Assembly: GCF_014203735.1 (NCBI RefSeq)
Contig: NZ_JACHJQ010000002.1
Span: 186,001 to 250,000, forward strand
DNA length: 64,000 nucleotides
Origin: Actinophytocola algeriensis
GTDB lineage: Bacteria > Actinomycetota > Actinomycetes > Mycobacteriales > Pseudonocardiaceae
Direction of reading: 5' to 3'
The position numbers and the translations under genes are program-made. How positions within the stretch are numbered: position 1 is the first letter of the stretch; each line of letters starts with the position of its first letter. Shown one piece after another: positions 1 to 64,000 of the stretch. The notes below the pieces were generated by a model. It was not told where the DNA came from. It ran no database searches and saw only the letters and a program-made list of their open reading frames with translations.

Positions 1-6
1 CCCCCA

Positions 7-1347
7 TCACGTATGCGCTCCCGTCGACGTGGTTTCCTCGGACTCCGGCGACGGAGCGGTCCTGCGGTGCACGACCGCGAGCCCGCCTTTGCCCGGCGCG
101 TTGGCGATCCCTCGCGAGTGCCAGCGCTCCGCGGGCTCCGTCGTCGGTTCGAGCGTCATGTCTCGCAGCATCGTGCGCACCACGACGCTCATCTCCATGT
201 TCGCGAACGCCGCGCCGAGGCAGCGCCGGGTGCCGCCGCCGAACGGGATCCACTCGTACAGGTCCGGCCGCGAGCCGGTGAACCGTGCCGGGTCGAACCG
301 CGCCGCGTCCGGGAAGACCGCGTCGTCGTCGTGGATCAGCCCGATGCTGACGAGGATCGAGTACCCCTTCGGCACCCGCCAGCGGCCGAGTTCCAGGGAC
401 TCGGCCCGGACCGTCCTGCCCACCATGTCGATCACCGGCCGGGTGCGCTGCACCTCGATGATCGTGGCTTCGCGCAGCCGTTTCCCGCCCGCGTCGACCT
501 CGTCGACCAGACCGGCCAGCACGTCGGGGTGGCGGCGCAGCCGCTCCACCGCCCACGCGAGCGTCGTCGCGGTCGTCTCGTGCCCGGCGGCGAGCAGGGT
601 CAGCAGCTGGTCGGCGATGTCCTGCCCGCTCATCTCGGTGCCGTCGTCGTAGCGGCTCTGCAGCATCATCGCCAGCACGTCGTCGCGCTGGTCGAGGTCA
701 CCCGTCCGCCGCGTCTTCGCGACGAGCCGGTCGATGGCCAGGTCGTACTCGCGGCGCATCGCGAAGAACCGGGCCCACGGGCCGACCTTGCCGCCGAATC
801 GCGGGATCGGCGCGGCGGCGAGCCGGGACCCGAGTGTCACCATCTTCGGCAGCAGCTCGCGCAGCTCGTCGAACTCCTTGCCCTCGGCGCCGAAGACCGC
901 GCGCAGGATCGCGTTCAGGGTGATCCGCATGGCGGACGGGAGCACCGGGAACGGCCTGCCGAGCGGCCACGAGGCCATCTCGCGGACCGTCTCGTCCTCG
1001 ACGATCCGCTCGTAGGCGAGCAGCCTGCGCCCGTGGAAGGGCGGCACGAGCAGCTTGCGCTGCCGCTTGTGCTCCTCCCCGCGCAGCGCGAACAGCGACC
1101 GGGACCCGAGCACGCGCCCGAGGTTCGGCTCGATGTTGTCCGCGAGCGCGGTGTCGGTCTGGAACAGCTGCTTGATCTCGGCGGGATCGCTGATCACCAC
1201 GGCACGGCCGAAGATCGGCACGTTGACCGTGAACGCGTTCCCGTAGCGCGCCCGCAGCCTGGGCAGCCCGCGCATCGGCATCGCCAGCGCGTAGGCGCCC
1301 TGCACGAAGCGTGGTTTGGCCGGGCCGGGCGGCAAGGCCTGCGTCAT
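7..1347 (-). CDS. Cytochrome P450, complete
   Basis: A cytosolic heme-thiolate monooxygenase of 446 residues that takes electrons from a ferredoxin/reductase pair. Seen: the I-helix oxygen-binding motif AAGHETTATT, the ExxR motif as EVQR, and the heme loop PFGGGTRRCLGAAFA with the ligand Cys near residue 376. The loop resembles mycobacterial CYP135/138-type enzymes, so a hydrophobic or lipid-like substrate is possible but unproven. The ATG at 1347 (MTQALPP) was chosen over an in-frame start 22 codons upstream, because that start lies inside the divergent regulator's operators. It is divergent from a TetR gene and probably repressed by it. A candidate ferredoxin and reductase lie 18 kb away at 18.2-19.6 kb. 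Confidence 0.93.
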   Translation of the reverse strand: MTQALPPGPAKPRFVQGAYALAMPMRGLPRLRARYGNAFTVNVPIFGRAVVISDPAEIKQLFQTDTALADNIEPNLGRVLGSRSLFALRGEEHKRQRKLLVPPFHGRRLLAYERIVEDETVREMASWPLGRPFPVLPSAMRITLNAILRAVFGAEGKEFDELRELLPKMVTLGSRLAAAPIPRFGGKVGPWARFFAMRREYDLAIDRLVAKTRRTGDLDQRDDVLAMMLQSRYDDGTEMSGQDIADQLLTLLAAGHETTATTLAWAVERLRRHPDVLAGLVDEVDAGGKRLREATIIEVQRTRPVIDMVGRTVRAESLELGRWRVPKGYSILVSIGLIHDDDAVFPDAARFDPARFTGSRPDLYEWIPFGGGTRRCLGAAFANMEMSVVVRTMLRDMTLEPTTEPAERWHSRGIANAPGKGGLAVVHRRTAPSPESEETTSTGAHT

Positions 1348-1364
1348 CGTCGTCCCCTCGCTGT

Positions 1365-1404
1365 GGTACGCGACCGTACCAAGCCGACGGTACGCCCGCG
1401 TACC
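1365..1404. promoter_or_regulatory. Two TetR-type operators in the P450/TetR divergent promoter
   Basis: There are two 16-bp inverted repeats. The first is GGTACG-N4-CGTACC at 1365-1380 and the second is GGTACGC-N2-GCGTACC at 1389-1404. Their centres are 24 bp apart, slightly more than two helical turns, on the same DNA face or nearly so. They sit between the P450 start (1347) and the TetR start (1433), so one repressor could control both genes. The assignment to the adjacent TetR protein is inferred from position. Confidence 0.75.
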
Positions 1405-1432
1405 ATCGAGCACAAGCCAAGGAGGCAGTAGC

Positions 1433-2065
1433 GTGACACCGGTGACGACCCAGCAGAGCCCGACCGGGGCCGCCGCGTACGCCGAACCAGGCGGGTTCCG
1501 GCAGCGGCTGCTCGACGGGCTCGCGGCGGCGATCGAGGCCGACGGCTACCGCAACACCACGGTCGCCGACATCGTGCGCGGGGCACGCACGTCCCGCCGC
1601 ACGTTCTACGAGCACTTCGACAGCAAGGAAGCGTGCTTCGTCGCGCTGCTGACCGACGCCAACACCGAGATGATCCGCCGGATCTCGGCCGCGGTGGACC
1701 AGCGGGCACGGTGGGCGGTGCAGGTGCGGCAGGCGGTCGTGGCGTGGATCGCGTGCGCCGAGTCCCAGCCCGCGATCACGCTGAGCTGGATCCGCGACGT
1801 CCCGTCCCTCGGCGCCGCGGCCCGCGACCTGCAACGGGACGTGATGTCCGCGTTCGTCACGATGATCCAGACCCTGTGCGACACCGAGCAGTGGCACGCG
1901 GTCCGCACCGAACCGGTGTCGGAACAGCTGGCACTCATGCTCCTGGGCGGTTTGCGGGAACTGATCGCGACGACCGTCGAGAACGGCGGCCGGGTCAGCG
2001 ACCTCACCGAGGTCGCCGTCCGCGCGTCGATCGCCCTGCTGGGCCCGCCACCGGCGGAGAGTTAG
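1433..2065 (+). CDS. TetR/AcrR family transcriptional regulator
   Basis: A 210-residue DNA-binding repressor. The N-terminal helix-turn-helix runs over roughly residues 25-70 (GLAAAIEADGYRNTTVADIV, then TSRRTFYEHFDSKEACFVAL), followed by an all-helical ligand-binding and dimerisation domain. The GTG at 1433 was chosen because a strong GGAGG lies at 1421-1425 with 7-nt spacing. A longer in-frame start at 1316 would run through the operators and the P450 start. It is divergent from the P450 gene and likely autoregulates through the two palindromes at 1365-1404. The ligand is unknown and may be the P450 substrate or product. Confidence 0.92.
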   Translation: MTPVTTQQSPTGAAAYAEPGGFRQRLLDGLAAAIEADGYRNTTVADIVRGARTSRRTFYEHFDSKEACFVALLTDANTEMIRRISAAVDQRARWAVQVRQAVVAWIACAESQPAITLSWIRDVPSLGAAARDLQRDVMSAFVTMIQTLCDTEQWHAVRTEPVSEQLALMLLGGLRELIATTVENGGRVSDLTEVAVRASIALLGPPPAES

Positions 2066-2089
2066 TCCGCGTCCCCATCGGACCCGCGC

Positions 2090-2123
2090 ACGGCGGGCCC
2101 GGCGCGGAGGCCGGGCCCGCCGT
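2090..2123. terminator. Bidirectional terminator hairpin
   Basis: A perfect 14-bp stem (arms 2090-2103 and 2110-2123, ACGGCGGGCCCGGC and its complement) with a 6-nt loop. It sits between the convergent 3' ends of the TetR gene (2065) and the beta-helix glucanase gene (2171). There is no T-tract, as is usual in GC-rich actinomycetes. Confidence 0.8.
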
Positions 2124-2170
2124 GGCGAAGCGGTACACGCGGAACGGCGCCCTTGGTGGCGCGCACGGTG

Positions 2171-4006
2171 CTACGGGTACTCGGTGACGTAGACCGGCAC
2201 GCCGACCTTCGTCGTGTCCGCCGCCTCTCCGACGCCGTTGACCACGTGGTCGATCGTGCCCGCGTTCAGGTTCACGGTCATGATGTGGTGCAGCCGCACG
2301 CCCGGCCGCCGCGGGACCTCGAAACCGTTCTCCGTGTGGATGGCAGGGTTGTTCTGGTTGAACACGTACACGCCCCCGCCGTACAGGGTGTGGTTGCGCA
2401 CCCGGTCGCCGACCTTGTACCCGGCGTAGCCCTCGACGTCACCGTTCATCCAGTCCGCCTGCGTCGGCGGGTCGTAGGGCAGCTCGTTCTGGTACAGGAC
2501 CGTGGTGCCGTGCTCGCCGTTCCAGACGGTGTTGTACCGCTGGAAGTGCTCGACGAACAGGCCGGTCGCGGTCACGTGGTCGCCGTTGATCACGCCGCCG
2601 TACCGGCCGGTGTTGGTCCGCCACCGCTCGGTGTCGGTGAAGCCCTCGACGCCGTGGTCACCGCGCCAGACCCACGCGTGGTCGATGAGCACGTTGTCGC
2701 TGTTGACCTCCAGCGCGATGTGGGTCTTGCCGACGTGCGGGCCGCCGACGCGGAAGTACACGTCGGACAACGTGGCCGGGTTGCGCGGTGTGCTGTGGCC
2801 GTGGCCGTGCTTCTTGCCCACCCGCAACAGGGCCGGCGACTCCTTCAGCCCGGCGTCGATCGTGACCCCGGCGATGATCGCGCCCGGCACGTCGGCGACC
2901 TCGATCGGGACCACCCCGCCGACGGCGGTGAGCGTGGCGTGACCGAGCCCGAGGACGACCGTGTCGGGACGCTTGACCTCGATGGTGCGGTCGATGTCGT
3001 ACACACCCGGCGTCAGCAGCAGGTGCTTGCCCCGGGCGAGCTGGGAGTTGATCTCGCGCTCGGAGTCGGCGGGCGTGGCGACGAAGAAGTCCGTCAGCGG
3101 CAGGGTGCGGCCCGGCGTGATGCCGTTCGCCCACGAGACGCCGCGCGTGTTCTGCTTCGCCGACGGGACGCGGACCTGGTAGCGGCCGCGCGAGTCGACG
3201 TACAGGTACGGCTTCTCCCTGCTCAGCGGCGTGGTGTCGAGCGTGGTGTACGGCGGCGCCGGGAACGTGTCGTCCGCCGGGGCACCGACGACCCCGGAGA
3301 AGACCTGGTTCCACACCGCGTTGGACCAGCTCTCGACCTCGCTGTCGCGGGTGAGCCACTGCTGCTGGGAGCCGTTGGTGGTGGCGGGGAGGCGGGAGTC
3401 GGCGATGAAGCCGCCGGACGCGTACTGCGGGCCCGCGGTGCAGTAGTCCATCAGCGACAGGCCGCCGCCGGTGATGTTCATGCGCCGCAACGACACGGCC
3501 TGTGACACGGCCCAGAAGTTCGCGGACGCGCGGCAGCCGTCCTGCCCGGCCGCGTCGATGTCGATGGTCAGGTTCGACAGCGTGCGCCAGAAGTTGACCA
3601 GCGCGAGGCAGTTGCCCGTGCCGCCGTCGGCGAGGCACCGGTTGTAGACCTCGACCTTGCCGTTGATCACGACGTCGGTCGGTGACGCGCCCAGACCCGC
3701 GATCTCGGTGTAGTACCCGACCTTGATCTGCAGCGGTTTCTCGGCGGTGCCGTAGGTGCCCGGCTTGAAGAGGAACGCCTGCCGGGCGGTGCCCATCTCG
3801 GCGTCGACCTGCGCGGCGTGTGTCGCGTCGAGGACCGCCTGGATCTGCTCGACCGGCGTGCTCGGGTCGAAGACCGTGACGTTCGGGCCGAGGCCCCCCG
3901 GTCCGTGCCCGTGCCCGCCTTCCGAAGGGGACGCGCCCGCCGTGCCGGTGAGCATGGCGGTCATCGCCAGTACAAGGGTGACTGCCTGACATCTTTGTCT
4001 GTTCAT
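2171..4006 (-). CDS. Secreted GH55-like right-handed beta-helix protein (putative exo-beta-1,3-glucanase)
   Basis: A secreted protein of 611 residues with a Sec signal peptide over about residues 1-25 (cleavage near AGASP). Two beta-helix halves follow. The first carries NVTVFDPSTPVEQIQAVLD and the second carries LLTPGVYDIDRTIEV, the repeat architecture of GH55 laminarinases, which release glucose from beta-1,3-glucan. The YQNELPYDPP segment contains Glu508, a plausible general acid by analogy with Streptomyces GH55 enzymes; this is an inference. Related proteins are often misannotated as adenylyl cyclase. A GAGCGCTC-type operator lies 21-34 bp upstream of the start, suggesting sugar-responsive LacI-family control. 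Confidence 0.72.
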   Translation of the reverse strand: MNRQRCQAVTLVLAMTAMLTGTAGASPSEGGHGHGPGGLGPNVTVFDPSTPVEQIQAVLDATHAAQVDAEMGTARQAFLFKPGTYGTAEKPLQIKVGYYTEIAGLGASPTDVVINGKVEVYNRCLADGGTGNCLALVNFWRTLSNLTIDIDAAGQDGCRASANFWAVSQAVSLRRMNITGGGLSLMDYCTAGPQYASGGFIADSRLPATTNGSQQQWLTRDSEVESWSNAVWNQVFSGVVGAPADDTFPAPPYTTLDTTPLSREKPYLYVDSRGRYQVRVPSAKQNTRGVSWANGITPGRTLPLTDFFVATPADSEREINSQLARGKHLLLTPGVYDIDRTIEVKRPDTVVLGLGHATLTAVGGVVPIEVADVPGAIIAGVTIDAGLKESPALLRVGKKHGHGHSTPRNPATLSDVYFRVGGPHVGKTHIALEVNSDNVLIDHAWVWRGDHGVEGFTDTERWRTNTGRYGGVINGDHVTATGLFVEHFQRYNTVWNGEHGTTVLYQNELPYDPPTQADWMNGDVEGYAGYKVGDRVRNHTLYGGGVYVFNQNNPAIHTENGFEVPRRPGVRLHHIMTVNLNAGTIDHVVNGVGEAADTTKVGVPVYVTEYP

Positions 4007-4026
4007 ACTTTTCTTCCTGCTAGCCG

Positions 4027-4040
4027 TGGAAGCGCTCTCA
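4027..4040. promoter_or_regulatory. CebR/LacI-family-like operator
   Basis: TGGAAGCGCTCTCA is an imperfect 14-bp palindrome centred on AGCGCT. It is close to the actinomycete CebR/BxlR operator TGGGAGCGCTCCCA. It lies directly upstream of the GH55-like gene start at 4006. A perfect relative, TGAGAGCGCTCTCA, occurs at 61733-61746 upstream of a secreted protease. Confidence 0.65.
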
Positions 4041-4080
4041 CGTTGTACTCCATGAAGCGCCTCGGCGGAAGCCCCGAGCG

Positions 4081-4914
4081 CTAGAACGGTTCGGCGACGA
4101 CGACCCGGTTCTCCTCGTAACCGTCGTGGCCGCCGACCCAGCGGCCGCCGCAGGTGACGAGCACGAGCCGGTGCGCACCGTCCTGCCCGAACAGTTCCTG
4201 CGCGCGGCCGGGCAGCTCGTCCTTGTGGACGGTGACCAGCTGGCGGACCCGGTAGCGGAAGGTGGCACCGTCCGCGCCGACGACGGTGACCTGGTCACCG
4301 AGCCGGGCCTCCCACAGCTCGGAGAACGGGCCGGTGGCGCCCTTCCAGTTCACGTGACCGGCGAGCACGGTGGCGCCCTGCGCGCCGTCGAACGGGGCAC
4401 CCCACCAGGTGGCCTCGCGGACGCCGTCGGGCACCGGCAGCACCCCGCCGACGACCTCCTTGCGGACCAGCGTGGCGGTACCACCCCGTGCGAGCCGGAC
4501 GGTGCCGGGCGCCTGGGCTTGTGGTGGCGGGGGCGGTTCCGGCGCGGGAGGCGGCGGCGGCGCCTTCGCCGACGGCTCGGCCGGCATGGCGGCCGGTGGC
4601 GCGGCCGGCACGAACACCTTGCGCACGGGCCGTTCCGCGGCGACGGCGACGGGCGTCCCGGTGACGGGCCCCGGCGCGGTGGTGAGAGCAGCCGCCACGG
4701 CGGCGACGACCACCGCGACCACGGCCACCGGGATGGCCACCGGGCGCGCCTTCTCCCGGGTCCAGTGGTCCCAGGCGGCAGCACCTTCGTCGGCCCAGGC
4801 CGGTTTCGTCTCGGGAGGCGTGCCCTGCCAGAGGTGGTCGGCACGCAGGACCGCACGGCTCGCCGCGTCCAGTGACGCGGGATCCGGTGGGTGGTCGCCG
4901 CGATGCCCTGCCAC
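4081..4914 (-). CDS. Class F (actinobacterial) sortase
   Basis: A 277-residue membrane-anchored transpeptidase acting outside the membrane. It has a cytoplasmic N-terminus of about 57 residues, one membrane segment (about 58-78), a Pro-rich linker (about 101-135) and the sortase barrel. The catalytic triad is visible: His187 in LAGHVNW, Cys255 in LVLVTCGG and Arg270 in YEENRVVV. The TC motif and the short single domain fit class F enzymes, which attach surface proteins to the wall or process them. It is the second gene of a pair. The upstream surface-protein gene ends 2 nt before this start, so the two are very probably co-translated and this is the dedicated enzyme for that protein. Confidence 0.87.
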   Translation of the reverse strand: MAGHRGDHPPDPASLDAASRAVLRADHLWQGTPPETKPAWADEGAAAWDHWTREKARPVAIPVAVVAVVVAAVAAALTTAPGPVTGTPVAVAAERPVRKVFVPAAPPAAMPAEPSAKAPPPPPAPEPPPPPQAQAPGTVRLARGGTATLVRKEVVGGVLPVPDGVREATWWGAPFDGAQGATVLAGHVNWKGATGPFSELWEARLGDQVTVVGADGATFRYRVRQLVTVHKDELPGRAQELFGQDGAHRLVLVTCGGRWVGGHDGYEENRVVVAEPF

Positions 4915-4916
4915 GG

Positions 4917-6053
4917 TCAGCCCCGGTGGTCGCCCGTTGCGCGGCGGCGGGCCAGGTGGACGGTCAACAGCGTCGCCGCGATGATCACCGCGATCAGTGC
5001 GATCCAGCCGCCGCTCGTCATCTGCTGGGTGACCGCCGCGTTGGCGACCGGCCCGCCCGGGGTGTCACCGGCCGGGATGGTGCTCGGCAGCTGCGGGGTG
5101 GTCGTGGTGGTCGTCGGCGGGGGGCTCGCGGTGGTCTCCGCCGACGCGGTCAGCTCCTTCTCACCGCCGGTGCTGACGATGCGCTGCGTGTCGACCTCGA
5201 TCGCCTGCTGGACCACCGGCACCTCGGCCGGGCCGGCCAGCGTGATGTCGATGCCGGGGGCCGCGCCGGTCGGGGTGACCGACAGGGTGAGCGGATCCTC
5301 GGTGGTGGTCACCGTCCCGCTCGACACCTGCTTGCCGTCGGCGTCGGTGAACGTGGCGTCGGCGGCCGCGATCGTCACCGGCACGTCCGGGACGCGGGTG
5401 CCACCCGCGTTGGTGATCGTGATCGTCCAGTCGGCGGCGACGCCGATCGTCTGCGCGCCGTCTGGCGCGGCGACCGTGGCCGTCCACGGGCCGCGGTTCA
5501 CGGCGGCGTCGGCCTGCAGCGCCTGCACCGCCGCCTGCGCGCCCGAGGGGAGCTTCGACAGGTGGAACGGCGCGTCGTAGGCGATGTGCCGGAAGTCGTT
5601 GGCCGGGTCGAGCTGCGCCGGGTTCTGCGGGCCCGCGGTCCAGGTGTGCAGCAGGTGCGCGAGCGCGGCCGCCTCGTCCGCGCTGTCGGTGCCCGCGTAG
5701 CGCAGCAACAGGTACGAGATGTCCGACGCGACGTTGGGCGGGAGGTCCGTTCCCCACTTGGTCTTCAGCGTCGCACCGGGCTGGTACTGCTCGTCGCTGT
5801 CCGGTGCGAGGTGCGCGAACTGCACGCACCACACCTGTTTCCCACCGACCACATAGGACCCGAGCCAGTCGGCCGGGTCGGGGTTGCCCTGGTACGGCTG
5901 AGCGGGTGTGGTCTCGTGGCCGACCCCCCGCTGCACCGCCGCGGCCGCGGTCGGCGCGCCGGCGAGGGAAACGCCTGCGACCACGGCGGCGACCGCCAGC
6001 CCCACGGTGATCCGGCGGACGGACGATGGCTGCTTCCCGATGAGCACAGGCAC
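4917..6053 (-). CDS. Secreted surface protein with C-terminal membrane anchor, probable partner of the adjacent sortase
   Basis: A 378-residue exported protein. It has a signal peptide (about residues 1-39, ending AAAAV), an N-terminal domain with WLGSYVVGGKQVWCVQF and a helical ALAHLLHTW segment, then a beta-rich DUF11/Ig-like region (about 180-290). A Thr/Pro stretch precedes the C-terminal hydrophobic anchor and the basic tail HLARRRATGDHRG. This looks like a sortase substrate, but no LPxTG or LAxTG is present. The nearest sequence is LPSTIPAGDTPGG before the anchor. The N-terminal domain resembles a thioester-type adhesin fold but lacks an obvious Gln partner. Its function is unknown; a wall-exposed role is inferred from the sortase next to it. 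Confidence 0.75.
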   Translation of the reverse strand: MPVLIGKQPSSVRRITVGLAVAAVVAGVSLAGAPTAAAAVQRGVGHETTPAQPYQGNPDPADWLGSYVVGGKQVWCVQFAHLAPDSDEQYQPGATLKTKWGTDLPPNVASDISYLLLRYAGTDSADEAAALAHLLHTWTAGPQNPAQLDPANDFRHIAYDAPFHLSKLPSGAQAAVQALQADAAVNRGPWTATVAAPDGAQTIGVAADWTITITNAGGTRVPDVPVTIAAADATFTDADGKQVSSGTVTTTEDPLTLSVTPTGAAPGIDITLAGPAEVPVVQQAIEVDTQRIVSTGGEKELTASAETTASPPPTTTTTTPQLPSTIPAGDTPGGPVANAAVTQQMTSGGWIALIAVIIAATLLTVHLARRRATGDHRG

Positions 6054-6169
6054 GTGGAAAGCTTTCTGGACCGACCCCTACGCCGACAATCCGCCACCAG
6101 AGGGGCCGCGATCACCTGGCCATACCAACGCCCGCCCGCTCGCATCACGCAGAGCGACGGAAACGGGCG

Positions 6170-6550
6170 TCAGGCGGTGCCCTCGGTGCCCTTTTCGGCC
6201 GCGGCGACCTTCGCGCGCACCTCGTCCATGTCGAGTTCGCGCACCTTGCCGATCAGGTCGGCGAGCGCGGGCGCGGGCAACGCACCGGGCTGGGCGTACA
6301 CGACGACACCCTCGCGGACCACCATCAGCGTGGGGATCGACGAGATGCCGAACGCCTGTGCCAGCTCGACCTGGGCCTCGGTGTCGACCTTGCCGAACGT
6401 GAGGTCGGGGTTGTTCTCGGCGGCGTCCTCGAACACCGGCGCGAACTGGCGGCACGGCCCGCACCAGGCGGCCCAGAAGTCCACGAGCAAAGTCCCCGGC
6501 CCGCTCACGGCCTCGCCGAAGTTGTCCTTCGTCAGTTCGATCGTCGCCAC
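6170..6550 (-). CDS. trxA: Thioredoxin
   Basis: A 126-residue cytosolic disulfide reductase. The active site is WCGPC, with redox cysteines 30 and 33. The cis-Pro element (SIPTLMVV) and the preceding DTEAQ segment are present. Length is slightly above the usual 105-110 residues because of a short helical C-terminal tail. Start: GTG at 6550 with AAGGAGG 5 nt upstream. It is probably an independently expressed accessory thioredoxin, since no thioredoxin reductase gene is adjacent. Confidence 0.93.
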   Translation of the reverse strand: MATIELTKDNFGEAVSGPGTLLVDFWAAWCGPCRQFAPVFEDAAENNPDLTFGKVDTEAQVELAQAFGISSIPTLMVVREGVVVYAQPGALPAPALADLIGKVRELDMDEVRAKVAAAEKGTEGTA

Positions 6551-6625
6551 AGTTCCTCCTTCGTGTTGTCAGTGCAGCGCGCGGCGGCATCCGTTCATTC
6601 CCACCGGCCGGGTCGGGGGCGGAGT

Positions 6626-7067
6626 TCAGGGCCTGCGGGCGTTGACCGCCGCCACCAGGTCGTCGAGCCTGCCGCGGATCGCGGCGCCGGTGACGTGGTC
6701 GAAGTAGTCGCGGGAGCGGACGATCTCCCCGTCGCGCACGTGGAGCACGAAGATGGCGGGCTGCGTGAACGACTCCCCCGTCTCGACGACCGTTCCCAGG
6801 TAGGAGAACTCGGCGACGATCACCTCGGGATCGGTGGTCTCGTGGACGGTGATGTCCTCGACAGTGCGGTCCAGCCGCGGCCCCTCGCCGGTCGGCCGGA
6901 AGTGCGCGCGCACCTCGTCGCGGCTGCGCAGGGCGGGACCGCGGAGCGGGTCGAACGGTGCACGACGTCGGTCTGTTCCGCGTACAGGCCGGGCAGTTCC
7001 TCCCAGCGCGCCCGTCGGCGACACCGTGCACGAGTGCGAGGATGACGTCTCGCGGGCTGCTACCCAC
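6626..7067 (-). pseudogene. Frameshifted SnoaL/NTF2-like protein gene
   Basis: Three frames together encode one NTF2-fold protein. The N-terminus (GTG at 7067, RBS AGGAGG at 7074-7079) reads GSSPRDVILALVHGVADGR. The middle, in a second frame, reads WEELPGLYAEQTDVVH. The C-terminal part, in a third frame, reads PFDPLRGPALRSRDEVR and runs to the stop at 6626. Restoring one base near 7005-7012 and one near 6953-6960 gives a continuous protein of about 147 residues, normal for this family. Both changes fall in short GC runs, so either recent inactivation or two sequencing indels explain them. The gene is divergent from a TetR regulator that probably controls it. Confidence 0.75.
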
Positions 7068-7083
7068 CGGGACCTCCTGTAGG

Positions 7084-7127
7084 ATCCGAAGTCCGGACTC
7101 CGAATATATGGAGTCATGACTTCGGAT
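7084..7127. promoter_or_regulatory. 44-bp two-tier palindromic operator overlapping the TetR start codon
   Basis: The outer arms ATCCGAAGTC (7084-7093) and GACTTCGGAT (7118-7127) are perfect complements. Nested inside are GACTCC (7096-7101) and GGAGTC (7110-7115), also perfect, around an AT-rich centre (GAATATAT). The symmetry axis is at 7105.5. The right half covers the ATG (7116) of the TetR gene, and the left half borders the Shine-Dalgarno of the divergent NTF2-like gene. Binding would block both genes. Confidence 0.78.
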
Positions 7128-7715
7128 GTCAACGGAGCGATGAGCACCTCAGCGAGCGGGCGCCCCCAGCGCGTCGACGCGCGGCACAACCGCGGACGCA
7201 TCCTCGACGTCGCCGAGGAGGTCTTCGGCAAGGGCGGCCGGTCGGCGTCGACCGAGGAGGTGGCGCGGCTGGCGGAGGTCGGCATCGCCACGGTGTTCCG
7301 CCACTTCCCCACCAAGGCGGCACTGGTCGAAGCGGTTCTGGTGCGGCGGTTCGACCGGCTGCGCGAGCACGCGGAAGGGCTGCTCGGCAGCGCGGACGCG
7401 GGCGCGGCCTTCTTCGACTTCTTCAGCCACCTGGTCGCCGACGCGGCGACCAAGATCGCCATCGGCGAGGCACTGCACGACCTCACCGGCGACACGGACG
7501 GCGACGCCGCCACGGCGTCCCTCGGGCTGCGGCGCGCCTTCGGCGCCCTGCTGCGGCGCGCCCAGGAGGCGGGCGCCGTCCGCGACGACGCCGAACTGCC
7601 CGAGGTCTACGCCCTGCTGGTCGCCACCTCCCGCGCCGCCTCACAACCACACGTCGACGCGGAAGTCCGCGCCCGCATGCTCGCCATCGTCTTCGACGGC
7701 CTCGCCCCGCGATGA
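7116..7715 (+). CDS. TetR family transcriptional regulator
   Basis: A 199-residue repressor. The helix-turn-helix is VARLAEVGIATVFRHFPTKAALVEAVL (about residues 48-75), followed by a helical ligand-binding domain. The C-terminal half matches the SbtR/TetR_C family of small-molecule sensors in general shape. The ATG at 7116 lies inside the palindromic operator; an alternative ATG at 7140 has its GGAG only 2 nt away, so neither start has an ideal RBS and a leaderless message is possible. The stop overlaps the start of the HAD gene by 4 nt (ATGA), so the two are co-translated. Confidence 0.9.
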   Translation: MTSDVNGAMSTSASGRPQRVDARHNRGRILDVAEEVFGKGGRSASTEEVARLAEVGIATVFRHFPTKAALVEAVLVRRFDRLREHAEGLLGSADAGAAFFDFFSHLVADAATKIAIGEALHDLTGDTDGDAATASLGLRRAFGALLRRAQEAGAVRDDAELPEVYALLVATSRAASQPHVDAEVRARMLAIVFDGLAPR

Positions 7716-8302
7716 CCCACGATCCGGACGGACTGGTCTTCGACCTCGACGGCACACTCGCCGACACCGCCGTGATCGGCCGGGCCGCGCTCGACGGGAC
7801 GATCGCGGCGTTCGGCATCACGCCCACCGGTGACGCCATGGCGTTGAACGGGATGGCGTTCGCGGACCGCGTCCGGACCATGCGCGGGAACGGCGACCTG
7901 GACGACACGATCACCGACGCCGACCTCGTCGCCGAGTGCGACCGGCAACTCATCGCCATGGCGGGTGACGTCCGGCCGATAGCTCCGGTCGTCGGCATCC
8001 TCCGGCGGGCGCACGGGCGGGTGCCGCTGGCACTGGCGACAGGCAGCACCGGACCCGTCGCCGCGGCCGTGGTCGCCGCGATCGGGCTGGCAGGCGTGTT
8101 CGACGCGATCGTCACCCGCGACGACGTGGCCCGCGGCAAACCCGCCCCCGACTGCTACCTGCGCGCCGCGGCGCTGCTCGGCCTCGACCCCGTCCGCTGC
8201 GTGGCCTACGAGGACACCGCGATCGGGCTCGCGGCCGCCAGTGCCGCCGGGCTGTCCGTTGTGGACGTCCGGCCGCTGGTGCGGAAGAAATTTCCGAGTT
8301 GA
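7712..8302 (+). CDS. HAD-superfamily hydrolase (phosphoglycolate phosphatase / beta-phosphoglucomutase-like)
   Basis: A 196-residue cytosolic phosphatase or mutase of the HAD IA type. Motif I is VFDLDGTLAD, with nucleophile Asp11 and acid/base Asp13. Motif II is LATGST. The Lys of motif III is RGKPAPDCYL, and motif IV is VAYEDTAIGLAAA. A helical cap lies between motifs I and II. The substrate cannot be read from the sequence. It overlaps the upstream TetR stop by 4 nt. Confidence 0.88.
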   Translation: MTHDPDGLVFDLDGTLADTAVIGRAALDGTIAAFGITPTGDAMALNGMAFADRVRTMRGNGDLDDTITDADLVAECDRQLIAMAGDVRPIAPVVGILRRAHGRVPLALATGSTGPVAAAVVAAIGLAGVFDAIVTRDDVARGKPAPDCYLRAAALLGLDPVRCVAYEDTAIGLAAASAAGLSVVDVRPLVRKKFPS

Positions 8303-8363
8303 GGAACTCCTGTGCCCGTGTCACCGTTCTCCGGTTGACCGCGCCGACGAGCACGAGAGGACC

Positions 8364-8444
8364 ATGGACCCGTCCCGAAGTACCGGCGTCCACACCGGAC
8401 GCCGCACCATGACGAGCCCGCCCGCCGGTGAGTCACCGCGATGA
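8364..8444 (+). CDS. Possible 26-residue leader ORF coupled to the CNNM transporter
   Basis: A short ORF starting MDPSRSTGVH and ending PPAGESPR. It has a GAGAGGA ribosome site at 8354-8360 and a stop that overlaps the next start as ATGA (8441-8444). The HAD-to-CNNM gap would otherwise be 138 bp with no other content. The early Asp-Pro and the later Pro-Pro recall the leader peptides of bacterial Mg2+ transporter genes, where ribosome stalling senses Mg2+. That link is speculative. It could instead be an unexpressed chance ORF. Confidence 0.4.
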   Translation: MDPSRSTGVHTGRRTMTSPPAGESPR

Positions 8445-9772
8445 TCACCGTGCTCACGATCCTCGCCGGCATGGCCGTCGTGTTCGCCCTCACTGTCCTC
8501 ACCGGCTACTTCGTCGCGCAGGAGTTCGGCTACATGGCCGTGGACCGCGCGCGGCTCAAGGCCAAGGCCGCCACGGGTGACGCGGGCGCGGAACGCGCCC
8601 TGGGCATCACCCGTCGCACCTCCTTCATGCTGTCCGGCGCCCAGCTCGGCATCACCGTGACCGGCCTGCTCGTCGGTTACGTCGCCGAGCCACTGATCGG
8701 CGCGGGCATCGGCGAACTGCTGGGGGGCGCCGGGGTGCCGACCGCGGTCGGCGTCGCCATGGGCACGGTGTTCGCCCTGTTGTTCTCCACCGTCGTGCAG
8801 ATGGTGTTCGGCGAGCTGTTCCCGAAGAACCTCGCGATCGCCCGGCCAGAACCGGTGGCGCGGCGGCTCGCGTGGTCGACCGCGCTGTACCTCTCGGTGT
8901 TCGGGTGGCTCATCCGGCTGTTCGACCACGCGTCGAACCTGCTGCTCAAGGCGGTGCGGATCGAGCCGGTGCACGACGTCGAGCACGCCGCGACCGCACG
9001 CGACCTCGAGCACATCGTCGCCGCCTCCCGCGACAGCGGCGACCTGCCGGCTGAGCTGTCCACGCTGCTCGACCGCACGCTGGACCTGCACGAGCGGACC
9101 GCGGAGCACGCGATGATCCCCCGCCCGTCGGTCACCACGGTCAGAGGTGGTGCGCCGGTGTCGGAGGCGATCGAGGTGATGGCCGCGTCCCACTCGCGGC
9201 TCCCGGTGCTCGGTACGGACGTGGACGACGTGGTCGGCATCGCGAGCCTGCGCGACCTGCTCGCGCACACCGACCGCGCCACCCCGGTCCGCGACGTGGC
9301 CCGGCCCGCGGTCATGGTGCCGGAGTCACTGCCACTGCCCGCGGTCCTCGCCCGGCTGCGGGACACGGACGACCAGTTCGCGTGCGTGGTCGACGAGTAC
9401 GGCGGCCTCGCCGGGGTGATCACGGTCGAGGACATCGCGGAGGAACTGGTCGGGGAGATCGCCGACGAACACGACACCGAGGGCACGCACCCGCCCGTCC
9501 TCCACGACGGGACCTGGACGCTGCCCGGGGCCACCCACCTCGACGAGGTGGAACGCCTGATCGGCCACGACCTCCCGGAGGGCGACTACGAGACGCTCGC
9601 CGGTCTGGTCATGTCGGAGCTGCAACGACTTCCCGACCCGGGTGACACCGTCGAGATCACCCTGCCGAAACCGGCGGGCACCGCGCGGCCCACGATCACG
9701 GTCACCGTCGAGCAGATCACGCGCCGCGTGCCGCACACGGTGTCGATCACGCTCGTGGAGGCAGGCCGATGA
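8441..9772 (+). CDS. CNNM/CorC-type transporter with CBS pair (hemolysin-like)
   Basis: A 443-residue membrane protein. The N-terminal DUF21 domain has about four membrane segments (about residues 1-195, including SGAQLGITVTGLLVGYVAEPLIG and GELFPKNLAIARPE). A CBS pair follows (about 210-335), then a C-terminal CorC_HlyC domain (about 350-435, with EGDYETLAGLVMSEL). CNNM/CorC proteins move Mg2+ or other divalent cations and sense nucleotides or Mg2+ through the CBS pair. The gene overlaps its paralogue by 4 nt (ATGA at 9769), so a heteromeric or paired function is likely. Confidence 0.9.
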   Translation: MITVLTILAGMAVVFALTVLTGYFVAQEFGYMAVDRARLKAKAATGDAGAERALGITRRTSFMLSGAQLGITVTGLLVGYVAEPLIGAGIGELLGGAGVPTAVGVAMGTVFALLFSTVVQMVFGELFPKNLAIARPEPVARRLAWSTALYLSVFGWLIRLFDHASNLLLKAVRIEPVHDVEHAATARDLEHIVAASRDSGDLPAELSTLLDRTLDLHERTAEHAMIPRPSVTTVRGGAPVSEAIEVMAASHSRLPVLGTDVDDVVGIASLRDLLAHTDRATPVRDVARPAVMVPESLPLPAVLARLRDTDDQFACVVDEYGGLAGVITVEDIAEELVGEIADEHDTEGTHPPVLHDGTWTLPGATHLDEVERLIGHDLPEGDYETLAGLVMSELQRLPDPGDTVEITLPKPAGTARPTITVTVEQITRRVPHTVSITLVEAGR

Positions 9773-10779
9773 GTGGTATGAGCACCTGGGTCGCCCTGGC
9801 CGTCTCGGCGGGGATCGTCGCGCTGAGCGCGTTCTTCGTCGCGATCGAGTTCGCGCTCGTCGCCGCCCGGCGCCACCGCCTCGAGGAGGCGGCGGAGAAG
9901 AGCTACGCCGCACGGGCCGCGCTCGCCAGTGCCCGTGACCTGTCGCTGCTGCTGGCCGGGTCGCAACTCGGCATCACGCTGTGCACGCTGGCGCTCGGCG
10001 CGATCACCAAACCCGCCGTGCACCACATGATGACGCCGCTGATCACCGGGTGGGGCCTGCCCGAGGTGACGGCGGACGTGCTCGCGTTCGTGCTCTCGCT
10101 GATCGTGGTCACCTTCGTGCACCTGGTGGTCGGCGAGATGGCGCCCAAGTCGTGGGCCATCGCGCACCCGGAACGGTCGGCGACACTGCTCGCGATCCCC
10201 ATGCGCGGGTTCATGTGGCTGACCCGCCCGATCCTGGTGGCTCTCAACGGCGCCGCGAACTGGTGCCTGCACCGCTTCGGGGTGGAGGCGGTGGACGAGA
10301 TGTCCGAGGGCCGCGGCCCGGACGACCTGCGCCAGCTGCTCGACCACTCCGCGCGAGCGGGTGTGCTGGACCCGGCCCGCCACGAACGCCTCGCGGCGGC
10401 ACTGGAGGTCAACGTCCGTCCACTGAGGACGATCCGGCGGCCGATCACCGAGCTGGCCGAGGTCTCCCCGGACGCGGGCCCCGCCGACATCGCCCGCGTG
10501 GCGCACGAGACCGGACACCTCCGGCTCGTCGTGCGCGCACACGGGCGCCCGCTGGGCGTGGTCCACGTCCGGGATGCCGTGACCCGGCAGGAAAGCACCA
10601 CCGCGGCGGACCTCATGCGCCCGGTCAGGACCCTGACCGCCGACACCCCGATCTACGCGGCGCTCAGCACCATGCGCGAGTCCCGCAACCACCTCGCACT
10701 GGTCGAGGAGGACGGGGAGCTGATCGGGCTGGTCACGTTGCAGGACCTGCTCGACCAGCTCCTGCTGCCGACCACCTGA
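9769..10779 (+). CDS. Second CNNM-type transporter with CBS pair
   Basis: A 336-residue paralogue of the preceding gene. The DUF21 membrane domain covers about residues 1-190 (GSQLGITLCTLALGAITKPAV, VGEMAPKSWAIAHPERSA), and a CBS pair lies at about 215-330. It lacks the C-terminal CorC_HlyC domain that the first protein carries. Such short/long CNNM pairs are common in actinobacteria. It is translated from an ATG overlapping the upstream stop. Probable function is divalent-cation transport together with its neighbour. Confidence 0.9.
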   Translation: MSGMSTWVALAVSAGIVALSAFFVAIEFALVAARRHRLEEAAEKSYAARAALASARDLSLLLAGSQLGITLCTLALGAITKPAVHHMMTPLITGWGLPEVTADVLAFVLSLIVVTFVHLVVGEMAPKSWAIAHPERSATLLAIPMRGFMWLTRPILVALNGAANWCLHRFGVEAVDEMSEGRGPDDLRQLLDHSARAGVLDPARHERLAAALEVNVRPLRTIRRPITELAEVSPDAGPADIARVAHETGHLRLVVRAHGRPLGVVHVRDAVTRQESTTAADLMRPVRTLTADTPIYAALSTMRESRNHLALVEEDGELIGLVTLQDLLDQLLLPTT

Positions 10780-10831
10780 CCGCCGACGAGGAGGGTGAAG
10801 CGATGGCGCCGGTCGCGCTCACGACGCTGCG

Positions 10832-11344
10832 ATGACCACCCCCGACGAACTGGTGACCACCCGGTTGTCCTTGCGGCGCCCGGAAAGCGGCGACGCGGCA
10901 GCTGTGCTCGCCGTGCATTCCGACCCGCGCGCCTGTGCCCACAACCCGGCCGACGCGCTGACGACACCGGCCGAGGCCGAGGAGCTGGTCGGCCGGTGGC
11001 AGGACCACTGGCGGCGCTTCGGGTTCGGCTACTGGGTCGTCCGCAGGCGCGGCACGCTCCCGGTGCTCGGGTTCTGCGGCCTCAAGCGCATGGCGCTGCA
11101 CGGCGAGCCCGTCCTCAACCTGTTCTACCGCTTCGACCCGGCCTGCTGGGGCGACGGCATCGCGAGCGAGGCGGCCACCGAGGTCGTGCGGTGGGCGGCC
11201 CCGCTCGGCGAGACCGTCGTGGCGCGGGTCCGGCCCGCGAACACCGCGTCGCAGCGGGTGGCGGTCCGCGCCGGGCTGACCCGCGCGGAACACCTCGACG
11301 AACACGGTCAGGACGGCCTCGACTGGCTCTACACCCTGGCCTGA
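10832..11344 (+). CDS. GNAT family N-acetyltransferase (RimJ-like)
   Basis: A 170-residue cytosolic acyl-CoA transferase. It begins with the RimJ/RimL signature TTRLSLRRPESGDAAAV. It has the fold's central strand (LNLFYRFDPACWGDGIASEAA, where the CoA pyrophosphate loop is WGDGIAS) and the C-terminal VRPANTASQRVAVRAGL. The substrate is unknown: a protein N-terminus or a small amine. It follows the CNNM pair after 52 bp. Its 3' end overlaps the convergent EamA gene by 16 bp. Confidence 0.88.
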   Translation: MTTPDELVTTRLSLRRPESGDAAAVLAVHSDPRACAHNPADALTTPAEAEELVGRWQDHWRRFGFGYWVVRRRGTLPVLGFCGLKRMALHGEPVLNLFYRFDPACWGDGIASEAATEVVRWAAPLGETVVARVRPANTASQRVAVRAGLTRAEHLDEHGQDGLDWLYTLA

Positions 11345-12189
11345 GCCCGCACCGGCCTGCCCAGTGCGATGCCCACCAGTACCAGCAGCAGCCCGCACAC
11401 CTGCCGCAGGCTCAGCACCTCCCCGGCGACCGCGGTGCCGAGCAGCACGCCGGTCACCGGGTTGAGCAGCCCGACGAGACCGACCGTGCCCGCGTCGAGG
11501 TGGCGCAGTCCCGCGAACCACGCCGCGAAGGCGAGGGCGGTGGCGACCACCGCCACGTAGCCGAACCCCAGCACCGCCGGACCGTCGAGCACCGGCGGCG
11601 AGCCCTCCACCAGCACCGCGACCGGCAGCAGCACGAGCCCGCCCGCGACGAGCTGCCACGACGTCAGCGACAGCACGTCGACGCCGTCGCCCCACTTCTT
11701 CGTCAGCACGTACCCGCACGACGACATGACCATCGCCGCGACCGACGCCAGCACGCCGCGTGCGTCGGCCGCGACCGCGCCGGTGAACAACATCAGCACG
11801 ACACCCGCGATGCCGACCGCCGCGCCGAGGAGGTGCCGGGACCTCGGCGGGGACGCCAGCAGCAGCCACGCGAACAGCATCATCACGACCGGTGAGGTCG
11901 CCATGACCGTCGCCGCGACGCTCGTCGGCAGCAGCTGCGCGGCCACGTAGATCAGCACGAAGAACGCGCCCACGTTCAGCGTGCCGAGCACCGGCGCGCG
12001 CCACCACCACGCGCCGCGGGGCAGCCGCCCGCGGACCGCGAGCAGCACGAGCCCGGCGGGCAGCGCCCGCAGCAGTCCGCCGTACAGCGGCGAGTCCGCG
12101 GGCAGGAACTCGTGCGTGACGTAGTAGTTGGAGCCCCAGGCGACCGGCGCGATGGCGGTGACCAGCGCCCACCGCAAAGTAGCTTCCAT
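11329..12189 (-). CDS. EamA/DMT family exporter
   Basis: A 286-residue inner-membrane protein with about ten hydrophobic helices and two EamA repeats (first GSNYYVTHEFLP, second SLTSWQLVAGGLVLLPVAVLV). This is the drug/metabolite transporter superfamily, which exports amino acids, nucleosides or small metabolites. The ATG at 12189 (MEATLRWAL) was chosen. The same frame stays open far upstream, but only because it runs antisense through the MarR gene. The start codon lies inside a 14-bp palindrome, and the divergent MarR regulator is the likely repressor. Confidence 0.9.
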   Translation of the reverse strand: MEATLRWALVTAIAPVAWGSNYYVTHEFLPADSPLYGGLLRALPAGLVLLAVRGRLPRGAWWWRAPVLGTLNVGAFFVLIYVAAQLLPTSVAATVMATSPVVMMLFAWLLLASPPRSRHLLGAAVGIAGVVLMLFTGAVAADARGVLASVAAMVMSSCGYVLTKKWGDGVDVLSLTSWQLVAGGLVLLPVAVLVEGSPPVLDGPAVLGFGYVAVVATALAFAAWFAGLRHLDAGTVGLVGLLNPVTGVLLGTAVAGEVLSLRQVCGLLLVLVGIALGRPVRAQARV

Positions 12190-12223
12190 GGAAGCCACTA
12201 TATCTTCCCGGGAAGGTATAGTG
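12182..12223. promoter_or_regulatory. Two adjacent palindromes in the EamA/MarR divergent promoter
   Basis: GCTTCCATGGAAGC (12182-12195) is a perfect 14-bp palindrome over the EamA start codon. Next to it, 12196-12223 is a 28-bp palindrome with a single mismatched pair. Its arms begin CACTATA and its core is CTTCCCGGGAAG. Both contain CTTCC/GGAAG half-sites with centres 21 bp apart, two helical turns. Probable MarR operators, autoregulatory and controlling the exporter. Confidence 0.8.
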
Positions 12224-12228
12224 ACCCC

Positions 12229-12729
12229 GTGCCGCCCGACCACGTCGCCCGCATCCAGGCCGAATGGGCCCGCGAACGCCCCGACCTCGACGTCGGCCCG
12301 CAGGGCGTGATCGGCCGCCTGCACCGGCTCGCCGGTCACCTCACCGAGCAGCTCCTGGTGGTGTACCGGCGGTTCGGCCTCGGCGAGGGCGACTTCGACG
12401 TGCTCGCGACGCTGCGCCGCGCCGGGCCGCCGTACGAGCGGGCGCCCGGCGAGCTGGCCCAGTTCACGATGGTCACGACCGGTGCGATGACCAAGCGGAT
12501 CGACCGGCTCGAACGCGACGGACTGGTCACCCGCAGGCGCAGCACCGCCGACGGCCGCGGCCGGGTCGTCGCGCTGACCGCCGCCGGCCGGGAGCTGATC
12601 GACGCGGCGTTCACCGAGCACATGCACAACGAGCGCAGGCTCCTCGACGAGCTGGCCCCCGAGGACGCGGCGGCGCTCGAAGCCCTGCTGACCACGTGGC
12701 TGGCCCGGTTCGAGACGCCCCACGACTGA
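12229..12729 (+). CDS. MarR family transcriptional regulator
   Basis: A 166-residue dimeric regulator. The winged helix spans about residues 45-115: LGEGDFDVLATLRRAG, then LAQFTMVTTGAMTKRIDRLERDGLVTRRRS, then the wing with DGRGRVVALTAAG. The GTG at 12229 was chosen; upstream in-frame codons cross the palindromes. GGAAGG at 12211-12216 is a distant RBS. It is divergent from the EamA exporter, the classical layout for a phenolic- or drug-responsive MarR and its efflux target. The downstream hydroxyquinol genes may also fall under its control. Confidence 0.9.
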   Translation: MPPDHVARIQAEWARERPDLDVGPQGVIGRLHRLAGHLTEQLLVVYRRFGLGEGDFDVLATLRRAGPPYERAPGELAQFTMVTTGAMTKRIDRLERDGLVTRRRSTADGRGRVVALTAAGRELIDAAFTEHMHNERRLLDELAPEDAAALEALLTTWLARFETPHD

Positions 12730-12781
12730 ACCACGAGGCCGTCGTGGTCGCGTGCACGACCGGCACGGCGATACTGGGCCG

Positions 12782-13819
12782 ATGAGCATCCGGTTCGTCC
12801 ACGAGACCCGCCCCCAGCGGGTGCGGTTCGGCTCCGGCGAGGCGGCCACCGCGCTGGCGGAGGAGGTCGCACTGCTCGGCGCGGCGCGGGTCATGGTGAT
12901 CACCACCGCGTCCGCGAAGGCGGCGGCCGACCGGATCACCGAGGGGTTGCCGGTCGCGCTGCTCCACGACGACGTCGCCATGCACGTGCCCGTCGAGGTC
13001 GCGGACCGAGCCCGGCAGGCGGCCGCCGGCCACGGCGCCGACGCGCTCGTCAGCATCGGCGGCGGGTCGGCGACCGGGCTCGCGAAGGCGGTGGCGCTGA
13101 CCAGCGGGCTGCCGGTGGTGGCGGTCCCGACCACGTACGCCGGGTCGGAGGCCACCGACATGTGGGGCCTGACCGAGGACGCACGCAAGACGACCGGCAC
13201 CGACCCGCGCGTACTGCCGAGGGCGATCGTCTACGACGCCGAGCTGACCACGTCGCTGCCGGTACCGCTGAGCGTGGCGTCCGGGGTGAACGCGCTCGCA
13301 CACTGCGTCGACTCGATGTGGGCACCGCGCACGGACCCGGTCGACCAGGCACTCGCCGTCGAGGGCATCCGCGCGCTGCGGACCGGCCTGCCGATGGTCG
13401 TCGCGGACCCGGGCGGGCGCGAAGGCCGCGAGCACACGCTGTACGCGGCGTACCTGGCCGCGGTGGCGTTCGCGTCCGCCGGTGCCGGACTGCACCACAA
13501 GATCTGCCACGTCCTGGGCGGGATGTTCGGGCTCCCGCACGCACAGACCCACGCGGTGGTGCTGCCACACGTGCTGGAGTTCAACGGCCCCGCGGCACCG
13601 GCGGTGTACCGCCGGATCACCGACGCGCTGGGTGGTTCTCTCCCGATCCTGCTGGACTCGCTGGAGGCACCGAAAGCCTTGCGGGAACTCGGTTTCGACG
13701 AGTCCGACCTCCCGTCGGCGGTCGAGGCGATCCTGCCCGCGGTCCCGCCGGGCAACCCACGGCCGGTGACGGCCGAGGACATGACCGCGCTACTGCACGC
13801 CGCCTGGGAGGGCCGATGA
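12782..13819 (+). CDS. Maleylacetate reductase (iron-containing alcohol dehydrogenase superfamily)
   Basis: Reduces maleylacetate to 3-oxoadipate with NAD(P)H, the last step of the hydroxyquinol/resorcinol branch. It has 345 residues. Seen: the N-terminal [15 protein letters not shown], the nucleotide loop [30 protein letters not shown], and the C-terminal helical domain with [36 protein letters not shown]. The ATG at 12782 ([11 protein letters not shown]) was chosen over one 10 codons earlier. Its stop overlaps the dioxygenase start (ATGA at 13816), so the two enzymes of the pathway are translationally coupled. Confidence 0.9.
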
Positions 13820-14691
13820 GCGGGGCACAGGACGACCGCGAACAACGGCTGACCAACGAGGTGGTCGCGTCGTTCGACGACGCGGCCGACCCCCGGCTGC
13901 GCACCGTGCTGCAGGCACTCACGAGGCACCTGCACGCGTTCCTGCGCGAGGTCCGGCTGACCGAGGACGAGTGGCGGTCGGCGATCACGTTCCTCACCGA
14001 GACGGGTCACCTCACCGACGACCGGCGCCAGGAGTTCATCCTGCTGTCGGACGTACTGGGCGCCTCGATGCAGACGGTCGCGATCAACGACGAGGCCCAC
14101 GCGAACGCCACCGAGGCCACGGTGTTCGGGCCGTTCTTCGTGGCGGGCTCCCCGAAGATCGAGCTGGGCGGCGACCTGGCGGGCGGCGGACCGGGCGAGC
14201 CGTGCTGGGTGGCGGGCACGGTCACCGACACCGACGGCAACCCGGTGCCGGACGCGCTGATCGAGGTGTGGGAGGCGGACGAGGACGGCTACTACGACGT
14301 CCAGTACGACGACGACCGGGTGGCGGCCCGAGGCCACCTGCGCACGGATGCCGCCGGTGGCTACCGCTTCTGGGCCCTGACCCCGACCCCGTACCCGATC
14401 CCCCACGACGGCCCGGTCGGCAGCCTCCTGGCGGCGGCGGGCCGCTCCCCGATGCGGGCGGCCCACCTGCACTTCATGGTCCGCGCGGACGGCAGACGAA
14501 CCCTGGTGACCCACATCTTCGTCCGTGGCGACGAGTACCTCGACCGGGACTCGGTGTTCGGCGTCACGCCGTCACTGGTGAAGGACTTCACCCGGGAGGC
14601 GGCGGGCACCCCGACCCCGGACGGCCGCGACGTCGGCGGCCGCACGTGGTCGAGGGTCCGGTTCGACATCGTGCTGGCACCACTCGCCTGA
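13816..14691 (+). CDS. Hydroxyquinol 1,2-dioxygenase (intradiol)
   Basis: Cleaves 1,2,4-trihydroxybenzene to maleylacetate with Fe(III). It has 291 residues. Seen: an N-terminal helical dimerisation domain ([19 protein letters not shown]), [10 protein letters not shown], and the beta-sandwich core with [14 protein letters not shown] and [14 protein letters not shown]. The iron ligands are the Tyr residues in these two segments and two His in [10 protein letters not shown]. The family assignment to hydroxyquinol rather than catechol or chlorocatechol rests mainly on pairing with maleylacetate reductase. No upper-pathway hydroxylase lies in the window. Confidence 0.88.
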
Positions 14692-14872
14692 CCGTGCGGC
14701 GGGAAACACCAGCGGCACCACCAAATGGGCGGCTGAACCCCTGAAGCTCCTGACTTCCGTGGGAATTCCTCACCAATCACCCGTGTGGTTTCCACGTTCG
14801 AGCGGTGGTCACCACTTCGCTGGTTAGTGTGGAATTCGGTCCAGTCGCCGAAATCCCCTGCGAGGTAAGGAA

Positions 14873-15595
14873 ATGAACCGCCGCGATCTGCTTCGTTCCA
14901 CGATGGGGGCCGCTACCGCTGTCGCGGTGGCCGGGCTTGTTGGACCGTCTACCGTGGCCGCCGCGCAGGCGGCCGCACACAGCAGGCCGGGCACCTTACG
15001 GGTGCGGATCCTCATGTACGACGGCGTCGAGGAGGTCGACTCGATCGGGCCCGCCGAGGTGTTCGACATCGCGCGGGTGTACTTCGACGCGAAGATCGAC
15101 GTGAAGTACGTGACCGTCGACGAGCCGAGGGTGATCACCATGAACCGCGGCGCGAAGATGGTCGTCGAGCACCGGTGGCGCGCGCAGGACGCGGACCTCG
15201 TCGTCGTACCCGGTGGTGGGTGGCGGGATCCGGCGGCGCCGGGTACGCACGTCGAGATCGCGCGCGGTGTGCTGCCCAGGGCGATCGCGGACGCGCACGA
15301 CGGCAGGCGGATCATCGCCGGCGTGTGCGTCGGCGTGATGCTGATGTCGGCGGCCGGGCTCACCAGGGACCGGCCCTGCACCACGCACACGCTCGCGAAG
15401 GAACGCCTGGAGTCGGAAGGCGGCATCATCAAGAAGGCCCGTGTCGTCGACGCGGGCACGGTGGTCACCGCGGGCGGAGTCACCTCCGGCATCGACCAGG
15501 CGTTGTGGTTGGTGGAGCGGGAGTTCGGGCCGGACATGGCGACCGGCGTCGAGGGCGTCCTCGAGCACGAGCGCCGCGGCGTCGTGTGGCGTTAG
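14873..15595 (+). CDS. Tat-exported DJ-1/PfpI family protein
   Basis: A 240-residue protein with a twin-arginine signal (MNRRDLLRS, hydrophobic run to about residue 34, ending AAAQAAA). The mature part is a DJ-1/PfpI fold: ILMYDGVEEVDSIGPAEVFDIA, then the nucleophile elbow GVCVGVMLMSAAGL with Cys152. Relatives include isonitrile hydratase and AraC-associated DJ-1 domains; most DJ-1 proteins are cytosolic, so Tat export is notable. RBS GAGGTAAGGA lies just upstream. Its end overlaps the convergent next gene by 4 bp. The catalytic role is unknown. Confidence 0.85.
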   Translation: MNRRDLLRSTMGAATAVAVAGLVGPSTVAAAQAAAHSRPGTLRVRILMYDGVEEVDSIGPAEVFDIARVYFDAKIDVKYVTVDEPRVITMNRGAKMVVEHRWRAQDADLVVVPGGGWRDPAAPGTHVEIARGVLPRAIADAHDGRRIIAGVCVGVMLMSAAGLTRDRPCTTHTLAKERLESEGGIIKKARVVDAGTVVTAGGVTSGIDQALWLVEREFGPDMATGVEGVLEHERRGVVWR

Positions 15596-16248
15596 CGGGA
15601 CTCGTCGTCGTTGTCGGGGACCGCCCGGTGCTGTTCCTGCACGTCGGCGGGGTTGGCCTCGCCGACCGGCTCCACGCCGGCGGTGTCCTCGTCGGTGTCC
15701 TGGTCGTCGGTGACGGCGAGTTGCTGTTCCAGCAGGTCGGCTTCGTCCGCCGTGGGCTCCGGGTACATGACGGCCTCCAATGGCTCTGTCTGCTCGCTCC
15801 AGTGGAGCAGTCCGATCGTCATCGTCAGCGCGCGGCGGACAGTGTCGAGCCCCGTCTCCAGCCCCGTGCTCTCCCCGACCCCGCGCACGGCGAGGTCCAG
15901 CTGGAACGACGCGTCCTCCGGGCTGTCGTTCAGGTCGGCGAGCATGGCCCGGATGGTCGCGCGCACCGGCGGTTCCAGGTCGTCGATGCCGACCTGGTCG
16001 TTCCCGTCGTCGCGCAGGTCGATCGCGAACGCGGCGCGGTCCCGCAGCGGCCCCGCGCTCTCCCGCACCGCCGTCGTCGCCACGTTGATCAGCTCGGCGA
16101 CGATCTCGCGCACGTAGCCGCGCAGGTCGGCCGCCGGGTGGGCGGCCACCGTCTCCAGTGTCTCGGTCAGCCCGATCTGGTCGGCGTCAAGTACGCAGTG
16201 CACCAGCTGGTGGGCGGTGGCCTGCGCTTCTGGGTCCTCGCTGCGCAT
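15592..16248 (-). CDS. Hypothetical acidic protein
   Basis: 218 residues, not recognised. A helical N-terminal two-thirds (ATAHQLVHCVLDADQIGLTE, LRGYVREIVAELINVATTAV, ALTMTIGLLHWSEQTEPLEAV) is followed by a very acidic, probably disordered tail rich in Asp, Glu and Gln from about residue 165. No signal peptide or membrane segment is present. GGGAGAG lies about 4 nt before the ATG. It is next to the two stress-type membrane genes on the same or divergent strands but has its own upstream gap. No function can be assigned. Confidence 0.7.
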   Translation of the reverse strand: MRSEDPEAQATAHQLVHCVLDADQIGLTETLETVAAHPAADLRGYVREIVAELINVATTAVRESAGPLRDRAAFAIDLRDDGNDQVGIDDLEPPVRATIRAMLADLNDSPEDASFQLDLAVRGVGESTGLETGLDTVRRALTMTIGLLHWSEQTEPLEAVMYPEPTADEADLLEQQLAVTDDQDTDEDTAGVEPVGEANPADVQEQHRAVPDNDDESR

Positions 16249-16320
16249 CGATCTCTCCCTCGGTGCTCGGCGTGGTGCCGGACGGGGAATGCCCGGGTGG
16301 AACCGCGCCCAAACATGCCG

Positions 16321-16348
16321 GTGGCGGCCGGGGGACCCCGGCCGCCAC
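16321..16348 (-). terminator. Terminator hairpin behind the small hydrophobic protein gene
   Basis: A nearly perfect GC-only inverted repeat, GTGGCGGCCGGGG (16321-16333) and its complement (16336-16348), separated by 2 nt. It lies 17 nt beyond the stop codon of the minus-strand gene at 16366. A short TTT follows in the direction of transcription. Confidence 0.7.
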
Positions 16349-16365
16349 GGCAGTACACCGGACCG

Positions 16366-16533
16366 CTACCAGCGGTACCAGCGTCCAGTGCCCCCGCCGA
16401 CCGGACGGCGGAGGACGAAGCCCAGCAGCCACAGAACGAGCAACACGCCCGCGACGATCCACAGCGCCTTGACCGCGAACCCGAACCCGAACAGCACGAG
16501 AACCAATAACAGCACCAGAATCAGTGGAAGCAT
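16366..16533 (-). CDS. Small hydrophobic membrane protein
   Basis: A 55-residue protein made almost entirely of two hydrophobic stretches (MLPLILVLLLVLVLFGFGFA and WIVAGVLLVLWLLGFVL) with a basic, aromatic tail ending GRWYRW. It belongs in general to the small stress-induced hydrophobic proteins common in actinobacteria. The ATG at 16533 has GGAAAGG upstream. A GTTT-N15-GGGTA promoter (16572-16596) points at it, suggesting control by a SigB/SigF-type stress sigma factor. The molecular role is unknown. Confidence 0.8.
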   Translation of the reverse strand: MLPLILVLLLVLVLFGFGFAVKALWIVAGVLLVLWLLGFVLRRPVGGGTGRWYRW

Positions 16534-16571
16534 GGAACGCGCCTTTCCGTGTTGTTGCCCCGCCTCTGGAG

Positions 16572-16596
16572 CTACCCGGCCGATCGCCTGGTAAAC
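16572..16596 (-). promoter_or_regulatory. SigB/SigF-type stress promoter (minus strand)
   Basis: Read on the minus strand: GTTT (16593-16596), exactly 15 nt, then GGGTAG (16572-16577). This matches the actinobacterial general-stress consensus GTTT-N14-16-GGGTA. The -10 element ends 38 nt before the start of the small hydrophobic protein at 16533. Confidence 0.75.
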
Positions 16597-16610
16597 GGGC
16601 CATTCAGCCG

Positions 16611-16635
16611 GTTTCCGGTCCGCGACGCTGGGTAC
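16611..16635 (+). promoter_or_regulatory. SigB/SigF-type stress promoter (plus strand)
   Basis: GTTT (16611-16614), exactly 15 nt, then GGGTAC (16630-16635), with the -10 element 35 nt before the ATG at 16671. It has the same consensus and spacing as the promoter on the opposite strand, with the two -35 elements 14 nt apart back to back. Confidence 0.78.
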
Positions 16636-16670
16636 TCGCATTCCGTACACCGGAACGAGAGGTGCAAGCC

Positions 16671-17150
16671 ATGGACACCAGCAGCTATGTGGCGTTCCTC
16701 GTCATCGGCACCGTGCTGGTCCTGATCGACGGACAGATCATCTACCGCAATGGCCGTCGGTTCCTGCAACAGGCCACGCCCAACGCCCCCGCCGAGTCAC
16801 TGACGAAGCTCGTGTCGGTGCTGTTCCACCTCGGCACGCTGGGAGTGCTCGCGTTGATCTCGGTGATCGACGTCGGCGACTACGACGCGCAGGGAATCGT
16901 GGTGCGACTGGGGATCATCCTGATCGTGCTCGGGATCGCCCACTGGATCGCGGTGTCCGCCCTGGGGCGGATCCGGGACCGCGAGGAGTACGAGGAATAC
17001 ACCAGCGCCGAGCGGGACGCACGGCGCAAGGCGAACGAGGCGGCGCTGCGCGCACAGGGCACGCACGTGCCGGAGCCCACTGAAAGCCCCGCCTACACCG
17101 GGGAAAGCGCGACCGCGGTCGTCAACCGGCAGCAGCAGTACCCGCACTAG
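16671..17150 (+). CDS. Small integral membrane protein, probable stress regulon member
   Basis: A 159-residue membrane protein not assigned to a named family. There are three hydrophobic helices (about residues 6-24, 48-66 and 77-98, the last reading LGIILIVLGIAHWIAVSAL). A charged cytoplasmic tail carries an acidic/basic helix (REEYEEYTSAERDARRKANE) and a Pro/Thr-rich end. The ATG at 16671 has GAGAGGTG upstream and a GTTT-N15-GGGTA promoter. Its 3' end overlaps the convergent PRPP-synthetase-like gene by 29 bp. Confidence 0.8.
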   Translation: MDTSSYVAFLVIGTVLVLIDGQIIYRNGRRFLQQATPNAPAESLTKLVSVLFHLGTLGVLALISVIDVGDYDAQGIVVRLGIILIVLGIAHWIAVSALGRIRDREEYEEYTSAERDARRKANEAALRAQGTHVPEPTESPAYTGESATAVVNRQQQYPH

Positions 17151-18102
17151 GCGCGTCGAACAACGCGCTGACGGACTCACCGTTGTGTATCCGCCGCATG
17201 GCCTCGGCCAGGGCGGGCGCCACGGACAGCACCGTCAACTTGTCGGAGCGCTCGGCGATCGGCACCGTGTTGGTGCAGACGATCTCGGTGACGTCTGCCT
17301 GACCGCCGATGCGGCCGAGCGCTCCCGACGCGAACAGGCCATGGGTGCACGCGACCCGGATCGACGCCACGCCGTGCTCACGCAGCTTCGACAGCAGCTC
17401 GACCACCGTGCTGCCCCTGGCGATCTCGTCGTCGAGCACGATCACGTCCCGGCCGGCCACGTCACCGATGATCGACGTGATCTCCACGCGGTCGTCGGTG
17501 AACCGCTGCTTCGCGCCCGCGGCGACCGGCACGCCGAGCAACCGCGCGAAGTGCGACGCTTCCTTGGCGTTCCCCAGATCCGGTGAGACGACGATGGTGT
17601 TCGACAGGTCGTAGCGGCGGAAGTAGGTCGCGAGTTCCCGCAGCGCGTGCAGGTGGTCGACCGGCACGCTGAAGAACCCGTGCACCTGCGGCGAGTGCAG
17701 CGTCATCGCGAGCACCCGGCTCGCACCGGCCGCGACGAGCAGGTCGGCCACGAGCCTGCCGCCGATCGAGATGCGCGGTGCGTCCTTCTTGTCCGATCGC
17801 GCGTACGCGTAGTGCGGCAGGACGACGGTCGTGCGGGCCGCCGACGCGCCACGGGCCGCGTCCAGCATCAGCAGCAGCTCGACGAGGTTCTCCTGCACCG
17901 GCGTGACGAGCGGCTGGATCAGGAACACGTCGCGCTCGCGGCAGTTCGCCTGCAGCTGCACCTCGAGGCAGTCGTTGGCGAACCGCTTCACCCGCACCGG
18001 CCGCAGCGGCACCTCGAGGTGGTCGCAGATCTCCGCCGCCAGCTCGGGATGGGCACTGCCTCCGAAGACCGCGATCTCCCGCAAGTGCCCGCTCCCCTTC
18101 AT
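17122..18102 (-). CDS. PRPP synthetase-like protein with atypical active-site residues
   Basis: 326 residues, full length for ribose-phosphate pyrophosphokinase, which makes PRPP from ribose 5-phosphate and ATP. The tandem phosphoribosyltransferase folds are clear: VLPHYAYARSDKK, then MTLHSPQVHGFFSVPVDHL, VVSPDLGNAKEASHFA and the PRPP loop VIVLDDEIARGSTV. Departures: the usual DLH segment reads TLH, and the usual DTAGT/DTGGT loop reads ARGST. It may be a catalytically altered second synthetase or a regulatory paralogue. The canonical prs gene of such genomes usually sits beside glmU, which is absent here. Convergent with the membrane protein gene. Confidence 0.82.
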   Translation of the reverse strand: MKGSGHLREIAVFGGSAHPELAAEICDHLEVPLRPVRVKRFANDCLEVQLQANCRERDVFLIQPLVTPVQENLVELLLMLDAARGASAARTTVVLPHYAYARSDKKDAPRISIGGRLVADLLVAAGASRVLAMTLHSPQVHGFFSVPVDHLHALRELATYFRRYDLSNTIVVSPDLGNAKEASHFARLLGVPVAAGAKQRFTDDRVEITSIIGDVAGRDVIVLDDEIARGSTVVELLSKLREHGVASIRVACTHGLFASGALGRIGGQADVTEIVCTNTVPIAERSDKLTVLSVAPALAEAMRRIHNGESVSALFDAPSAGTAAAG

Positions 18103-18165
18103 CCGTCTGGCCTGGTCAGGCGCGCCAAGCCTACTGGCACGCCCGGACCGGGCCCCGGACGCCCG

Positions 18166-19275
18166 TCAGAGGCTCGTCGGGATGGAGGGGTGGCGCTGCG
18201 CCTGGTAGGCACTGCGGACGATGGTCTCCTTGTACCGCGCGGCGAGGCGTCCGGTGAGGACGGACTCCTTCGGCCGGTCGTACCTGTCGACGAACTGCAC
18301 GAGCGCGTCGCGGCGGCCGAGGCTGATGCACTGGTTCACGTAGCGGAACCGGAACGGCTTCGGGTCCTTGCCGTCGCGGCGGGCCAGCAGCGCGCGGACC
18401 GCCTGCTGCGCGGCGGGCAGCCCGGTGGCGCACGCCATGCGCAGTTCCTGCCCGCCCGGCATGCGCACGGCCGCCGCGTCACCGACGCCGTAGGTGTCCG
18501 GGTGGGACGTCGACCGGAGGGTCTCGTCGACGACCATCCTGCCGTGGCCGTCGACCGCGAACCCCGCGTCGGCGGCGAGCGACGGCACGGTGAAGCCGGT
18601 CGTCCACACGACCACGTCCGACCGCACGTGCTCGCCCCCGGCCAGCACCACGCCGTCGGCGCGCACCTCGGCGACCCGCGCCTCGTCCCGCACCTCGATG
18701 CCCAGCCGGGTGAACACGCGGCGCAGGTGCCCGCGCCCCTTCTCCGACAGCGCACCGCCCAGCGCGCCGTCCGCCACCAGGCGCACCTTCAGTGCCGGGC
18801 GCTGCTCGGCGAGCTCGGTGGCGGCCTCGATGCCGGTGAGTCCGCCGCCGACGACCGTGACCACGTCACCGTCGGTCAACCGGGCCCGGAGCCGCTCGGC
18901 CTCCTCCGCGACGGCCACCGTGTGCGCGTGCTCCGCGACCCCGGGCACCGCGGTGAGGTCCATGCGGCTGCCGAGCGCGTACACGAGCGTGTCGTACGGC
19001 AGCCGGTCCCCACCGGCCAGTACGACCGACTTGCCATCGGGGTCGATGGCGGTGGCCCGGTCGACCACCAGCCGCACCCCGGTCCCGGCCAGCAGCTCGG
19101 CGAGCGGGTGTGCCCGCAGGTCCTCCCCGGCGGCGAGCTGGTGGAGCCGCACCCGCTCGACGAACCGGTCCCGCTCGTTCACCAGCGTCACCGACACGTC
19201 TTTCGCCCGCGCGACCAGCCGGGCCGCCATCTGACCCGAGTAGCCGGCGCCGAGAACCACGATCCGAGTAGTCAT
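18166..19275 (-). CDS. FAD-dependent NAD(P)H oxidoreductase (NDH-2/ferredoxin-reductase-like)
   Basis: A 369-residue flavoprotein with two Rossmann folds. The FAD loop is VVLGAGYSGQMAARL near the N-terminus, and the NAD(P) loop is VTVVGGGLTGIEAATELAE near residue 160. The conserved YDTLVYALGS and the FAD-binding GVGDAAA segment (about residue 263) are also present. It has no C-terminal membrane helix, unlike respiratory NDH-2. It is divergent from a [3Fe-4S] ferredoxin gene 125 bp away, so it may reduce that ferredoxin for a P450 such as the one at the window start. It could equally reduce a quinone. Confidence 0.85.
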   Translation of the reverse strand: MTTRIVVLGAGYSGQMAARLVARAKDVSVTLVNERDRFVERVRLHQLAAGEDLRAHPLAELLAGTGVRLVVDRATAIDPDGKSVVLAGGDRLPYDTLVYALGSRMDLTAVPGVAEHAHTVAVAEEAERLRARLTDGDVVTVVGGGLTGIEAATELAEQRPALKVRLVADGALGGALSEKGRGHLRRVFTRLGIEVRDEARVAEVRADGVVLAGGEHVRSDVVVWTTGFTVPSLAADAGFAVDGHGRMVVDETLRSTSHPDTYGVGDAAAVRMPGGQELRMACATGLPAAQQAVRALLARRDGKDPKPFRFRYVNQCISLGRRDALVQFVDRYDRPKESVLTGRLAARYKETIVRSAYQAQRHPSIPTSL

Positions 19276-19400
19276 CTCGTTCCCCTTTCGTCTCCAGGTG
19301 GACAGAAATCGCGGAGGATTCGTGACACCGGGAGAGTGGGAGTCGAGTCACACCGAATAGGGTCGGCGTTGTTCCCGGGAGTTACTGGAGGTACGGAGTC

Positions 19401-19598
19401 ATGCGAATCGTCACGGACACCGCGCGCTGTGTGGGCGCCGGACAGTGCGCGCTCACCGAGCCGTCCGTGTTCGACCAGAGCGACGAGGACGGCACTGTCG
19501 TGCTCCTGACCGAGACGGCCGAGGGCGACACCCTCGAGAACGTCCGGGAAGCCGTCGATCTCTGCCCCAGCCAGGCCATCTCGATCGAAGAGGGCTGA
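19401..19598 (+). CDS. [3Fe-4S] ferredoxin, P450-type
   Basis: A 65-residue electron carrier. Cys10 and Cys16 (CVGAGQC) and Cys55 (CPSQAI) are the three cluster ligands; the fourth position of a [4Fe-4S] motif is Ala13, which is typical of ferredoxins that feed actinobacterial P450s. GGAGG lies upstream of the ATG. It is divergent from the flavoprotein reductase at 18166-19275. No P450 gene is adjacent; the nearest is at 7-1347. Confidence 0.93.
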   Translation: MRIVTDTARCVGAGQCALTEPSVFDQSDEDGTVVLLTETAEGDTLENVREAVDLCPSQAISIEEG

Positions 19599-19603
19599 GC
19601 AGC

Positions 19604-19638
19604 GCCGCCCGGTCACGCCGACGAGGCGGCCGGGCGGC
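19604..19638 (+). terminator. Terminator hairpin behind the ferredoxin gene
   Basis: A 9-bp GC stem, GCCGCCCGG (19604-19612) and CCGGGCGGC (19630-19638), with a 17-nt loop that can itself pair partly. It starts 5 nt after the ferredoxin stop codon and is followed by TCTGT. Confidence 0.65.
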
Positions 19639-19668
19639 TCTGTCGTACTGGTGCGTCCAAACTAGTTC

Positions 19669-19681
19669 TGTGAATTTCACA
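19669..19681. promoter_or_regulatory. Palindrome upstream of the peptidoglycan-hydrolase pair
   Basis: TGTGAATTTCACA is an odd-centred perfect palindrome (TGTGA-N3-TCACA) about 95 bp before the ATG at 19775. It resembles a regulator site, but the spacing is too short for a standard CRP box (N6). The regulator is unknown. Confidence 0.4.
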
Positions 19682-19774
19682 CCGACATTCGTCGGTAGTG
19701 GTCGCTTGGCAACAATTCGGACACTGTCCGTGTTCGACCCTGCCAGGTACGTCACGAACTCGGGGGCACCACGT

Positions 19775-20326
19775 ATGACAGTCACGAACACGCGCGCCTT
19801 GCTGCGCAGGACGGGCGTCACTCTCGCCTGCACGCTCGCCATGACCGCGTTGGGCGGCGTCGCGTCCGCCAGCCCGGCTGCCGCACCCGGCGACCACGTC
19901 CCGTTGTCGGTCGCCCCGGCGGACTGCGACTCGATCCCGTCCGACCGCGACATCGCGGTCACCACCACCGTCCACGACGTCGGCGTCAGCTTGGGCGCGT
20001 CGGACAAGGTGATGCTGGCCGGTTTCGAGGCAGGCTGGGTCGAGTCGCACATGAACAACCTCCCGTGCGGTGACCAGGACTCGCTCGGCGTCTTCCAGCA
20101 GCGGCCCAGCCAGGGCTGGGGCACACCGGAGCAGATCATGGACGTCACCTACGCGGCGACGCAGTTCTTCACCCAGGCGATCCACAACGAGCCGCTCTAC
20201 CCGGACTACACCGCGGGCCTGCTCGCGCAGAGCGTGCAGCGGTCGTGCTGCCCGGAGCGCTACGACCAGTCGGAAGGCAAAGCACTGGAGATGCTCGCCG
20301 AGGTCCGGGCGGAGGAGGTCCGGTGA
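19775..20326 (+). CDS. Secreted lysozyme-like (transglycosylase-type) protein
   Basis: A 183-residue exported protein with a signal peptide (about residues 1-32, ending ASASPAAA). The mature domain carries MLAGFEAGWVESHMNNL, with a likely catalytic Glu, then CGDQDSLGVFQQRPSQGWGTPEQIMD. This signature is widespread in actinobacterial wall-active proteins with a lysozyme-like fold. Four cysteines suggest extracellular disulfides. Its stop overlaps the following amidase start (GTGA at 20323), so both wall enzymes are made together. The cleavage specificity is inferred, not shown. Confidence 0.8.
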   Translation: MTVTNTRALLRRTGVTLACTLAMTALGGVASASPAAAPGDHVPLSVAPADCDSIPSDRDIAVTTTVHDVGVSLGASDKVMLAGFEAGWVESHMNNLPCGDQDSLGVFQQRPSQGWGTPEQIMDVTYAATQFFTQAIHNEPLYPDYTAGLLAQSVQRSCCPERYDQSEGKALEMLAEVRAEEVR

Positions 20327-21390
20327 GGAACGCCACGACCCGCCGGCTCGCCACCGCGGCACTCGCGGGCGCGGTCGCCACCGCGCTGTTCAGCCTGCCC
20401 GCGACCGCGGATCGGCTGGCCGCGACGGCCGCGTTCGCCGCGGCCGCGCAGGAGTTCGACGTGCCGCGCGACCTGGTCGTCGCGGTGGGGCACGCCGAGT
20501 CCCGGCTGGACATGCACGGCGGAAAACCCAGCCAGGACAACGGTTACGGCCTCATGCACCTGGTGAGCAACCCGTCGCGCCACACACTGGAACAGGCGGC
20601 GTCCGTCACCGGCGCGTCGACGAACGCACTGAAGAACGACGTGACGACGAACATCCGCGGCGGCGCGGCGGCGCGGCGCGCACTGGCCGACGAGCACGGC
20701 CTCGGCACGGCCGACCGCGACAGGCTCGACGCCTGGTACCCGGTGGTGGCGGCCTACGGCGGCGCGTTCGTGCCGCAGACCAAGCGCCTGTACGCGGACG
20801 CCGTGTACGACCTGCTCGAATCCGGCGTGTCGGCGGTCGCACCAACCGGTGAACGAATCACCGTGGCCCCGAGGTCGGTCACCCCGGAACGAGGCACCCT
20901 CGCGACGACGAGCACGACGGCGGCGCCGGACTACCCGGGCGCGATCTGGAACCCGGCGAGCACCGCGAACTACGCGCCGGGCCGCACAGCGTCGATCTCG
21001 ACGGTCGTCCACGTGACGCAAGGTTCGTACGCGGGCACGATCAGCTGGTTCCAGAACCCGGACGCACAGGTCAGCGCCCACTACGTGCTCCGGTCGGCGG
21101 ACGGCGAGGTGACCCAGATGGTCGCCGACGCCGACACCGCGTGGCACGCCCGCTCGGCGAACCCCAGCTCCCTGGGCATCGAACACGAGGGCTTCGTCGA
21201 CGACCCGGCATGGTTCACCGACGCCATGTACCGGTCGTCGGCCGCGGTCACGACGTGGCTGTGCGACACGTACGGCCTCGCCAAGACCCGCGACGTGATC
21301 GTCGGCCACAGCGAGGTTCCCGGCAACGACCACACCGACCCGGGTCCCAACTGGGACTGGGACTACTACATGAGCCTGGTGACCGCCTGA
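20323..21390 (+). CDS. Secreted two-domain peptidoglycan hydrolase: transglycosylase-like plus N-acetylmuramoyl-L-alanine amidase
   Basis: A 355-residue exported protein starting with GTG at 20323 (GGAGGAGG upstream). A signal peptide of about 30 residues precedes an SLT-like domain (AAQEFDVPRDLVVAVGHAESRLDM, DNGYGLMHL). A Thr-rich linker leads to an Amidase_2/PGRP domain. There, zinc ligands and catalytic residues are visible: VVHVTQG, HYVLRSADGEVTQMV, LGIEHEGFVDDP and VGHSEVPGNDHTDPGP with WDWDYY. One enzyme could therefore cut both glycan and peptide bonds. Translationally coupled to the lysozyme-like gene. Role: wall turnover, germination or attack on other bacteria. Confidence 0.88.
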   Translation: MRNATTRRLATAALAGAVATALFSLPATADRLAATAAFAAAAQEFDVPRDLVVAVGHAESRLDMHGGKPSQDNGYGLMHLVSNPSRHTLEQAASVTGASTNALKNDVTTNIRGGAAARRALADEHGLGTADRDRLDAWYPVVAAYGGAFVPQTKRLYADAVYDLLESGVSAVAPTGERITVAPRSVTPERGTLATTSTTAAPDYPGAIWNPASTANYAPGRTASISTVVHVTQGSYAGTISWFQNPDAQVSAHYVLRSADGEVTQMVADADTAWHARSANPSSLGIEHEGFVDDPAWFTDAMYRSSAAVTTWLCDTYGLAKTRDVIVGHSEVPGNDHTDPGPNWDWDYYMSLVTA

Positions 21391-21523
21391 CCAAGGTCCT
21401 GAAGGCGCCCTTCGAGCGGCGACAGGTCCCGAAGCGCCGACCTGGCGAACCGGCGAGGCGGCCCGCCCGGCAGGACAGCCCGCCGGGCGGAACCCCGGCC
21501 GATGGCCCGTCGTCCGAGCAACC

Positions 21524-23470
21524 ATGACTGGGGTGCGCAAGGTCGTCATCGGTGTCGTCATCGTCGTGGTCGGGGCGCTCGTGGGTGGCGCGATCATCTG
21601 GTGGCAGGGTCAGGACGAGACGGAGGCGAGCCCGCGCCCGATGGTCGTCGGACCGGTCGACCTGCCCGATGACCTGCCGGCCCTCCCACCCCGGCTCGAC
21701 CTGGGCGAGGGCAACCGGCGCGCACCGCTGCCGGGGTTGCCGGACTGGTCGCACGCCGGCTACCGGGAAGGGAAGCCACTTCCGGGCGACGGCGAGATCA
21801 CCGACGACGACGGCTGTGTGCTCACCCCGGAGGAACTGGCCGGGGAGTACGGTGTCCGCCCGGACGACCGGACCGACGACACGGACGGCATCCAGCGGGC
21901 GATCGACCACGTCAAGGCCGAGTGCTCCCCCGGCGCGGACTACGACTCGCTGTCCCTCGTCACGCTGCCGGCCGGCGAGTTGGACGTGTCGCACCAGATC
22001 TCCGTCGACGCCGACCACCTCGTCCTGCGGGGCGCGGGTGACGACCCGGGCACCGGCACCCGGCTGATCCTCCGCGCCGACGAGAACACCCGCTACGACT
22101 CCCTCGGTGACGGCAGCGACTGGGACGAGGACCGCATGTCCCACGAGAGCGGCAAAGGCGGCTGGCTGTGGCCAGGGCGCGGCCTGTTCCGCGTCCAGTC
22201 CCGCGCGGTCCACGAGGACTACCAGGAGGACCACGACTCCGCGCCGGCCAACCGCCGGGACCTGTTCGAGGGCACGGTGAACGTGCACTGGAAGGCCGGC
22301 GTGAAACTCGCGGCACCCGCCCGCACCGGCGACACGACGATCCACCTCGCCAAGCGCCCCAAGGCGTTCGCGGTCGGCGGGTACGTCAACATCCGCGCCG
22401 CCAACACGACGCGGTTCTACGACGAGCAGCACGCGCTGCCCACCGAGCACGACCTGCAGAACATCCACATGCGACAGCAGATCTTCGCGGTCACCGCGGT
22501 GGACGAGGAGAACGAGACCATCACGCTCGACAAGCCGCTCGAGTTCGACGTGCCGGTCGACTCGGTCGCCGACGGCTCCGAGGAGATCGACGGCAAGACC
22601 TATGACTCCAAGGCCGCGCCGCTCGTCGACCCGGTGCTGGGGGTGGGCATCGAGAACCTGTTCCTGACGCAGGTCGTCGACGGCCACGAGCCCGAGGAGG
22701 CCGAGCACGAGTACGGCAACCTCTCCCCCGCCGACGAGATGCACGGCATCGTGTTCAAGTGGGCCGTCGACGGCTGGGTCCGCGGCGTCACGACATACAT
22801 GACCGGCTCGCACCCGGTGGTCACCGAGGAGGCGAAGAACCTCCAGATCGAGGGCAACCGGTTCGTCGGTGCGTGGAACAAGGGCAAGGGCGGCAACGGT
22901 TACCTGCGCGGGTCGCGGGTGTGGGACTCGGTGTACGCCGGCAACGCGCTGCGCGGCCTGCGGCACTTCACGTTCCAGTGGTCCGCGTCGGGCAACGTGT
23001 TCACGGGCAACGACACCGACGCCGACGTGAACCTGCACGGCGGGTGGGAGCGGCGGAACCTGATCGAGAACAACACGGTCACCGTGCCGTTCGAGCACGC
23101 GCCGGGCAACTGCACCGCGAACTGCGGCGGCGAAGGCGGCGACACCGGAGACGAGTCGACGTGGTACCCGCTGTGGTGGGGTGCCGGGCAGAAGGCGGTG
23201 AAGTGGTCCGGCGCGACCGGCCCGCAGAACGTCGTCTTCCGCAACACGATGACGAAGCAGCTCACCGAGGGCGGCGAGCCGACGCCGTACTACGCCGACC
23301 GGAGCAGGATCTACCAGTTCGGGTGGGACGGCGCGCGGTACCTGCACCTCTCGCGGGACGGCGAGCCGATCGCGGACTGGGCGGGCAACGAGGACACCGA
23401 CTTCAGCGGCAACGGCGTCGACACCTCGCGCACCGATGCCGGTCCGTCACTGTTCCTGGAGACGGTCTGA
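21524..23470 (+). CDS. Membrane-anchored extracellular right-handed beta-helix protein
   Basis: A 648-residue protein. The N-terminal helix (residues 6-27, VVIGVVIVVVGALVGGAIIWW) is an uncleaved signal anchor and the rest is outside. Repeated beta-helix rungs appear, such as DGIQRAIDHV, LVLRGAGDDPGTGTRLIL and HGIVFKWAVDGWVRGVTTYM, then LIENNTVTVPFEHAPGNC and PQNVVFRNTMTK, the form of the pectate-lyase superfamily. DGIQRAID is the usual first rung of such carbohydrate-active proteins. The catalytic residues and substrate are not identifiable. The gene may be a polysaccharide lyase or a wall-binding protein. Its last 24 bp overlap the convergent CoA-lyase gene. Confidence 0.72.
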   Translation: MTGVRKVVIGVVIVVVGALVGGAIIWWQGQDETEASPRPMVVGPVDLPDDLPALPPRLDLGEGNRRAPLPGLPDWSHAGYREGKPLPGDGEITDDDGCVLTPEELAGEYGVRPDDRTDDTDGIQRAIDHVKAECSPGADYDSLSLVTLPAGELDVSHQISVDADHLVLRGAGDDPGTGTRLILRADENTRYDSLGDGSDWDEDRMSHESGKGGWLWPGRGLFRVQSRAVHEDYQEDHDSAPANRRDLFEGTVNVHWKAGVKLAAPARTGDTTIHLAKRPKAFAVGGYVNIRAANTTRFYDEQHALPTEHDLQNIHMRQQIFAVTAVDEENETITLDKPLEFDVPVDSVADGSEEIDGKTYDSKAAPLVDPVLGVGIENLFLTQVVDGHEPEEAEHEYGNLSPADEMHGIVFKWAVDGWVRGVTTYMTGSHPVVTEEAKNLQIEGNRFVGAWNKGKGGNGYLRGSRVWDSVYAGNALRGLRHFTFQWSASGNVFTGNDTDADVNLHGGWERRNLIENNTVTVPFEHAPGNCTANCGGEGGDTGDESTWYPLWWGAGQKAVKWSGATGPQNVVFRNTMTKQLTEGGEPTPYYADRSRIYQFGWDGARYLHLSRDGEPIADWAGNEDTDFSGNGVDTSRTDAGPSLFLETV

Positions 23471-24256
23471 CCGGGCGAGGACCTCACGGGCGGACCGGAC
23501 CACGGCCTCGTCCACCATCCGGCCGTCGGCGTCCACGGCGACACCCGTCGAGCCGGACAGCAGCGCCACGGTCGCACGGGCCCGCTCGACCTCCTCGGGC
23601 GACGGCGTGAAGACCGCGTTGATCGTGGCCACCTGTGTCGGCGTGATCGCGGTACGGGCCCGGAAACCCTGACGCAGCAGGAGTTCCGTGGTGCGCTCCA
23701 AGGCGGACAGGTCCCGGACCTCGGTGTGGACCGGGCCAACGGGTGGCAGCAGACCCGCCGCGGCGGACGCGACCACGACCGCCGACCGGATCGGCCACAG
23801 CTCCACCCGGTCCGGACCGGGCCGCAGGTGCAACTCCCCCGTGAGGTCCGCCTCCCCCAGCCCGAGGCGGACCACACGGGGCGACCCCGCGACCGCGTGC
23901 AGGTCCCGCAGGCCCCGCGCGGTCTCGAGTAGTGCCAGCACCGGCACGTCCCGCGACTCTAGCAGCCGGTCCACTTCGGACAGCAGCGCGGGCTCCGCCT
24001 TCGGGACCACCAGCCCGGCCAGGCCGGGACGGTCGGCGACCGCGGCCAGGTCCTCGGCCACGGCGTCGGCGTTGATCCGCACCCACGCCGTGCCGGTGTC
24101 GAGGTACCCGGCCGCCGCCGTCCGTGCCGACCCCTTGTGCGGCACGGCGACGGCGTCCTCCAGGTCGACGATCAACGCGTCGGCGCCGCGACCGGCCGCG
24201 CCGGCGAGCAGGCGCGGCTGGTCGGCGGGGACGTACAGGTAGCTGCGTGGCGTCAT
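23447..24256 (-). CDS. HpcH/CitE-type CoA-ester lyase
   Basis: A 269-residue TIM-barrel lyase of the citrate lyase beta/citramalyl-CoA/malyl-CoA lyase family. It starts RSYLYVPADQPRLL and carries the metal and CoA motif ALIVDLEDAVAVPHKGSAR, then VLALLETARGLRDLHA and RLGLGEADLTGEL. These enzymes split a 3-hydroxyacyl-CoA into an acyl-CoA and pyruvate or glyoxylate. It is the last gene of the 19-gene run and overlaps the amidohydrolase by 4 nt. With the CoA-transferase in the same run it would deliver the final products to central metabolism. Confidence 0.88.
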   Translation of the reverse strand: MTPRSYLYVPADQPRLLAGAAGRGADALIVDLEDAVAVPHKGSARTAAAGYLDTGTAWVRINADAVAEDLAAVADRPGLAGLVVPKAEPALLSEVDRLLESRDVPVLALLETARGLRDLHAVAGSPRVVRLGLGEADLTGELHLRPGPDRVELWPIRSAVVVASAAAGLLPPVGPVHTEVRDLSALERTTELLLRQGFRARTAITPTQVATINAVFTPSPEEVERARATVALLSGSTGVAVDADGRMVDEAVVRSAREVLARSDRLQEQ

Positions 24257-25722
24257 GCGCCGGTCGGCCGCTTGAGGTACCGGCCGACCGGCTCGCCGAC
24301 GACCTTGCCGGACTCCAGCACCCGGTGCCCTCGGAGGAACGTGTCGGTGACCGCGGCGGTCATCGCGAAGCCCTCGAACGGCGTGTACTCCTGTGTGGAC
24401 TCGGAGTCCGCCGCGCGGACGGTCCAGTCGACGCCCGGGTCGACCAGCGCGATGTCCGCGTCGAAGCCGACGCCGAGCGCGCCCTTGGTGCGCAGCCCGA
24501 AGCGGGTCGCCGGGTTCCAGGAGATCAGCCGCGCGATCTCACCGAGCGGCAGGCCGCGCTTGGTGCCCTCGGAGACGAGGCCGGGCAGCAGGTACTCGGT
24601 GCCGCCGAAGCCGGACTTGGCGAGGAACACGTTGTCGCGCGGGTCGCCGAACTTCTGCTCGTCGCGGCAGCACGCGTGGTCGGACACGACCCAGTCGACG
24701 TCGCCCGCGAGGAGGTGGCCCCACAGCGCCTCGACGTCCTCGCGCGGGCGGATCGGCGGGTTGACCTTGGCGCCGAGACCGGACGCGGTGTCGATGTCGG
24801 CGAGCAGGTGCCCGATCGTGACCTCGCGGCGGAACCGGATGTGCGGGAACGCGGTCGCCATCCGCAGCGCCGCGTCCATGGCCTTCGCCGACGACAGGTG
24901 CAGCAGGTTGATGGTGGGCAGGCCCGTCTCGTGCGCCAGGTAGGACGCGATGGACACGGCCAGGCCCTCGGAGTGCTGCGGGCGGGACGCACTGTAGGCG
25001 GCGAGGCCGGTGAGCGTGCCCTCCTCCTCGACGAGCCTGGTGTACGCGGTCATGATCTCCGCGGTCTCGCAGTGCAGCGACAGCGAGATCTCGTCGGCCA
25101 GCTCGGGGAACTGCTCGCGGGCGGCCTGGATGCCGCGCATGACGAACTCGAAGTGCGCGTAGTCGTACCGCTCACCCTCGGGGATCATCAGGAACGAGTT
25201 CTGGTCGGCGGACCGGCCGTGCAGGCCGTGGCTGCCGTAGAACATAAACACCTTGAACGACGTGACACCGTGGTCGCGGACCAGCGCGGGGATCTCGTCG
25301 ATGTGCTCGCGCATCATCGGCGCGAGGTGGTAGGCGTAGTCCACATAGGCCTTGCCCTCGGACAGCGAGAGCACCTCGGGGAACACGTCGGCGTACGTGC
25401 CGCCCTTGTTGAGGTAGTACTGGCCGGTGCGCATGTAGTTCAGCGCGCTCGTCACGCCGCCCTGCGCGCACGCGCGGCTCTCGGTCGCGGCGTCGACCGG
25501 CAGCGGGTTGTAGATGCCCCAGTGCTGGTGGGCGTCCACGACACCGGGGAACGCGAGCTTGCCGCCACCGTCCACGACGGACCTGGCGCCTGCCGGGTCG
25601 ATGCCGGGCGCCACGCGCACGATCTTCCCGTCCACGACACCGATGTCGGCGCGCTCCGGCTCCGGGCGGTCGTGGTGGACCACCCTGACGTTGGTGACGA
25701 GCAGGTCGAGCGGTTCAGTCAT
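24253..25722 (-). CDS. Cyclic amidohydrolase (dihydroorotase/allantoinase/hydantoinase-like)
   Basis: A 489-residue zinc hydrolase that opens cyclic amide or imide rings. Binuclear-site elements are in order: VVDAHQHWG, the carbamylated-Lys strand TSFKVFMFYG, LSLHCETAE, INLLHLSSA and WVVSDHACC, followed by the C-terminal beta domain with KGALGVGFDADIALVDP. It is longer than dihydropyrimidinase-type relatives only slightly. The exact ring is unknown. It overlaps the upstream PrpD gene by 8 nt and the downstream lyase by 4 nt. In the cluster it is the best candidate for ring opening after hydroxylation and reduction. Confidence 0.87.
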   Translation of the reverse strand: MTEPLDLLVTNVRVVHHDRPEPERADIGVVDGKIVRVAPGIDPAGARSVVDGGGKLAFPGVVDAHQHWGIYNPLPVDAATESRACAQGGVTSALNYMRTGQYYLNKGGTYADVFPEVLSLSEGKAYVDYAYHLAPMMREHIDEIPALVRDHGVTSFKVFMFYGSHGLHGRSADQNSFLMIPEGERYDYAHFEFVMRGIQAAREQFPELADEISLSLHCETAEIMTAYTRLVEEEGTLTGLAAYSASRPQHSEGLAVSIASYLAHETGLPTINLLHLSSAKAMDAALRMATAFPHIRFRREVTIGHLLADIDTASGLGAKVNPPIRPREDVEALWGHLLAGDVDWVVSDHACCRDEQKFGDPRDNVFLAKSGFGGTEYLLPGLVSEGTKRGLPLGEIARLISWNPATRFGLRTKGALGVGFDADIALVDPGVDWTVRAADSESTQEYTPFEGFAMTAAVTDTFLRGHRVLESGKVVGEPVGRYLKRPTGA

Positions 25723-27169
25723 GGTCGTCTCCAGGTGACTCGAGGCGGGTGAGGGGGTGCAGGAGGGCGCCGAGGTCGGCGACCGAGTCGAGGGTCAGCG
25801 CCAGCTCCCGGACGGTCGCCGCGGTGGCGGGAGCGAGACGGCGGGCGACGTTGTCGGTGAACTTGGCGGCCAGCTCCGCCTCGGACAGCGGCCGCTGGGG
25901 TCCACCGCGGTTGGCGAGGACCTCGGCCGTCCATTCGCGACCGTCGGCCGTGCGCACGGTGACGATCGCGGGGAACTGGTTGGGGAAGATGGCGTCGCAG
26001 CGCGCGTCGCCCACCACGCTGACCTTCGCCATCAGGGCGCGGCGCCGCGGGTCGGCGGCGAGCGCGTCGGTGAAGTCGGCGAGCCCGGCACCCAGCCCCG
26101 ACCCGCCGAGCAGTCCGGTGACCACGGCGTAGGGGCCGCTGAACTGGGCCTGGTACCCGGTCTCCGGCGCGCGTTTGGTCTCGATCGGCTGGCCGATCGT
26201 GCGGATCACGGCGGTCGGCACGCGCAGCTGGATCTCGGTGAGGTCGTCGACGGGCACCCCCTCCGCACGCAGCTGTGTGCCCGCGTCGATGGCGGTGTGG
26301 GTGAAGTGATTGGCCGGGTAGGGCTTGAAGAAGATGCCGGGCACCGACCAGTCCGCACCGAGCCCGCCCACGACCTGGTCGAGGTCGGTCTGGTCGCGCA
26401 GGAACGCCTGGAAGAAGCCGAACCGGCCCTCGAGGACGGTCGGCGGGCCGGTGAACCCGCGCCGCACCAGCCCGGCCGCGGTGACCGCGGACTGGGCGGC
26501 CCACCCGCAGTGCAGCCGCTTGACGGTGCCACCGGTGCGGTTGGCCTCGATGACCCCGGACGCGAACGACGCGGTGACGCCGAGCGCGTGAAGAACACCG
26601 GACTCACCGAGTCCGGACAGCAGTGCCGCGGCGGCGGCCGCACCCATCGCACCGCAGATGGACGTGGCGTGCTGGCCGTGTTCGAAGTAGACGGAGTTGC
26701 CGAGGTCCCGGTCGTAGCCCGCCATGCCGAGCCGGACCGCGATCTCGAGCCCGACGGCGATCGCCGCGACCGTGTCCCGCCCGGTCGCACCCGCCGCTTC
26801 CGCCGCGGCGAGCGCCGCGGGGATGACGCAGGCGCTCGGGTGCAGCACCGACGGCAGGTGCGTGTCGTCGTAGTCGAGGGAATGCGCCAGCACGCCGTTG
26901 ACGAACGCGGCGCTCGCGGCCGGGACCGGCTCGGCGAGCCCCACGGCGCTCGCCTGCTGCCGGCCGCCCTGCTCCGCGACGTGCGCGACGATCGCCTGGC
27001 TGGTCGGCAGTCCCTGCGCGGCGACGCAGAGCCCGAGCACGTCCAGCACGCGGTGCCGCACGCTCGTGACGACGTCGGCCGGTGGCCCGTCCGCGTAGGT
27101 CCGCGCGGCGAACGACGCGAGCCGTTCGGCGAGGGTGGCGGTGTCCACGGTGATCTCCGCGGCGGTCAC
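25715..27169 (-). CDS. MmgE/PrpD family protein 1
   Basis: A 484-residue member of the 2-methylcitrate dehydratase/cis-aconitate decarboxylase/iminodisuccinate epimerase family, which acts on branched di- and tricarboxylates. Seen: the helical domain with NGVLAHSLDYDDTHLPSVLHP, ASFASGVIEANRTGGTVKRL, HCGWAAQSAVTAAGLVRRGF and the lid domain with FFKPYPANHFTHTAIDA. Start: GTG at 27169 overlapping the cyclase stop (GTGA). The reaction may be dehydration, isomerisation or decarboxylation. It is only distantly similar in details to the second PrpD gene at 37289, so the two probably catalyse different steps. Confidence 0.87.
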   Translation of the reverse strand: MTAAEITVDTATLAERLASFAARTYADGPPADVVTSVRHRVLDVLGLCVAAQGLPTSQAIVAHVAEQGGRQQASAVGLAEPVPAASAAFVNGVLAHSLDYDDTHLPSVLHPSACVIPAALAAAEAAGATGRDTVAAIAVGLEIAVRLGMAGYDRDLGNSVYFEHGQHATSICGAMGAAAAAALLSGLGESGVLHALGVTASFASGVIEANRTGGTVKRLHCGWAAQSAVTAAGLVRRGFTGPPTVLEGRFGFFQAFLRDQTDLDQVVGGLGADWSVPGIFFKPYPANHFTHTAIDAGTQLRAEGVPVDDLTEIQLRVPTAVIRTIGQPIETKRAPETGYQAQFSGPYAVVTGLLGGSGLGAGLADFTDALAADPRRRALMAKVSVVGDARCDAIFPNQFPAIVTVRTADGREWTAEVLANRGGPQRPLSEAELAAKFTDNVARRLAPATAATVRELALTLDSVADLGALLHPLTRLESPGDDHD

Positions 27170-27990
27170 GCGCCCACCACCGCGAGGGGCCGGACCGGTG
27201 AGCCGGTGGCGCCGAACAGTGGCAGCGGGGACAACACGAACAGGAACTCGTGCACGCCCTCGGCCGCCACGCCCTCCAGGTTGAGGGCCTCGATGATGTA
27301 GACGCCGCGTTCGACGAGCAGCACCCGGTGCGCGGGCAGGCTCGCGTGCCCCGCCCCGGGGGCAAGACGCTCGAACGCGATGGTGTCCGCGCCGACGGCG
27401 TGTGCCCGCTTGTCGGCGAGCCAGGTCGCCCCCGCCTCGCCCACCCCCGGCACCCCGGTCGACTTCCCCTGGTACACCGAAGGGTCCGGGTCGTCGAACA
27501 ACCGGCCCCAGCCGCTGCGCACGAGCACGACGTCACCCGCGCGGACCTCGGCGCCCTGCTGCTTCTCGGCGGCCTCCAGGTCGGCAGGCGTGATCTCGTA
27601 ACCCGCCTCGCACCCGACCGGGATGCCGAGCGCGGCAGGCACGTCGAGCAGCACGCCCCGGCGGACCATGGGCTTGATCGTGTGCGCGCCCAGCTCGACG
27701 AACCTGCCGCCGCGCCCGGCCTCGAACGCGTCGGAGCCGTCGACGAGCCTGCCGTTGTGCGAGACGTGGGCGAACGCGTCGATGTGGGTGCCGACGTGCG
27801 TGCCCATGGTGATCATGTCGTTGGCCGCGGACCCGCCGTCGGCGCGGACCATGTCGCCGTGGCGGCGCGGCAGCGCGTGCCAGAACGCCGGGTGGTTGGG
27901 CGACTGCGGCATCCCGACCCGCAGCTCGCGACCGAGGTCGTGCACCGTGAGGCCGTTCTCGACGGCGGTGAGCAGAGCCTGGGTGGTCAT
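27166..27990 (-). CDS. Cyclase/KynB-like metal-dependent hydrolase
   Basis: A 274-residue protein of the Cyclase family, which includes kynurenine formamidase and isatin hydrolase. The metal site is HVGTHIDAFAHV (HxGTHxDxxxH), with supporting GDVVLVRSGWG and LNLEGVAAEGVHEFLFVLSPLPLFGATGSPVRP at the end. These enzymes hydrolyse formamides or cyclic amides. The ATG at 27990 overlaps the CoA-transferase stop by one base (TGATG). In the cluster it could remove a formyl group or open a second ring. Confidence 0.88.
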   Translation of the reverse strand: MTTQALLTAVENGLTVHDLGRELRVGMPQSPNHPAFWHALPRRHGDMVRADGGSAANDMITMGTHVGTHIDAFAHVSHNGRLVDGSDAFEAGRGGRFVELGAHTIKPMVRRGVLLDVPAALGIPVGCEAGYEITPADLEAAEKQQGAEVRAGDVVLVRSGWGRLFDDPDPSVYQGKSTGVPGVGEAGATWLADKRAHAVGADTIAFERLAPGAGHASLPAHRVLLVERGVYIIEALNLEGVAAEGVHEFLFVLSPLPLFGATGSPVRPLAVVGA

Positions 27991-29183
27991 CACGCCACCA
28001 CCTTCTCCGCGCGCAGCCGCGCCAGCTCGTCCGCGTCCACTCCCAGCTCCCCCAGTACGTCGTCGGTGTCGTGGCCCAGCGGCCGGCCGGTGAACCGGAT
28101 CCGGCCGGGCGCGCGCTCGGCCCGCCACATCACGTTGTGCATCAGCAGCGGTCCGAAGTCCTCGTCCTGCGCGGTGGTCAGCATCCCGGTCGACCGCACG
28201 TGCTCGTTCTCGACGAGGTCACGCGCGCTGTAGATCGGCGCGATCGCGGCCCCGGCCTCCTCGAACGCGGCGGTCACCTCCGCCTCGGTGCGCTCGGCGA
28301 TCCAGCCGCCCACGTACTCGTCGAGCAGGTCGGCGTGCCCGGCGCGGCCGAGGCCGGTGGCGAACCACGGTTCGGCGATCACCTCGGGGTGGCCGACCAG
28401 CTCCAGTACGCGCTCGGCGATCCGCTGCGCGCTCGTCGACACGGCCACCCAGCGGTTGTCCTTGGTGCGGTAGGTGTTGCGGGGGGCGTTGTTGGTGGAC
28501 CGGTTGCCGTGCCGCTCCCCCACGACGCCCAGCTGGTCGTAGACCGTCGGGCCGGGCCCGACCGCGTCCATGATCGGTTCGAGCAGGTTCATGTCGATCA
28601 CCTCGCCGCGGCCGCCGTTGCGCTCACGGGCGTACAGCGCCATGGTCGCCGCCGACGACGCGGCGATGCCGCAGATGCTGTCGGCGAGCCCGAACGCGGG
28701 CAGCGTCGGCGGACCGCCTGCCTCGCCGGTGAGGTGCGCGAAGCCGCTCATGGCCTCGGCGAGCGTGCCGAACCCGGCGCGGGACGCGTACGGGCCGGTC
28801 TGGCCGAAGCCGGTGATCCGCACGATCACCAGCGCCGGGTTGACCGCGTGCAGCTGCTCCGGGCCGACGCCCCAGCGCTCGAGGGTGCCGGGGCGGAAGT
28901 TCTCGACGAGCACGTCGGCGGTCTTCGCGAGGCGCAGCAGCAGGTCCGCACCCCCGGGAGTGGACAGCTTCAGGCCGACGGTGCGCTTGTTGCGGGAGAT
29001 CTCCTTCCACCACAACGGGATCCCGTCCTTGGCCTCGCCGTGGCCGCGCATGCCGTCACCGGCCTCGGGGTGCTCGATCTTGACCACGTCCGCCCCGTGG
29101 TCGCCGAGGATCCGGCAGCACAGCGGGCCGGCGAGGATCGTCGAGACGTCCAGCACCCGGACGCCCGTGAGCGGTCCGTCCAT
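27990..29183 (-). CDS. Class III CoA-transferase (CaiB/BaiF)
   Basis: A 397-residue enzyme that moves CoA from a donor such as succinyl-CoA to a carboxylic acid. Seen: GVRVLDVSTILAGPLCCRILGDHGADVVKIEHPEAGD at the start (in pieces), VLVENFRPGTLERWG, and the catalytic Asp region FGLADSICGIAA. The two-domain linked-ring fold has the normal length. Followed two genes later in function by the CitE-type lyase, it resembles the activation step used for itaconate, citramalate or mesaconate. It starts 2 nt after the MFS stop. Confidence 0.9.
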   Translation of the reverse strand: MDGPLTGVRVLDVSTILAGPLCCRILGDHGADVVKIEHPEAGDGMRGHGEAKDGIPLWWKEISRNKRTVGLKLSTPGGADLLLRLAKTADVLVENFRPGTLERWGVGPEQLHAVNPALVIVRITGFGQTGPYASRAGFGTLAEAMSGFAHLTGEAGGPPTLPAFGLADSICGIAASSAATMALYARERNGGRGEVIDMNLLEPIMDAVGPGPTVYDQLGVVGERHGNRSTNNAPRNTYRTKDNRWVAVSTSAQRIAERVLELVGHPEVIAEPWFATGLGRAGHADLLDEYVGGWIAERTEAEVTAAFEEAGAAIAPIYSARDLVENEHVRSTGMLTTAQDEDFGPLLMHNVMWRAERAPGRIRFTGRPLGHDTDDVLGELGVDADELARLRAEKVVA

Positions 29184-29185
29184 GG

Positions 29186-30445
29186 TTACCCCCTGTCTTG
29201 GTGATCGTGTCTCATTGCTGGCATCGTCGTTCCGCTATGTGTAACGCCGGTCCGCTCAGAGGTTAAGTCGTCATCGGCGGGAGGGTCAACCTCTCCCACC
29301 GGCGCTTTCTGTGAGACCCATCGCCAGATGCCGCCGTTGACGGCCGCGACCACACCCGCGACCGCCGCGAACCCCGCCATGGCAAGCCATCCCGCGCCGT
29401 AGCCCCGGTGCTCGGTGAGCGCACCCACCAGCAACGGCCCCGCGATCCCGCCCGCACAGCCACCCGCCTGGACGAGCGCCGTCGACGCGCCGGGTGCGTC
29501 CGGGTGGGACTGCACGACCGCGAGCCCGAGCACCCCCGTCCAGCCCCAGCCAGCGGCACCCGCGAGGAGCGCACCGGCCCACGCCGCGGGCACCGACGGC
29601 ACGACCAGCAGCACGAACCCGGCCGCACCGGCCAGGAGCAGCGCCGCCGACGTGGCCCGGCCGGGCACCCGGGCCCCGAGGAGGCCGAGCACCACCCGGA
29701 CTCCGATGGTCGCCGCGCTCGTGACCGCGAGCGCGATCCCCGCGGTGCCGGCGGACATCCCGACGTCGACCCCGTGGCCGACGAAGAACGTGGACAGCGC
29801 GGTCGCCGCCGCCGACCCCAGGAAGAACATCCCGGTGACGAGCAGCAGCGGCGTGACCGGCCGCAGTGGCGCCTGCGTCCTCGGTCCGTCCACCCGGGAC
29901 ATGCCGGGCACCGGCAGCAGGAGCACCGCCGCGACGAGCGCACTGCCGATCCCGAACACGACCCGCCAGTGCACGACCGCCGCCAGCGTCGGCACGCTCA
30001 GTCCGGCGATCAGCGTGGCCGCCGGGATGGACGACCGTTCCAGCGCGAACGCCAGCGGCCGCCGGCCGGCCCGCACGACCCGCGCGATGAGCATCCCGCC
30101 GACCGGCGCCGCGACCGTCGACCCGATCCCGCCGACCGCCATGGCCGCCAGCAACCCGGGGTAGGTCCCGCCGAACACCGCGACCGCGAGCAGGCAGGAC
30201 GCCGCACCCACGACGGCGAGGCGGGCGGCGGTGCGCGGGCCGATGCGGTCCACGATCCGGCCGCCGACCGGCAGCAGCACCGCACCGACCCCGAAGAACA
30301 CGGAGACGACCGCACCGAGCTGGGTGGCCGAGAGCCCGAGATCCGCCCGCACCGCCACGCCGACCGCACCGACCAGGTAGAGCGGGAACATGTAGCCCGC
30401 GCCGATCAGGACGGCGAGCGTGACCGCGCGCCGGGCTGGGATCAA
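29186..30445 (-). CDS. Major facilitator superfamily transporter
   Basis: About 419 residues and 12 predicted membrane helices, with the first loop GRIVDRIGPRTAARL. The start is taken as TTG at 30445, overlapping the EthD stop (TTGA). No ATG or GTG lies close, and the next Met is already inside the first helix (YMFPLYL). The charged C-terminal tail (VDPPADDDLTSERTG) is cytoplasmic. It probably carries the cluster's substrate or an intermediate in or out, alongside the ABC importer encoded at the top of the run. Confidence 0.85.
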   Translation of the reverse strand: MIPARRAVTLAVLIGAGYMFPLYLVGAVGVAVRADLGLSATQLGAVVSVFFGVGAVLLPVGGRIVDRIGPRTAARLAVVGAASCLLAVAVFGGTYPGLLAAMAVGGIGSTVAAPVGGMLIARVVRAGRRPLAFALERSSIPAATLIAGLSVPTLAAVVHWRVVFGIGSALVAAVLLLPVPGMSRVDGPRTQAPLRPVTPLLLVTGMFFLGSAAATALSTFFVGHGVDVGMSAGTAGIALAVTSAATIGVRVVLGLLGARVPGRATSAALLLAGAAGFVLLVVPSVPAAWAGALLAGAAGWGWTGVLGLAVVQSHPDAPGASTALVQAGGCAGGIAGPLLVGALTEHRGYGAGWLAMAGFAAVAGVVAAVNGGIWRWVSQKAPVGEVDPPADDDLTSERTGVTHSGTTMPAMRHDHQDRG

Positions 30446-30795
30446 CCCCAGATCTCGTCGGCATAGGTGATGTTCACGTCCGTCCGCCAACCGGTCTCCG
30501 GGTCCTGGCCCCACTTCTCGCGCCAGCCCGCCGCGTGCTCGAGCACCGCGGGGTCGCCGTGGTGGAGCTTGCCGCCCGCGTGGAAGGCGTCCAGGTCGTC
30601 GACGAACATGAGGTCGAAGTGGCGGAACCACTCCTCGCCGCGCGCGTTCTGCCGCACCACGTAGTTGGCGTAGTTCTGGATGCCGGGGTTGCGGCGGAAG
30701 ATCGGGTAGTCGACGGACCGCGTGTACTCGGCGTACTCCTCCAGCGGGACGCCGGGCTTGATGTTGTAGGTCAGCAGGACGAGCTTGCGGGCCAT
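30442..30795 (-). CDS. EthD-domain protein
   Basis: A 117-residue dimeric alpha+beta barrel protein of the EthD family (RKLVLLTYNIKPGVPLEEYAEY, SVDYPIFRRNPGIQNYANYV, DLMFVDDLDAFHAG). EthD-type proteins accompany P450 ether degradation and various ring-cleaving or decarboxylating steps, sometimes as small lyases or cyclases. The exact role here is unknown. Its RBS lies in the 17-bp gap after the flavoprotein gene. The stop overlaps the MFS start. Confidence 0.82.
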   Translation of the reverse strand: MARKLVLLTYNIKPGVPLEEYAEYTRSVDYPIFRRNPGIQNYANYVVRQNARGEEWFRHFDLMFVDDLDAFHAGGKLHHGDPAVLEHAAGWREKWGQDPETGWRTDVNITYADEIWG

Positions 30796-30812
30796 GGTTT
30801 CGATCCTCTCCT

Positions 30813-32747
30813 CTACAGCGAGCGGCCGAGGACGTGCGCCTCGGTCATCGCTTCCAGCAGGGTTCTCGGGGCGACCGCGTCACCGATGACGTGCACGGTG
30901 AGCCCGGCGTCGGCGAGCGGTGCCGCCAGGTCGTCGCGGGCGGCGGGCGGGTCGAGCGCGACCACGTCGGTCACGTCCGGCACGGTCGTGGTGGCGTCGA
31001 CGAGCGCGCTGGTGATGGTCGCGGTGTCACGGGTGAACGTGGCGTCGGCGGTGGTCCACAGCTGGACACCCAGGCCGCGCAGCCGTTCCACGGCGGTCAT
31101 CCGGCTGTACTCGGTGACACCCGGCAGCGCGGTGCCCGCCGCGGTGACCAGGTGCACGGTGGCACCGCCGCGGGCGGCGGTCTCGGCGACGGACGCGGCG
31201 GTCCAGCCACCGTCGTCGTCGAGCACGACGACGGTCCGGCCGTACCGCCCCCGCAGGACGTCCGCGGCGGTGAGCGCGGGCCCCCAGCCGGGCACCTCGC
31301 GTGCCGTGTGGCGGGCGCCGGTCGCGAGCACGACCGCGTCCGGCCCCTCGGCGAGCACGTCCGCCACGGTGGCCGGTGTGCTCGTCCGCACCGGCACCGC
31401 CAGTTCGGCGAGGCGGTGCTGTAGGTGGGCCCGAAGCCGGTCGAGGTCCCCGCGACCCACACCGCGACGACCGATCCGCAGTTGACCGCCCGGCTCGGGC
31501 CCGATCTCCCACACCTGCACGGAGTGCCCGCGTTCCGCGGCCAGGCGCGCGGTCTCCATCCCCGCCGGGCCACCGCCGACGACCAGTACCCGCCCGGGTT
31601 CCGGCGACGTGCCCGGCTGTTCCGGCCACTCCGCCTCCCGCCCGGTGCGCGGGTTCATCATGCAGGTCATCGGCCGGTGCCCGGCGATCTCGCCGATGCA
31701 GAAGTTGCAGGACACACACGGCCGGATCCGGTGTTCCTCGCCTGCCGCGGCCTTGGCGAGCAGGAACGGATCGGCGATGTGCGCACGGGTCATCGCGACA
31801 GCGGCGAGCAACCCGGTGGCCAGGCCGCGTTCGGCGTCGGCGAGGTCGGCGAACCGGCACGCGGCGAGCACCGGCGTACGGGTGCACTCCTTGGCCACGG
31901 TGAGGGTCTGCTCGAGGTAGGGCGTGTGGCCCTCGCTCATGTCGGCGACGTGGTGCCCGATCGACGGGACGGTGTAGGAGGCGAGGGAGACGTTGAGGAA
32001 CCCGATGGGCCGGGTGGTGTCGAGGAGGTGCGCGATCCGCCTGCCCGCGTCGAGGTCCTGGCCGCCCGCGACCAGCTCGTCGGCCGACATGCGGACCCCG
32101 ACGACCAGGTCGTGGCCCACCGCGTCCAGCACGGCGTCGAGGACCTCGAGCGGGTAGCGGAGCCGGTTCTCCTCGCTGCCGCCGTACGCGTCCGCGCGGT
32201 CGTTGCTCGCCGGGGAGATGAACTGGTGCAACAGGTGCCCGTGTCCGAAGTGGATCTCGACACCCTGGAACCCGGCCGCGGCAACCAGGTGTGCCGCGCG
32301 CACGTAGGCGTCGCGCACCTGGACCATCTCGCGGCGGGACATGGCGTGCGGGACGTGCCCGCCCGCGGCCCAGCGGTGGCTGGTCGGCCCCCAGGCGGCG
32401 GCGCGGCGGAAGACGTTCTCGCTGTGCCTGCCGGCATGGGTGATCTGGCTGAAGACCGCGGCGCCTTCACCGAGGACGGCCTCGGTGATCTTCGTGAGCA
32501 TCGGCAGCGCGGCCGGATCGGCGGCGAGACCACCGGCACGACCGAGGCTCGTCGGGTGGACCCGCAGCGGTTCGGTGATGATCAGTCCGGCGCCGCCGCG
32601 CGCCCGCTCCCGGTGGTAGGCGACGTGTCGTTCCGTCGGCAGGAAATCGACGCCGAAGTTGGTGGTGTGCGCGGACACGAACACCCGGTTCCGCAGCGCG
32701 ACGCCACCGATGTCGACCGGGGAGAACACCCGGGGGTAGCCGGTCAT
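30813..32747 (-). CDS. FMN/FAD/[4Fe-4S] ene-reductase-type oxidoreductase (trimethylamine dehydrogenase/2,4-dienoyl-CoA reductase family)
   Basis: 644 residues with three parts. An Old-Yellow-Enzyme TIM barrel with FMN spans about residues 1-340 (SQITHAGRHS, GFQGVEIHFGHGHLLHQFISP). A cluster motif CVSCNFC followed 11 residues later by another Cys matches trimethylamine-dehydrogenase spacing. Last come FAD- and NAD(P)-type domains (VLVVGGGPAGMETARLAAE). It can take NAD(P)H electrons and reduce or oxidise a C=C or C-N bond. The ATG at 32747 overlaps the NTF2-like stop (ATGA). In this cluster it is a candidate for ring reduction after hydroxylation. Confidence 0.9.
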   Translation of the reverse strand: MTGYPRVFSPVDIGGVALRNRVFVSAHTTNFGVDFLPTERHVAYHRERARGGAGLIITEPLRVHPTSLGRAGGLAADPAALPMLTKITEAVLGEGAAVFSQITHAGRHSENVFRRAAAWGPTSHRWAAGGHVPHAMSRREMVQVRDAYVRAAHLVAAAGFQGVEIHFGHGHLLHQFISPASNDRADAYGGSEENRLRYPLEVLDAVLDAVGHDLVVGVRMSADELVAGGQDLDAGRRIAHLLDTTRPIGFLNVSLASYTVPSIGHHVADMSEGHTPYLEQTLTVAKECTRTPVLAACRFADLADAERGLATGLLAAVAMTRAHIADPFLLAKAAAGEEHRIRPCVSCNFCIGEIAGHRPMTCMMNPRTGREAEWPEQPGTSPEPGRVLVVGGGPAGMETARLAAERGHSVQVWEIGPEPGGQLRIGRRGVGRGDLDRLRAHLQHRLAELAVPVRTSTPATVADVLAEGPDAVVLATGARHTAREVPGWGPALTAADVLRGRYGRTVVVLDDDGGWTAASVAETAARGGATVHLVTAAGTALPGVTEYSRMTAVERLRGLGVQLWTTADATFTRDTATITSALVDATTTVPDVTDVVALDPPAARDDLAAPLADAGLTVHVIGDAVAPRTLLEAMTEAHVLGRSL

Positions 32748-33139
32748 GGCCGCCACTCCGGCTCCAGGTCGTCGGTGGTGCGGGCGTCGAGGACACCGGT
32801 CTCGGCGAGGTCGTTCCACACCCACTGCTCGACGATCAGCCCGTCCCGCAGGCGGAACCGGTCGACGTAGCGCACGTGGTCGAACCGCACGCCGTGGTTG
32901 TTCTCGCCGTGAAGCCTGCCGATCGAGTAGACCAGCGTGCCGTTCTCGGCCGTCTCGTAGCGGTCGCGGTGCTTGCCGACCGACCGGTAGCGACCCGCCG
33001 ACCCGGCCGCCAGCTCGTCCAGGTTCCGGTAGCGCTTCCCGCCGGGGAAGACCAGCTCGGCGTCCGGCGCGAGGTGGCGGGCGGCGTCGTCCCGGCGGCC
33101 TTCTTCCATCGCCGCGAGGTAGTCGTCGACGAACCTCAT
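32744..33139 (-). CDS. SnoaL/NTF2-like small protein
   Basis: 131 residues with an NTF2 cone fold: MRFVDDYLAAMEEGRRDDAARHLAPDAELVFPGG, then RYVDRFRLRDGLIVEQWVWNDLAE at the end. Members act as cyclases, isomerases or hydratases with His/Asp acid-base pairs. It overlaps both neighbours by 4 nt, so it is an integral part of the run and probably a small isomerase or dehydratase of the pathway. The substrate is not deducible. Confidence 0.83.
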   Translation of the reverse strand: MRFVDDYLAAMEEGRRDDAARHLAPDAELVFPGGKRYRNLDELAAGSAGRYRSVGKHRDRYETAENGTLVYSIGRLHGENNHGVRFDHVRYVDRFRLRDGLIVEQWVWNDLAETGVLDARTTDDLEPEWRP

Positions 33140-33585
33140 GACCGCGCCGCCTTCCGGACGGCCGCGACGATCGTGTTGTACCCGGTGCAGCGGCACAGGT
33201 TTCCGTCGATCGCGCGGAGGATGTCGTCGTCGGTGGGGTCCGGGGTGGACTCGACCAGTTCCTTCGCCGTGAGGAGCATGCCGGGCAGGCAGAACCCGCA
33301 CTGGAAGCCGAACTCGTCCCAGAACGCCTGTTGCACGGGGTGCAGGTCGTCGCCGTCGGCCAGCGACTCGATGGTCTCGACGGCCGACCCCTCGGCGGAC
33401 AGCGCGAGCACCGAGCACGACTTGGTGGTCTGCCCGTCGACCACGACCGTGCACGCGCCGCAGTCGCCCGTGAGGCAGCCGACGTGGGTGCCGGTGAGAC
33501 CGACCTGCTCGCGGATGGCGTGCACCAGCAACGTCCGGGGGTCGACGTCGATCTCGTGCTCCACGCCGTTGACGGTCAGCTTCAT
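33136..33585 (-). CDS. Molybdenum hydroxylase, [2Fe-2S] subunit
   Basis: A 149-residue iron-sulfur subunit of the xanthine dehydrogenase/CoxS family. The plant-type [2Fe-2S] loop is CLTGDCGACTVVVDG, and the second cluster is QCGFCLPGML with GNLCRCTGY. It passes electrons from the Mo site to the FAD subunit. The gene overlaps the FAD-subunit gene upstream and the NTF2-like gene downstream by 4 nt each. Together with 33582-36703 it forms a complete three-subunit hydroxylase, an enzyme type that puts OH groups on N-heterocycles or aldehydes using water. Confidence 0.95.
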   Translation of the reverse strand: MKLTVNGVEHEIDVDPRTLLVHAIREQVGLTGTHVGCLTGDCGACTVVVDGQTTKSCSVLALSAEGSAVETIESLADGDDLHPVQQAFWDEFGFQCGFCLPGMLLTAKELVESTPDPTDDDILRAIDGNLCRCTGYNTIVAAVRKAARS

Positions 33586-34358
33586 GCTTCCTCCAGTGCG
33601 CCGGCCACCGCACGGGCCGCGATCACGGGTGCGATGCGGGCCCGGTAGTGGCCGGGGGCGAGCACGTCGTCCCACGGCTCGGTGAGCAGCCGGTCCACTT
33701 CGGACCGCAGCCGCGCGCGCCATGACGCCCGCTCGAGTTCCACGACCACCGGCGCGGCCGCCGCGCCGCCCAGCACGACGCGGATCGTGGGCCCCGCGAG
33801 TGCGGCGGCGGTGACGATGGGCCAGCTGCCCTCGACGAGCTTGAACTTCACGTACCCGGGTGCCGCGGCGGTGTCGGGCACGGTGATCGCCGTGAGCACC
33901 TCGTCGGGTTCGCGTGCGGTCCGGAACGCGCCGGCGAAGAACTCGGCGGCCGGGACCTCCCTCGCTCCCCCGCGCCGCGCGAGCCGCATCCGGGCACCCA
34001 GCGCCACCAGGACGGCAGGCACGTCCGACGACGGGTTCGCATAGCTCGCCGACCCGCCCACGGTGCCCCGGTTGCGGATCTGCGGGCCGCCGGTGATGCC
34101 GCGGGCCGCGGTCGCGAGCAACGGCACGTTCGAGCGTGCCAGCTCGGTGTAGGTGGTCATCGCACCGATGACCCACCCGTCGCCGTCCCTGGCGATGCCC
34201 GCGAGACCGGCCTTCGCCAGGTCGACGACCGCCGAGGGCCGCACCCGGCCGTGCGTCATCTCCGGCACGACCATGGTGCCGCCGCCGACCACGACCGCGT
34301 CGCCGTCCGCGAGCGCCGCGGTCACACCGTCCACATCGGCGGGTCTGGTGTACCTCAT
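33582..34358 (-). CDS. Molybdenum hydroxylase, FAD subunit
   Basis: A 258-residue CoxM/XdhB-type FAD-binding subunit. The FAD motifs are DAVVVGGGTMVVPEMTHGRV and RNRGTVGGSASYANPSSDVPAVLVALGA, with the C-terminal CO_deh_flav_C domain after about residue 165. It oxidises the reduced iron-sulfur subunit and hands electrons to NAD or another acceptor. It lies between the small and large subunit genes with ATGA overlaps on both sides. Confidence 0.93.
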   Translation of the reverse strand: MRYTRPADVDGVTAALADGDAVVVGGGTMVVPEMTHGRVRPSAVVDLAKAGLAGIARDGDGWVIGAMTTYTELARSNVPLLATAARGITGGPQIRNRGTVGGSASYANPSSDVPAVLVALGARMRLARRGGAREVPAAEFFAGAFRTAREPDEVLTAITVPDTAAAPGYVKFKLVEGSWPIVTAAALAGPTIRVVLGGAAAAPVVVELERASWRARLRSEVDRLLTEPWDDVLAPGHYRARIAPVIAARAVAGALEEA

Positions 34359-36703
34359 GGGCGTGCCTCGTCGATCAGGGCCAGCACGTTCGGCGGCGAC
34401 AGCGGCACCCCGCGGACGGTGACACCGAACGGCGCCAGCGCGTCCTCGACCGCGTTGGCCACGGCCGCCTGCGCGCCGCCGACCCCGGCCTCACCGGCGC
34501 CCTTGTTGCCGTGCATGGCGAAGGGGCTCGGCGTGACCTGGTGGATCATCCGCAGCAACGGGATGTCCCCGGCCCTCGGCAGCAGGTAGGACTTGAACCG
34601 GTTCGACGCCAGGCTGCCGTCGGCCGCGAACACCAGCTGCTCGGACAGCGCGCTGCCCAGCCCCATCGTGACCGCGCCGCGCGCCTGGCCCTCGACCAGC
34701 GCCGGGTTGATCATGGTGCCGCAGTCGTGGGTCATCACGTAGTCGGCGAGCGTGACCTTGCCGGTCTCCGCGTCGACCTCGACCACGGCCGCGTGCAGGC
34801 TCGACGAGTACGTCGGGTACGGCTGGATGCGGCCCAGCTCGTCCGGCACGTGGTTGATGTTGCCCGGCTTGTAGGCGCGGGTGGACTCCAGCACCGGCTC
34901 GATGTCGCCGATCGCGAACGCGCGGGTCAGGAGTGCCCGCGCCACTTCCGGCACCGGCAGCTCCCTGCCGCCGCCGGACGCGATGCCGTCCCGGATGTCC
35001 ACTTCGGACGTCTCGAACAGCCGCGCAGCCACCGCGAGGAGCTTGGCGCGCACGTCCCGCGCGGCGAGCGTCGCCGAGCCGCCGCCGACGACCATGCTGC
35101 GGCCGCTGAAGTTGCCGAAACCGTTGGGGCAGCGGTCGGTGTCGCCCTGCACCAGCTCGACCCACTCGATCGGCACGCCGAGCTCGGTGGCGACGATCTG
35201 CGCGATGCCGGTGTCGTTGCCGCCGCCGGGCGAGGTGACGCCGGTGAGCACGGTGACCATGCCGGTCACGCTCATCCGGACCGTCGTGGTGTCGAACCCG
35301 GACACGAACGTGCCGGGGCTGTCCGACGACTCGGGCGTCAGCTCGAACCCGAGCCCGACGCCGAGGTACCGGCCGCGCTCCCGCGACTCCGCCTGCCCGC
35401 GCCGGATCCCGGCGTAGTCCACCGCGTCGAGCGTCTTGTCCAGCAGGCCGTCGAAGTCGCCGCTGTCGATGTTGAGGCCGGTGGCCGTGCGGTACGGGAA
35501 CTCCCGCACGAAGTTGCGCCGCCGCACCTCCGCCGGGTCCATGCCCAGCTCACGGGCCACCAGGTCGACCGCACGCTCCATGACGAAGTGCGCGGCGTCC
35601 TTGCCGAACCCGCGCGCGGCGTTGCACGGCGGCTTGTTCGTGCACACGATGTCCAGCTCGACCCGCACGTCCTGGACCGCGTACCCGGACGGCTGCGTGG
35701 TGGCCGACATGTTCGGCATCGCCCAGCCCGCCTGCGCGGTCAGCGCGCCGATGTCGGCGACGATCTCGTTGACCAGCCCGGTGATCCGGCCGTCCGAGGT
35801 GGCGCCCACCCGGAACCGGTGCACCTGCTCGCGGGCACCGGCCATGAGCGTCTCGCGCCGGTCCTCCACCCACTTCACCGGTGCGTCCGCGAGCAGCGAC
35901 AGCAGCGCGACGAGGGTCTCCTCGGGGTGGCCCTGCATCTTCAGCCCGAACGAGCCGCCGACCTTCGCGGTCACGATCCGGATGCGGGACTCGTCGACGC
36001 CGAGGCTGACGGACAGCATCCACCGCAGCTGGTGCGGGTTCTGGCACGACGCGTGCACGGTGAGCCGGTCGCCCTGCCACGACGCGAGGTAGCCGCGTGG
36101 CTCGATCGGCGCGGTGGTGGTGCGGGCGATCCGCAGCTCGCCTTCGACGACCACGTCGGCGGCGGCGAGCGCGGCGTCCGGGTCGCCGGAGCCGTACCGG
36201 TTGTGCGCCACGACGTTGCCCGGCCAGTCCTCGTACAGCCGGGGCGCGTCCTGCGCCATCGCGGCCCGCGCGTCGAGCACGTGCGGCAGCACGTCGTAGG
36301 TGATCCGCACCAGGTCGGCGGCGGCCTGCGCCTCGTGCCGGGACGCGGCGACCACGGCCGCGACCGGCTGCCCGACGTGGACGACCTTGTCGACCTGCAG
36401 GCACCGGATGTCGGTCCGGTTGCCGCCGCGCGCCGCGGGGTCGATGAAGTACGGCACCGGGCCCGCGTGCTTCGCGGCCTCCGCGCCGGTCAGGACCAGC
36501 GCGACCCCGGGCGCGGCCGCCGCGGCGGCCGTGTCGATGGCCCGGATCCGCCCGTGCGCGACCTCGCTCCGGACCACGACCGCGTGCAGGAGCCCCTCGG
36601 GACGGTGGTCGTCGAGGAACAGCGCGCGGCCGGTCAGCAACGCGGCGCCGTCCCGCTTGCGCGGGGACGAACCGATACCGACCCTGGCAGGCAGCGCCGC
36701 CAT
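34355..36703 (-). CDS. Molybdenum hydroxylase, large molybdopterin subunit
   Basis: A 782-residue XdhA/CoxL-type subunit holding molybdopterin cytosine dinucleotide. Seen: the N-terminal domain (GIGSSPRKRDGAALLTGRALF), the Mo-site loop VGGSFGLKMQGHPEE, CNAARGFGKDAAHFVMERAVDLVA, and the catalytic-Glu motif GAGEAGVGGAQAAVANA near the C-terminus. It lacks the AYxCSFR loop of CO dehydrogenase, so it is not a form I CODH. It starts one base inside the AllA-like stop (TGATG). Most probable role: water-dependent hydroxylation of an N-heterocyclic substrate. Confidence 0.94.
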   Translation of the reverse strand: MAALPARVGIGSSPRKRDGAALLTGRALFLDDHRPEGLLHAVVVRSEVAHGRIRAIDTAAAAAAPGVALVLTGAEAAKHAGPVPYFIDPAARGGNRTDIRCLQVDKVVHVGQPVAAVVAASRHEAQAAADLVRITYDVLPHVLDARAAMAQDAPRLYEDWPGNVVAHNRYGSGDPDAALAAADVVVEGELRIARTTTAPIEPRGYLASWQGDRLTVHASCQNPHQLRWMLSVSLGVDESRIRIVTAKVGGSFGLKMQGHPEETLVALLSLLADAPVKWVEDRRETLMAGAREQVHRFRVGATSDGRITGLVNEIVADIGALTAQAGWAMPNMSATTQPSGYAVQDVRVELDIVCTNKPPCNAARGFGKDAAHFVMERAVDLVARELGMDPAEVRRRNFVREFPYRTATGLNIDSGDFDGLLDKTLDAVDYAGIRRGQAESRERGRYLGVGLGFELTPESSDSPGTFVSGFDTTTVRMSVTGMVTVLTGVTSPGGGNDTGIAQIVATELGVPIEWVELVQGDTDRCPNGFGNFSGRSMVVGGGSATLAARDVRAKLLAVAARLFETSEVDIRDGIASGGGRELPVPEVARALLTRAFAIGDIEPVLESTRAYKPGNINHVPDELGRIQPYPTYSSSLHAAVVEVDAETGKVTLADYVMTHDCGTMINPALVEGQARGAVTMGLGSALSEQLVFAADGSLASNRFKSYLLPRAGDIPLLRMIHQVTPSPFAMHGNKGAGEAGVGGAQAAVANAVEDALAPFGVTVRGVPLSPPNVLALIDEARP

Positions 36704-37278
36704 CAGGGCATCGCCACCCGCAGGCGCTTCCCGGTGCGGTACACGGGGTTGCGCTTGTCCACGTCGAGCTTGTGCACCTCACCGTTGCCGTCCACAGCGG
36801 ACTGGAGGCCGCCGGTGACGCCGGGTGTGCTGGTGATGAAGAACTTCTGGCCGTCCTTGGTGGGGAACGGCGGTTCGTGCCAGGTGCCGCGGTGGATGTT
36901 GAGGATCACGTCGCCGGGCACGAGGAACGCGCGAATCGCTGAGAACGCGGGGAAGTCGTCCACGAGTGGTGCGTCCGGCGGTGCCACGACGGAGACGAAC
37001 GGGTCGCCGTTCAGCGGGATGAACGTCTGCGTCATGCCGTGGTGGCGTTCCATGTACCGGATGTCGCCGCCGCGGTAGCCGACCCGGAACAGGATGAACT
37101 CGGGCCGCTCGTCGGCCTGCAGCACGACCGGGCCGTGGATGGCGTTCCGGCCGTTGTACAGGTCGATCGGCAGCTTCGGGGTGTCGTCGAGCGACACGAC
37201 CTCGCCGAACGGGGCGAACGCCTCGGCCGTGACCGGCTCGGGAGTGATGGTGTGCACGTCGATCTCGGTGTCGGTCAT
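36703..37278 (-). CDS. Ureidoglycolate lyase (AllA)-like protein
   Basis: A 191-residue cupin-like protein of the AllA family (AEAFAPFGEVVSLD, MERHHGMTQTFIPLNG, LVPGDVILNIHRGTWHEPPFP). The authentic enzyme splits ureidoglycolate to glyoxylate and urea. Here the setting is not an allantoin operon: no allantoicase, urease or ureidoglycine gene is present. It may act on another N-acyl aminal or ureido intermediate released by the amidohydrolase. It begins 10 nt after the second PrpD gene. Confidence 0.83.
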   Translation of the reverse strand: MTDTEIDVHTITPEPVTAEAFAPFGEVVSLDDTPKLPIDLYNGRNAIHGPVVLQADERPEFILFRVGYRGGDIRYMERHHGMTQTFIPLNGDPFVSVVAPPDAPLVDDFPAFSAIRAFLVPGDVILNIHRGTWHEPPFPTKDGQKFFITSTPGVTGGLQSAVDGNGEVHKLDVDKRNPVYRTGKRLRVAMP

Positions 37279-37288
37279 CGGGTTCTCC

Positions 37289-38656
37289 TCACGGGCGGGT
37301 GGCCAGCGGCACGGTCACGGCACGCACGGGCGTGGCCTCGGGTGGGGCGAGCAGCAGGTCCGCGGTCTGCTTCGCGATGCGCTCGCCGAACGCGGAGCCG
37401 ACGTAGCCGTCGAACTTGGCGAGCAGCTGGTCGCGGGTGAGCGGGGCACGGCTGTCACCGGCGGGGACGTCCACGGTCCGCGTGTGCTCCGTGCCGTCGG
37501 CGGTGGTGATGGTGACGCGGGTGGCGGTGTACTCGGGGTACTTCGCCTCCAGGTCGGCGGCCGGCCGCAGCCGCACCAGATCGGCGACGCGGAGCACGGC
37601 CGGGTCGGTCCGGCGGTCCTGCGAGTACTGGGCACCGCCCACGTCCCGGTCGGCCACGGCCGCGCCCACCACGTACGGCAGGCTCAACGTGCAGGCCACT
37701 GTGGACGGATCGGTCCCGACCGGGCGGTCGACGAGCAGGAGCGCGATGTCGTAGATCTCCACGTCCACGTCGGTGATCGCGGCCGGGTCGAGGTCGTGCT
37801 CGACCGCCAGCTCCACGGCTGCCTGCGCGGCGCCGTGCGTGTGCCTGCAGCCGGCGAACCGCTTCTGGTGCACGTCGAGGATCGTCCACTCGGCGCCGAG
37901 GTCGTCGGTCGTGTCGGTGACCGGTTCGCCGCCGAGCACGGCGACCAGGCCGCGGGGGTGCTCGACCACCTCGCGCCACCCGGTCAGCCCGGCCGCGGCG
38001 TGCTGCGCGCCCTCGACCCCGGCCCGCGCGAGCTGACCGGCGAACGCGGGCTTCGCCGACGGTCCGGCGAAGATCGACTCGATGAGGACGGCCGGTGCGA
38101 AGAACGCGGCCGCGCCGATCGCGTCGGCGATCCCGTCCTCCCCGAGCCCCAGCAGCTTCGCGCATCCCGCGGCGGCGCCGAACGTCGCCGCGAACGGGAA
38201 CCAGCCCGCCTGGGTCGCCCTCGGGTGGGCGGCGCGGCCGATCCGGTCGGACACCTCGTAGGCGACGACCGCGGCGGTCAGCAGGTCACGCAGGTCGGCG
38301 CCGGTCTCCTCGGCGACCGCGAGCAGCGCGGGCAGCGTGTGGGACGGGTGGAAGCCGCCGAAGCGGTAGCCGTCCTGGTGCTCGAACACGTCGGCGGCCG
38401 CACCGTTGCAGTAGGCCGCGTCCGGCGCGGGCGCGGAGAACCCCGCGCCGATCACGGTGGCGGCGGGCCTCCCACCACGGGCCCGCACGAGATCGGTGAT
38501 CACCGCGACCTCCGGGGTGCGGGCCCCGCCGACCGCGGCGCCGACGAAGTCGGTGAGCAACGCGCCCGCCTTCGCGACCACGGCGTCCGGCAGGTCCGCG
38601 TAGGACAGCCGGGCCGCGAACGCGGCCATCGCCCTCGTGCCGGGAACGGCTGTCAC
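37289..38656 (-). CDS. MmgE/PrpD family protein 2
   Basis: A 455-residue second member of the MmgE/PrpD fold (AAFAARLSYADLPDAVV, AAADVFEHQDGYRFGGFHPSHTLPALLAVAEE, AFFAPAVLIESIFAGPSAKPAFAGQLARAG, HQKRFAGCRHTHGAAQAAVELA). It has the HPSHTLPA segment typical of the family instead of the DYDDTHLPS segment found in paralogue 1. Enzymes of this family dehydrate, isomerise or decarboxylate polycarboxylates and also epimerise iminodisuccinate. The start overlaps the ABC ATPase stop by 4 nt. Confidence 0.85.
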   Translation of the reverse strand: MTAVPGTRAMAAFAARLSYADLPDAVVAKAGALLTDFVGAAVGGARTPEVAVITDLVRARGGRPAATVIGAGFSAPAPDAAYCNGAAADVFEHQDGYRFGGFHPSHTLPALLAVAEETGADLRDLLTAAVVAYEVSDRIGRAAHPRATQAGWFPFAATFGAAAGCAKLLGLGEDGIADAIGAAAFFAPAVLIESIFAGPSAKPAFAGQLARAGVEGAQHAAAGLTGWREVVEHPRGLVAVLGGEPVTDTTDDLGAEWTILDVHQKRFAGCRHTHGAAQAAVELAVEHDLDPAAITDVDVEIYDIALLLVDRPVGTDPSTVACTLSLPYVVGAAVADRDVGGAQYSQDRRTDPAVLRVADLVRLRPAADLEAKYPEYTATRVTITTADGTEHTRTVDVPAGDSRAPLTRDQLLAKFDGYVGSAFGERIAKQTADLLLAPPEATPVRAVTVPLATRP

Positions 38657-39459
38657 GCGTGCCCGCCGAGCTGCTTGCGCAGTTGACCGGTCATCTCGCC
38701 GAACCGCGCATCGGCTGCCACCGACAGGTCACGCGGCCGTGCGAAGTCGACCTCGACGATGTCCTGCACGCGGCCCGGCCGCTGGGACAGCAGCACGACC
38801 CGGTCGGCGAGGAACACGGCCTCGGAGATCGAGTGGGTGACCAGCACGATCGTCTTGCCGGTCTCCTGCCACAGCCGCTGCAGCAGCAGGTTCATCGAGT
38901 CGCGGGTCATCGCGTCGAGCGCGCCGAACGGCTCGTCCATCAGCAGGATCGACGGGCGGTGGATGAGCGCACGGGCGATCGCGACGCGCTGCTGCATGCC
39001 GCCGGAGAGCTGCTTCGGGTAGTGGTCGAGGAAGTCCTCCAGGCCCACGAGCCCGGCCAGCTCCTCCGCGCGCCGCTTCCGCTCGGCACGGCCGATCCCC
39101 TTGGCCTCCAGCGGAAGCGCGATGTTGCGCCACACCTTCCGCCACGGCATCAGGTTCGGTGCCTGGAACACGAACCCGAGCGAGCCGAGCGCGTCCCGGG
39201 CCGGCTTCGCGTCGCGGCCGGTGAACAGCGGCTTGCCGCCGATCTCGATAGTGCCCTCGGTGGGCGAGATGAGCCCGGCGAGCATCCGCAGGAGCGTCGT
39301 CTTGCCGCACCCGGACGGGCCGAGCAACACGACGAACTCGCCCGGCCGCACCTCCAGGTCGGTGGGCAGCAGCGCCTGCACGGGGCCGGCGCTCGCGGCG
39401 TAGGTCTTGCCGACGCCACGCACGGAGATCGCGTCGCCCGCGATCACGTTCTCGCTCAT
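38653..39459 (-). CDS. ABC transporter ATP-binding protein (SsuB/TauB/NMT1 type)
   Basis: A 268-residue ATPase. Walker A is GPSGCGKTTLL, the signature is QLSGGMQQRVAIARAL, Walker B is ILLMDEPFGALD, and the switch His is LVTHSISEA. It energises the permease at 42809 and the binding protein at 41720. The ATG at 39459 (MSENVIAGD) was chosen over an upstream in-frame start. It is separated from its permease by two enzyme genes, so transport and catabolism genes are interleaved in the same transcript. Confidence 0.92.
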   Translation of the reverse strand: MSENVIAGDAISVRGVGKTYAASAGPVQALLPTDLEVRPGEFVVLLGPSGCGKTTLLRMLAGLISPTEGTIEIGGKPLFTGRDAKPARDALGSLGFVFQAPNLMPWRKVWRNIALPLEAKGIGRAERKRRAEELAGLVGLEDFLDHYPKQLSGGMQQRVAIARALIHRPSILLMDEPFGALDAMTRDSMNLLLQRLWQETGKTIVLVTHSISEAVFLADRVVLLSQRPGRVQDIVEVDFARPRDLSVAADARFGEMTGQLRKQLGGHA

Positions 39460-39512
39460 CGCACTCTCCCGGATGGTGCTGTCAGTCACGATGTTCGCTC
39501 CGCAAGCTTCGC

Positions 39513-40283
39513 TCAGTCGACATACGCCTGCCTCGCCAGCTCGTCCCACGCGCCGCCCGGCGCGGGGTCCCGGTACTCGGTGGTGGTGGCCGCGTCGGAC
39601 CGGATGAACGACATCGTCCCGCCGCGGGAGTAGAGCGGCCCGTGGAAGATGCCCGGCGAGCGGAAGAAGTACGAGCCCTCCCGCATCACGCCGCGGGCAC
39701 CCATGAGGACGTCGCCGTAGATCTTGTAGGACTCCTCGTAGACCGGGTGCGACTCCTCGGACTCCGACCGCCAGCCCGGCATCATCGCGGCCAGGTAGAT
39801 GTAGGCGCGGTCGTCCTTCCGCAGTGTCTTGAGCATGGCGCCGGGCCGCAGCTCGACCTCACCACTCCACGTCGCCGGTGTCCACTGGAGACGTTCGGTG
39901 TGGGTGACGGAGATGGCGCCCGGGTCCCCCTCACCGGGTCCGAACACCGGGGTCGTCCAGAACCCGCAGTACAGGACCAGCCCGCGCACACCCGGCACCA
40001 GGTCCAGCTCGGCGCCCGCCGCGATGTGCACGTAGTCGTTGACCTCGATCGTCTCGCCGTTCAGCACCCCGCCCCCGGCGAGCACGTACGCGTCCAGCTC
40101 GGCGGCGAGCACCCCGCGCTGCGGGTCGACGACCCGCTGCACGGCCGTCTCGGCGCCGTCGCCGAGGTCCCGGCTCAGCACCCGCTTGCGGCCGCCGCCG
40201 AGGAACCCGAACTCACCCTCGGCCGGCCGTTCCCACGGCACGTCCGCGCTGTCGATGAAGTCCACATCGGACCGGTTCCACAT
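39513..40283 (-). CDS. Double-domain cupin protein
   Basis: A 256-residue cytosolic protein of two cupin-like beta barrels (DAYVLAGGGVLNGETIEVNDYVHIAAGAELDLVP and GVMREGSYFFRSPGIFHGPLYSRGG). It resembles the DUF4437 group, but the family name is uncertain. It could be a small dioxygenase, an isomerase or a substrate-binding protein. It starts one base inside the FAD-dehydrogenase stop (TGATG). A 53-bp gap follows before the ATPase gene. Confidence 0.78.
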   Translation of the reverse strand: MWNRSDVDFIDSADVPWERPAEGEFGFLGGGRKRVLSRDLGDGAETAVQRVVDPQRGVLAAELDAYVLAGGGVLNGETIEVNDYVHIAAGAELDLVPGVRGLVLYCGFWTTPVFGPGEGDPGAISVTHTERLQWTPATWSGEVELRPGAMLKTLRKDDRAYIYLAAMMPGWRSESEESHPVYEESYKIYGDVLMGARGVMREGSYFFRSPGIFHGPLYSRGGTMSFIRSDAATTTEYRDPAPGGAWDELARQAYVD

Positions 40284-41719
40284 CACGCACTCCCAGCTGC
40301 ACGGCGGCCGATGAGCCGCCCGAACGACAACGCGGGCGTCACGCTCATCCCGCTCACGAACGACTTGCCCGACAGCGTGCTGCCGCCGAGCACCTCCCCC
40401 GCCGCGTACAGGTTCTCCACGGGACCCGACCCGCCGACGACGCGCAGGTCCTTGTCGACGACCAGCCCCGCCGGGCTCTTCAACGTCGACCCGTGGTTGC
40501 GGACCGCGTAGTACGGGGCGCGCTCGATGGGCAGCGGCAGGTGCTCGCGTCCCAGCTGGTCCACACCGGACGCGACCGCGGCGTTGTACTCCTCGACCGA
40601 GCGGGTGAGCCCCGCCGGGTCCACCCCGGCCAGCTCGCCCAGTTCCTCGATCGTGTCGGCGGTGGCGAACGACGGGTGCGTCGCGAACGCCTCCGACAGG
40701 TCCTCCTCGGCCCAGCTCGGGAACAGCGCGGGTGCCTTCTGCCGCACCGCGTCGTCGTAGACCACCCAGAACCGCAGGCCGGGCTGGTCGAGCAAGGCCC
40801 TCTCCCGGACGTCGACACTGTCGGTGTCCTCGGCGACGAACCGCTCCCCCCGCTCGTTGACGTGGATCTCCCACGGCAGCCGCGACTGCGGCGTGAGCTG
40901 CGGGTAGTCGTCGAGCGGGACTGTCCTCGACGGACTGTCGGGCAGCAGGACACCGCCGTAGGTGGGCAGGAACAGGTCGCCGCCGCGGGTGGTGGCGCCG
41001 AGGTCGAGCGCGGCGAGCAGGCCGGTGCCGGTCGACGTCGGCGCGCCCGGTCCCACCAGTGGCGCACCGCCGGTGAGCTGCGGGAACAGTTCAGCGTTGC
41101 CCGAGTAGCCGCCGCTGGTCAGCAGCACGTGGTCCGCGTCGAGGTCGGCACGCACCCCGTCCGGCCCGAACACGGTCACGCCCGCCACCCGGTTCGGACC
41201 GTCGGCGCGCAGCGCGGTAACCGTCGTGTTGAGCAGCAACGTCACCGAGCCCTCGGCACACACCCGCTCGAACCGCGGGATCAGGACCTCCAGCACGGAG
41301 TTCCCGCCGCGCGTGCCCCAGTAGGTGCGGGGCAGCGTGTACGGCTCGTGGAAGTAGAGGATCGCGGGCGCCGCCGGGTCCATGTCGAACCCGGCGGACA
41401 TCAGCCAGTCCACGGTCTCCGGCGCGTGGTCGACCGCGAGCCGCACCAGCTCCGGGTCCGCGGTGTTCTTGCTGATCCGCATCACGTCGTCGAAGTGCAG
41501 GTCGGGGCTGTCGTGGATGCCGCGTTCGCGCTGCAGCGCGGTGCCACCCGCGGACAGCTGCGCCCACGAGCGCCACAGCGTGCCGCCGACCTGGTCGGCC
41601 TGCTCGACGACGGTCACCCGCAACCCGTGCCGGGCGGCCTCGATCGCCGCGGGCAGTCCCGCGGTGCCCGCGCCGACGATCAGCAGGTCGGCCTTCGCGG
41701 CGTCGATGTCGTCACCCAC
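40283..41719 (-). CDS. FAD-dependent oxidoreductase (fumarate reductase/tricarballylate dehydrogenase/KstD family)
   Basis: A 478-residue FAD_binding_2-type flavoprotein. The N-terminal dinucleotide fold is DLLIVGAGTAGLPAAIEAARHG, followed by GGTLWRSWAQLSAGG. The C-terminal FAD loop is ENLYAAGEVLGGSTLSGKSF. Members reduce or oxidise C=C bonds next to carboxyl or keto groups. The start is GTG at 41719, immediately after the upstream TGA. A likely role is alpha,beta-dehydrogenation of an opened-ring dicarboxylate. Confidence 0.87.
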   Translation of the reverse strand: MGDDIDAAKADLLIVGAGTAGLPAAIEAARHGLRVTVVEQADQVGGTLWRSWAQLSAGGTALQRERGIHDSPDLHFDDVMRISKNTADPELVRLAVDHAPETVDWLMSAGFDMDPAAPAILYFHEPYTLPRTYWGTRGGNSVLEVLIPRFERVCAEGSVTLLLNTTVTALRADGPNRVAGVTVFGPDGVRADLDADHVLLTSGGYSGNAELFPQLTGGAPLVGPGAPTSTGTGLLAALDLGATTRGGDLFLPTYGGVLLPDSPSRTVPLDDYPQLTPQSRLPWEIHVNERGERFVAEDTDSVDVRERALLDQPGLRFWVVYDDAVRQKAPALFPSWAEEDLSEAFATHPSFATADTIEELGELAGVDPAGLTRSVEEYNAAVASGVDQLGREHLPLPIERAPYYAVRNHGSTLKSPAGLVVDKDLRVVGGSGPVENLYAAGEVLGGSTLSGKSFVSGMSVTPALSFGRLIGRRAAGSA

Positions 41720-42769
41720 TCAGATCTGCTCCACGAACTGGGTGGTGACGAAGTCCTCGATCGGACGCGACGTGTCCTTCATGATCCCGGACTTGCGCAT
41801 CAGCTCGACCGCCGACTCCCACGCAGGCATGTCGATGGTGAGGTACTCGCCTGCCGCCGACCTGCAGATCACCGGCTGAGCGTCGACCTTGAGCTTCGCC
41901 AGCTCCTCGTCCTGCACCTCGACCTTGTTGAACGCGCCGACGGCGGAGAGCACCTTCTCCAGGTTCTCCGGCTTCTCCACGAACTGGTAGCCCTTGCGGG
42001 ACGCGCGGAGGAAGCCGGTGATCGCCTCGGCCTCCTTCTCCACGTCCGCGGTCTTCACGAAGTAGGAGTCGCCCGGCATCTTCGCGAACTCGTCGGTGTT
42101 GAGGTAGTTCAGCTCGATCTCGCGCTGCTTGAACGCCGACTCGGAGCCGATGTAGGTGATGAAGCCGTCGACCTCGCCGCGGTTGAGGAACTCCAACGAG
42201 CCGACGTCGGCGCCCGTGACGACCTTCTTGACCTTGTTCGGGTCCAGCCCGACCGCGACGGACATCGCGTCGAGCAGCAGTTCGGTCGACCCGCCCTTGG
42301 AGATGACGCCGATCGTCTTGCCCTGCCACTGTTCCGGGTGCGTCAGCGGGTTGTCCGGTGTGGACGCGACGCTGTACTGGCTCTTCTGGTCGCCCTGCGC
42401 GACCGTGATGATCGTGGCGCCGGTGTCGGCGATGAGCGGGCAGGTGTTGATCGCCGCGGCCTTGCCGACCAGGCCCTGGTTCGCCGAGACCTGCGACACG
42501 GAGCTGGCCGTGCCGCTGCCGCCGACGACGTCGACGTTCAGGCCCTCCTCGGCGAAGTAGCCCTCCTGGATCGCGACGTAGATGTCGGCGTAGTTGATGA
42601 TGTGCTGGAACGGGGTGATGAACGTGGCGTCCTTCGCGTTCGGGCCTGCCGCGGCCTGGTTCGCCGAGTCGTTGCCCGTGGACGGCGCGCACGCCATCAC
42701 GAAGGTGCTGCCCGCGGCGGTGGTGATCGCGAAAAGGCCGCTGTTGCGCAGGAAAGAACGTCGATCCAT
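41720..42769 (-). CDS. ABC transporter substrate-binding lipoprotein (NMT1/THI5, SsuA-like)
   Basis: A 349-residue periplasmic-type binding lipoprotein. The N-terminus MDRRSFLRN carries a twin-arginine motif and FVMAC a lipobox (Cys27), so it is probably Tat-exported and lipid-anchored. The NMT1/SsuA fold follows (FITPFQHIINYADIYVAIQEGYFAEEGLNVDVV read in pieces). This family binds sulfonates, nitrate, thiamine pyrimidine precursors, riboflavin and aromatic or heterocyclic acids. It presumably captures the cluster's growth substrate. The gap of 39 nt from the permease gene is short. Confidence 0.92.
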   Translation of the reverse strand: MDRRSFLRNSGLFAITTAAGSTFVMACAPSTGNDSANQAAAGPNAKDATFITPFQHIINYADIYVAIQEGYFAEEGLNVDVVGGSGTASSVSQVSANQGLVGKAAAINTCPLIADTGATIITVAQGDQKSQYSVASTPDNPLTHPEQWQGKTIGVISKGGSTELLLDAMSVAVGLDPNKVKKVVTGADVGSLEFLNRGEVDGFITYIGSESAFKQREIELNYLNTDEFAKMPGDSYFVKTADVEKEAEAITGFLRASRKGYQFVEKPENLEKVLSAVGAFNKVEVQDEELAKLKVDAQPVICRSAAGEYLTIDMPAWESAVELMRKSGIMKDTSRPIEDFVTTQFVEQI

Positions 42770-42808
42770 GATGCCGGACACTCCTGGGTCTGCTGGGTCC
42801 ACAAGGGA

Positions 42809-43657
42809 CTAGAGGCTGGTGGCACGCCCCGACGACTCGTGCCAGGGGATCGCGAACCGGCGGATGCCCGCCACCACGGCGTAGAGCAGGAAGCCGAGGA
42901 CGGTCATGATGATCACGACGGCGAACAGCTGGTCGGTGCGCAGCGCCGCGAGCATCACCGTGGCGAGCGCGCCGAGGCCCTCGTCGCCACCCAGGTACTC
43001 ACCGACGATCGCGCCGGTGATCGCGAAGACGATGCCCAGCTCGATGCCGGTGAGCACGGCGGGCAGCGAGGACGGGATGTCGAGCGAGATCACGCGCTTC
43101 CACCACGGCGCCTGGATGACGCGCATGAGGTCGCGGTGGCCCGCCTCGATGGAGCGGATGCCGAGAATCGTGTTCTGCATCATCACGAAGAAGCTGATGA
43201 TCGCGGCCATGAAGATCTTGGACGAGAGGCCGAAACCGAACCACAGCAACAGCAGCGGCACGATCGCGACCTTCGGCACCACCTGCGTCGCCACGAGGAA
43301 CGGCGACAGCACCCGTTCCAATGACCGCATCTTGCCGAGCGCGATGCCCAGCGCGACCCCGACGACGACGGCGATGCCGAAACCGACGATCGTCTCGTAG
43401 AACGTGATGTACGTGGCCTCGTAGATCATCTCGTCGCCGAGCAGCTCGATCAGCGCCGTCCACACCTGCTCGGGTGGCGGCATGATCAGCTCGCTGACGC
43501 CGGAGACGACCGTGTACAGCTTCCAGAGCCCGATGATCGCCGCGAAGATCAGTGGCGTCGTCACCCACAACAACCATCGGGGACCGCTCTCCTTGCGCGG
43601 CGCGCGCGGGGCGGACGGGGACTCGGGTCGAGCTGGGGCCTGCGTCGCACTGACCAT
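42809..43657 (-). CDS. ABC transporter permease (SsuC/TauC type)
   Basis: A 282-residue inner-membrane permease with about six helices and the EAA-loop segment IRSIEAGHRDLMRVIQAP. It also carries GVALGIALGKMRSLERVLSPF. The ATG at 43657 has GGAGG 8 nt upstream; longer in-frame starts lie in the promoter. It is the first gene of the 19-gene run. It forms one importer with the binding protein at 41720 and the ATPase at 38653. Confidence 0.92.
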   Translation of the reverse strand: MVSATQAPARPESPSAPRAPRKESGPRWLLWVTTPLIFAAIIGLWKLYTVVSGVSELIMPPPEQVWTALIELLGDEMIYEATYITFYETIVGFGIAVVVGVALGIALGKMRSLERVLSPFLVATQVVPKVAIVPLLLLWFGFGLSSKIFMAAIISFFVMMQNTILGIRSIEAGHRDLMRVIQAPWWKRVISLDIPSSLPAVLTGIELGIVFAITGAIVGEYLGGDEGLGALATVMLAALRTDQLFAVVIIMTVLGFLLYAVVAGIRRFAIPWHESSGRATSL

Positions 43658-43930
43658 GCGGTGTCCTCCACGGATCCTTTGGACGGGCCGCGCGTAACGC
43701 TTAGCGGAACGCCGTAACGGATGCCGGTATGCTAGGCAGGCGTTCGAACGACGGTCAAGGCATCGCGCGGTCAAATTCCGGATGAACTCAAGCGTTACGG
43801 ACAGTGTGCACGGACGCGGACGCGCAGTGTCACCGGGACAGTCCTCATCAGACCGTCGGAAGTGTCCTCACCGGACTCGTGAGCTGCGGCTGAAACGCCG
43901 GGGTAACGCGTATTCCTTGCGGGTAAAAGA
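43658..43930. promoter_or_regulatory. Promoter and operator region of the 19-gene catabolic run
   Basis: A 273-bp gap between the IclR gene and the permease gene, without an ORF. It holds four GTAACG hexamers: 43694-43699, 43714-43719 (20 bp apart), 43793-43798 in reverse as CGTTAC, and 43903-43908. A perfect 10-bp palindrome, CGTTCGAACG, lies at 43741-43750. The repeats are good candidates for IclR or activator half-sites. The +1 site is not identifiable. Confidence 0.55.
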
Positions 43931-44713
43931 TCAGGCGCCCGCGCGCCGGTATCCCAGACCGGCCGAGACGGCGGCGGCGGCCTCGGTGATGAGCGCGCCG
44001 TACTCCTCGATCTTGTCGTCGCTGATCCGCCCGACCGGGCCACAGATCGACAACGCTCCGTACACACGCCCGGTCGCGTCGAACACCGGGGCCGCGACCG
44101 ACCCGGCGTCGACCTGCCGTTCCCCGCGGCTGACCGCGTACCCGCGACGGCGGATGCGGCGCAGCTGGTCCTCGAGCTCCTCGCGGCTGGTGACCGACAT
44201 GGTGCCGGTGAGCGCGCGGTCGAGGTAGCCGGTCAGCTCGTCGGGCGCGAGCGAGGCGAGGATGGCCTTGGACGACCCGCCGACGTGCAGGGGGAACAGC
44301 TGCCCCAGCGGCACGGCCATGCGGATTTCCTGGGGCGACAGCACCTGCGTGAGGTACATCCGCTGGTCCCCGTACCTGGCCGACAGGGTCGCGGTCTCGG
44401 AGGTGGCCGCGACGAGCCGCTCCATGTGCGGCTGCGCGACGCTGGGCACCTCCATGCGCGCGAGCGCGGCCAGGCCGACACTCACGGCGCCGGGCCCGAG
44501 CCGGTATCGACGGGTGCGCTCGTCGACGAGGAAGAACCCGCTGGCGACCAGCGTCCGCACCACCCGGTGCACGACGGTCTTGCTGTACCCGAGGGTGCGG
44601 GCGAGCTCGGAAACCCCGACATCGGGCTCGGCCGACTCGGCGACGGCGAAGATCACCTTGAGAGCACGGGTGATCCCACTGCTGGTCTCACCGTCCTCGA
44701 TGTCCGCCGTCAT
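43931..44713 (-). CDS. IclR family transcriptional regulator
   Basis: A 260-residue regulator. The N-terminal winged helix covers about residues 10-75 (ALKVIFAVAESAEPDVGVSELARTLGYSKTVVHRVVRTLVASGF, read in pieces). The C-terminal IclR effector domain has MYLTQVLSPQEIRMAVPLGQLFPLHVGGSSKAILASL and ISDDKIEEYGALITEAAAAVS. The ATG at 44713 (MTADIEDG) was preferred; one 11 codons upstream is possible. It lies just upstream of the catabolic run on the same strand and is divergent from the SDR gene. The effector is probably the substrate or a ring-opened intermediate. Confidence 0.93.
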   Translation of the reverse strand: MTADIEDGETSSGITRALKVIFAVAESAEPDVGVSELARTLGYSKTVVHRVVRTLVASGFFLVDERTRRYRLGPGAVSVGLAALARMEVPSVAQPHMERLVAATSETATLSARYGDQRMYLTQVLSPQEIRMAVPLGQLFPLHVGGSSKAILASLAPDELTGYLDRALTGTMSVTSREELEDQLRRIRRRGYAVSRGERQVDAGSVAAPVFDATGRVYGALSICGPVGRISDDKIEEYGALITEAAAAVSAGLGYRRAGA

Positions 44714-44727
44714 GGTGCGGGATTCTA

Positions 44728-44737
44728 GGTGATCACC
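44728..44737. promoter_or_regulatory. Palindrome in the IclR/SDR divergent promoter
   Basis: GGTGATCACC is a perfect 10-bp palindrome, 15-24 bp upstream of the IclR start (44713) and about 50 bp from the SDR start. It is a possible autoregulatory operator. It does not resemble the GTAACG repeats on the other side of the gene. Confidence 0.45.
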
Positions 44738-44787
44738 GTGAGCCATGACACGACCCGCCTGTACCCGCGAGCGGTCACAATGCGCCC

Positions 44788-45450
44788 ATGGCTACGACAA
44801 CACTGGTGACAGGCGGCGCGGGCGGCATCGGCCGGGCGTGCGCCGACTGGTTCCGGGACCGGGGCGACGAGGTCGTGGTGCTGGACCGCTCCCTGGGCCA
44901 CGACGCCGCGGACCCGGCCTCGGTCGCGTCGCTGCTGGCGGACGTCCCGTCGGTGGACGTGGTCGTGCACGCGGCGGGCTCCGTGGGCAAGGGCGGCATC
45001 GAGGACCTGGATCTCGCGGAGTGGAACCGCGTGCTGACCGACAACCTCACCTCGGCGGCCGTGGTCACGAGCCAGGCCCTGCCCAGGATGCGGGCTGGTG
45101 GTTCGGTGGTCCTGTTCAGCTCGGTCAACGGCCGCCACGGCGGCAACGAGCTGTCGGGCCCGGCCTACGCGGTGGCGAAGGCAGGCATCATCGGCCTGAC
45201 CCGCCACCTGGCGAAGCACCAGGCAGGCCGGGGCGTGCGGGCCAACTGCCTGGCCCCGGGCCCGGTCACCACCCCGATGCTGGACCGCCTGACCACCGAC
45301 GAGATGGCAGCCCTGATCGCGTCGGTGCCCCTGGGCCACGTCACCAGTCCGGCGGAGATAGCGGGCACGGTCGGCTGGCTCTGCTCCCCCGCCGCCGCGT
45401 CGATCACCGGCACGGTGATCGACGTGAACGGCGGCCTGTGGATGGGCTGA
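44788..45450 (+). CDS. Short-chain dehydrogenase/reductase
   Basis: A 220-residue NAD(P)-dependent SDR. The cofactor loop is TGGAGGIGRACAD, the strand-4 segment is VVVHAAGSVGKGG, the catalytic Ser is FSSVNG, and Tyr and Lys are YAVAKAG. The C-terminal substrate loop holds APGPVTTPMLDRL. It is divergent from the IclR gene, so it may be co-regulated with the catabolic run and oxidise or reduce an alcohol or ketone intermediate. No clear RBS lies before the ATG. Confidence 0.92.
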   Translation: MATTTLVTGGAGGIGRACADWFRDRGDEVVVLDRSLGHDAADPASVASLLADVPSVDVVVHAAGSVGKGGIEDLDLAEWNRVLTDNLTSAAVVTSQALPRMRAGGSVVLFSSVNGRHGGNELSGPAYAVAKAGIIGLTRHLAKHQAGRGVRANCLAPGPVTTPMLDRLTTDEMAALIASVPLGHVTSPAEIAGTVGWLCSPAAASITGTVIDVNGGLWMG

Positions 45451-45467
45451 CCCCGCACTCCCACGAG

Positions 45468-45497
45468 GAGGCGGCCTGAGGGACGAGAAGCCGCCTC
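45468..45497. terminator. Bidirectional terminator between SDR and VOC genes
   Basis: The arms GAGGCGGC (45468-45475) and GCCGCCTC (45490-45497) form an 8-bp stem with a 14-nt loop. The right arm overlaps the stop region of the minus-strand VOC gene. It lies between convergent genes and can serve both. Confidence 0.65.
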
Positions 45498-46221
45498 AGG
45501 TGGTCAGGCAGAACGGATGCCCCGCGGGATCGGCGAACACCCGGAAGCGCTCCTCCGGATTGGGCAGCCGAGTGGCCCCCAGCTCGATGGCCCGGGCCTC
45601 CCCGGCGTCCAGGTCCTCGACCTGGATGTCCAGGTGAGCCTGCTGCGGCGCGGCCGGGTCCGGCCACCGAGGCGGCGTGAACTCGGCGACCTGCTGGAAC
45701 ATCACGCTCTTCCCGCCACCGGAGATCATGGCCCCCTCCGACCCCTCGTACACGACCTCCATGCCCATCAACGCGCTGTAGAACCGGGCCAGCCCCGCGG
45801 CGTCCGGCGCGTCGATGTTCACCGCGAACAGCACGATCCCCGGCCCGATCCCCTTCTTGCGACAGAGGTCGAAAGGGTGCCCGGCGGGATCGGCGAGCGT
45901 GATCCAGTGCGCGCCGTCGTCGGACCCGGTGGCGAGCCGGGTGGCGCCAAGCGACTCCGCCCGCACCGCCGCGGCCTCGTTGTCCTCGACGAACAGGTCC
46001 AGGTGCATCTGCTGGGGCGCGGCCGGGTCGGGCCACCGCGGCGGCACGTGGTCCGGCGCCTCCTGGAGCGCGATCTCCTGCCCGTCCTCGGCGCGGATGG
46101 TGATCCAGCCATCCACGTCGCGCACGACCTGCCACCCGGTGAGAGCGGTGTAGAACTCCGCGAGCTTCTTGATGTCCGGCGCGTCGAACGCCGCCAGCTC
46201 CAAACGTCCTGTTACAGCCAT
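45496..46221 (-). CDS. Two-domain VOC/glyoxalase-fold protein
   Basis: A 241-residue protein with two tandem vicinal-oxygen-chelate domains (about residues 5-115 and 125-238). Each begins with a DAPD/KLAEFYTALTGW- or AGLARFYSALMGM-type segment and ends with ADPAGHPF(D/C)L. Metal-binding His and Glu positions are partly visible (MHLDLFVED, AHLDIQVED). Such pairs act in antibiotic resistance, dioxygenation or as unknown small-molecule binders. The ATG at 46221 is chosen. Divergent from the diiron oxygenase gene with a shared 105-bp promoter region. Confidence 0.85.
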   Translation of the reverse strand: MAVTGRLELAAFDAPDIKKLAEFYTALTGWQVVRDVDGWITIRAEDGQEIALQEAPDHVPPRWPDPAAPQQMHLDLFVEDNEAAAVRAESLGATRLATGSDDGAHWITLADPAGHPFDLCRKKGIGPGIVLFAVNIDAPDAAGLARFYSALMGMEVVYEGSEGAMISGGGKSVMFQQVAEFTPPRWPDPAAPQQAHLDIQVEDLDAGEARAIELGATRLPNPEERFRVFADPAGHPFCLTT

Positions 46222-46296
46222 GCGGACATCATCCTCCAGGCACCGACAACGAGACATTCGACGTCAGCGACCGTCGCGCGCGCCCGCAAGTTCGTG

Positions 46297-46315
46297 TTAC
46301 TGTTGGTAACAGTAA
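46297..46315. promoter_or_regulatory. 19-bp operator palindrome upstream of the diiron oxygenase
   Basis: TTACTGTT-GGT-AACAGTAA is a perfect inverted repeat with 8-bp arms and a 3-bp centre, ending 11 bp before the ATG at 46327. It covers the region just upstream of the GGAGG ribosome site. This is the typical layout of a TetR-family repressor site. The cognate regulator is not in the window. Confidence 0.7.
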
Positions 46316-46326
46316 ACGGAGGTAAC

Positions 46327-47205
46327 ATGACTACGCACCAGAGTGTGGCACAGCGGCTGCTGGACTCGGCCGAGACGTTGTCGTACGACCCCGTGCGCGA
46401 GGTCGACTGGGAGACCCCGCTCGACACCGCCCACCACGGCGCCAGCCCGGAGTGGAGCACCCTCTACGGCACCGCCTACTGGGCCGAGATGACCCCCGAG
46501 CAGCAACGGGCGCTCACCCGCCAGGAGGCCGCGTCCGTCGCCAGCACCGGGATCTGGTTCGAGATGATCCTGCAGCAGATGGTGCTGCGGGACTTCTACG
46601 CCAAGGACCCCACGGACCCCGCGTTCCAGTGGGCGCTGACCGAGATCGCCGACGAGTGCAGGCACTCGATCATGTTCGCGCGGGGCGCCGCGAAGCTGGG
46701 GGCACCCGCCTACCGGCCGAAGCGGCACGTCATCGAACTCGGCCGCGCGTTCAAGGCCATCGCGTTCGGCGAGGCGGCCTACGCGGCGATCCTCGTCGCC
46801 GAGGAGGTCCTCGACGTCATGCAGCGCGACTGGATGCGCGACGAACGCGTGGCGCCCTTCGTCCGCACCATCAACAACATCCACGTGGTCGAGGAGTCGC
46901 GGCACATGAAGTTCGCCCGCGAGGAGACCAGGGAGCGGCTGCGTGGCGCGGGCAGGCTGCGCAAGCAGGTCAACGCGCTGGTGGTGTCGATCGCCGCGTA
47001 CCACATCGTCACCAGCATGTGGAACGACAAGGTGTACGCGAACGCTGGCCTCGACGAGAAGCGGGCGCTGCGGGAGGCGAAGGCCAACGAGCACCACAAG
47101 TCCATGCTGCGCTCCAGCTGCGCCGGCCTGATGGAGTTCCTCGACTCCTGCGGTCTGCTCACCCGGTCCGCCATGCACTTCTACCAGCGCGCCAACCTGA
47201 TCTGA
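46327..47205 (+). CDS. AurF-type diiron oxygenase (p-aminobenzoate N-oxygenase family)
   Basis: A 292-residue ferritin-like diiron protein. Ligand motifs of AurF are present in order: IWFEMILQQM, then TEIADECRHSIMF (E..H), a central AEEVLDVM, and NNIHVVEESRHMKFAREE (H, E and H). Known members oxidise aryl or alkyl amines to hydroxylamines and nitro compounds; others dehydrogenate fatty acids in mycobacteria. GGAGG lies 4 nt upstream. It is followed 4 nt later by an FprB-type reductase, its probable electron source. The substrate is unknown. Confidence 0.85.
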   Translation: MTTHQSVAQRLLDSAETLSYDPVREVDWETPLDTAHHGASPEWSTLYGTAYWAEMTPEQQRALTRQEAASVASTGIWFEMILQQMVLRDFYAKDPTDPAFQWALTEIADECRHSIMFARGAAKLGAPAYRPKRHVIELGRAFKAIAFGEAAYAAILVAEEVLDVMQRDWMRDERVAPFVRTINNIHVVEESRHMKFAREETRERLRGAGRLRKQVNALVVSIAAYHIVTSMWNDKVYANAGLDEKRALREAKANEHHKSMLRSSCAGLMEFLDSCGLLTRSAMHFYQRANLI

Positions 47206-47209
47206 CGTC

Positions 47210-48670
47210 ATGGCGTTCGCGATCACGCAGACCTGTTGCACCGACGCGTCGTGCGTCGCCGTGTGCCCGGTCAACTGCATCCACCCCACGCCGGACGAGC
47301 CGGACTTCGGCACGACCGACATGCTCTACGTCGACCCGCGCACCTGCATCGACTGCGGCGCCTGCGCGGACGCGTGCCCGGTGGACGCGATCTTCCCGGT
47401 CGACGCGCTGACCGAGCCCTTGAAGTCCTATGTGGACATCAATGCCGAGTACTACGAAGGCAAGGCGCTGCCCGACATGGACGCCTCGCCGAACTTCCAC
47501 GCGTGGGGCCCGCCCTCGTTCCACCGCCTCATCCCGAGCGACCTCGCACCGCTGGACGTCGCGGTGGTCGGCACCGGACCCGCCGGGATGTACGCGGTCC
47601 AGGACCTCCTGTCGCACACCAACGCCTCCGTGACGCTCGTCGACCGGCTACCGGTCGCGGGCGGCCTCATCCGGTTCGGCGTCGCGCCCGACCACCCGGC
47701 CACGAAACGGATCGGCGAGGTGTTCGCCCGGTTCCACAGCCATCCGCGCCTGCGGCTCCGGCTGGGCGTCGAGGTCGGCCGGGATGTCACGGCCGACGAG
47801 CTGGCGCGGCGGCACGACGCGGTGATCTACGCGGTCGGGGCGGCGGTCGCGCGCGACATGGGCATCCCGGGTGAGGACCTCGCGGGCAGCATCGCCGCGA
47901 CGACCGTCGTCGGCTGGTACAACGGCCACCCCGACGTGCTGGCGGACGCGGTGGACCTGTCCGCGGAGCGGGTCGTGGTGGTGGGCAACGGGAACGTCGC
48001 GCTCGACGTGGCGCGGATCCTGACCGCGGACCCGGCCACACTGGCGGGCACGTCGATCGCGCCGCACGCGCTCGCGGCGCTGCGGTCGAGCAAGGTCCGC
48101 GAGGTCGTGCTCCTCGGGCGCAGGGGGCCCGGGGACGCGGCGTACACGCGGCCGGAACTGCTCGCGCTGACCGGGCAGGACGCCGTGGACCTGGTCGTCG
48201 ACGCGCACGACCCGCGGGCGGGCGCGGCGGAGGACGGGAAGGCCGCGCTGCTGCGGGACGTGCGGCGGGAGACCGTCGACTGGTCCGCCGCGCCACCGCA
48301 CGGACGCCGGCGCATCGTGCTCCGGTTCCACGCCACCCCGGCGGCCGTCATCGGCGACGGCGAGGTGCGGGGACTGCGGTTGACCGACGGCGTGGAGATC
48401 ACCACGGGTCGGGTCGTCCGCGCGATCGGCCACCGCGCCACACCGCTGTCCGGGCTGCCGTTCGACGACGACAGCGGCACGATCCCGAACACCGGCGGAC
48501 GGGTGCGGCCGGGAACGTACGTGGTGGGCTGGGTGAAGCGCGGCCCGTCCGGCGGCATCGGCGCGAACAGGGCGTGCGCCGAGGAGACCGTGGGCGCACT
48601 GCTCGCGGACGCGGCGGCGGGCCTGCTCAACCCCACCCGGGGGCGCGGGCGCCGGTTCCTCCGGCGCTGA
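47210..48670 (+). CDS. Ferredoxin-fused NADP+ reductase (FprB-type)
   Basis: A 486-residue fusion. The N-terminal ferredoxin domain (about residues 1-80) has a seven-iron-type motif, CCTDASCVAVCPVNCIHP, and a classic [4Fe-4S] motif, CIDCGACADACPVDAI. The adrenodoxin-reductase-like part has the FAD loop VAVVGTGPAGMYAV, PVAGGLIRFGVAPDHP and the NADP loop VVVGNGNVALDVARIL. The end GGIGANRACAEETVG is typical of mycobacterial FprB. It begins 4 nt after the AurF-type gene, so it likely supplies that oxygenase with electrons from NADPH. Confidence 0.92.
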   Translation: MAFAITQTCCTDASCVAVCPVNCIHPTPDEPDFGTTDMLYVDPRTCIDCGACADACPVDAIFPVDALTEPLKSYVDINAEYYEGKALPDMDASPNFHAWGPPSFHRLIPSDLAPLDVAVVGTGPAGMYAVQDLLSHTNASVTLVDRLPVAGGLIRFGVAPDHPATKRIGEVFARFHSHPRLRLRLGVEVGRDVTADELARRHDAVIYAVGAAVARDMGIPGEDLAGSIAATTVVGWYNGHPDVLADAVDLSAERVVVVGNGNVALDVARILTADPATLAGTSIAPHALAALRSSKVREVVLLGRRGPGDAAYTRPELLALTGQDAVDLVVDAHDPRAGAAEDGKAALLRDVRRETVDWSAAPPHGRRRIVLRFHATPAAVIGDGEVRGLRLTDGVEITTGRVVRAIGHRATPLSGLPFDDDSGTIPNTGGRVRPGTYVVGWVKRGPSGGIGANRACAEETVGALLADAAAGLLNPTRGRGRRFLRR

Positions 48671-49726
48671 TCAGGGCCTGCTGCCCACGCCCGTCCGCAG
48701 CTCGCCGACCCGGCCCCCCGGGATCTCGGGTGCCAGCGGCGGTGTCGGCAGTCCCGCACCGTCGCGCAGCCCGGCCAGGAACTCGGCCAGCACGTCGGCG
48801 GCGTCGTGCCGCGGCGTCCAGCCCAGCTCGCTGTGCGCGCGGGTCGAGTCCATCAACGGCATGTGCAGCACCGCGTCGAACAGCCCGGGCGCGGCGGGCG
48901 ACAGGTGCAGCCGCCACGCCGCGACCACCGCGGCACGGACCGGCCACGTGGGCAGCCGCACCACCCGTGCGCCCAGCAGTTCGGCCAGCAGACCGGCGTC
49001 CACCACCGGGTCCGCCGCGAGGTTGAACGCGCCCCGCGCGTCGCCGAGGACCGCGAGCCGATACGCCTCCGCGGCGTCGTCGGTGTGCAGTGCCTGCATC
49101 CGCAGGCCCGGCAGGTCGGGCACGACCGGGATCAGCCCCGGCCGCACCAGCTTGTTCGGCAGCAGCGGCCCCGCGAACAGCCTGCGCTGCTGGCTCGCGG
49201 ACGCGCGCTGGAACAGGAACGCCGGGCGCATCCGCACCACCCGCACCTGGGGGTGCCGGGCCTCGAACGCGTCCAGCGCCCGCTCCAGGTACGCCTTCTC
49301 CCTGGTGTAGGCCGCGTCCGGCCACCCGTGCGCTGGCCAGCTCTCGTCGACCCGGCGGTCCTTCGGGCCCGGCGAGTAGGCACCCACCGACGACGCGTGC
49401 ACCAGCGCGGGCACCGCGTTGCGGGCGACGGACTCGAACACCCGGAGGCTGCCGAGCACGTTGGTGCGCCAGGTGACGAGCGGGTCGCGCGCGGGCTGGA
49501 ACAGCCACGCCAGGTGGATCACCGCGTCCGCGCCGGAAATCACCCCATCGAGTGCGTCCGGGTCGTCCGCACCGAGGTCGGTGGTGACCCACCGCAGTTT
49601 CGGCACGTCCCATTCCGGCGCACGGCGCGCGATTCCGGTGATCGTCTCGACCCGTTCGTCCGCGCTCAGCGCCCGGACCACGGCGGTGCCCACGTTGCCG
49701 CTGGCACCCGTCACCACGATTTTCAT
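48671..49726 (-). CDS. NAD-dependent epimerase/dehydratase family protein
   Basis: A 351-residue extended SDR. The cofactor loop is VVTGASGNVGTAVV near the N-terminus, followed by ADAVIHLAWLF and VHASSVGAYSPGP. Tyr and Lys of the catalytic centre are AYTREKAYLE. Similar actinobacterial proteins are nucleotide-sugar or steroid-type epimerases of unknown substrate. Convergent and directly adjacent to the FprB gene (stop codons touching). No operon partner is visible. Confidence 0.87.
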   Translation of the reverse strand: MKIVVTGASGNVGTAVVRALSADERVETITGIARRAPEWDVPKLRWVTTDLGADDPDALDGVISGADAVIHLAWLFQPARDPLVTWRTNVLGSLRVFESVARNAVPALVHASSVGAYSPGPKDRRVDESWPAHGWPDAAYTREKAYLERALDAFEARHPQVRVVRMRPAFLFQRASASQQRRLFAGPLLPNKLVRPGLIPVVPDLPGLRMQALHTDDAAEAYRLAVLGDARGAFNLAADPVVDAGLLAELLGARVVRLPTWPVRAAVVAAWRLHLSPAAPGLFDAVLHMPLMDSTRAHSELGWTPRHDAADVLAEFLAGLRDGAGLPTPPLAPEIPGGRVGELRTGVGSRP

Positions 49727-49856
49727 GACGGCACCTTGTCTGTAGCTCGTCGGACCGGGTGGCTACCCGGCGCACCGACGGCGAAACGCAGCATCACCGG
49801 CGGAAAAGTGGGTAGCCATCCCGAGGAGACCACCGACGAGTCTCGAAGGAGGAGCG

Positions 49857-50090
49857 ATGTCCACCACTGCAGAGACCGGAAACGTGACCGGTACGCAGGA
49901 CAAGGACTACAACATCATCTGGTTCGTGGAGGCGTGCCTGAGCAACACCCTCCGCCTGGAGACCTACATCCAGGACGCGGAACGCGAAGGCGACGACGAG
50001 CTGGCCGAGTTCTTCCGCCGCGCCCAGGCCGAAAGCCGCAAGGGCGCCGAGCAGGGCAAGGCGATGCTCGGCAGGAGGCTCTCATCCTGA
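49857..50090 (+). CDS. Small conserved acidic/charged protein
   Basis: 77 residues, not recognised by function. It is helical and charged: KDYNIIWFVEACLSNTLRLETYIQDAEREGDDELAEFFRRAQAESRKGAEQGK, read in pieces. Strong GAAGGAGG lies before the ATG. Similar small proteins are found in mycobacteria and other actinobacteria as stress-related hypothetical proteins. A GGGTAG hexamer at 49810-49815 with GCAT 15 nt upstream weakly matches the GNNT-N15-GGGTA stress promoter. A strong hairpin terminator follows. Confidence 0.75.
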   Translation: MSTTAETGNVTGTQDKDYNIIWFVEACLSNTLRLETYIQDAEREGDDELAEFFRRAQAESRKGAEQGKAMLGRRLSS

Positions 50091-50100
50091 CCCGCGACAC

Positions 50101-50135
50101 AAGGCCCCGGTCGGACGGCGTGCCGACCGGGCCTT
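50101..50135 (+). terminator. Terminator hairpin behind the 77-residue protein gene
   Basis: AAGGCCCCGGTCGG (50101-50114) pairs with CCGACCGGGCCTT (50123-50135) with a single bulged C and an 8-nt loop. It begins 10 nt after the stop codon at 50090 and separates this gene from the hydrolase gene. Confidence 0.8.
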
Positions 50136-50152
50136 CCCTAAGATCTTGCGCC

Positions 50153-50992
50153 GTGGCCACCTTCTCTGCCAATGACGGCACACGGCTCGCCTGCCACAGC
50201 GCAGGCTCGGGAGCCCCGCTGATCTGCCTGCCGGGCGGCCCCATGCAGGCATCGGTCTATCTGGGGGACCTTGGCGGCCTGTCCGCCCACACCAACGTCA
50301 TCCGCCTCGACCTGCGCGGCACCGGCGACTCGGCGATTCCGGCCGACCAGGAAACGTACCGGTGCGACCGGCAGATCGAGGACGTCGAGGTGCTTCGGAC
50401 CCACCTCGGACTCGATCGGATCGACCTGCTCGGGCATTCCGCGGGCGGCACGCTCGCGCTGCGGTACGCCACCCGCCACCCGGACCGCGTCCGAAGACTT
50501 GTGCTGGTCAGCCCCAGCCCGAGACCGGTCGGCATCGAGATCACCGACGCGGCCCGCCGCGAGGTCGCGGAGCTGCGCCGTGGCGAACGCTGGTTCGCCG
50601 ACGCCTTCGCCGCGTTCGAACGGATCTGGACCGGCGACTTCTCCGGCGCGAACTGGACCGCGATCGTCCCGTTCTCGCACGGTGTCTGGGACGCGGGCCG
50701 GCAGGCGTTCGCCGCCCGTGAGGCCGAGCAGATCAACGCGGACGCGGCGGCGGTGTACTACTCGGCGAACGCGCTCGACCCCGACGCCACCCGCGCCGAG
50801 CTCAGCAGCCTGACCGCACCCGTGCTGATGGTCGTCGGCGAGTACGACGTCGGGCTCCCGCCGAAGTGCGCCGCCGAGTTCGTCACGCTGTTCCAGTCCG
50901 CACGACTGGTCGTGCAGCCCCGCGGTGGGCACTTCCCGTGGCTGGACGACCCGGCCTGGTTCGTGCCCACCGTGGCTGAGTTCCTGCGTTAG
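50153..50992 (+). CDS. Alpha/beta hydrolase
   Basis: A 279-residue serine hydrolase. The nucleophile elbow is LLGHSAGGTLALRY, the oxyanion region is LPGGPMQASVYL, the acid is VVGEYDVGLPP, and the His is GGHFPWLDDP. It resembles proline iminopeptidase or epoxide-hydrolase-type enzymes in its first half; the substrate is unknown. The GTG at 50153 was chosen; no convincing RBS precedes it, and the message may be leaderless after the terminator at 50101-50135. Its 3' end overlaps the convergent protease gene by 4 bp. Confidence 0.87.
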   Translation: MATFSANDGTRLACHSAGSGAPLICLPGGPMQASVYLGDLGGLSAHTNVIRLDLRGTGDSAIPADQETYRCDRQIEDVEVLRTHLGLDRIDLLGHSAGGTLALRYATRHPDRVRRLVLVSPSPRPVGIEITDAARREVAELRRGERWFADAFAAFERIWTGDFSGANWTAIVPFSHGVWDAGRQAFAAREAEQINADAAAVYYSANALDPDATRAELSSLTAPVLMVVGEYDVGLPPKCAAEFVTLFQSARLVVQPRGGHFPWLDDPAWFVPTVAEFLR

Positions 50993-52470
50993 GCGGGACC
51001 GGCGCCCAGCGCGGTGGCGGCCGCGACCACGTCCACCAGACCGGTGCCCTTGTCATAGCTCGACAGGTACGGCCCGGCCTGCTGGTACGGCGCACCGGCC
51101 GCGAAGCGGTACGCCGTGGACTTCAGCGTGTCCTCGATCTGCCCAGGGCTCGCGCCGGGCGCGGCCTGGAACAGCTGCGCCACGATGCCCGTGATCTGCG
51201 GTGCCGCCATCGAGGTGCCGCTGATGACGTTGTAGGTGCCCAGGTCCAGCGCACCGGGCCCGTTCACCGGCTGCAGGCCGGTCGCGCAGATCGGCAGGTA
51301 CAGCCTGCACGCGGACAGGATGTTCTCGCCAGGCGCGGAGATGTCCGGCCACGTGGCCTGGTCAGCGGCGGCGCCCCGCGAGGAGAACTCGGACACGGCG
51401 CCGTCCCGGGTACCGGTGCCGAGATCGTTGTACGAGGCGACCGACAGGACGCCCGGCGTCGGGTCGGTGCCCGCCGGGTTGGACAGGTTCTCGGACCCGT
51501 CGCCGCCGTCGTTCCCGTTGGCCCACACCGTGACCACGCCCTCCGCGGCCAGCTGACGCTGGATCTTCACGGTGGCCGAGTTCGGGTCGAACTCGCCGCC
51601 GCCGGACGGCCCGTACGAGTTGTTGATCACCTTGATCGGCGGGCAGGTCGAGGCGGGCACCCCGGCGCCGCACGGCGCGGCGTGGTTCTCGAGCACCCAG
51701 TTCAGCGCGGCGTCGGCGCCGACGATCAGCAGCGCCGCGCCGACCGACAGCGAGACGATCTTCGCGCCCGGCGCGGAACCGCCGACGGTGGTGCCGTTGC
51801 CCAGCGTGTAGGGGGTACCCGCGGCGATCCCGTTGACGTGCGTGCCGTGCCCGCCGACCGCGAGCAGGTCGGTGTCGACGGACGTGGGCACGTCGATCAG
51901 GCAGTTCGTGGTCGCCTCGGTGAGGCACACGCCCTTGAGGCTGCGGACCACGCGGGTCTTGCCGTCGGCGCCCTTGAAGGCGGGGTGCGCCGGGTCGATG
52001 CCGCTGTCGATCACCGCGACGGACACGCCGGTACCGTCGAGCTTCGCGCCGTTCGCGCCGACGAGCGTCTGCTGCGCGACACGGCTGCGGGTCGCCGTGG
52101 TGCCGGAACTCGCGAAGAACGTGATCGGGTCGTTGGCCTCGACGTAGGTCACGCCCGGCAGCGCGCGGACCGCCCGGACCTGGGCCGCGGTGCCCGCGGC
52201 GGCGACGACCCCGATCCGCCGGAAGCTCGTGATCTCGGTGAGCCCGGCCTGCCCGGCCGCGGCCTTCGCCGACGCGAGGTCGGTGCCGTGGACGAGGACC
52301 GTCATCGGCAGCGCGGCCGCGGCGGCGTCCAGCGTCGCGGAGAGTGACGCCGACAGCGGCGCGAGCACGGGCGGCGCCGCGGAAGCGGGTGCTCCCAACG
52401 GAATGAGGAGTACCGCGGCGGCGGCCGCGCCCAGCACGCGTGCGGACGCACGCCAAGTACGACGGATCAT
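50989..52470 (-). CDS. Secreted subtilisin-like serine protease (S8)
   Basis: A 493-residue exported protease. It has a signal peptide (about residues 1-32, ending APASAAP), an I9-like propeptide (about 55-115, with LVHGTDLASAKAAAG) and the S8 domain. The triad is visible: Asp in VAVIDSGIDPAHP, His in GGHGTHVNGIAAG and Ser in ISGTSMAAPQ. The oxyanion Asn is in INNSYGPSG. The ATG at 52470 (MIRRTW) was preferred over one 7 codons earlier. It is divergent from a secreted nuclease gene, which suits external polymer digestion. Confidence 0.9.
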   Translation of the reverse strand: MIRRTWRASARVLGAAAAAVLLIPLGAPASAAPPVLAPLSASLSATLDAAAAALPMTVLVHGTDLASAKAAAGQAGLTEITSFRRIGVVAAAGTAAQVRAVRALPGVTYVEANDPITFFASSGTTATRSRVAQQTLVGANGAKLDGTGVSVAVIDSGIDPAHPAFKGADGKTRVVRSLKGVCLTEATTNCLIDVPTSVDTDLLAVGGHGTHVNGIAAGTPYTLGNGTTVGGSAPGAKIVSLSVGAALLIVGADAALNWVLENHAAPCGAGVPASTCPPIKVINNSYGPSGGGEFDPNSATVKIQRQLAAEGVVTVWANGNDGGDGSENLSNPAGTDPTPGVLSVASYNDLGTGTRDGAVSEFSSRGAAADQATWPDISAPGENILSACRLYLPICATGLQPVNGPGALDLGTYNVISGTSMAAPQITGIVAQLFQAAPGASPGQIEDTLKSTAYRFAAGAPYQQAGPYLSSYDKGTGLVDVVAAATALGAGPA

Positions 52471-52626
52471 CAGCCCTCCAACCTGCGGCAACAGTCACTC
52501 CACTAACGAGTGACCCTCAAACAGGTGACGCACAAATACGATCACCGACGTTCGTTGGTGTCAAACCAACCACTCGGCATGTCAGGGTTTCTTCAACAGG
52601 TGCCCCGGTCCCCCTTGGAGCAACAC
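52471..52626. promoter_or_regulatory. Divergent promoter region between protease and nuclease genes
   Basis: A 156-bp region with two inverted repeats. One is GTCACTC-N7-GAGTGAC (52494-52514). The other, around 52554-52572, has arms GTTGGT and ACCAAC around a 5-bp spacer. Both are candidate regulator sites for the two secreted hydrolases. The regulators are unknown. Confidence 0.4.
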
Positions 52627-53403
52627 ATGCCTGCCTTACGTCGGACAGCCCTGCTCACGTCCGTCGGCGTCGCGCTCGGCGCCGCCGTCTTCCTGGTCCC
52701 CAGCGCTTCCGCGGACATCCCGCCCGGCTACTACGACGCGGCCGAGGGCAAGACGGGTGCGGAGCTGCACGCGGCACTGCACGAGATCATCGGGAACGGC
52801 ACGCACCTGACCTACGACGAGGTGTGGGACGCGCTGAAGGTCACCGACGAGGACCCGGCCGACGCGGCCGGCGTGATCATGGTCTACAGCGGTGCGTCCA
52901 TGCCGGAGAACGCCAACGGCGGCGACGCCGACCAGTGGAACCGCGAGCACACGTGGGCGCAGAGCCACGGCGACTTCGGCACGTCCCCCGGTCCCGGCAC
53001 CGACCTGCACCACCTGCGCCCGTCCGAGGTGGGCGTGAACTCCATCCGCGGCAACCTCGACTTCGACAACGGCGGCTCGCCGGTGGACGGCGCGCCGGAC
53101 AGCCTCGTCGACGAGGACTCGTTCGAACCCCGCGACACCGTGAAGGGCGACATCGCCCGCGGCATCCTCTACATGGCCGTCCGCTACGACGGCGACGACG
53201 GCTTCGCCGACCTGGAGCCGAACGACTCGGTCGGCAACGACTCGGCGCCGTTCATGGGCAGGCTGTCCGTGCTGCTGGAGTGGAACACGCAGGACCCGCC
53301 GGACGCCTCGGAACAGGCACGGAACGACCTGATCCACTCCCAGTACCAGAACAACCGCAACCCGTTCGTCGACCACCCGGAGTGGGCCGACGCGATCTGG
53401 TGA
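52627..53403 (+). CDS. Secreted endonuclease I family nuclease
   Basis: A 258-residue exported DNA/RNA endonuclease. The signal peptide spans about residues 1-27 (ending SASADIPP). The beta-beta-alpha-metal core is clear: WNREHTWAQSHGDFG followed by DLHHLRPSEVGVNSIRGNLDFDNGG. The His and Asn of these segments form the general base and Mg2+ site of EndA/Vvn-type nucleases. The C-terminal part ends NPFVDHPEWADAIW, the normal family ending. The ATG at 52627 has GGAG upstream. Role: nutrient scavenging from external nucleic acids. Confidence 0.93.
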   Translation: MPALRRTALLTSVGVALGAAVFLVPSASADIPPGYYDAAEGKTGAELHAALHEIIGNGTHLTYDEVWDALKVTDEDPADAAGVIMVYSGASMPENANGGDADQWNREHTWAQSHGDFGTSPGPGTDLHHLRPSEVGVNSIRGNLDFDNGGSPVDGAPDSLVDEDSFEPRDTVKGDIARGILYMAVRYDGDDGFADLEPNDSVGNDSAPFMGRLSVLLEWNTQDPPDASEQARNDLIHSQYQNNRNPFVDHPEWADAIW

Positions 53404-53851
53404 GTGAGGCCTTCGGCACCAGCTCGAAGACCTGGCCCTGTCCGGTCGAGTCGCACGGCGGCTGGAACACCGGCGCCCAGTCCTCGTCCGACGCGTCGAG
53501 CACGCCGAGGCATGGTTTCGCGCGTGGTGGTGCCGGGACCTCACCGCAGTGCCAACAGAATGTCGACCGGCCGCCCGTCGAGCAGCACCTCGACCGCACC
53601 GAGCAGGTGGAACTCCGCGGCCATCACACCCCGTGAATTCGTTGACCCGTCAAGGATTCCAGTCCCGGCGTCGCACCACCGTCAACGGGTTCTTGGGCAC
53701 CGAAACTTCCGGAGAATTTTCCACAACAGAAGCACCACATCATGGTGTATACAGTTCGCACATCCGGTACGGTGTCTTTTCACAGCGACGGGAAAGGCCG
53801 AGCCCCCGCCTCCCGCCCGCCGCGACCGTTTCTCCGTGGGGGCAGACTGCG
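53404..53851. other. Intergenic region with decayed coding remnants
   Basis: A 448-bp stretch with no intact gene. On the minus strand it carries a 27-codon frame at 53541-53624 that looks like the start of an AfsR/SARP regulator. In another frame, at about 53407-53521, a segment containing CLGVLDASDEDWAP and CDSTGQGQVFELVP recalls one repeat of a ricin-type lectin. Both are too short to be functional. The part nearest the next gene is AT-richer and may hold its promoter. Confidence 0.45.
53541..53624 (-). pseudogene. Remnant resembling the N-terminus of a SARP/AfsR-type regulator
   Basis: A 27-codon frame encodes EFHLLGAVEVLLDGRPVDI and then stops. SARP-family proteins begin with a very similar strand-rich segment (xFxLLGPVEV--GGRPV). 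The rest of the winged-helix and BTAD domains is missing. It is probably a gene relic, or a chance match. Confidence 0.35.
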
Positions 53852-54226
53852 ATGGGCGGACCGGCAGGCGCACCGAACGACATCGGCGTCCGGCTCGAGG
53901 CGATGCGTGCGCTGGACTACGAGTTCGCGACCGACCACGCCGACGACGGCTCGATCGACGCGCTCGTCGGCGTCCGCGTCCACCACGGCGTGATCGACAT
54001 CCTCGAGCTGTACGGCGAGGACGAGGCCACCGCGACCCGGCTGCCCGACAGCGAGCCGAACATCATGCTGGCGCGGACCGTGCTGTGGCACACCAGGGGC
54101 ACGGCCTACGAGGTGATCGACGAGCTGCTGTCCCTGCCCGACCCCGAAGCCGGCGGCGGCTCCGGCAGCGACCAGCGGGAACGCCGGGTCCGAGTGCACT
54201 CCGCGCTGCGCCGCGGCAGGCGGTGA
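53852..54226 (+). CDS. Hypothetical protein
   Basis: 124 residues, not recognised. Seen: GVRLEAMRALDYEFATDHADDGSIDALVG, ILELYGEDEATATRLPDSEPNIMLARTVLWHTRGTAYEVIDELLSLPD (read in pieces), then a Gly/Arg-rich basic tail ending ALRRGRR. The composition, with a folded acidic part and a basic tail, suggests a small cytosolic protein. No signal peptide is present. The ATG at 53852 has no strong RBS, so the start is uncertain. Confidence 0.6.
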   Translation: MGGPAGAPNDIGVRLEAMRALDYEFATDHADDGSIDALVGVRVHHGVIDILELYGEDEATATRLPDSEPNIMLARTVLWHTRGTAYEVIDELLSLPDPEAGGGSGSDQRERRVRVHSALRRGRR

Positions 54227-54321
54227 CCGGTCAGGCCGTCGTGTCCCGCACGAACCACCGACAGGAATCGGACATCGCGCGGTACCCTCGGTGACGGGTC
54301 GGGGCGACTCCTGGGGGATTC

Positions 54322-55905
54322 GTGTCACGTCAGAAAATCGTGTTCGTGGCCGGTGCCGTGCTGGTCGTCGTGATCACCGCGCTGGGTGTGCTGCAACTGC
54401 TACCCGCCGACAACACGGACAACACTGACGGCACCGACGCCGCGCCGGTCGCCGAGGCCGAGGACCCGCCACCGTCCGCGCTCGAGGTGACCAGCGCGTT
54501 CCTGGACGCCTTCACCTCGGGCCGGACCACCGCCGCCGCCGCGCTGACCGACGACCCGGCCGCCGCCGACACCCACCTGGCCGCGGTGCTGAAGTCGCTC
54601 GCCCCGACGTCCGTGACCGCGAGCAGGGACACGCTCACCGACACCGCGAACCAGCGGTTCACGCTGACGTGGGAGCTGGGCACCGGCCACACGTGGACCT
54701 ACGAGAGCGCGCTGCGGCTCGTCGAGGGCGACGGGTGGCGCGTGCACTGGGATCCCGCGCTGGTGCACCCGAAACTCACCGCCGGGCACAGCCTGGCGGT
54801 CCACGACCAGGCCGGACAGCCCGCGGTGCTCGACCGCGACGGCGCGCCGCTGCTGACGTGGACCGCGACCGGGACGACGGCGGCCGCACCGCCTGCCGCG
54901 CCCGTGCTGCTGCCACGCATGGGAGAGGTCGCGGCGAAAGGCGCCTGGTACGTCGCGCTGACCGACGCGGCCGGCAAGGACGTCGAGGTGGTGCACGGCG
55001 CCAAGGCGGCGGCACTCACGTCGACGGTGAGCAGACCGGTGCATCAGGCGGCACAGGCGGCGGTGGACGCCCAGGACCTGCCGACGATGCTGGTGGCGAT
55101 CCAGCCGTCGACGGGTGACCTCCTCGCGGTGGCCCAGAACGGTTCGGTGGACAGCGGTCCGGTCGCGCTGCACGGCCTCTTCGCGCCAGGCTCGACGTTC
55201 AAGATCGCCACGGCGACCGCGCTGATCGAGGCGGGCGCGGCCGATGTGGACACGGTCGTGCCGTGCCCCGGCTCCGCGACCATCGGGCAGCGCACCGTGC
55301 GCAACGCGGACTCGTTCGACCTGGGCGAGGTGCCGCTGCGGACGGCGTTCGCGCGGTCGTGCAACACGAGCTTCGCGACGACCGCGGCGGACCTGCCACT
55401 GGACGCGCTCCCGAACGCGGCGAACCAGCTCGGTCTCGGCGCCGACTTCGTGATCCCGGGCGTCGACACGGAGATCGGCGGCGTCCCGGTCGCGGTGAAC
55501 GGCGTGCAGCAGGTGGAGAACAGCATCGGCCAGGGCCAGGTGCAGGTGAGCCCGTTCGGCATGGCGGTGATGAGCGCGACCGTGGCCGCGGGGCGGGCCG
55601 TCACACCACGCCTGTGGGCGACGCTGCCGACCGAGGTGACGGCGGGCTACGAGGCGCCGCCGTCCGGGGTGATCCGGTCGCTGCGCACGATGATGCGGTC
55701 GGTGGTGACCTCCGGGACGGCGACGGAACTCGCGGGACTGGGCCAGGTGCACGGGAAGACCGGCACCGCGGAGACCTCCGGCAGCGCACACGGCTGGTTC
55801 ACCGGCTACCGCGACGACCTCGCCTTCGCCGTCCTCGTCCAGGACGGCCAGTCCTCGTCGACCGCGGTCGCGGTGACGAGGAACTTCCTGACCGGCCTCG
55901 GCTAG
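54322..55905 (+). CDS. Penicillin-binding protein (transpeptidase) with NTF2-like N-terminal domain
   Basis: A 527-residue class-B-like PBP anchored by one N-terminal helix (about residues 6-27). The MecA_N/NTF2-like domain lies at about 50-150, then a linker and the transpeptidase domain. Catalytic motifs: SxxK at Ser291-Lys294 (APGSTFKIAT), SxN at Ser346-Asn348 (ARSCNTSF) and KTG at 479-481 (VHGKTGTAE). Such proteins cross-link peptidoglycan, and some have low beta-lactam affinity. It is convergent with the alpha-galactosidase gene, with a shared terminator. Confidence 0.93.
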   Translation: MSRQKIVFVAGAVLVVVITALGVLQLLPADNTDNTDGTDAAPVAEAEDPPPSALEVTSAFLDAFTSGRTTAAAALTDDPAAADTHLAAVLKSLAPTSVTASRDTLTDTANQRFTLTWELGTGHTWTYESALRLVEGDGWRVHWDPALVHPKLTAGHSLAVHDQAGQPAVLDRDGAPLLTWTATGTTAAAPPAAPVLLPRMGEVAAKGAWYVALTDAAGKDVEVVHGAKAAALTSTVSRPVHQAAQAAVDAQDLPTMLVAIQPSTGDLLAVAQNGSVDSGPVALHGLFAPGSTFKIATATALIEAGAADVDTVVPCPGSATIGQRTVRNADSFDLGEVPLRTAFARSCNTSFATTAADLPLDALPNAANQLGLGADFVIPGVDTEIGGVPVAVNGVQQVENSIGQGQVQVSPFGMAVMSATVAAGRAVTPRLWATLPTEVTAGYEAPPSGVIRSLRTMMRSVVTSGTATELAGLGQVHGKTGTAETSGSAHGWFTGYRDDLAFAVLVQDGQSSSTAVAVTRNFLTGLG

Positions 55906-55939
55906 TGTCCTGGGTCGAAAGTCCGGCTCAGAACACTAG
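55902..55939. terminator. Bidirectional terminator built around both stop codons
   Basis: The arms CTAGTGT (55902-55908) and ACACTAG (55933-55939) close an inverted repeat with partial inner pairing (CTG and CAG). The left arm contains the TAG stop of the PBP gene (55903-55905). The right arm contains the TAG stop of the minus-strand GH27 gene (55936-55938). Confidence 0.65.
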
Positions 55940-57591
55940 GAACAGGTGATCGTCGCGTCGGCCCAGTCGGCGTGGTCGTAGCGCGGTCCGTCCACTGTGG
56001 GCAGTGCTGCCAGGTGGACGTACCGCAGCCCGGTGACGTTCGCGGTGACGCGTTTCGGCGCGTCGGTGCCGCGGACCACGCCGGTGGTCGCGAGCATCGA
56101 GCCGCCGCCCCACACTTCGAGGGTCACGCTGCCTTCCGCGCCGGTCTCGTCGTCGACGCCTGCCCAGGCCTGGAAGCTCGTGCAGCGGCCGCCGAGGTAG
56201 TACCGCACCTCGCTGCGGGCGTGCACGCCGAGGCCGCGGGCGTAGGTGGTGCCGCCGATCGTCAGCGTGCGGCCGTCACCAGCGGCGCGTTCGCCGTTGC
56301 TGCGGTCGCGTTCCACCGGGCCCCACGCACTGGCGGACAGGCTCGCGGGCAGCGCGGACACCTGCGTGGTGCCGACGGGCGGCGCCGCGAACGTGCCGGC
56401 ACGGCTGACCCGGTACACGACGGTCGCGTGCGCGGGCACCGACGCGCTGATCGTCCCCGTGCTCGTGGTGACCGCCTTCGTCCACAGGTCCTTGAGCTGG
56501 TAGGACGTCGCGTTGCCGAGCCCGGCCGCGGCGGCGGTCGTGCCGATCGTCGCGGTGGCACCGGTCTCGTTGAACAGCGCGACCGCGACGTCCCCGTCGT
56601 CGAGCGGCTTGGTCAGCACGTGCAGGCCGTTCGCGTTCGAGATCTCCTCCCCCTGCACGCCGAGCCCGTCCTGGTTCAGCGCGATCACGTCGCGGTTGGT
56701 GAGGATGTCGAACGTCGCCTGGTCGACGCCGCGCAGGTCCGAGCCGATCAGCAGGGGCGCGTTCATCATGGCCCACAAGGAGAAGTGGCTGCGGTACTCG
56801 GTGGCGGTCATGCCGCCGTTGCCGACCTCGAGCATGTCCGGGTCGTTCCAGGCGCCGCGCTGCGCGTGGTGCGCGAGACCGACGTTGGCCTTGAAGATGC
56901 CGAGCATGCTGCCCCAGTTGTCGGAGATGTCGCCGGTGGTGCGCCAGCTGTTGCCGACGGGCTGCGCCCAGTCCCACGGTGCGTTCTGGCCCCATTCGCA
57001 GATGGAGAACAGGATCGGCCTGCCGGTGGCGCGGAGCGCGTCGCGCATCCTGGTGTACCGCTCCTGCGCGGACTGCCCGAGGTGGTCGCCGCAGTTGTCG
57101 TACTTGAGGTAGTCGACACCCCAGGAGGCGAACAGGTTCGCGTCCTGCTGTTCGTGGTTGATGGCACCGGGAAAGCCGATGTCACTGCAGGTCCTGGTGC
57201 CCGCACTCGTGTAGATGCCGAACTTGAGGCCCTTGGCGTGCACGTAGTCGGCGACGGCCTTGATGCCGTTGGGGAAGCGCACCGGATCCGGCACGAGGTT
57301 GCCTGCCGCGTCGCGTTGCGGCAGCGCCCAGCAGTCGTCGAGGTTCACGTACTGGTACCCGGCGTCCCGGAGCCCCCGTGCGACGAAGATGTCGGCGATC
57401 GCGCGCACCATCTGCTCGTTGAACTCCGCACGGCAGTGGGTGGCGTTCCAGTTGTTGAACCCCATGGCGGGTGTCCGCGCGAGCCCGTTCTCCACCGCCA
57501 CCGCCCTCGGCGCGGTCGGCCCCGCGGAAGCCCCGACCACGGTCGCCAGCAACAGGACGACAACCACACCCAACCCGGCCCGACGCGTCAT
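55936..57591 (-). CDS. Secreted alpha-galactosidase (GH27) with NPCBM-like C-terminal domain
   Basis: A 551-residue exported enzyme that releases terminal alpha-galactose. The signal peptide spans about residues 1-29. The (beta/alpha)8 GH27 domain has ARTPAMGFNNWNATHC, YVNLDDCWALPQRD, the nucleophile Asp in YLKYDNCGDH and the acid/base Asp in RGAWNDPDMLEVGNGG. A beta-sandwich follows, then an NPCBM-like carbohydrate-binding module (about 410-551) ending YDHADWADATITCS. The ATG at 57591 was chosen. Divergent from the siderophore-transporter operon. Confidence 0.94.
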   Translation of the reverse strand: MTRRAGLGVVVVLLLATVVGASAGPTAPRAVAVENGLARTPAMGFNNWNATHCRAEFNEQMVRAIADIFVARGLRDAGYQYVNLDDCWALPQRDAAGNLVPDPVRFPNGIKAVADYVHAKGLKFGIYTSAGTRTCSDIGFPGAINHEQQDANLFASWGVDYLKYDNCGDHLGQSAQERYTRMRDALRATGRPILFSICEWGQNAPWDWAQPVGNSWRTTGDISDNWGSMLGIFKANVGLAHHAQRGAWNDPDMLEVGNGGMTATEYRSHFSLWAMMNAPLLIGSDLRGVDQATFDILTNRDVIALNQDGLGVQGEEISNANGLHVLTKPLDDGDVAVALFNETGATATIGTTAAAAGLGNATSYQLKDLWTKAVTTSTGTISASVPAHATVVYRVSRAGTFAAPPVGTTQVSALPASLSASAWGPVERDRSNGERAAGDGRTLTIGGTTYARGLGVHARSEVRYYLGGRCTSFQAWAGVDDETGAEGSVTLEVWGGGSMLATTGVVRGTDAPKRVTANVTGLRYVHLAALPTVDGPRYDHADWADATITCS

Positions 57592-57754
57592 TGCGCAGCC
57601 CCGATCCTCGCGTACCCCAGTGCCCTCGGCACCATCATCGTCGAACGACCGCACACGTACGGTCAATACTCGACAACAGAACGTGCGAATTTGGTTGAAC
57701 CACTCCCCCGGTGTGCGAAGTGCGCCCGGGAGCCAGCTCAGTGGCTCGATCAAG

Positions 57755-57773
57755 TGTTGTTAGCCTCTCCTAA
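57755..57773. promoter_or_regulatory. IdeR/DmdR-type iron box
   Basis: The 19-mer TGTTGTTAGCCTCTCCTAA matches 14 of 19 positions of the actinobacterial iron-box consensus TTAGGTTAGCCTAACCTAA, including the TTAGCC core and CCTAA end. It lies 23-41 bp upstream of the first permease start (57796). It implies repression of the siderophore transporter by iron-loaded IdeR/DmdR. Confidence 0.78.
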
Positions 57774-57795
57774 GTTCAGGGAGAGGAGGTGGGTC

Positions 57796-58797
57796 GTGAC
57801 CACACTGCGGGCGCCACGTGTCCGGGTGACCGGCGCGCTCACGGCCGCGCTCCTCGTCCTGCTCGGGCTCGTCGCGGCCAGTCTCCTCATCGGGTCCAAA
57901 GGGATCCCCGCCGCCACCGTCCTCGACGCGCTCCTGCACTTCGACCCCACCAGCACCGACCACATCTTCGTGCACGACGAGCGGCTTCCCCGGACCGTCC
58001 TCGCCGTCCTCGTCGGCGCCGCGCTGGGCCTCGCGGGCACCGTCATGCAGGCCGTCGCGCGGAACCCGCTCGCCGAGCCCGGGGTGCTGGGGATCAACGC
58101 GGGCGCGTCCTTCCTCGTCGTCGTCGGGATCACGTTCTTCGGGATCACCTCCCTCACCGGGTACGTCTGGTTCGCGTTCGCGGGAGCACTGGTCGCCACC
58201 GTGCTCGTCTACGGCGTTGGCGCACTCGGCCGCGAAGGCGCCACACCGGTCAAGATCGCGCTGTCCGGAGCCGCCGCCAACGCCGCGTTCGTCTCGCTCA
58301 CCACGACCGTCCTGCTCACCGACACCGACACGTTCGAGCGGTTCCGCCTCTGGCAGGTCGGCTCGCTGTCCGGCCGAGGCGCCGACGTCCTCGCACAGGT
58401 CACGCCCTTCCTGGTGATCGGCATCGTGCTCGCGCTCCTGTCGGGACGGCTGCTCAACACCCTCGTCCTCGGCGACGACGTCGCCACCGGGCTCGGGCAG
58501 AACACCGCCGTCGCCCGTGCGGTCGCCGGGGTCACCGTCGTGCTGCTGTGCGGGGCGGCGACCGCCGCGGCCGGGCCGATCGGTTTCGTCGGGCTCGCGG
58601 TGCCACCGGTCGCGCGCATGGTCGCCGGCACCGACCACCGGCTCGCCCTCCCCTGCGCGCTCCTCTTCGGACCGATCCTCGTGCTCGCCGCCGACATCAT
58701 CGGCCGGGTCGTCGCGTGGCCAGGTGAGGTGCAGGTCGGGATCGTCACGGCCGTGCTCGGCGGGCCCGTGTTCATCGCACTGGTGCGGCGCCGGTGA
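57796..58797 (+). CDS. Iron-siderophore ABC transporter permease 1 (FecCD family)
   Basis: A 333-residue permease with about ten membrane helices. FecCD motifs include HDERLPRTVLAVLVGAALGLAGTVMQAVARNPLAEPGVLGINAGAS, read in pieces, and GLAVPPVARMVAGTDHR. The GTG at 57796 has GAGGAGG upstream. It is the first gene of a four-gene operon and is preceded by an iron box. The next gene overlaps its stop by 4 nt (GTGA). It imports a ferric siderophore as a heterodimer with the second permease. Confidence 0.93.
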   Translation: MTTLRAPRVRVTGALTAALLVLLGLVAASLLIGSKGIPAATVLDALLHFDPTSTDHIFVHDERLPRTVLAVLVGAALGLAGTVMQAVARNPLAEPGVLGINAGASFLVVVGITFFGITSLTGYVWFAFAGALVATVLVYGVGALGREGATPVKIALSGAAANAAFVSLTTTVLLTDTDTFERFRLWQVGSLSGRGADVLAQVTPFLVIGIVLALLSGRLLNTLVLGDDVATGLGQNTAVARAVAGVTVVLLCGAATAAAGPIGFVGLAVPPVARMVAGTDHRLALPCALLFGPILVLAADIIGRVVAWPGEVQVGIVTAVLGGPVFIALVRRR

Positions 58798-59813
58798 CCG
58801 CGCACGCCGTCGTCGCCGGGGTGCGCAGAAGAGCGCGTCTCACCACCCTGGTGCTCGCCGTCCTCGCCGCCGCCCTGCTGCTGCTCGCGCTCAGCGTCGG
58901 CACGGCCGTCGTGTCGCTGCCGGACGTCCTGTCCACACTGGCCGGTCAGGGCAGCCGCGCCACCGACTACATCGTCCTCGAGCGGCGCCTCCCCCGCGCC
59001 ATGACCGCACTCCTCGTCGGCGCCGCGTTCGGGCTGTCCGGCGCGGTCCTGCAGAGCCTGCTCGGCAATCCCCTCGCAAGCCCGGACGTGATCGGCATCA
59101 GCGCGGGCGCGGGTGCCTCGGCCGTCACCGCGATCGTCGTGTTCGGCGCCGCGGGACCGCCGGTCGCGCTCGCCGCACTGCTCGGCGCGCTCCTCACCGC
59201 CGCCCTCATGTACGTGCTGGCCTGGCGCGACGGGGTCACCGGCTACCGGCTCGTGCTCGTCGGGATCGGGCTCGCCGCGATCCTCCTCAGCGTCACCAGC
59301 TACTTCATGACCCGCTCCCAGGTCACCAGCGCGCAGGACGCCCTCGTGTGGCTCACCGGCAGCCTCAACGAGAGCGGCCTCGACGAGCTCGTGCCGCTGG
59401 CCATCGCGCTCACGATCCTCGTGCCGGCCACCGCGATCTCCGCGCGGGCGCTGGACCTGCTCGCGTTCGGCGACGACACCGCGAGCGGCCTCGGCGTCGA
59501 GGTGCGGCGCACCCGGCTGGCACTGCTGGTGTGCGCGGTCGCCCTCGCGGGCACCGCGACCGCCGCGGCCGGGCCGATCGCGTTCGTCGCACTGCTCTCC
59601 GCACCCATCGGCAGGCGGCTCGCACGCGACGGCGGGCCAGCACTGCTGCCCTCGGCGCTGACCGGTGCGGTGATCGTCGCCGCCGCCGACTTCGCCGCAC
59701 AGCACGCACCCGGCCTTCCCCAGGTCCCCGTCGGTGTGCTGACCGGCGCCATCGGCGCCCCGTACCTGCTGTTCCTGCTCGCCAGGATGAACCGTGGAGG
59801 GCACGGCGGATGA
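58794..59813 (+). CDS. Iron-siderophore ABC transporter permease 2 (FecCD family)
   Basis: 339 residues, about ten helices. Motifs: LERRLPRAMTALLVGAAFGLSGAVLQSLLGNPLASPDVIGISAGAGAS (read in pieces) and IAFVALLSAPIGRRLARDGG. Start: GTG at 58794 inside the upstream stop. It pairs with permease 1. Its stop overlaps the ATPase start (ATGA at 59810). Confidence 0.93.
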   Translation: MTAHAVVAGVRRRARLTTLVLAVLAAALLLLALSVGTAVVSLPDVLSTLAGQGSRATDYIVLERRLPRAMTALLVGAAFGLSGAVLQSLLGNPLASPDVIGISAGAGASAVTAIVVFGAAGPPVALAALLGALLTAALMYVLAWRDGVTGYRLVLVGIGLAAILLSVTSYFMTRSQVTSAQDALVWLTGSLNESGLDELVPLAIALTILVPATAISARALDLLAFGDDTASGLGVEVRRTRLALLVCAVALAGTATAAAGPIAFVALLSAPIGRRLARDGGPALLPSALTGAVIVAAADFAAQHAPGLPQVPVGVLTGAIGAPYLLFLLARMNRGGHGG

Positions 59814-60631
59814 CCGAGCACACCCTCGCTGAGCACACCCTGACCGCGACCGATCTGCGCCTGGCCTACGACCGGCGCGAGGTCGTCCACGGCCTGTCGG
59901 TCGCGGTCCCGCCCGGGAAGATGACGATGATCGTCGGGCCCAACGCCTGCGGGAAGTCCACACTCCTGCGTGGACTCGCGCGCCTGCTCGCCCCCGTGGG
60001 CGGCACGGTCGAGCTGGACGGCCGCGACATCTCGACCATCCCCGGCCGCGAGGTCGCGACGGTGCTCGGCATCCTGCCGCAGTCGCCGGCCGCGCCGGAG
60101 GGCATCACGGTCGCCGACCTCGTCGGCCGCGGCCGCTACCCGCACCAGGGCTGGTTCCGCCGGTGGACAGCGCAGGACGACGCGGCGGTCAACGAGGCGC
60201 TCACCGCCACCGACACGATCGAGCTCGCCGCGCGCCCGGTCGCCGAGCTGTCCGGCGGGCAGCGGCAGCGGGTGTGGATCGCGATGGCGCTCGCGCAGCG
60301 CACGGACCTGCTGCTGCTCGACGAGCCGACCACCTACCTCGACGTGGCCCACCAGGTCGAGGTGCTCGACCTGCTCGTCGACCTCAACGTCACCTCGGGC
60401 ACCACGATCGTCGTGGTACTGCACGACCTGAACCTGGCCTGCCGCTACGCCGACCACCTCATCGCGATGCGCGACGGCGCGATCCTCGCCGAGGGCGCCC
60501 CGGCCGACGTCGTCACCACCGACGTCATCGAGCGCGTCTTCGGCATGCGCAGCCGCATCATCCCCGACCCACTCTCCGGCACCCCGATGGTCGTGCCGGA
60601 GAGCCGACACCGAATGGAGAACTCCGCTTGA
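59810..60631 (+). CDS. Iron-siderophore ABC transporter ATP-binding protein (FecE/FepC-like)
   Basis: A 273-residue ATPase. Walker A is GPNACGKSTLLRGLAR, the signature is ELSGGQRQRVWIAMAL, Walker B is LLLLDEPTTYLD and the switch His is VVLHDLNLACRYAD. The C-terminal GMRSRIIPDPLSGTPMVVPE is typical of ferric-siderophore ATPases. It drives the two permeases. Translated from an ATG overlapping the permease stop. Confidence 0.94.
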   Translation: MTEHTLAEHTLTATDLRLAYDRREVVHGLSVAVPPGKMTMIVGPNACGKSTLLRGLARLLAPVGGTVELDGRDISTIPGREVATVLGILPQSPAAPEGITVADLVGRGRYPHQGWFRRWTAQDDAAVNEALTATDTIELAARPVAELSGGQRQRVWIAMALAQRTDLLLLDEPTTYLDVAHQVEVLDLLVDLNVTSGTTIVVVLHDLNLACRYADHLIAMRDGAILAEGAPADVVTTDVIERVFGMRSRIIPDPLSGTPMVVPESRHRMENSA

Positions 60632-61572
60632 GAAAGCTGATCGCCACCGTCCTCGCCGCCGCCCTGCTCGTCTCGGCGTGCGGGCAGGTCGAGGAGACCG
60701 AGGAGCCACGCGGCGCGACCGTCAAGACCATGTTCGGCGACGTGACCGTGCCCGCCGACCCGAAGCGGGTGGTCGCGCTCGGCTGGTCCGACGCGGAGAC
60801 CGCACTGGCGCTCGGGGTGCGGCCGGTCGCGGCGAGCGACTGGCTCGCGTTCGGCGGCGAGGGTGTCGGCCCGTGGGCGGAGGGCCGCTACGACGAGCCG
60901 CCGGTGCTGCTCGGCACGCAGGAGCTGGACTACGAGCAGATCTTCGAGCTGAAGCCGGACGTCATCCTGGACACGCGGTCGGACAACAGCAAGGAGAGGT
61001 TCGACGAGCTGTCGAAGATCGCGCCGACCGTGGCGCCGCCCGCCGGCGTGGTGGCCTACGGCACGACCTGGCGCCAGCAGCTGGAGCTGGTCTCGACCGC
61101 GCTCGGCAAGGAGGCCGAGGGCGACAAGCTGGTCAAGCAGGTCGAGGACTCCTTCGCCGACGTGCGGGAACAGCACCCGGAGTTCGCGGGCAAGTCGGTC
61201 GCGGTCGGGGCCTACTTCAGCGAGAAGTACGGCGCGTACGTACGCGGCGACGCGCGTGCGGACTTCATGGAGAGCATCGGGTTCACGCTCAAACCGCGGA
61301 TCCAGGAGCTGGCGTCCGGGTCGTTCTACATCGACCTGTCGCGTGAGCAGGTCGAACTGCTCGACGCGGACCTGACCGTGGTGTTCCCGATCGGCTCGGA
61401 CGCGTCGGCGATCAAGGCCGACCGGGTGCTCAACCAGCTGCCGTCCGCGAAGGCCGGGCACCTGGTGGTCCTCGAGGACCTGAACATGATCAACGCGTTC
61501 TCCAGCGGTTCGGTCCTCGGCACGCTGTACGCGATCGAGAACACGGTCCCGCTGTTCGCCGACGCGGTCTAG
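60628..61572 (+). CDS. Siderophore-binding lipoprotein (FecB/FepB-like)
   Basis: A 314-residue lipoprotein; lipobox LLVSACGQ with Cys18. The Fe-siderophore-binding fold begins MFGDVTVPADPKRVVALGWSDAETALALG and has the linker helix region around LELVSTALGKEAEG. It captures a ferric siderophore outside the membrane. The start appears to be TTG at 60628, overlapping the ATPase stop (TTGA); the upstream frame stays open only inside the ATPase gene. A weak hairpin follows at about 61587. Confidence 0.9.
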   Translation: MRKLIATVLAAALLVSACGQVEETEEPRGATVKTMFGDVTVPADPKRVVALGWSDAETALALGVRPVAASDWLAFGGEGVGPWAEGRYDEPPVLLGTQELDYEQIFELKPDVILDTRSDNSKERFDELSKIAPTVAPPAGVVAYGTTWRQQLELVSTALGKEAEGDKLVKQVEDSFADVREQHPEFAGKSVAVGAYFSEKYGAYVRGDARADFMESIGFTLKPRIQELASGSFYIDLSREQVELLDADLTVVFPIGSDASAIKADRVLNQLPSAKAGHLVVLEDLNMINAFSSGSVLGTLYAIENTVPLFADAV

Positions 61573-61586
61573 CCTCGGGGTGGTGT

Positions 61587-61600
61587 GGGGCTCGCGCCCC
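61587..61600 (+). terminator. Possible terminator of the siderophore-transporter operon
   Basis: GGGGC-TCGC-GCCCC is a 5-bp perfect stem with a 4-nt loop, extendable with wobble pairs on both sides. It starts 14 nt after the lipoprotein stop codon. It is short for a terminator. Confidence 0.4.
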
Positions 61601-61732
61601 GCCCACGCGCGCCTTTCAGGGCATCCGCGAGGGCCCGGCGAACGTGGTGGACACAGTTGTTCGACGGGTGAACGAAATCCGGTTGTGGTCTAGACCTTGA
61701 CGAAGAGGCACCTGACATACGACCGTGTTCCA

Positions 61733-61746
61733 TGAGAGCGCTCTCA
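61733..61746. promoter_or_regulatory. Perfect GAGCGCTC operator (LacI/CebR-like)
   Basis: TGAGAGCGCTCTCA is a perfect 14-bp palindrome centred on GC, 39-52 bp upstream of the protease ATG at 61786. It differs from the CebR consensus TGGGAGCGCTCCCA by one symmetric base pair. A related, imperfect site precedes the GH55-like gene at 4027-4040. Confidence 0.7.
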
Positions 61747-61785
61747 CACCTCTCTCGACCCTGCTGAGAAACGAGAGCACACCAC

Positions 61786-62913
61786 ATGAACAGAAAACTG
61801 TGCGCGTCCCTCGCGGGCGCGCTCCTCGTGCTGGGCACCGTCCTCGCCGGAGGGACCACCTCCACCGCGAGCCCGCAGGCGGCGCCACAGGAGGACGGGT
61901 TCGTCGCCGCCATGCAGCGGGACCTCGGGCTCACCGCCGACCAGGTCACGACCCGCCTGCGCCAGGAGTCGGCCGCCATGGCCGTCGACCCGGTCGCGAA
62001 GAAGGCGGCGGGCGCCGCGTTCGGCGGGTCCTGGTTCGACGCGAAGACCGGGAAGCTCACCGTCGCCGTATCCACTTCGGACCGGGCGGTGCACGACGCG
62101 GTCCGCGCGTCCGGCGCGGACGTCGTCCAGGTCGGACAGTCGCTCGCCGCGCTCGACGCCGCCAAGGCCAGGCTCGACACGCTCAAGGCGCCTGCCGACG
62201 TGGCCGCCTGGCGGGTCGACCCGCGCAGCGGCGGGCTCGTCGTGACCGTGAAGAAGGGCGGTGACGTCCAGGGCTTCCTCGCCGCCGCGCGCAGGCTGAG
62301 CCCGGTGGTCGTCGAGGAGGTCTCGGCGGCACCCACCACGTTCGCGGCCGGGACGGTCGGCGGCGACCCGTACTACATCAACGGGAACACCCGCTGCTCG
62401 ATCGGGTTCTCCGTGCACGGCGGGTTCGTCAGCGCCGGCCACTGCGGCGGCGTGAACAGCTCGGTCGTGGGCTGGGACGGCTCGTGGATGGGCACGTTCG
62501 CCGGTTCGTCCTTCCCCGGCAACGACTACGCGTTCATCCGCACCGGCGGCGGCTGGTGGAACGCGCCGGTCGTGCTCGGCTGGGGCACGGTCGCGGACCG
62601 GCTCGTGCGCGGCTCCGCCGAGGCGCCGGTCGGCTCGTCGATCTGCCGGTCCGGGTCGACGACCCACTGGCACTGCGGCACGGTCCTCGCGAAGAACGAG
62701 ACCGTGAACTACGCGCAGGGCGCGGTGCACCAGATGACGAAGACCAGCGTGTGCGCCCAGCCCGGCGACTCCGGTGGCTCGTTCATCACCGGTGAGCAGG
62801 CCCAGGGCGTGACCTCCGGCGGCTGGGGCAACTGCTCCACCGGAGGCCAGACCTGGTTCCAGCCCGTCAACGAGATCCTCGGCGTCTACGGCCTCTCGCT
62901 GGTCACCGCCTGA
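61786..62913 (+). CDS. Secreted streptogrisin/alpha-lytic-type serine protease (S1)
   Basis: A 375-residue pre-pro-protease. The signal peptide spans about residues 1-28, then an alpha-lytic-type pro-region of about 160 residues (FVAAMQRDLGLTADQVTTRL). The mature domain starts near residue 188 (FAAGTVGGDPYYI). The catalytic triad is His219 (VSAGHCGG), Asp247 (GNDYAFIR) and Ser329 (PGDSGGSF). Disulfide cysteines surround the triad. The palindromic operator 40 bp upstream suggests carbohydrate-linked regulation. The 3' end overlaps the antiporter gene by 28 bp. Confidence 0.93.
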   Translation: MNRKLCASLAGALLVLGTVLAGGTTSTASPQAAPQEDGFVAAMQRDLGLTADQVTTRLRQESAAMAVDPVAKKAAGAAFGGSWFDAKTGKLTVAVSTSDRAVHDAVRASGADVVQVGQSLAALDAAKARLDTLKAPADVAAWRVDPRSGGLVVTVKKGGDVQGFLAAARRLSPVVVEEVSAAPTTFAAGTVGGDPYYINGNTRCSIGFSVHGGFVSAGHCGGVNSSVVGWDGSWMGTFAGSSFPGNDYAFIRTGGGWWNAPVVLGWGTVADRLVRGSAEAPVGSSICRSGSTTHWHCGTVLAKNETVNYAQGAVHQMTKTSVCAQPGDSGGSFITGEQAQGVTSGGWGNCSTGGQTWFQPVNEILGVYGLSLVTA

Positions 62914-64000
62914 TCCTCGGGAGAGCCGTCACCGCCGCGCGCGGTGACGGCTCTCATCAGCGGTCCCGTCGCCGCGGTCGTGATCACCGCGACCAGCACG
63001 AGGATCGTGAAGCCCAGCTCGTTCACGAACCCGTACTGCAGCCCGATCGTCGCCACGACGAGCTCGGTCACGCCCCGGCAGTTCATCAGCGTGCCGAGCC
63101 GGAGCGAGTCCCGTACCGGGAGACCGGCGAGTCGCGCGGCACCGCCCGCGCCCGCGAACTTGGTCACCGTCGCGACCGCCAGCACGAGCACGAACAGCAG
63201 CCAGTTGCCCCCGGACTCGCCGAGCAGGCCGACCGACGTGCTCAGCCCGACTCCCGCGAAGAACAGCGGCAGCAGGATCGCGATCGCGAACCCCTGCAGC
63301 TGCTCGCCGATCCGCGTCACCGCGGGCGTGTGCCGAGGCACGGCCACACCGAACAGGAACGCCCCGATCACCGGGTGCAGCCCGATCAGCTGCGTCACCC
63401 CGGCGTACCCGATCGCGCCGACGACGAGCGTGCCGAGCAGCAGCTGCGCCGACGCGACCCGGTCCACCAGCGCCCGCAGCGCGGGCCGGACACACAGGAC
63501 GGTCACCACCACCAGCGCCGCGGCGAGCCCCGCGGTCGTCGCGACGCTGCCGGTGCCGGACAGGCCGGTGCCCGCGAGGATGACGGTCAGCGCGAACCAC
63601 GCCACCCCGTCACCCACGGCCGCCGACGACAACGCGGTCACCCCGAGCCGGGTGTCCGCGATGCCGAGGTCGACGAGGATCCGTGCCAGCACGGGCAACG
63701 CGGTGATCGACAGCGCGAGCCCGAAGAACAGCACGAACCCGGTCCCGCCCCCGCCGAGCGCGGGTGCCGCCAGCGCGACCCCCGCGCCCGAGACGAACGG
63801 CAGTCCCATGCCGCCGAGCACGGTCGCGCCGACCACCCGCCTGCTGCCGAGCCGGTCGGTGCGCAGTTCACAGCCGAGCAGGAACATGAACACGATCAGA
63901 CCGAGCTGTGCCGCGTAGTTCAGCGCGGTGAGCACCGGTTCGGGGAACAGCCAGCCCTGCGAGGCGGGCCACAGCAGACCGAGCACGGACGGGCCGAGCA
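62886..64000 (-). CDS. Cation/proton antiporter (CPA2/KefB-like), 5' end outside the window
   Basis: At least 366 residues of a membrane protein with many helices, truncated at the window edge. The sequence just inside the edge already encodes GPSVLGLLWPA, normally 50-70 residues into such proteins, so the real start is upstream. Seen: ELRTDRLGSRRVVGATVLGGMGLPF, a membrane segment with ALSSAAVGDGVAWFAL, in which Gly-Asp aligns with the ion-binding Asp, and HPVIGAFLFGVAVPRH. Exchanges K+ or Na+ for H+. No C-terminal TrkA domain is present. Confidence 0.88.
   Translation of the reverse strand, partial: LGPSVLGLLWPASQGWLFPEPVLTALNYAAQLGLIVFMFLLGCELRTDRLGSRRVVGATVLGGMGLPFVSGAGVALAAPALGGGGTGFVLFFGLALSITALPVLARILVDLGIADTRLGVTALSSAAVGDGVAWFALTVILAGTGLSGTGSVATTAGLAAALVVVTVLCVRPALRALVDRVASAQLLLGTLVVGAIGYAGVTQLIGLHPVIGAFLFGVAVPRHTPAVTRIGEQLQGFAIAILLPLFFAGVGLSTSVGLLGESGGNWLLFVLVLAVATVTKFAGAGGAARLAGLPVRDSLRLGTLMNCRGVTELVVATIGLQYGFVNELGFTILVLVAVITTAATGPLMRAVTARGGDGSPEDQAVTSERP

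Follow-up and report, generated by a model that had tools for sequence, protein, structure and literature searches.

A conserved 19-gene cluster of Actinophytocola algeriensis, a candidate IclR-controlled regulon for the breakdown of N-heterocycles

The window, a stretch of 64,000 nt from contig NZ_JACHJQ010000002.1 of Actinophytocola algeriensis, carries 19 genes on the minus strand that are a conserved unit. With evenly balanced confidence, we read them as two transcription units of one catabolic regulon under IclR control, in which an entry module would make a cyclic amide or imide from an N-heterocycle and a core would degrade it. More tentatively, the core, with its CoA-transferase, cyclase, MmgE/PrpD, amidohydrolase, and CitE, may be the common lower cassette of a widespread undescribed actinomycete pathway from cyclic amides and imides to dicarboxyl-CoA esters, which would then be cleaved. 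At least four front ends would plug in different heterocycles under one IclR code, and the window would hold the molybdenum-hydroxylase version.

The features are collected in Table 1. All 19 reading frames of the minus-strand run placed by the earlier note at 23447-43657 are present and have high third-position GC. The junctions are as tight as it had described, from an 8-nt overlap (-8) to a 53-nt gap (+53), and the IclR gene that it linked to the run does lie directly upstream on the same strand. Its family labels are right for most genes, but the protein called trimethylamine-dehydrogenase-like is somewhat nearer to ene-reductases, "EthD" has no Pfam match at 1e-3, and "cupin" is DUF4437/Cupin_7. 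The start of the MFS gene as called is a GTC codon, and the open frame extends back to 30631, inside the EthD-like gene.

Table 1. Genes and predicted regulatory sites of the cluster (positions in the window)
Feature	Position	Strand	Remarks
IclR-family regulator	43931..44746	(-)	IclR_C + HTH_IclR; BhcR model 176 bits (cut-off 350)
P1 promoter TTGACC-18-TAGCAT	43729..43758	(-)	precedes first gene; like match in 7 other regions compared
Putative IclR operator, palindromic	43694..43718	(-)	just downstream of P1; conserved in 8 intergenic regions examined
ABC permease (SsuC/TauC type)	42809..43657	(-)	
NMT1-type substrate-binding protein	41720..42769	(-)	
FAD_binding_2 oxidoreductase (flavocytochrome c/TcuA-like)	40283..41719	(-)	
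DUF4437/cupin protein (Cupin_7)	39513..40283	(-)	
ABC ATPase	38653..39459	(-)	
MmgE/PrpD protein 1	37289..38656	(-)	closest solved structure, iminodisuccinate epimerase
Ureidoglycolate-lyase-like protein (AllA family)	36703..37278	(-)	PF04115 81.8 bits; under NCBIfam cut-offs
Molybdenum hydroxylase large subunit	34355..36703	(-)	
Molybdenum hydroxylase FAD subunit	33582..34358	(-)	
Molybdenum hydroxylase [2Fe-2S] subunit	33136..33585	(-)	
SnoaL/NTF2-like protein	32744..33139	(-)	
OYE/2,4-dienoyl-CoA-reductase-type flavoprotein	30813..32747	(-)	carries CxxCxxC-x11-C stretch
Small EthD-like protein (label of the earlier note)	30442..30795	(-)	no Pfam match at 1e-3
MFS carrier	29186..30424	(-)	start provisional; 3' end overlaps P2
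P2 internal promoter TTGACC-18-TAACCT	29260..29289	(-)	inside 3' end of MFS frame; precedes CoA-transferase gene
Second putative IclR operator	29229..29253	(-)	just upstream of CoA-transferase gene; related to P1 site
Family III CoA-transferase (core)	27990..29183	(-)	CoA_transf_3 family
PF04199 cyclase/hydrolase (core)	27166..27990	(-)	
MmgE/PrpD protein 2 (core)	25715..27169	(-)	
Cyclic amidohydrolase, hydantoinase/allantoinase superfamily (core)	24253..25722	(-)	
CitE-like lyase, RipC/Ccl type (core)	23447..24256	(-)	

When gene neighbourhoods were compared across actinomycetes, as the earlier note had suggested, the same gene order recurred in nine other species, which belong to four families. 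All 19 genes were found in four of them, 18 in four, and 17 in one, at identities of about 49-92% when one truncated fragment is excluded. This is strong evidence against unrelated neighbouring operons packed by chance, a reading that is extremely improbable and has nothing beyond the unusual mix of families in its favour. The conserved order supports the description as a coherent IclR-linked catabolic cluster. It is probably not a single run, since it is divided by a second promoter with its own site, and the core downstream of these is a cassette that occurs with other front ends. The internal promoter P2 (29289-29260) and the two-module build are absent from the earlier note.

P2 is the border between the entry module (NMT1 importer, molybdenum hydroxylase, flavin enzymes, and AllA-like protein) and the core, and the genes probably form two transcription units rather than one run. 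Fourteen of 52 loci have a match like the P2 promoter ahead of their CoA-transferase gene. A matrix built from the eight P1 sites scores at least 12 upstream of this gene in 14 of 52 loci; among other upstream regions, 18 of 678 reach this value, and of the 15 best of these, 11 precede cluster genes (classes c25, c14, c33, and SnoaL). The matrix score at the P2 position is only 6.1 and 6.7 in two of the closest relatives. The P2 site of the window itself, at 17.7, is only slightly ahead of the 15.4 reached by the top site in one shuffled window, so this putative operator rests on conservation. In the genome itself, the 17-base site pattern occurs once without mismatch, in P1, and twice with a single mismatch; when up to two are allowed, 28 forward and 25 reverse matches were counted, in excess of the 5 and 7 obtained with the reversed control. 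An IclR gene precedes that of the permease in each of the six loci of one comparison set and in locus G003, and the regulator may bind these palindromes. Terminator-like sites inside the run are not above chance (3 vs. 3.4 in shuffled sequence), and one such site is located at the IclR stop (43947-43934).

Relatives of the amidohydrolase are encoded in 480 stretches. Its four core partners are all nearby in 21 of 22 relatives, the remaining one being on a 6-kb contig, and in 41 of the 80 best loci, mostly with other front ends; in 22 of the 80 the amidohydrolase stands without core partners. In the two loci where the OYE-type protein was not found, a second FAD_binding_2-like protein precedes the CoA-transferase. 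On the amidohydrolase tree, the molybdenum-hydroxylase version needs three label changes (shuffled mean 9.6) and is clustered, not one clade. The front ends beside the core vary widely, and in Streptantibioticus cattleyicolor the four core genes are side by side with no amidohydrolase match within the 30.8 kb examined around them. A gene near these four resembles, by eye, an MFS carrier. Such loci, the carrier-like gene included, would suit a core that opens a lactone or a non-nitrogen ester, the two modules serving different compounds and coming under the same IclR control by coincidence. This is decidedly unlikely, as the same entry module adjoins the core in nine other species and the amidohydrolase superfamily acts on cyclic amides.

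The folds are clear from the sequence but would not fix the substrate. Among the NCBIfam matches listed for the 19 proteins (for three of them the best 25 of 97, 189, and 52), none reaches its cut-off, and therefore no activity was assigned to any of them. According to the preferred reading, the P1 unit (importer, molybdenum hydroxylase, ene-reductase and FAD enzymes, AllA-like and small proteins, and MFS carrier) would import an N-heterocycle, oxygenate a ring carbon adjacent to the nitrogen, and reduce a ring double bond to give a cyclic amide or imide. The OYE-type flavoprotein matches NCR best in PDB (211 bits), followed by 2,4-dienoyl-CoA reductase (209) and TMADH (185). The large subunit of the molybdenum hydroxylase is most similar to CO dehydrogenase (CoxL 8uem, 406 bits) and quinoline oxidoreductase, and reaches 377.7 of the 780 bits needed for the molybdenum subunit of xanthine dehydrogenase. 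Nicotinate dehydrogenase scores 153.8 (3hrd_A) and 107.9 bits (3hrd_B), although these chains are split, part-length subunits and their scores are not strictly comparable. The PDB matches of the amidohydrolase are hydantoinases and allantoinases, and enamidase is not named among the best 60 of 93. The best matches of the two enzymes argue against a reductive nicotinate pathway of the Eubacterium barkeri type (6-hydroxynicotinate, tetrahydro-oxonicotinate, enamidase), the C6 route of which also needs other downstream enzymes. That pathway is very improbable here, even if the joint presence of molybdenum hydroxylase, flavin reductase, and amidohydrolase parallels the first three steps given in the available part of PMC9304392.

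Allantoinase is the best NCBIfam match of the amidohydrolase, but at 219.5 bits against 357.85 for AllB. The AllA-like protein matches PF04115 (81.8 bits, cut-off 23) and shares with a ureidoglycolate hydrolase structure the stretches ERH..Q.FIPL and HRG.WH; its best NCBIfam model for ureidoglycolate lyase gives 68.6 of 230 bits. Its gene was present in all six genomes with the molybdenum-hydroxylase module and was not found in the three others of nine searched. Together with a hydantoin-racemase-family protein and an M20 peptidase in other front ends, this would agree with a substrate whose ring (imidazole, hydantoin, or pyrimidine) gives a ureide: the molybdenum hydroxylase would yield a hydantoin or dihydropyrimidine, ring opening by the amidohydrolase would lead to a carbamoyl acid, and urea would be freed by the AllA-like protein as in allantoin breakdown. 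We consider this unlikely, given that all listed AllA and allantoinase scores are under cut-off, AllA is outside the core, and ends such as glyoxylate or aspartate require neither CoA-transferase nor CitE. Isonicotinate via citrazinate was not adopted as a substrate, as evidence was lacking and nothing on point was found in the literature searched; imidazole propionate, maleimides, thymine-type pyrimidines, and cyclic dipeptides were weighed and likewise set aside for want of evidence.

In the P2 unit of the preferred pathway, two metal-dependent C-N hydrolases, the amidohydrolase and the cyclase, would convert the amide or imide to a substituted 1,4-dicarboxylate. Residues H65, H67, K157, H217, H275, and D348, which we take to be metal ligands, are invariant in all 24 amidohydrolases aligned. 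The cyclase is 34.8% identical to that of the pAO1 nicotine cluster over 93% of the window protein, and a PF04199 cyclase is proposed, in the parts available of PMC6214936 and PMC9304392, to open a C-N bond of trihydroxypyridine. An MmgE/PrpD enzyme may then correct the stereochemistry of the dicarboxylate by epimerisation; characterised substrates of this family have a C4 1,4-dicarboxylate backbone in common, according to the available part of PMC12290011. Aligned to iminodisuccinate (IDS) epimerase, with residues mapped by us to the published numbering from their spacing, MmgE/PrpD 2 retains H..D..H, one more His, and two Lys, and MmgE/PrpD 1 is without two of the expected His. The CoA-transferase (best model succinate-glutarate CoA-transferase, 207 of 750 bits) would load the dicarboxylate onto CoA, and the CitE-like lyase would split a hydroxyacyl-CoA, probably to acetyl-CoA and a 2-oxo acid such as pyruvate. 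The lyase is nearest to RipC-type enzymes, with 153 bits against the 375 cut-off for citramalyl-CoA lyase (RipC/Ccl). This model does not discriminate, because 52 of 60 relatives match it and none passes the cut-off. Since the matches listed for the 19 proteins include no model of a hydratase or an acyl-CoA dehydrogenase, the source of the hydroxyl that CitE requires must be the substrate, an MmgE/PrpD protein, or another locus. As an outline, import, hydroxylation, reduction, ring opening, and CoA-dependent cleavage would fit the families and the precedents in the available parts of PMC9304392, PMC6214936, and PMC12290011.

If true, one lower pathway would explain the use of several N-ring compounds by many soil actinomycetes, branches of the MmgE/PrpD, PF04199, and AllA families that have no assigned function would gain one, and the conserved amidohydrolase and putative operator would be handles for finding the compounds. 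In its most compact versions, the pathway is small enough for expression and testing as a whole.

The earlier note knew of no matching pathway, and in the literature searched no described operon equal to the whole set was found. The itaconate/methylsuccinate cluster (Ict-Ich-Mcd-MmgE-Ccl) likewise combines CoA-transferase, MmgE/PrpD, and a CitE/Ccl-type lyase. In contrast to it, the run has no MaoC hydratase (Ich/RipB) or acyl-CoA dehydrogenase among the NCBIfam matches listed for its 19 proteins, and it has, in addition, two C-N hydrolases and an oxidative/reductive front end. On R. gordoniae pDND3A, an itaconate-type cluster of that make-up is located about 6 kb from the core; its MaoC matches RipB/Ich at 148.5 of 340 bits, below the cut-off, and its lyase scores 176 bits on the RipC/Ccl model. 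Annotation places a cyclase, a CoA-transferase, and an MmgE/PrpD gene of Variovorax paradoxus VAI-C within about 9 kb, and the other four of six annotated neighbourhoods examined did not show the core. Allantoin and purine breakdown shares allantoinase-superfamily and AllA-family proteins, but the window proteins score under the family cut-offs and the window adds a CoA-dependent end. The Aspergillus nidulans nicotinate (hxn) route, in the available part of PMC9304392, has a molybdenum hydroxylase, OYE-type ring reduction, and cyclic imide hydrolysis; its imidase HxnM is described there as PgdA/PuuE-like, not of the family of the window amidohydrolase, and the route as ending in hydroxyglutarate. 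From the six annotated neighbourhoods and from plasmid-borne relatives of the cyclase, the AllA-like protein, and CoxL, pAO1 emerged as the one useful precedent. The pAO1 nicotine cluster and the R. rhodochrous 2-hydroxypyridine (hpo) route combine, like the window, a molybdenum hydroxylase with a PF04199 cyclase in an N-heterocycle pathway, whereas the families found in the window include no 2,6-dihydroxypyridine hydroxylase or omega-amidase and the run has instead an ene-reductase, a second amidohydrolase, and a CoA-dependent end.

The frames of the 19 minus-strand genes were re-called from the sequence, guided by third-position GC. Junctions within the run are overlaps of 1, 4 or 8 nt or gaps of 0 to 53 nt; one is not firm, as the codon taken as the MFS start is GTC. 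The run described in the earlier note is confirmed, and the observation is strengthened. All 19 proteins were scanned with NCBIfam, 12 with Pfam, and nine were compared with PDB sequences. The families assigned from sequence alone agree overall, with three corrections: the large flavoprotein, taken as trimethylamine dehydrogenase-like, is somewhat closer to ene-reductases in PDB sequences; the "EthD" protein had no match in the Pfam scan; and the "cupin" belongs to DUF4437 according to Pfam.

Features of the run and its surroundings (window coordinates)
Feature	Position	Strand	Remark
19-gene run	23447-43657	-	
IclR gene	43931-44746	-	just upstream of the run
P2, P1-like promoter and site	29289-29229	-	just upstream of the CoA-transferase gene
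MFS gene (start not firm)	29186-30424		contains P2; stop just before CoA-transferase
Gene of 648 aa	21524-23470	+	overlaps CitE gene 3' end by 24 nt; no Pfam match at 1e-5
AurF-type N-oxygenase gene adjoining ferredoxin/flavoprotein reductase gene	45517-48670		beyond IclR and short-chain dehydrogenase genes

Gene-neighbourhood conservation, proposed earlier as a check, was analysed, and the cluster order recurs in nine other species. A search of 150 genomes recovered the amidohydrolase at E <= 1e-80 in 23 of them, own genome counted; gene order was read with tblastn. All 19 genes are in the same order in Actinophytocola gossypii and A. xinjiangensis and in Umezawaea tangerina and U. endophytica. 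Order is also kept, with 18 genes each, in Microbispora sp. H11081 (OYE not found) and in Nakamurella leprariae and two Nocardiopsis species (MFS not found), and with 17 genes in Nonomuraea cavernae (OYE and CitE not found). A second FAD_binding_2-like protein stands before the CoA-transferase in the two loci without OYE. The IclR gene precedes the permease gene in six loci and in A. xinjiangensis; two other stretches do not reach there. Among nine genomes searched, the AllA-like protein was found in 6/6 with Mo-hydroxylase and in 0/3 others.

A core of amidohydrolase, CoA-transferase, PF04199 cyclase, MmgE/PrpD, and CitE-like lyase recurs with other front ends as well. The best 80 of 480 amidohydrolase relatives in GTDB contigs were kept, and partners were sought at preset identity thresholds within about 10 kb, less at contig ends. 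All four partners were found near the amidohydrolase in 41 of these 80 loci, at least three in 46, and none in 22. In 22 other whole genomes (stretches up to about 39 kb), all four were found in 21, and in the last the amidohydrolase lies on a 6-kb contig; at least three species are common to both sets. The partnerless loci belong to Streptomyces (10), Nonomuraea (11), and one Mycobacterium fragment, and NMT1-type importer genes precede the amidohydrolase in all ten from Streptomyces. A class c29 protein, glycosyltransferase-like judged by eye, is coded near importer genes and amidohydrolase, without core partners, in Streptomyces L095, L096, L103, L105, and L117 and Nonomuraea L108, L122, L126, L128, L130, and L140. 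In Streptantibioticus cattleyicolor, the CoA-transferase, CitE, cyclase, and MmgE/PrpD genes form one group, and the 30.8 kb covered there gave no match to the amidohydrolase.

At least four front ends accompany the core. One is the Mo-hydroxylase set. A second combines an NMT1 importer with short-chain dehydrogenase, M20 peptidase, alpha/beta hydrolase, and OsmC; a third, a branched-chain-type importer with FAD_binding_2, a further MmgE/PrpD, and an Asp/Glu/hydantoin-racemase protein; and a fourth, an EutA/arylmalonate-decarboxylase-like protein with DUF2848 and an OYE. Locus L071 (Nonomuraea glycinis), which groups inside a branch of Mo-hydroxylase clusters, pairs the core with a promoter and site of P2 type but shows no Mo-hydroxylase genes in the stretch viewed; its entry module may have been lost.

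The IclR-to-permease gaps of eight species, including the window, have in common TTGACC-17/18-TAGCAT-like hexamers and, downstream, a site around GTTCCGC-TNA-GCGGAAC. This promoter (P1) was recovered also by an independent promoter scan. By strict pattern, a P2-type promoter and site precedes the CoA-transferase gene in 14/52 loci, a set that includes near-copies. Of the nine Mo-hydroxylase loci besides the window, eight show this pattern; the ninth, Nakamurella, has similar sites but lacks the first hexamer. A matrix built from the eight P1 sites gave scores of 12 or more upstream of CoA-transferase in 14/52 loci (near-copies again included) versus 18/678 other upstream regions, and 11 of the best 15 other-region matches precede genes for importer, FAD, MFS or SnoaL proteins that belong to these same clusters. 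In the window, P1 scored 36.5 and P2 17.7, while one shuffled window reached 15.4; at the P2 position two of the closest relatives scored 6.1 and 6.7 only. Where an IclR gene stands directly before the CoA-transferase, the site is mostly absent. In view of these points, support for P2 comes from the conservation of its position and architecture rather than from its score. A second transcription start of the run thus probably lies exactly where its variable part meets the fixed part. In four close relatives (L067-L070), the gene caller read MFS and CoA-transferase as one uninterrupted frame of 806-816 codons, unlike in the window.

The palindromic pattern has one exact match in the own genome. 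With up to two mismatches, 28 and 25 matches were found on the two strands, where the reversed control gave 5 and 7 (53 versus 12); the excess perhaps represents sites of other IclR-type regulators. The regulatory code of the cluster is testable. The earlier interpretation as one catabolic cluster is partly supported: the conserved order favours it, but the second start probably splits the run.

According to family, the Mo-hydroxylase would add oxygen next to a ring nitrogen, flavin enzymes would reduce a ring double bond, and the amidohydrolase and cyclase would hydrolyse cyclic C-N bonds. A resulting dicarboxylate would then be epimerised, converted to a CoA ester, and cleaved at a C-C bond. 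These last steps are proposed from MmgE/PrpD precedents, from the expected residues, retained in the core MmgE/PrpD but not in the other of the run (PDB sequence alignments), and from the CitE-like protein, whose nearest relative is RipC in NCBIfam and PDB comparison. No hydratase model was among the NCBIfam matches listed for the 19 proteins, so the hydroxyl needed by CitE would have to come from the substrate, an MmgE/PrpD protein or another locus. A ureide as substrate is suggested by the AllA-like protein, a branched dicarboxylate by the CoA-dependent end; these two parts of the pathway may serve different portions of one molecule.

The literature searched, with subscription journals thinly covered, apparently contains no description of the 19-gene cluster. 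A new form of heterocycle catabolism is proposed, in which the lower cassette is unusual and reusable. Its parts have precedents. A pyridine route proceeds by Mo-hydroxylase, OYE reduction, and imide hydrolysis (PMC9304392). An MmgE/PrpD protein beside itaconate genes is a methylsuccinate isomerase working on free acids, and the substrate common to characterised members is a C4 1,4-dicarboxylate (PMC12290011). The structure nearest to the core MmgE/PrpD is B. subtilis IRG1, whose function is probably something yet to be determined according to the same source. On plasmid pDND3A of R. gordoniae, the core and a cluster of itaconate/methylsuccinate make-up are about 6 kb apart. For nicotine plasmid pAO1, a PF04199 protein was hypothesised to open trihydroxypyridine (PMC6214936), and the window cyclase shares 34.8% identity with the cyclase of the pAO1 nicotine cluster.
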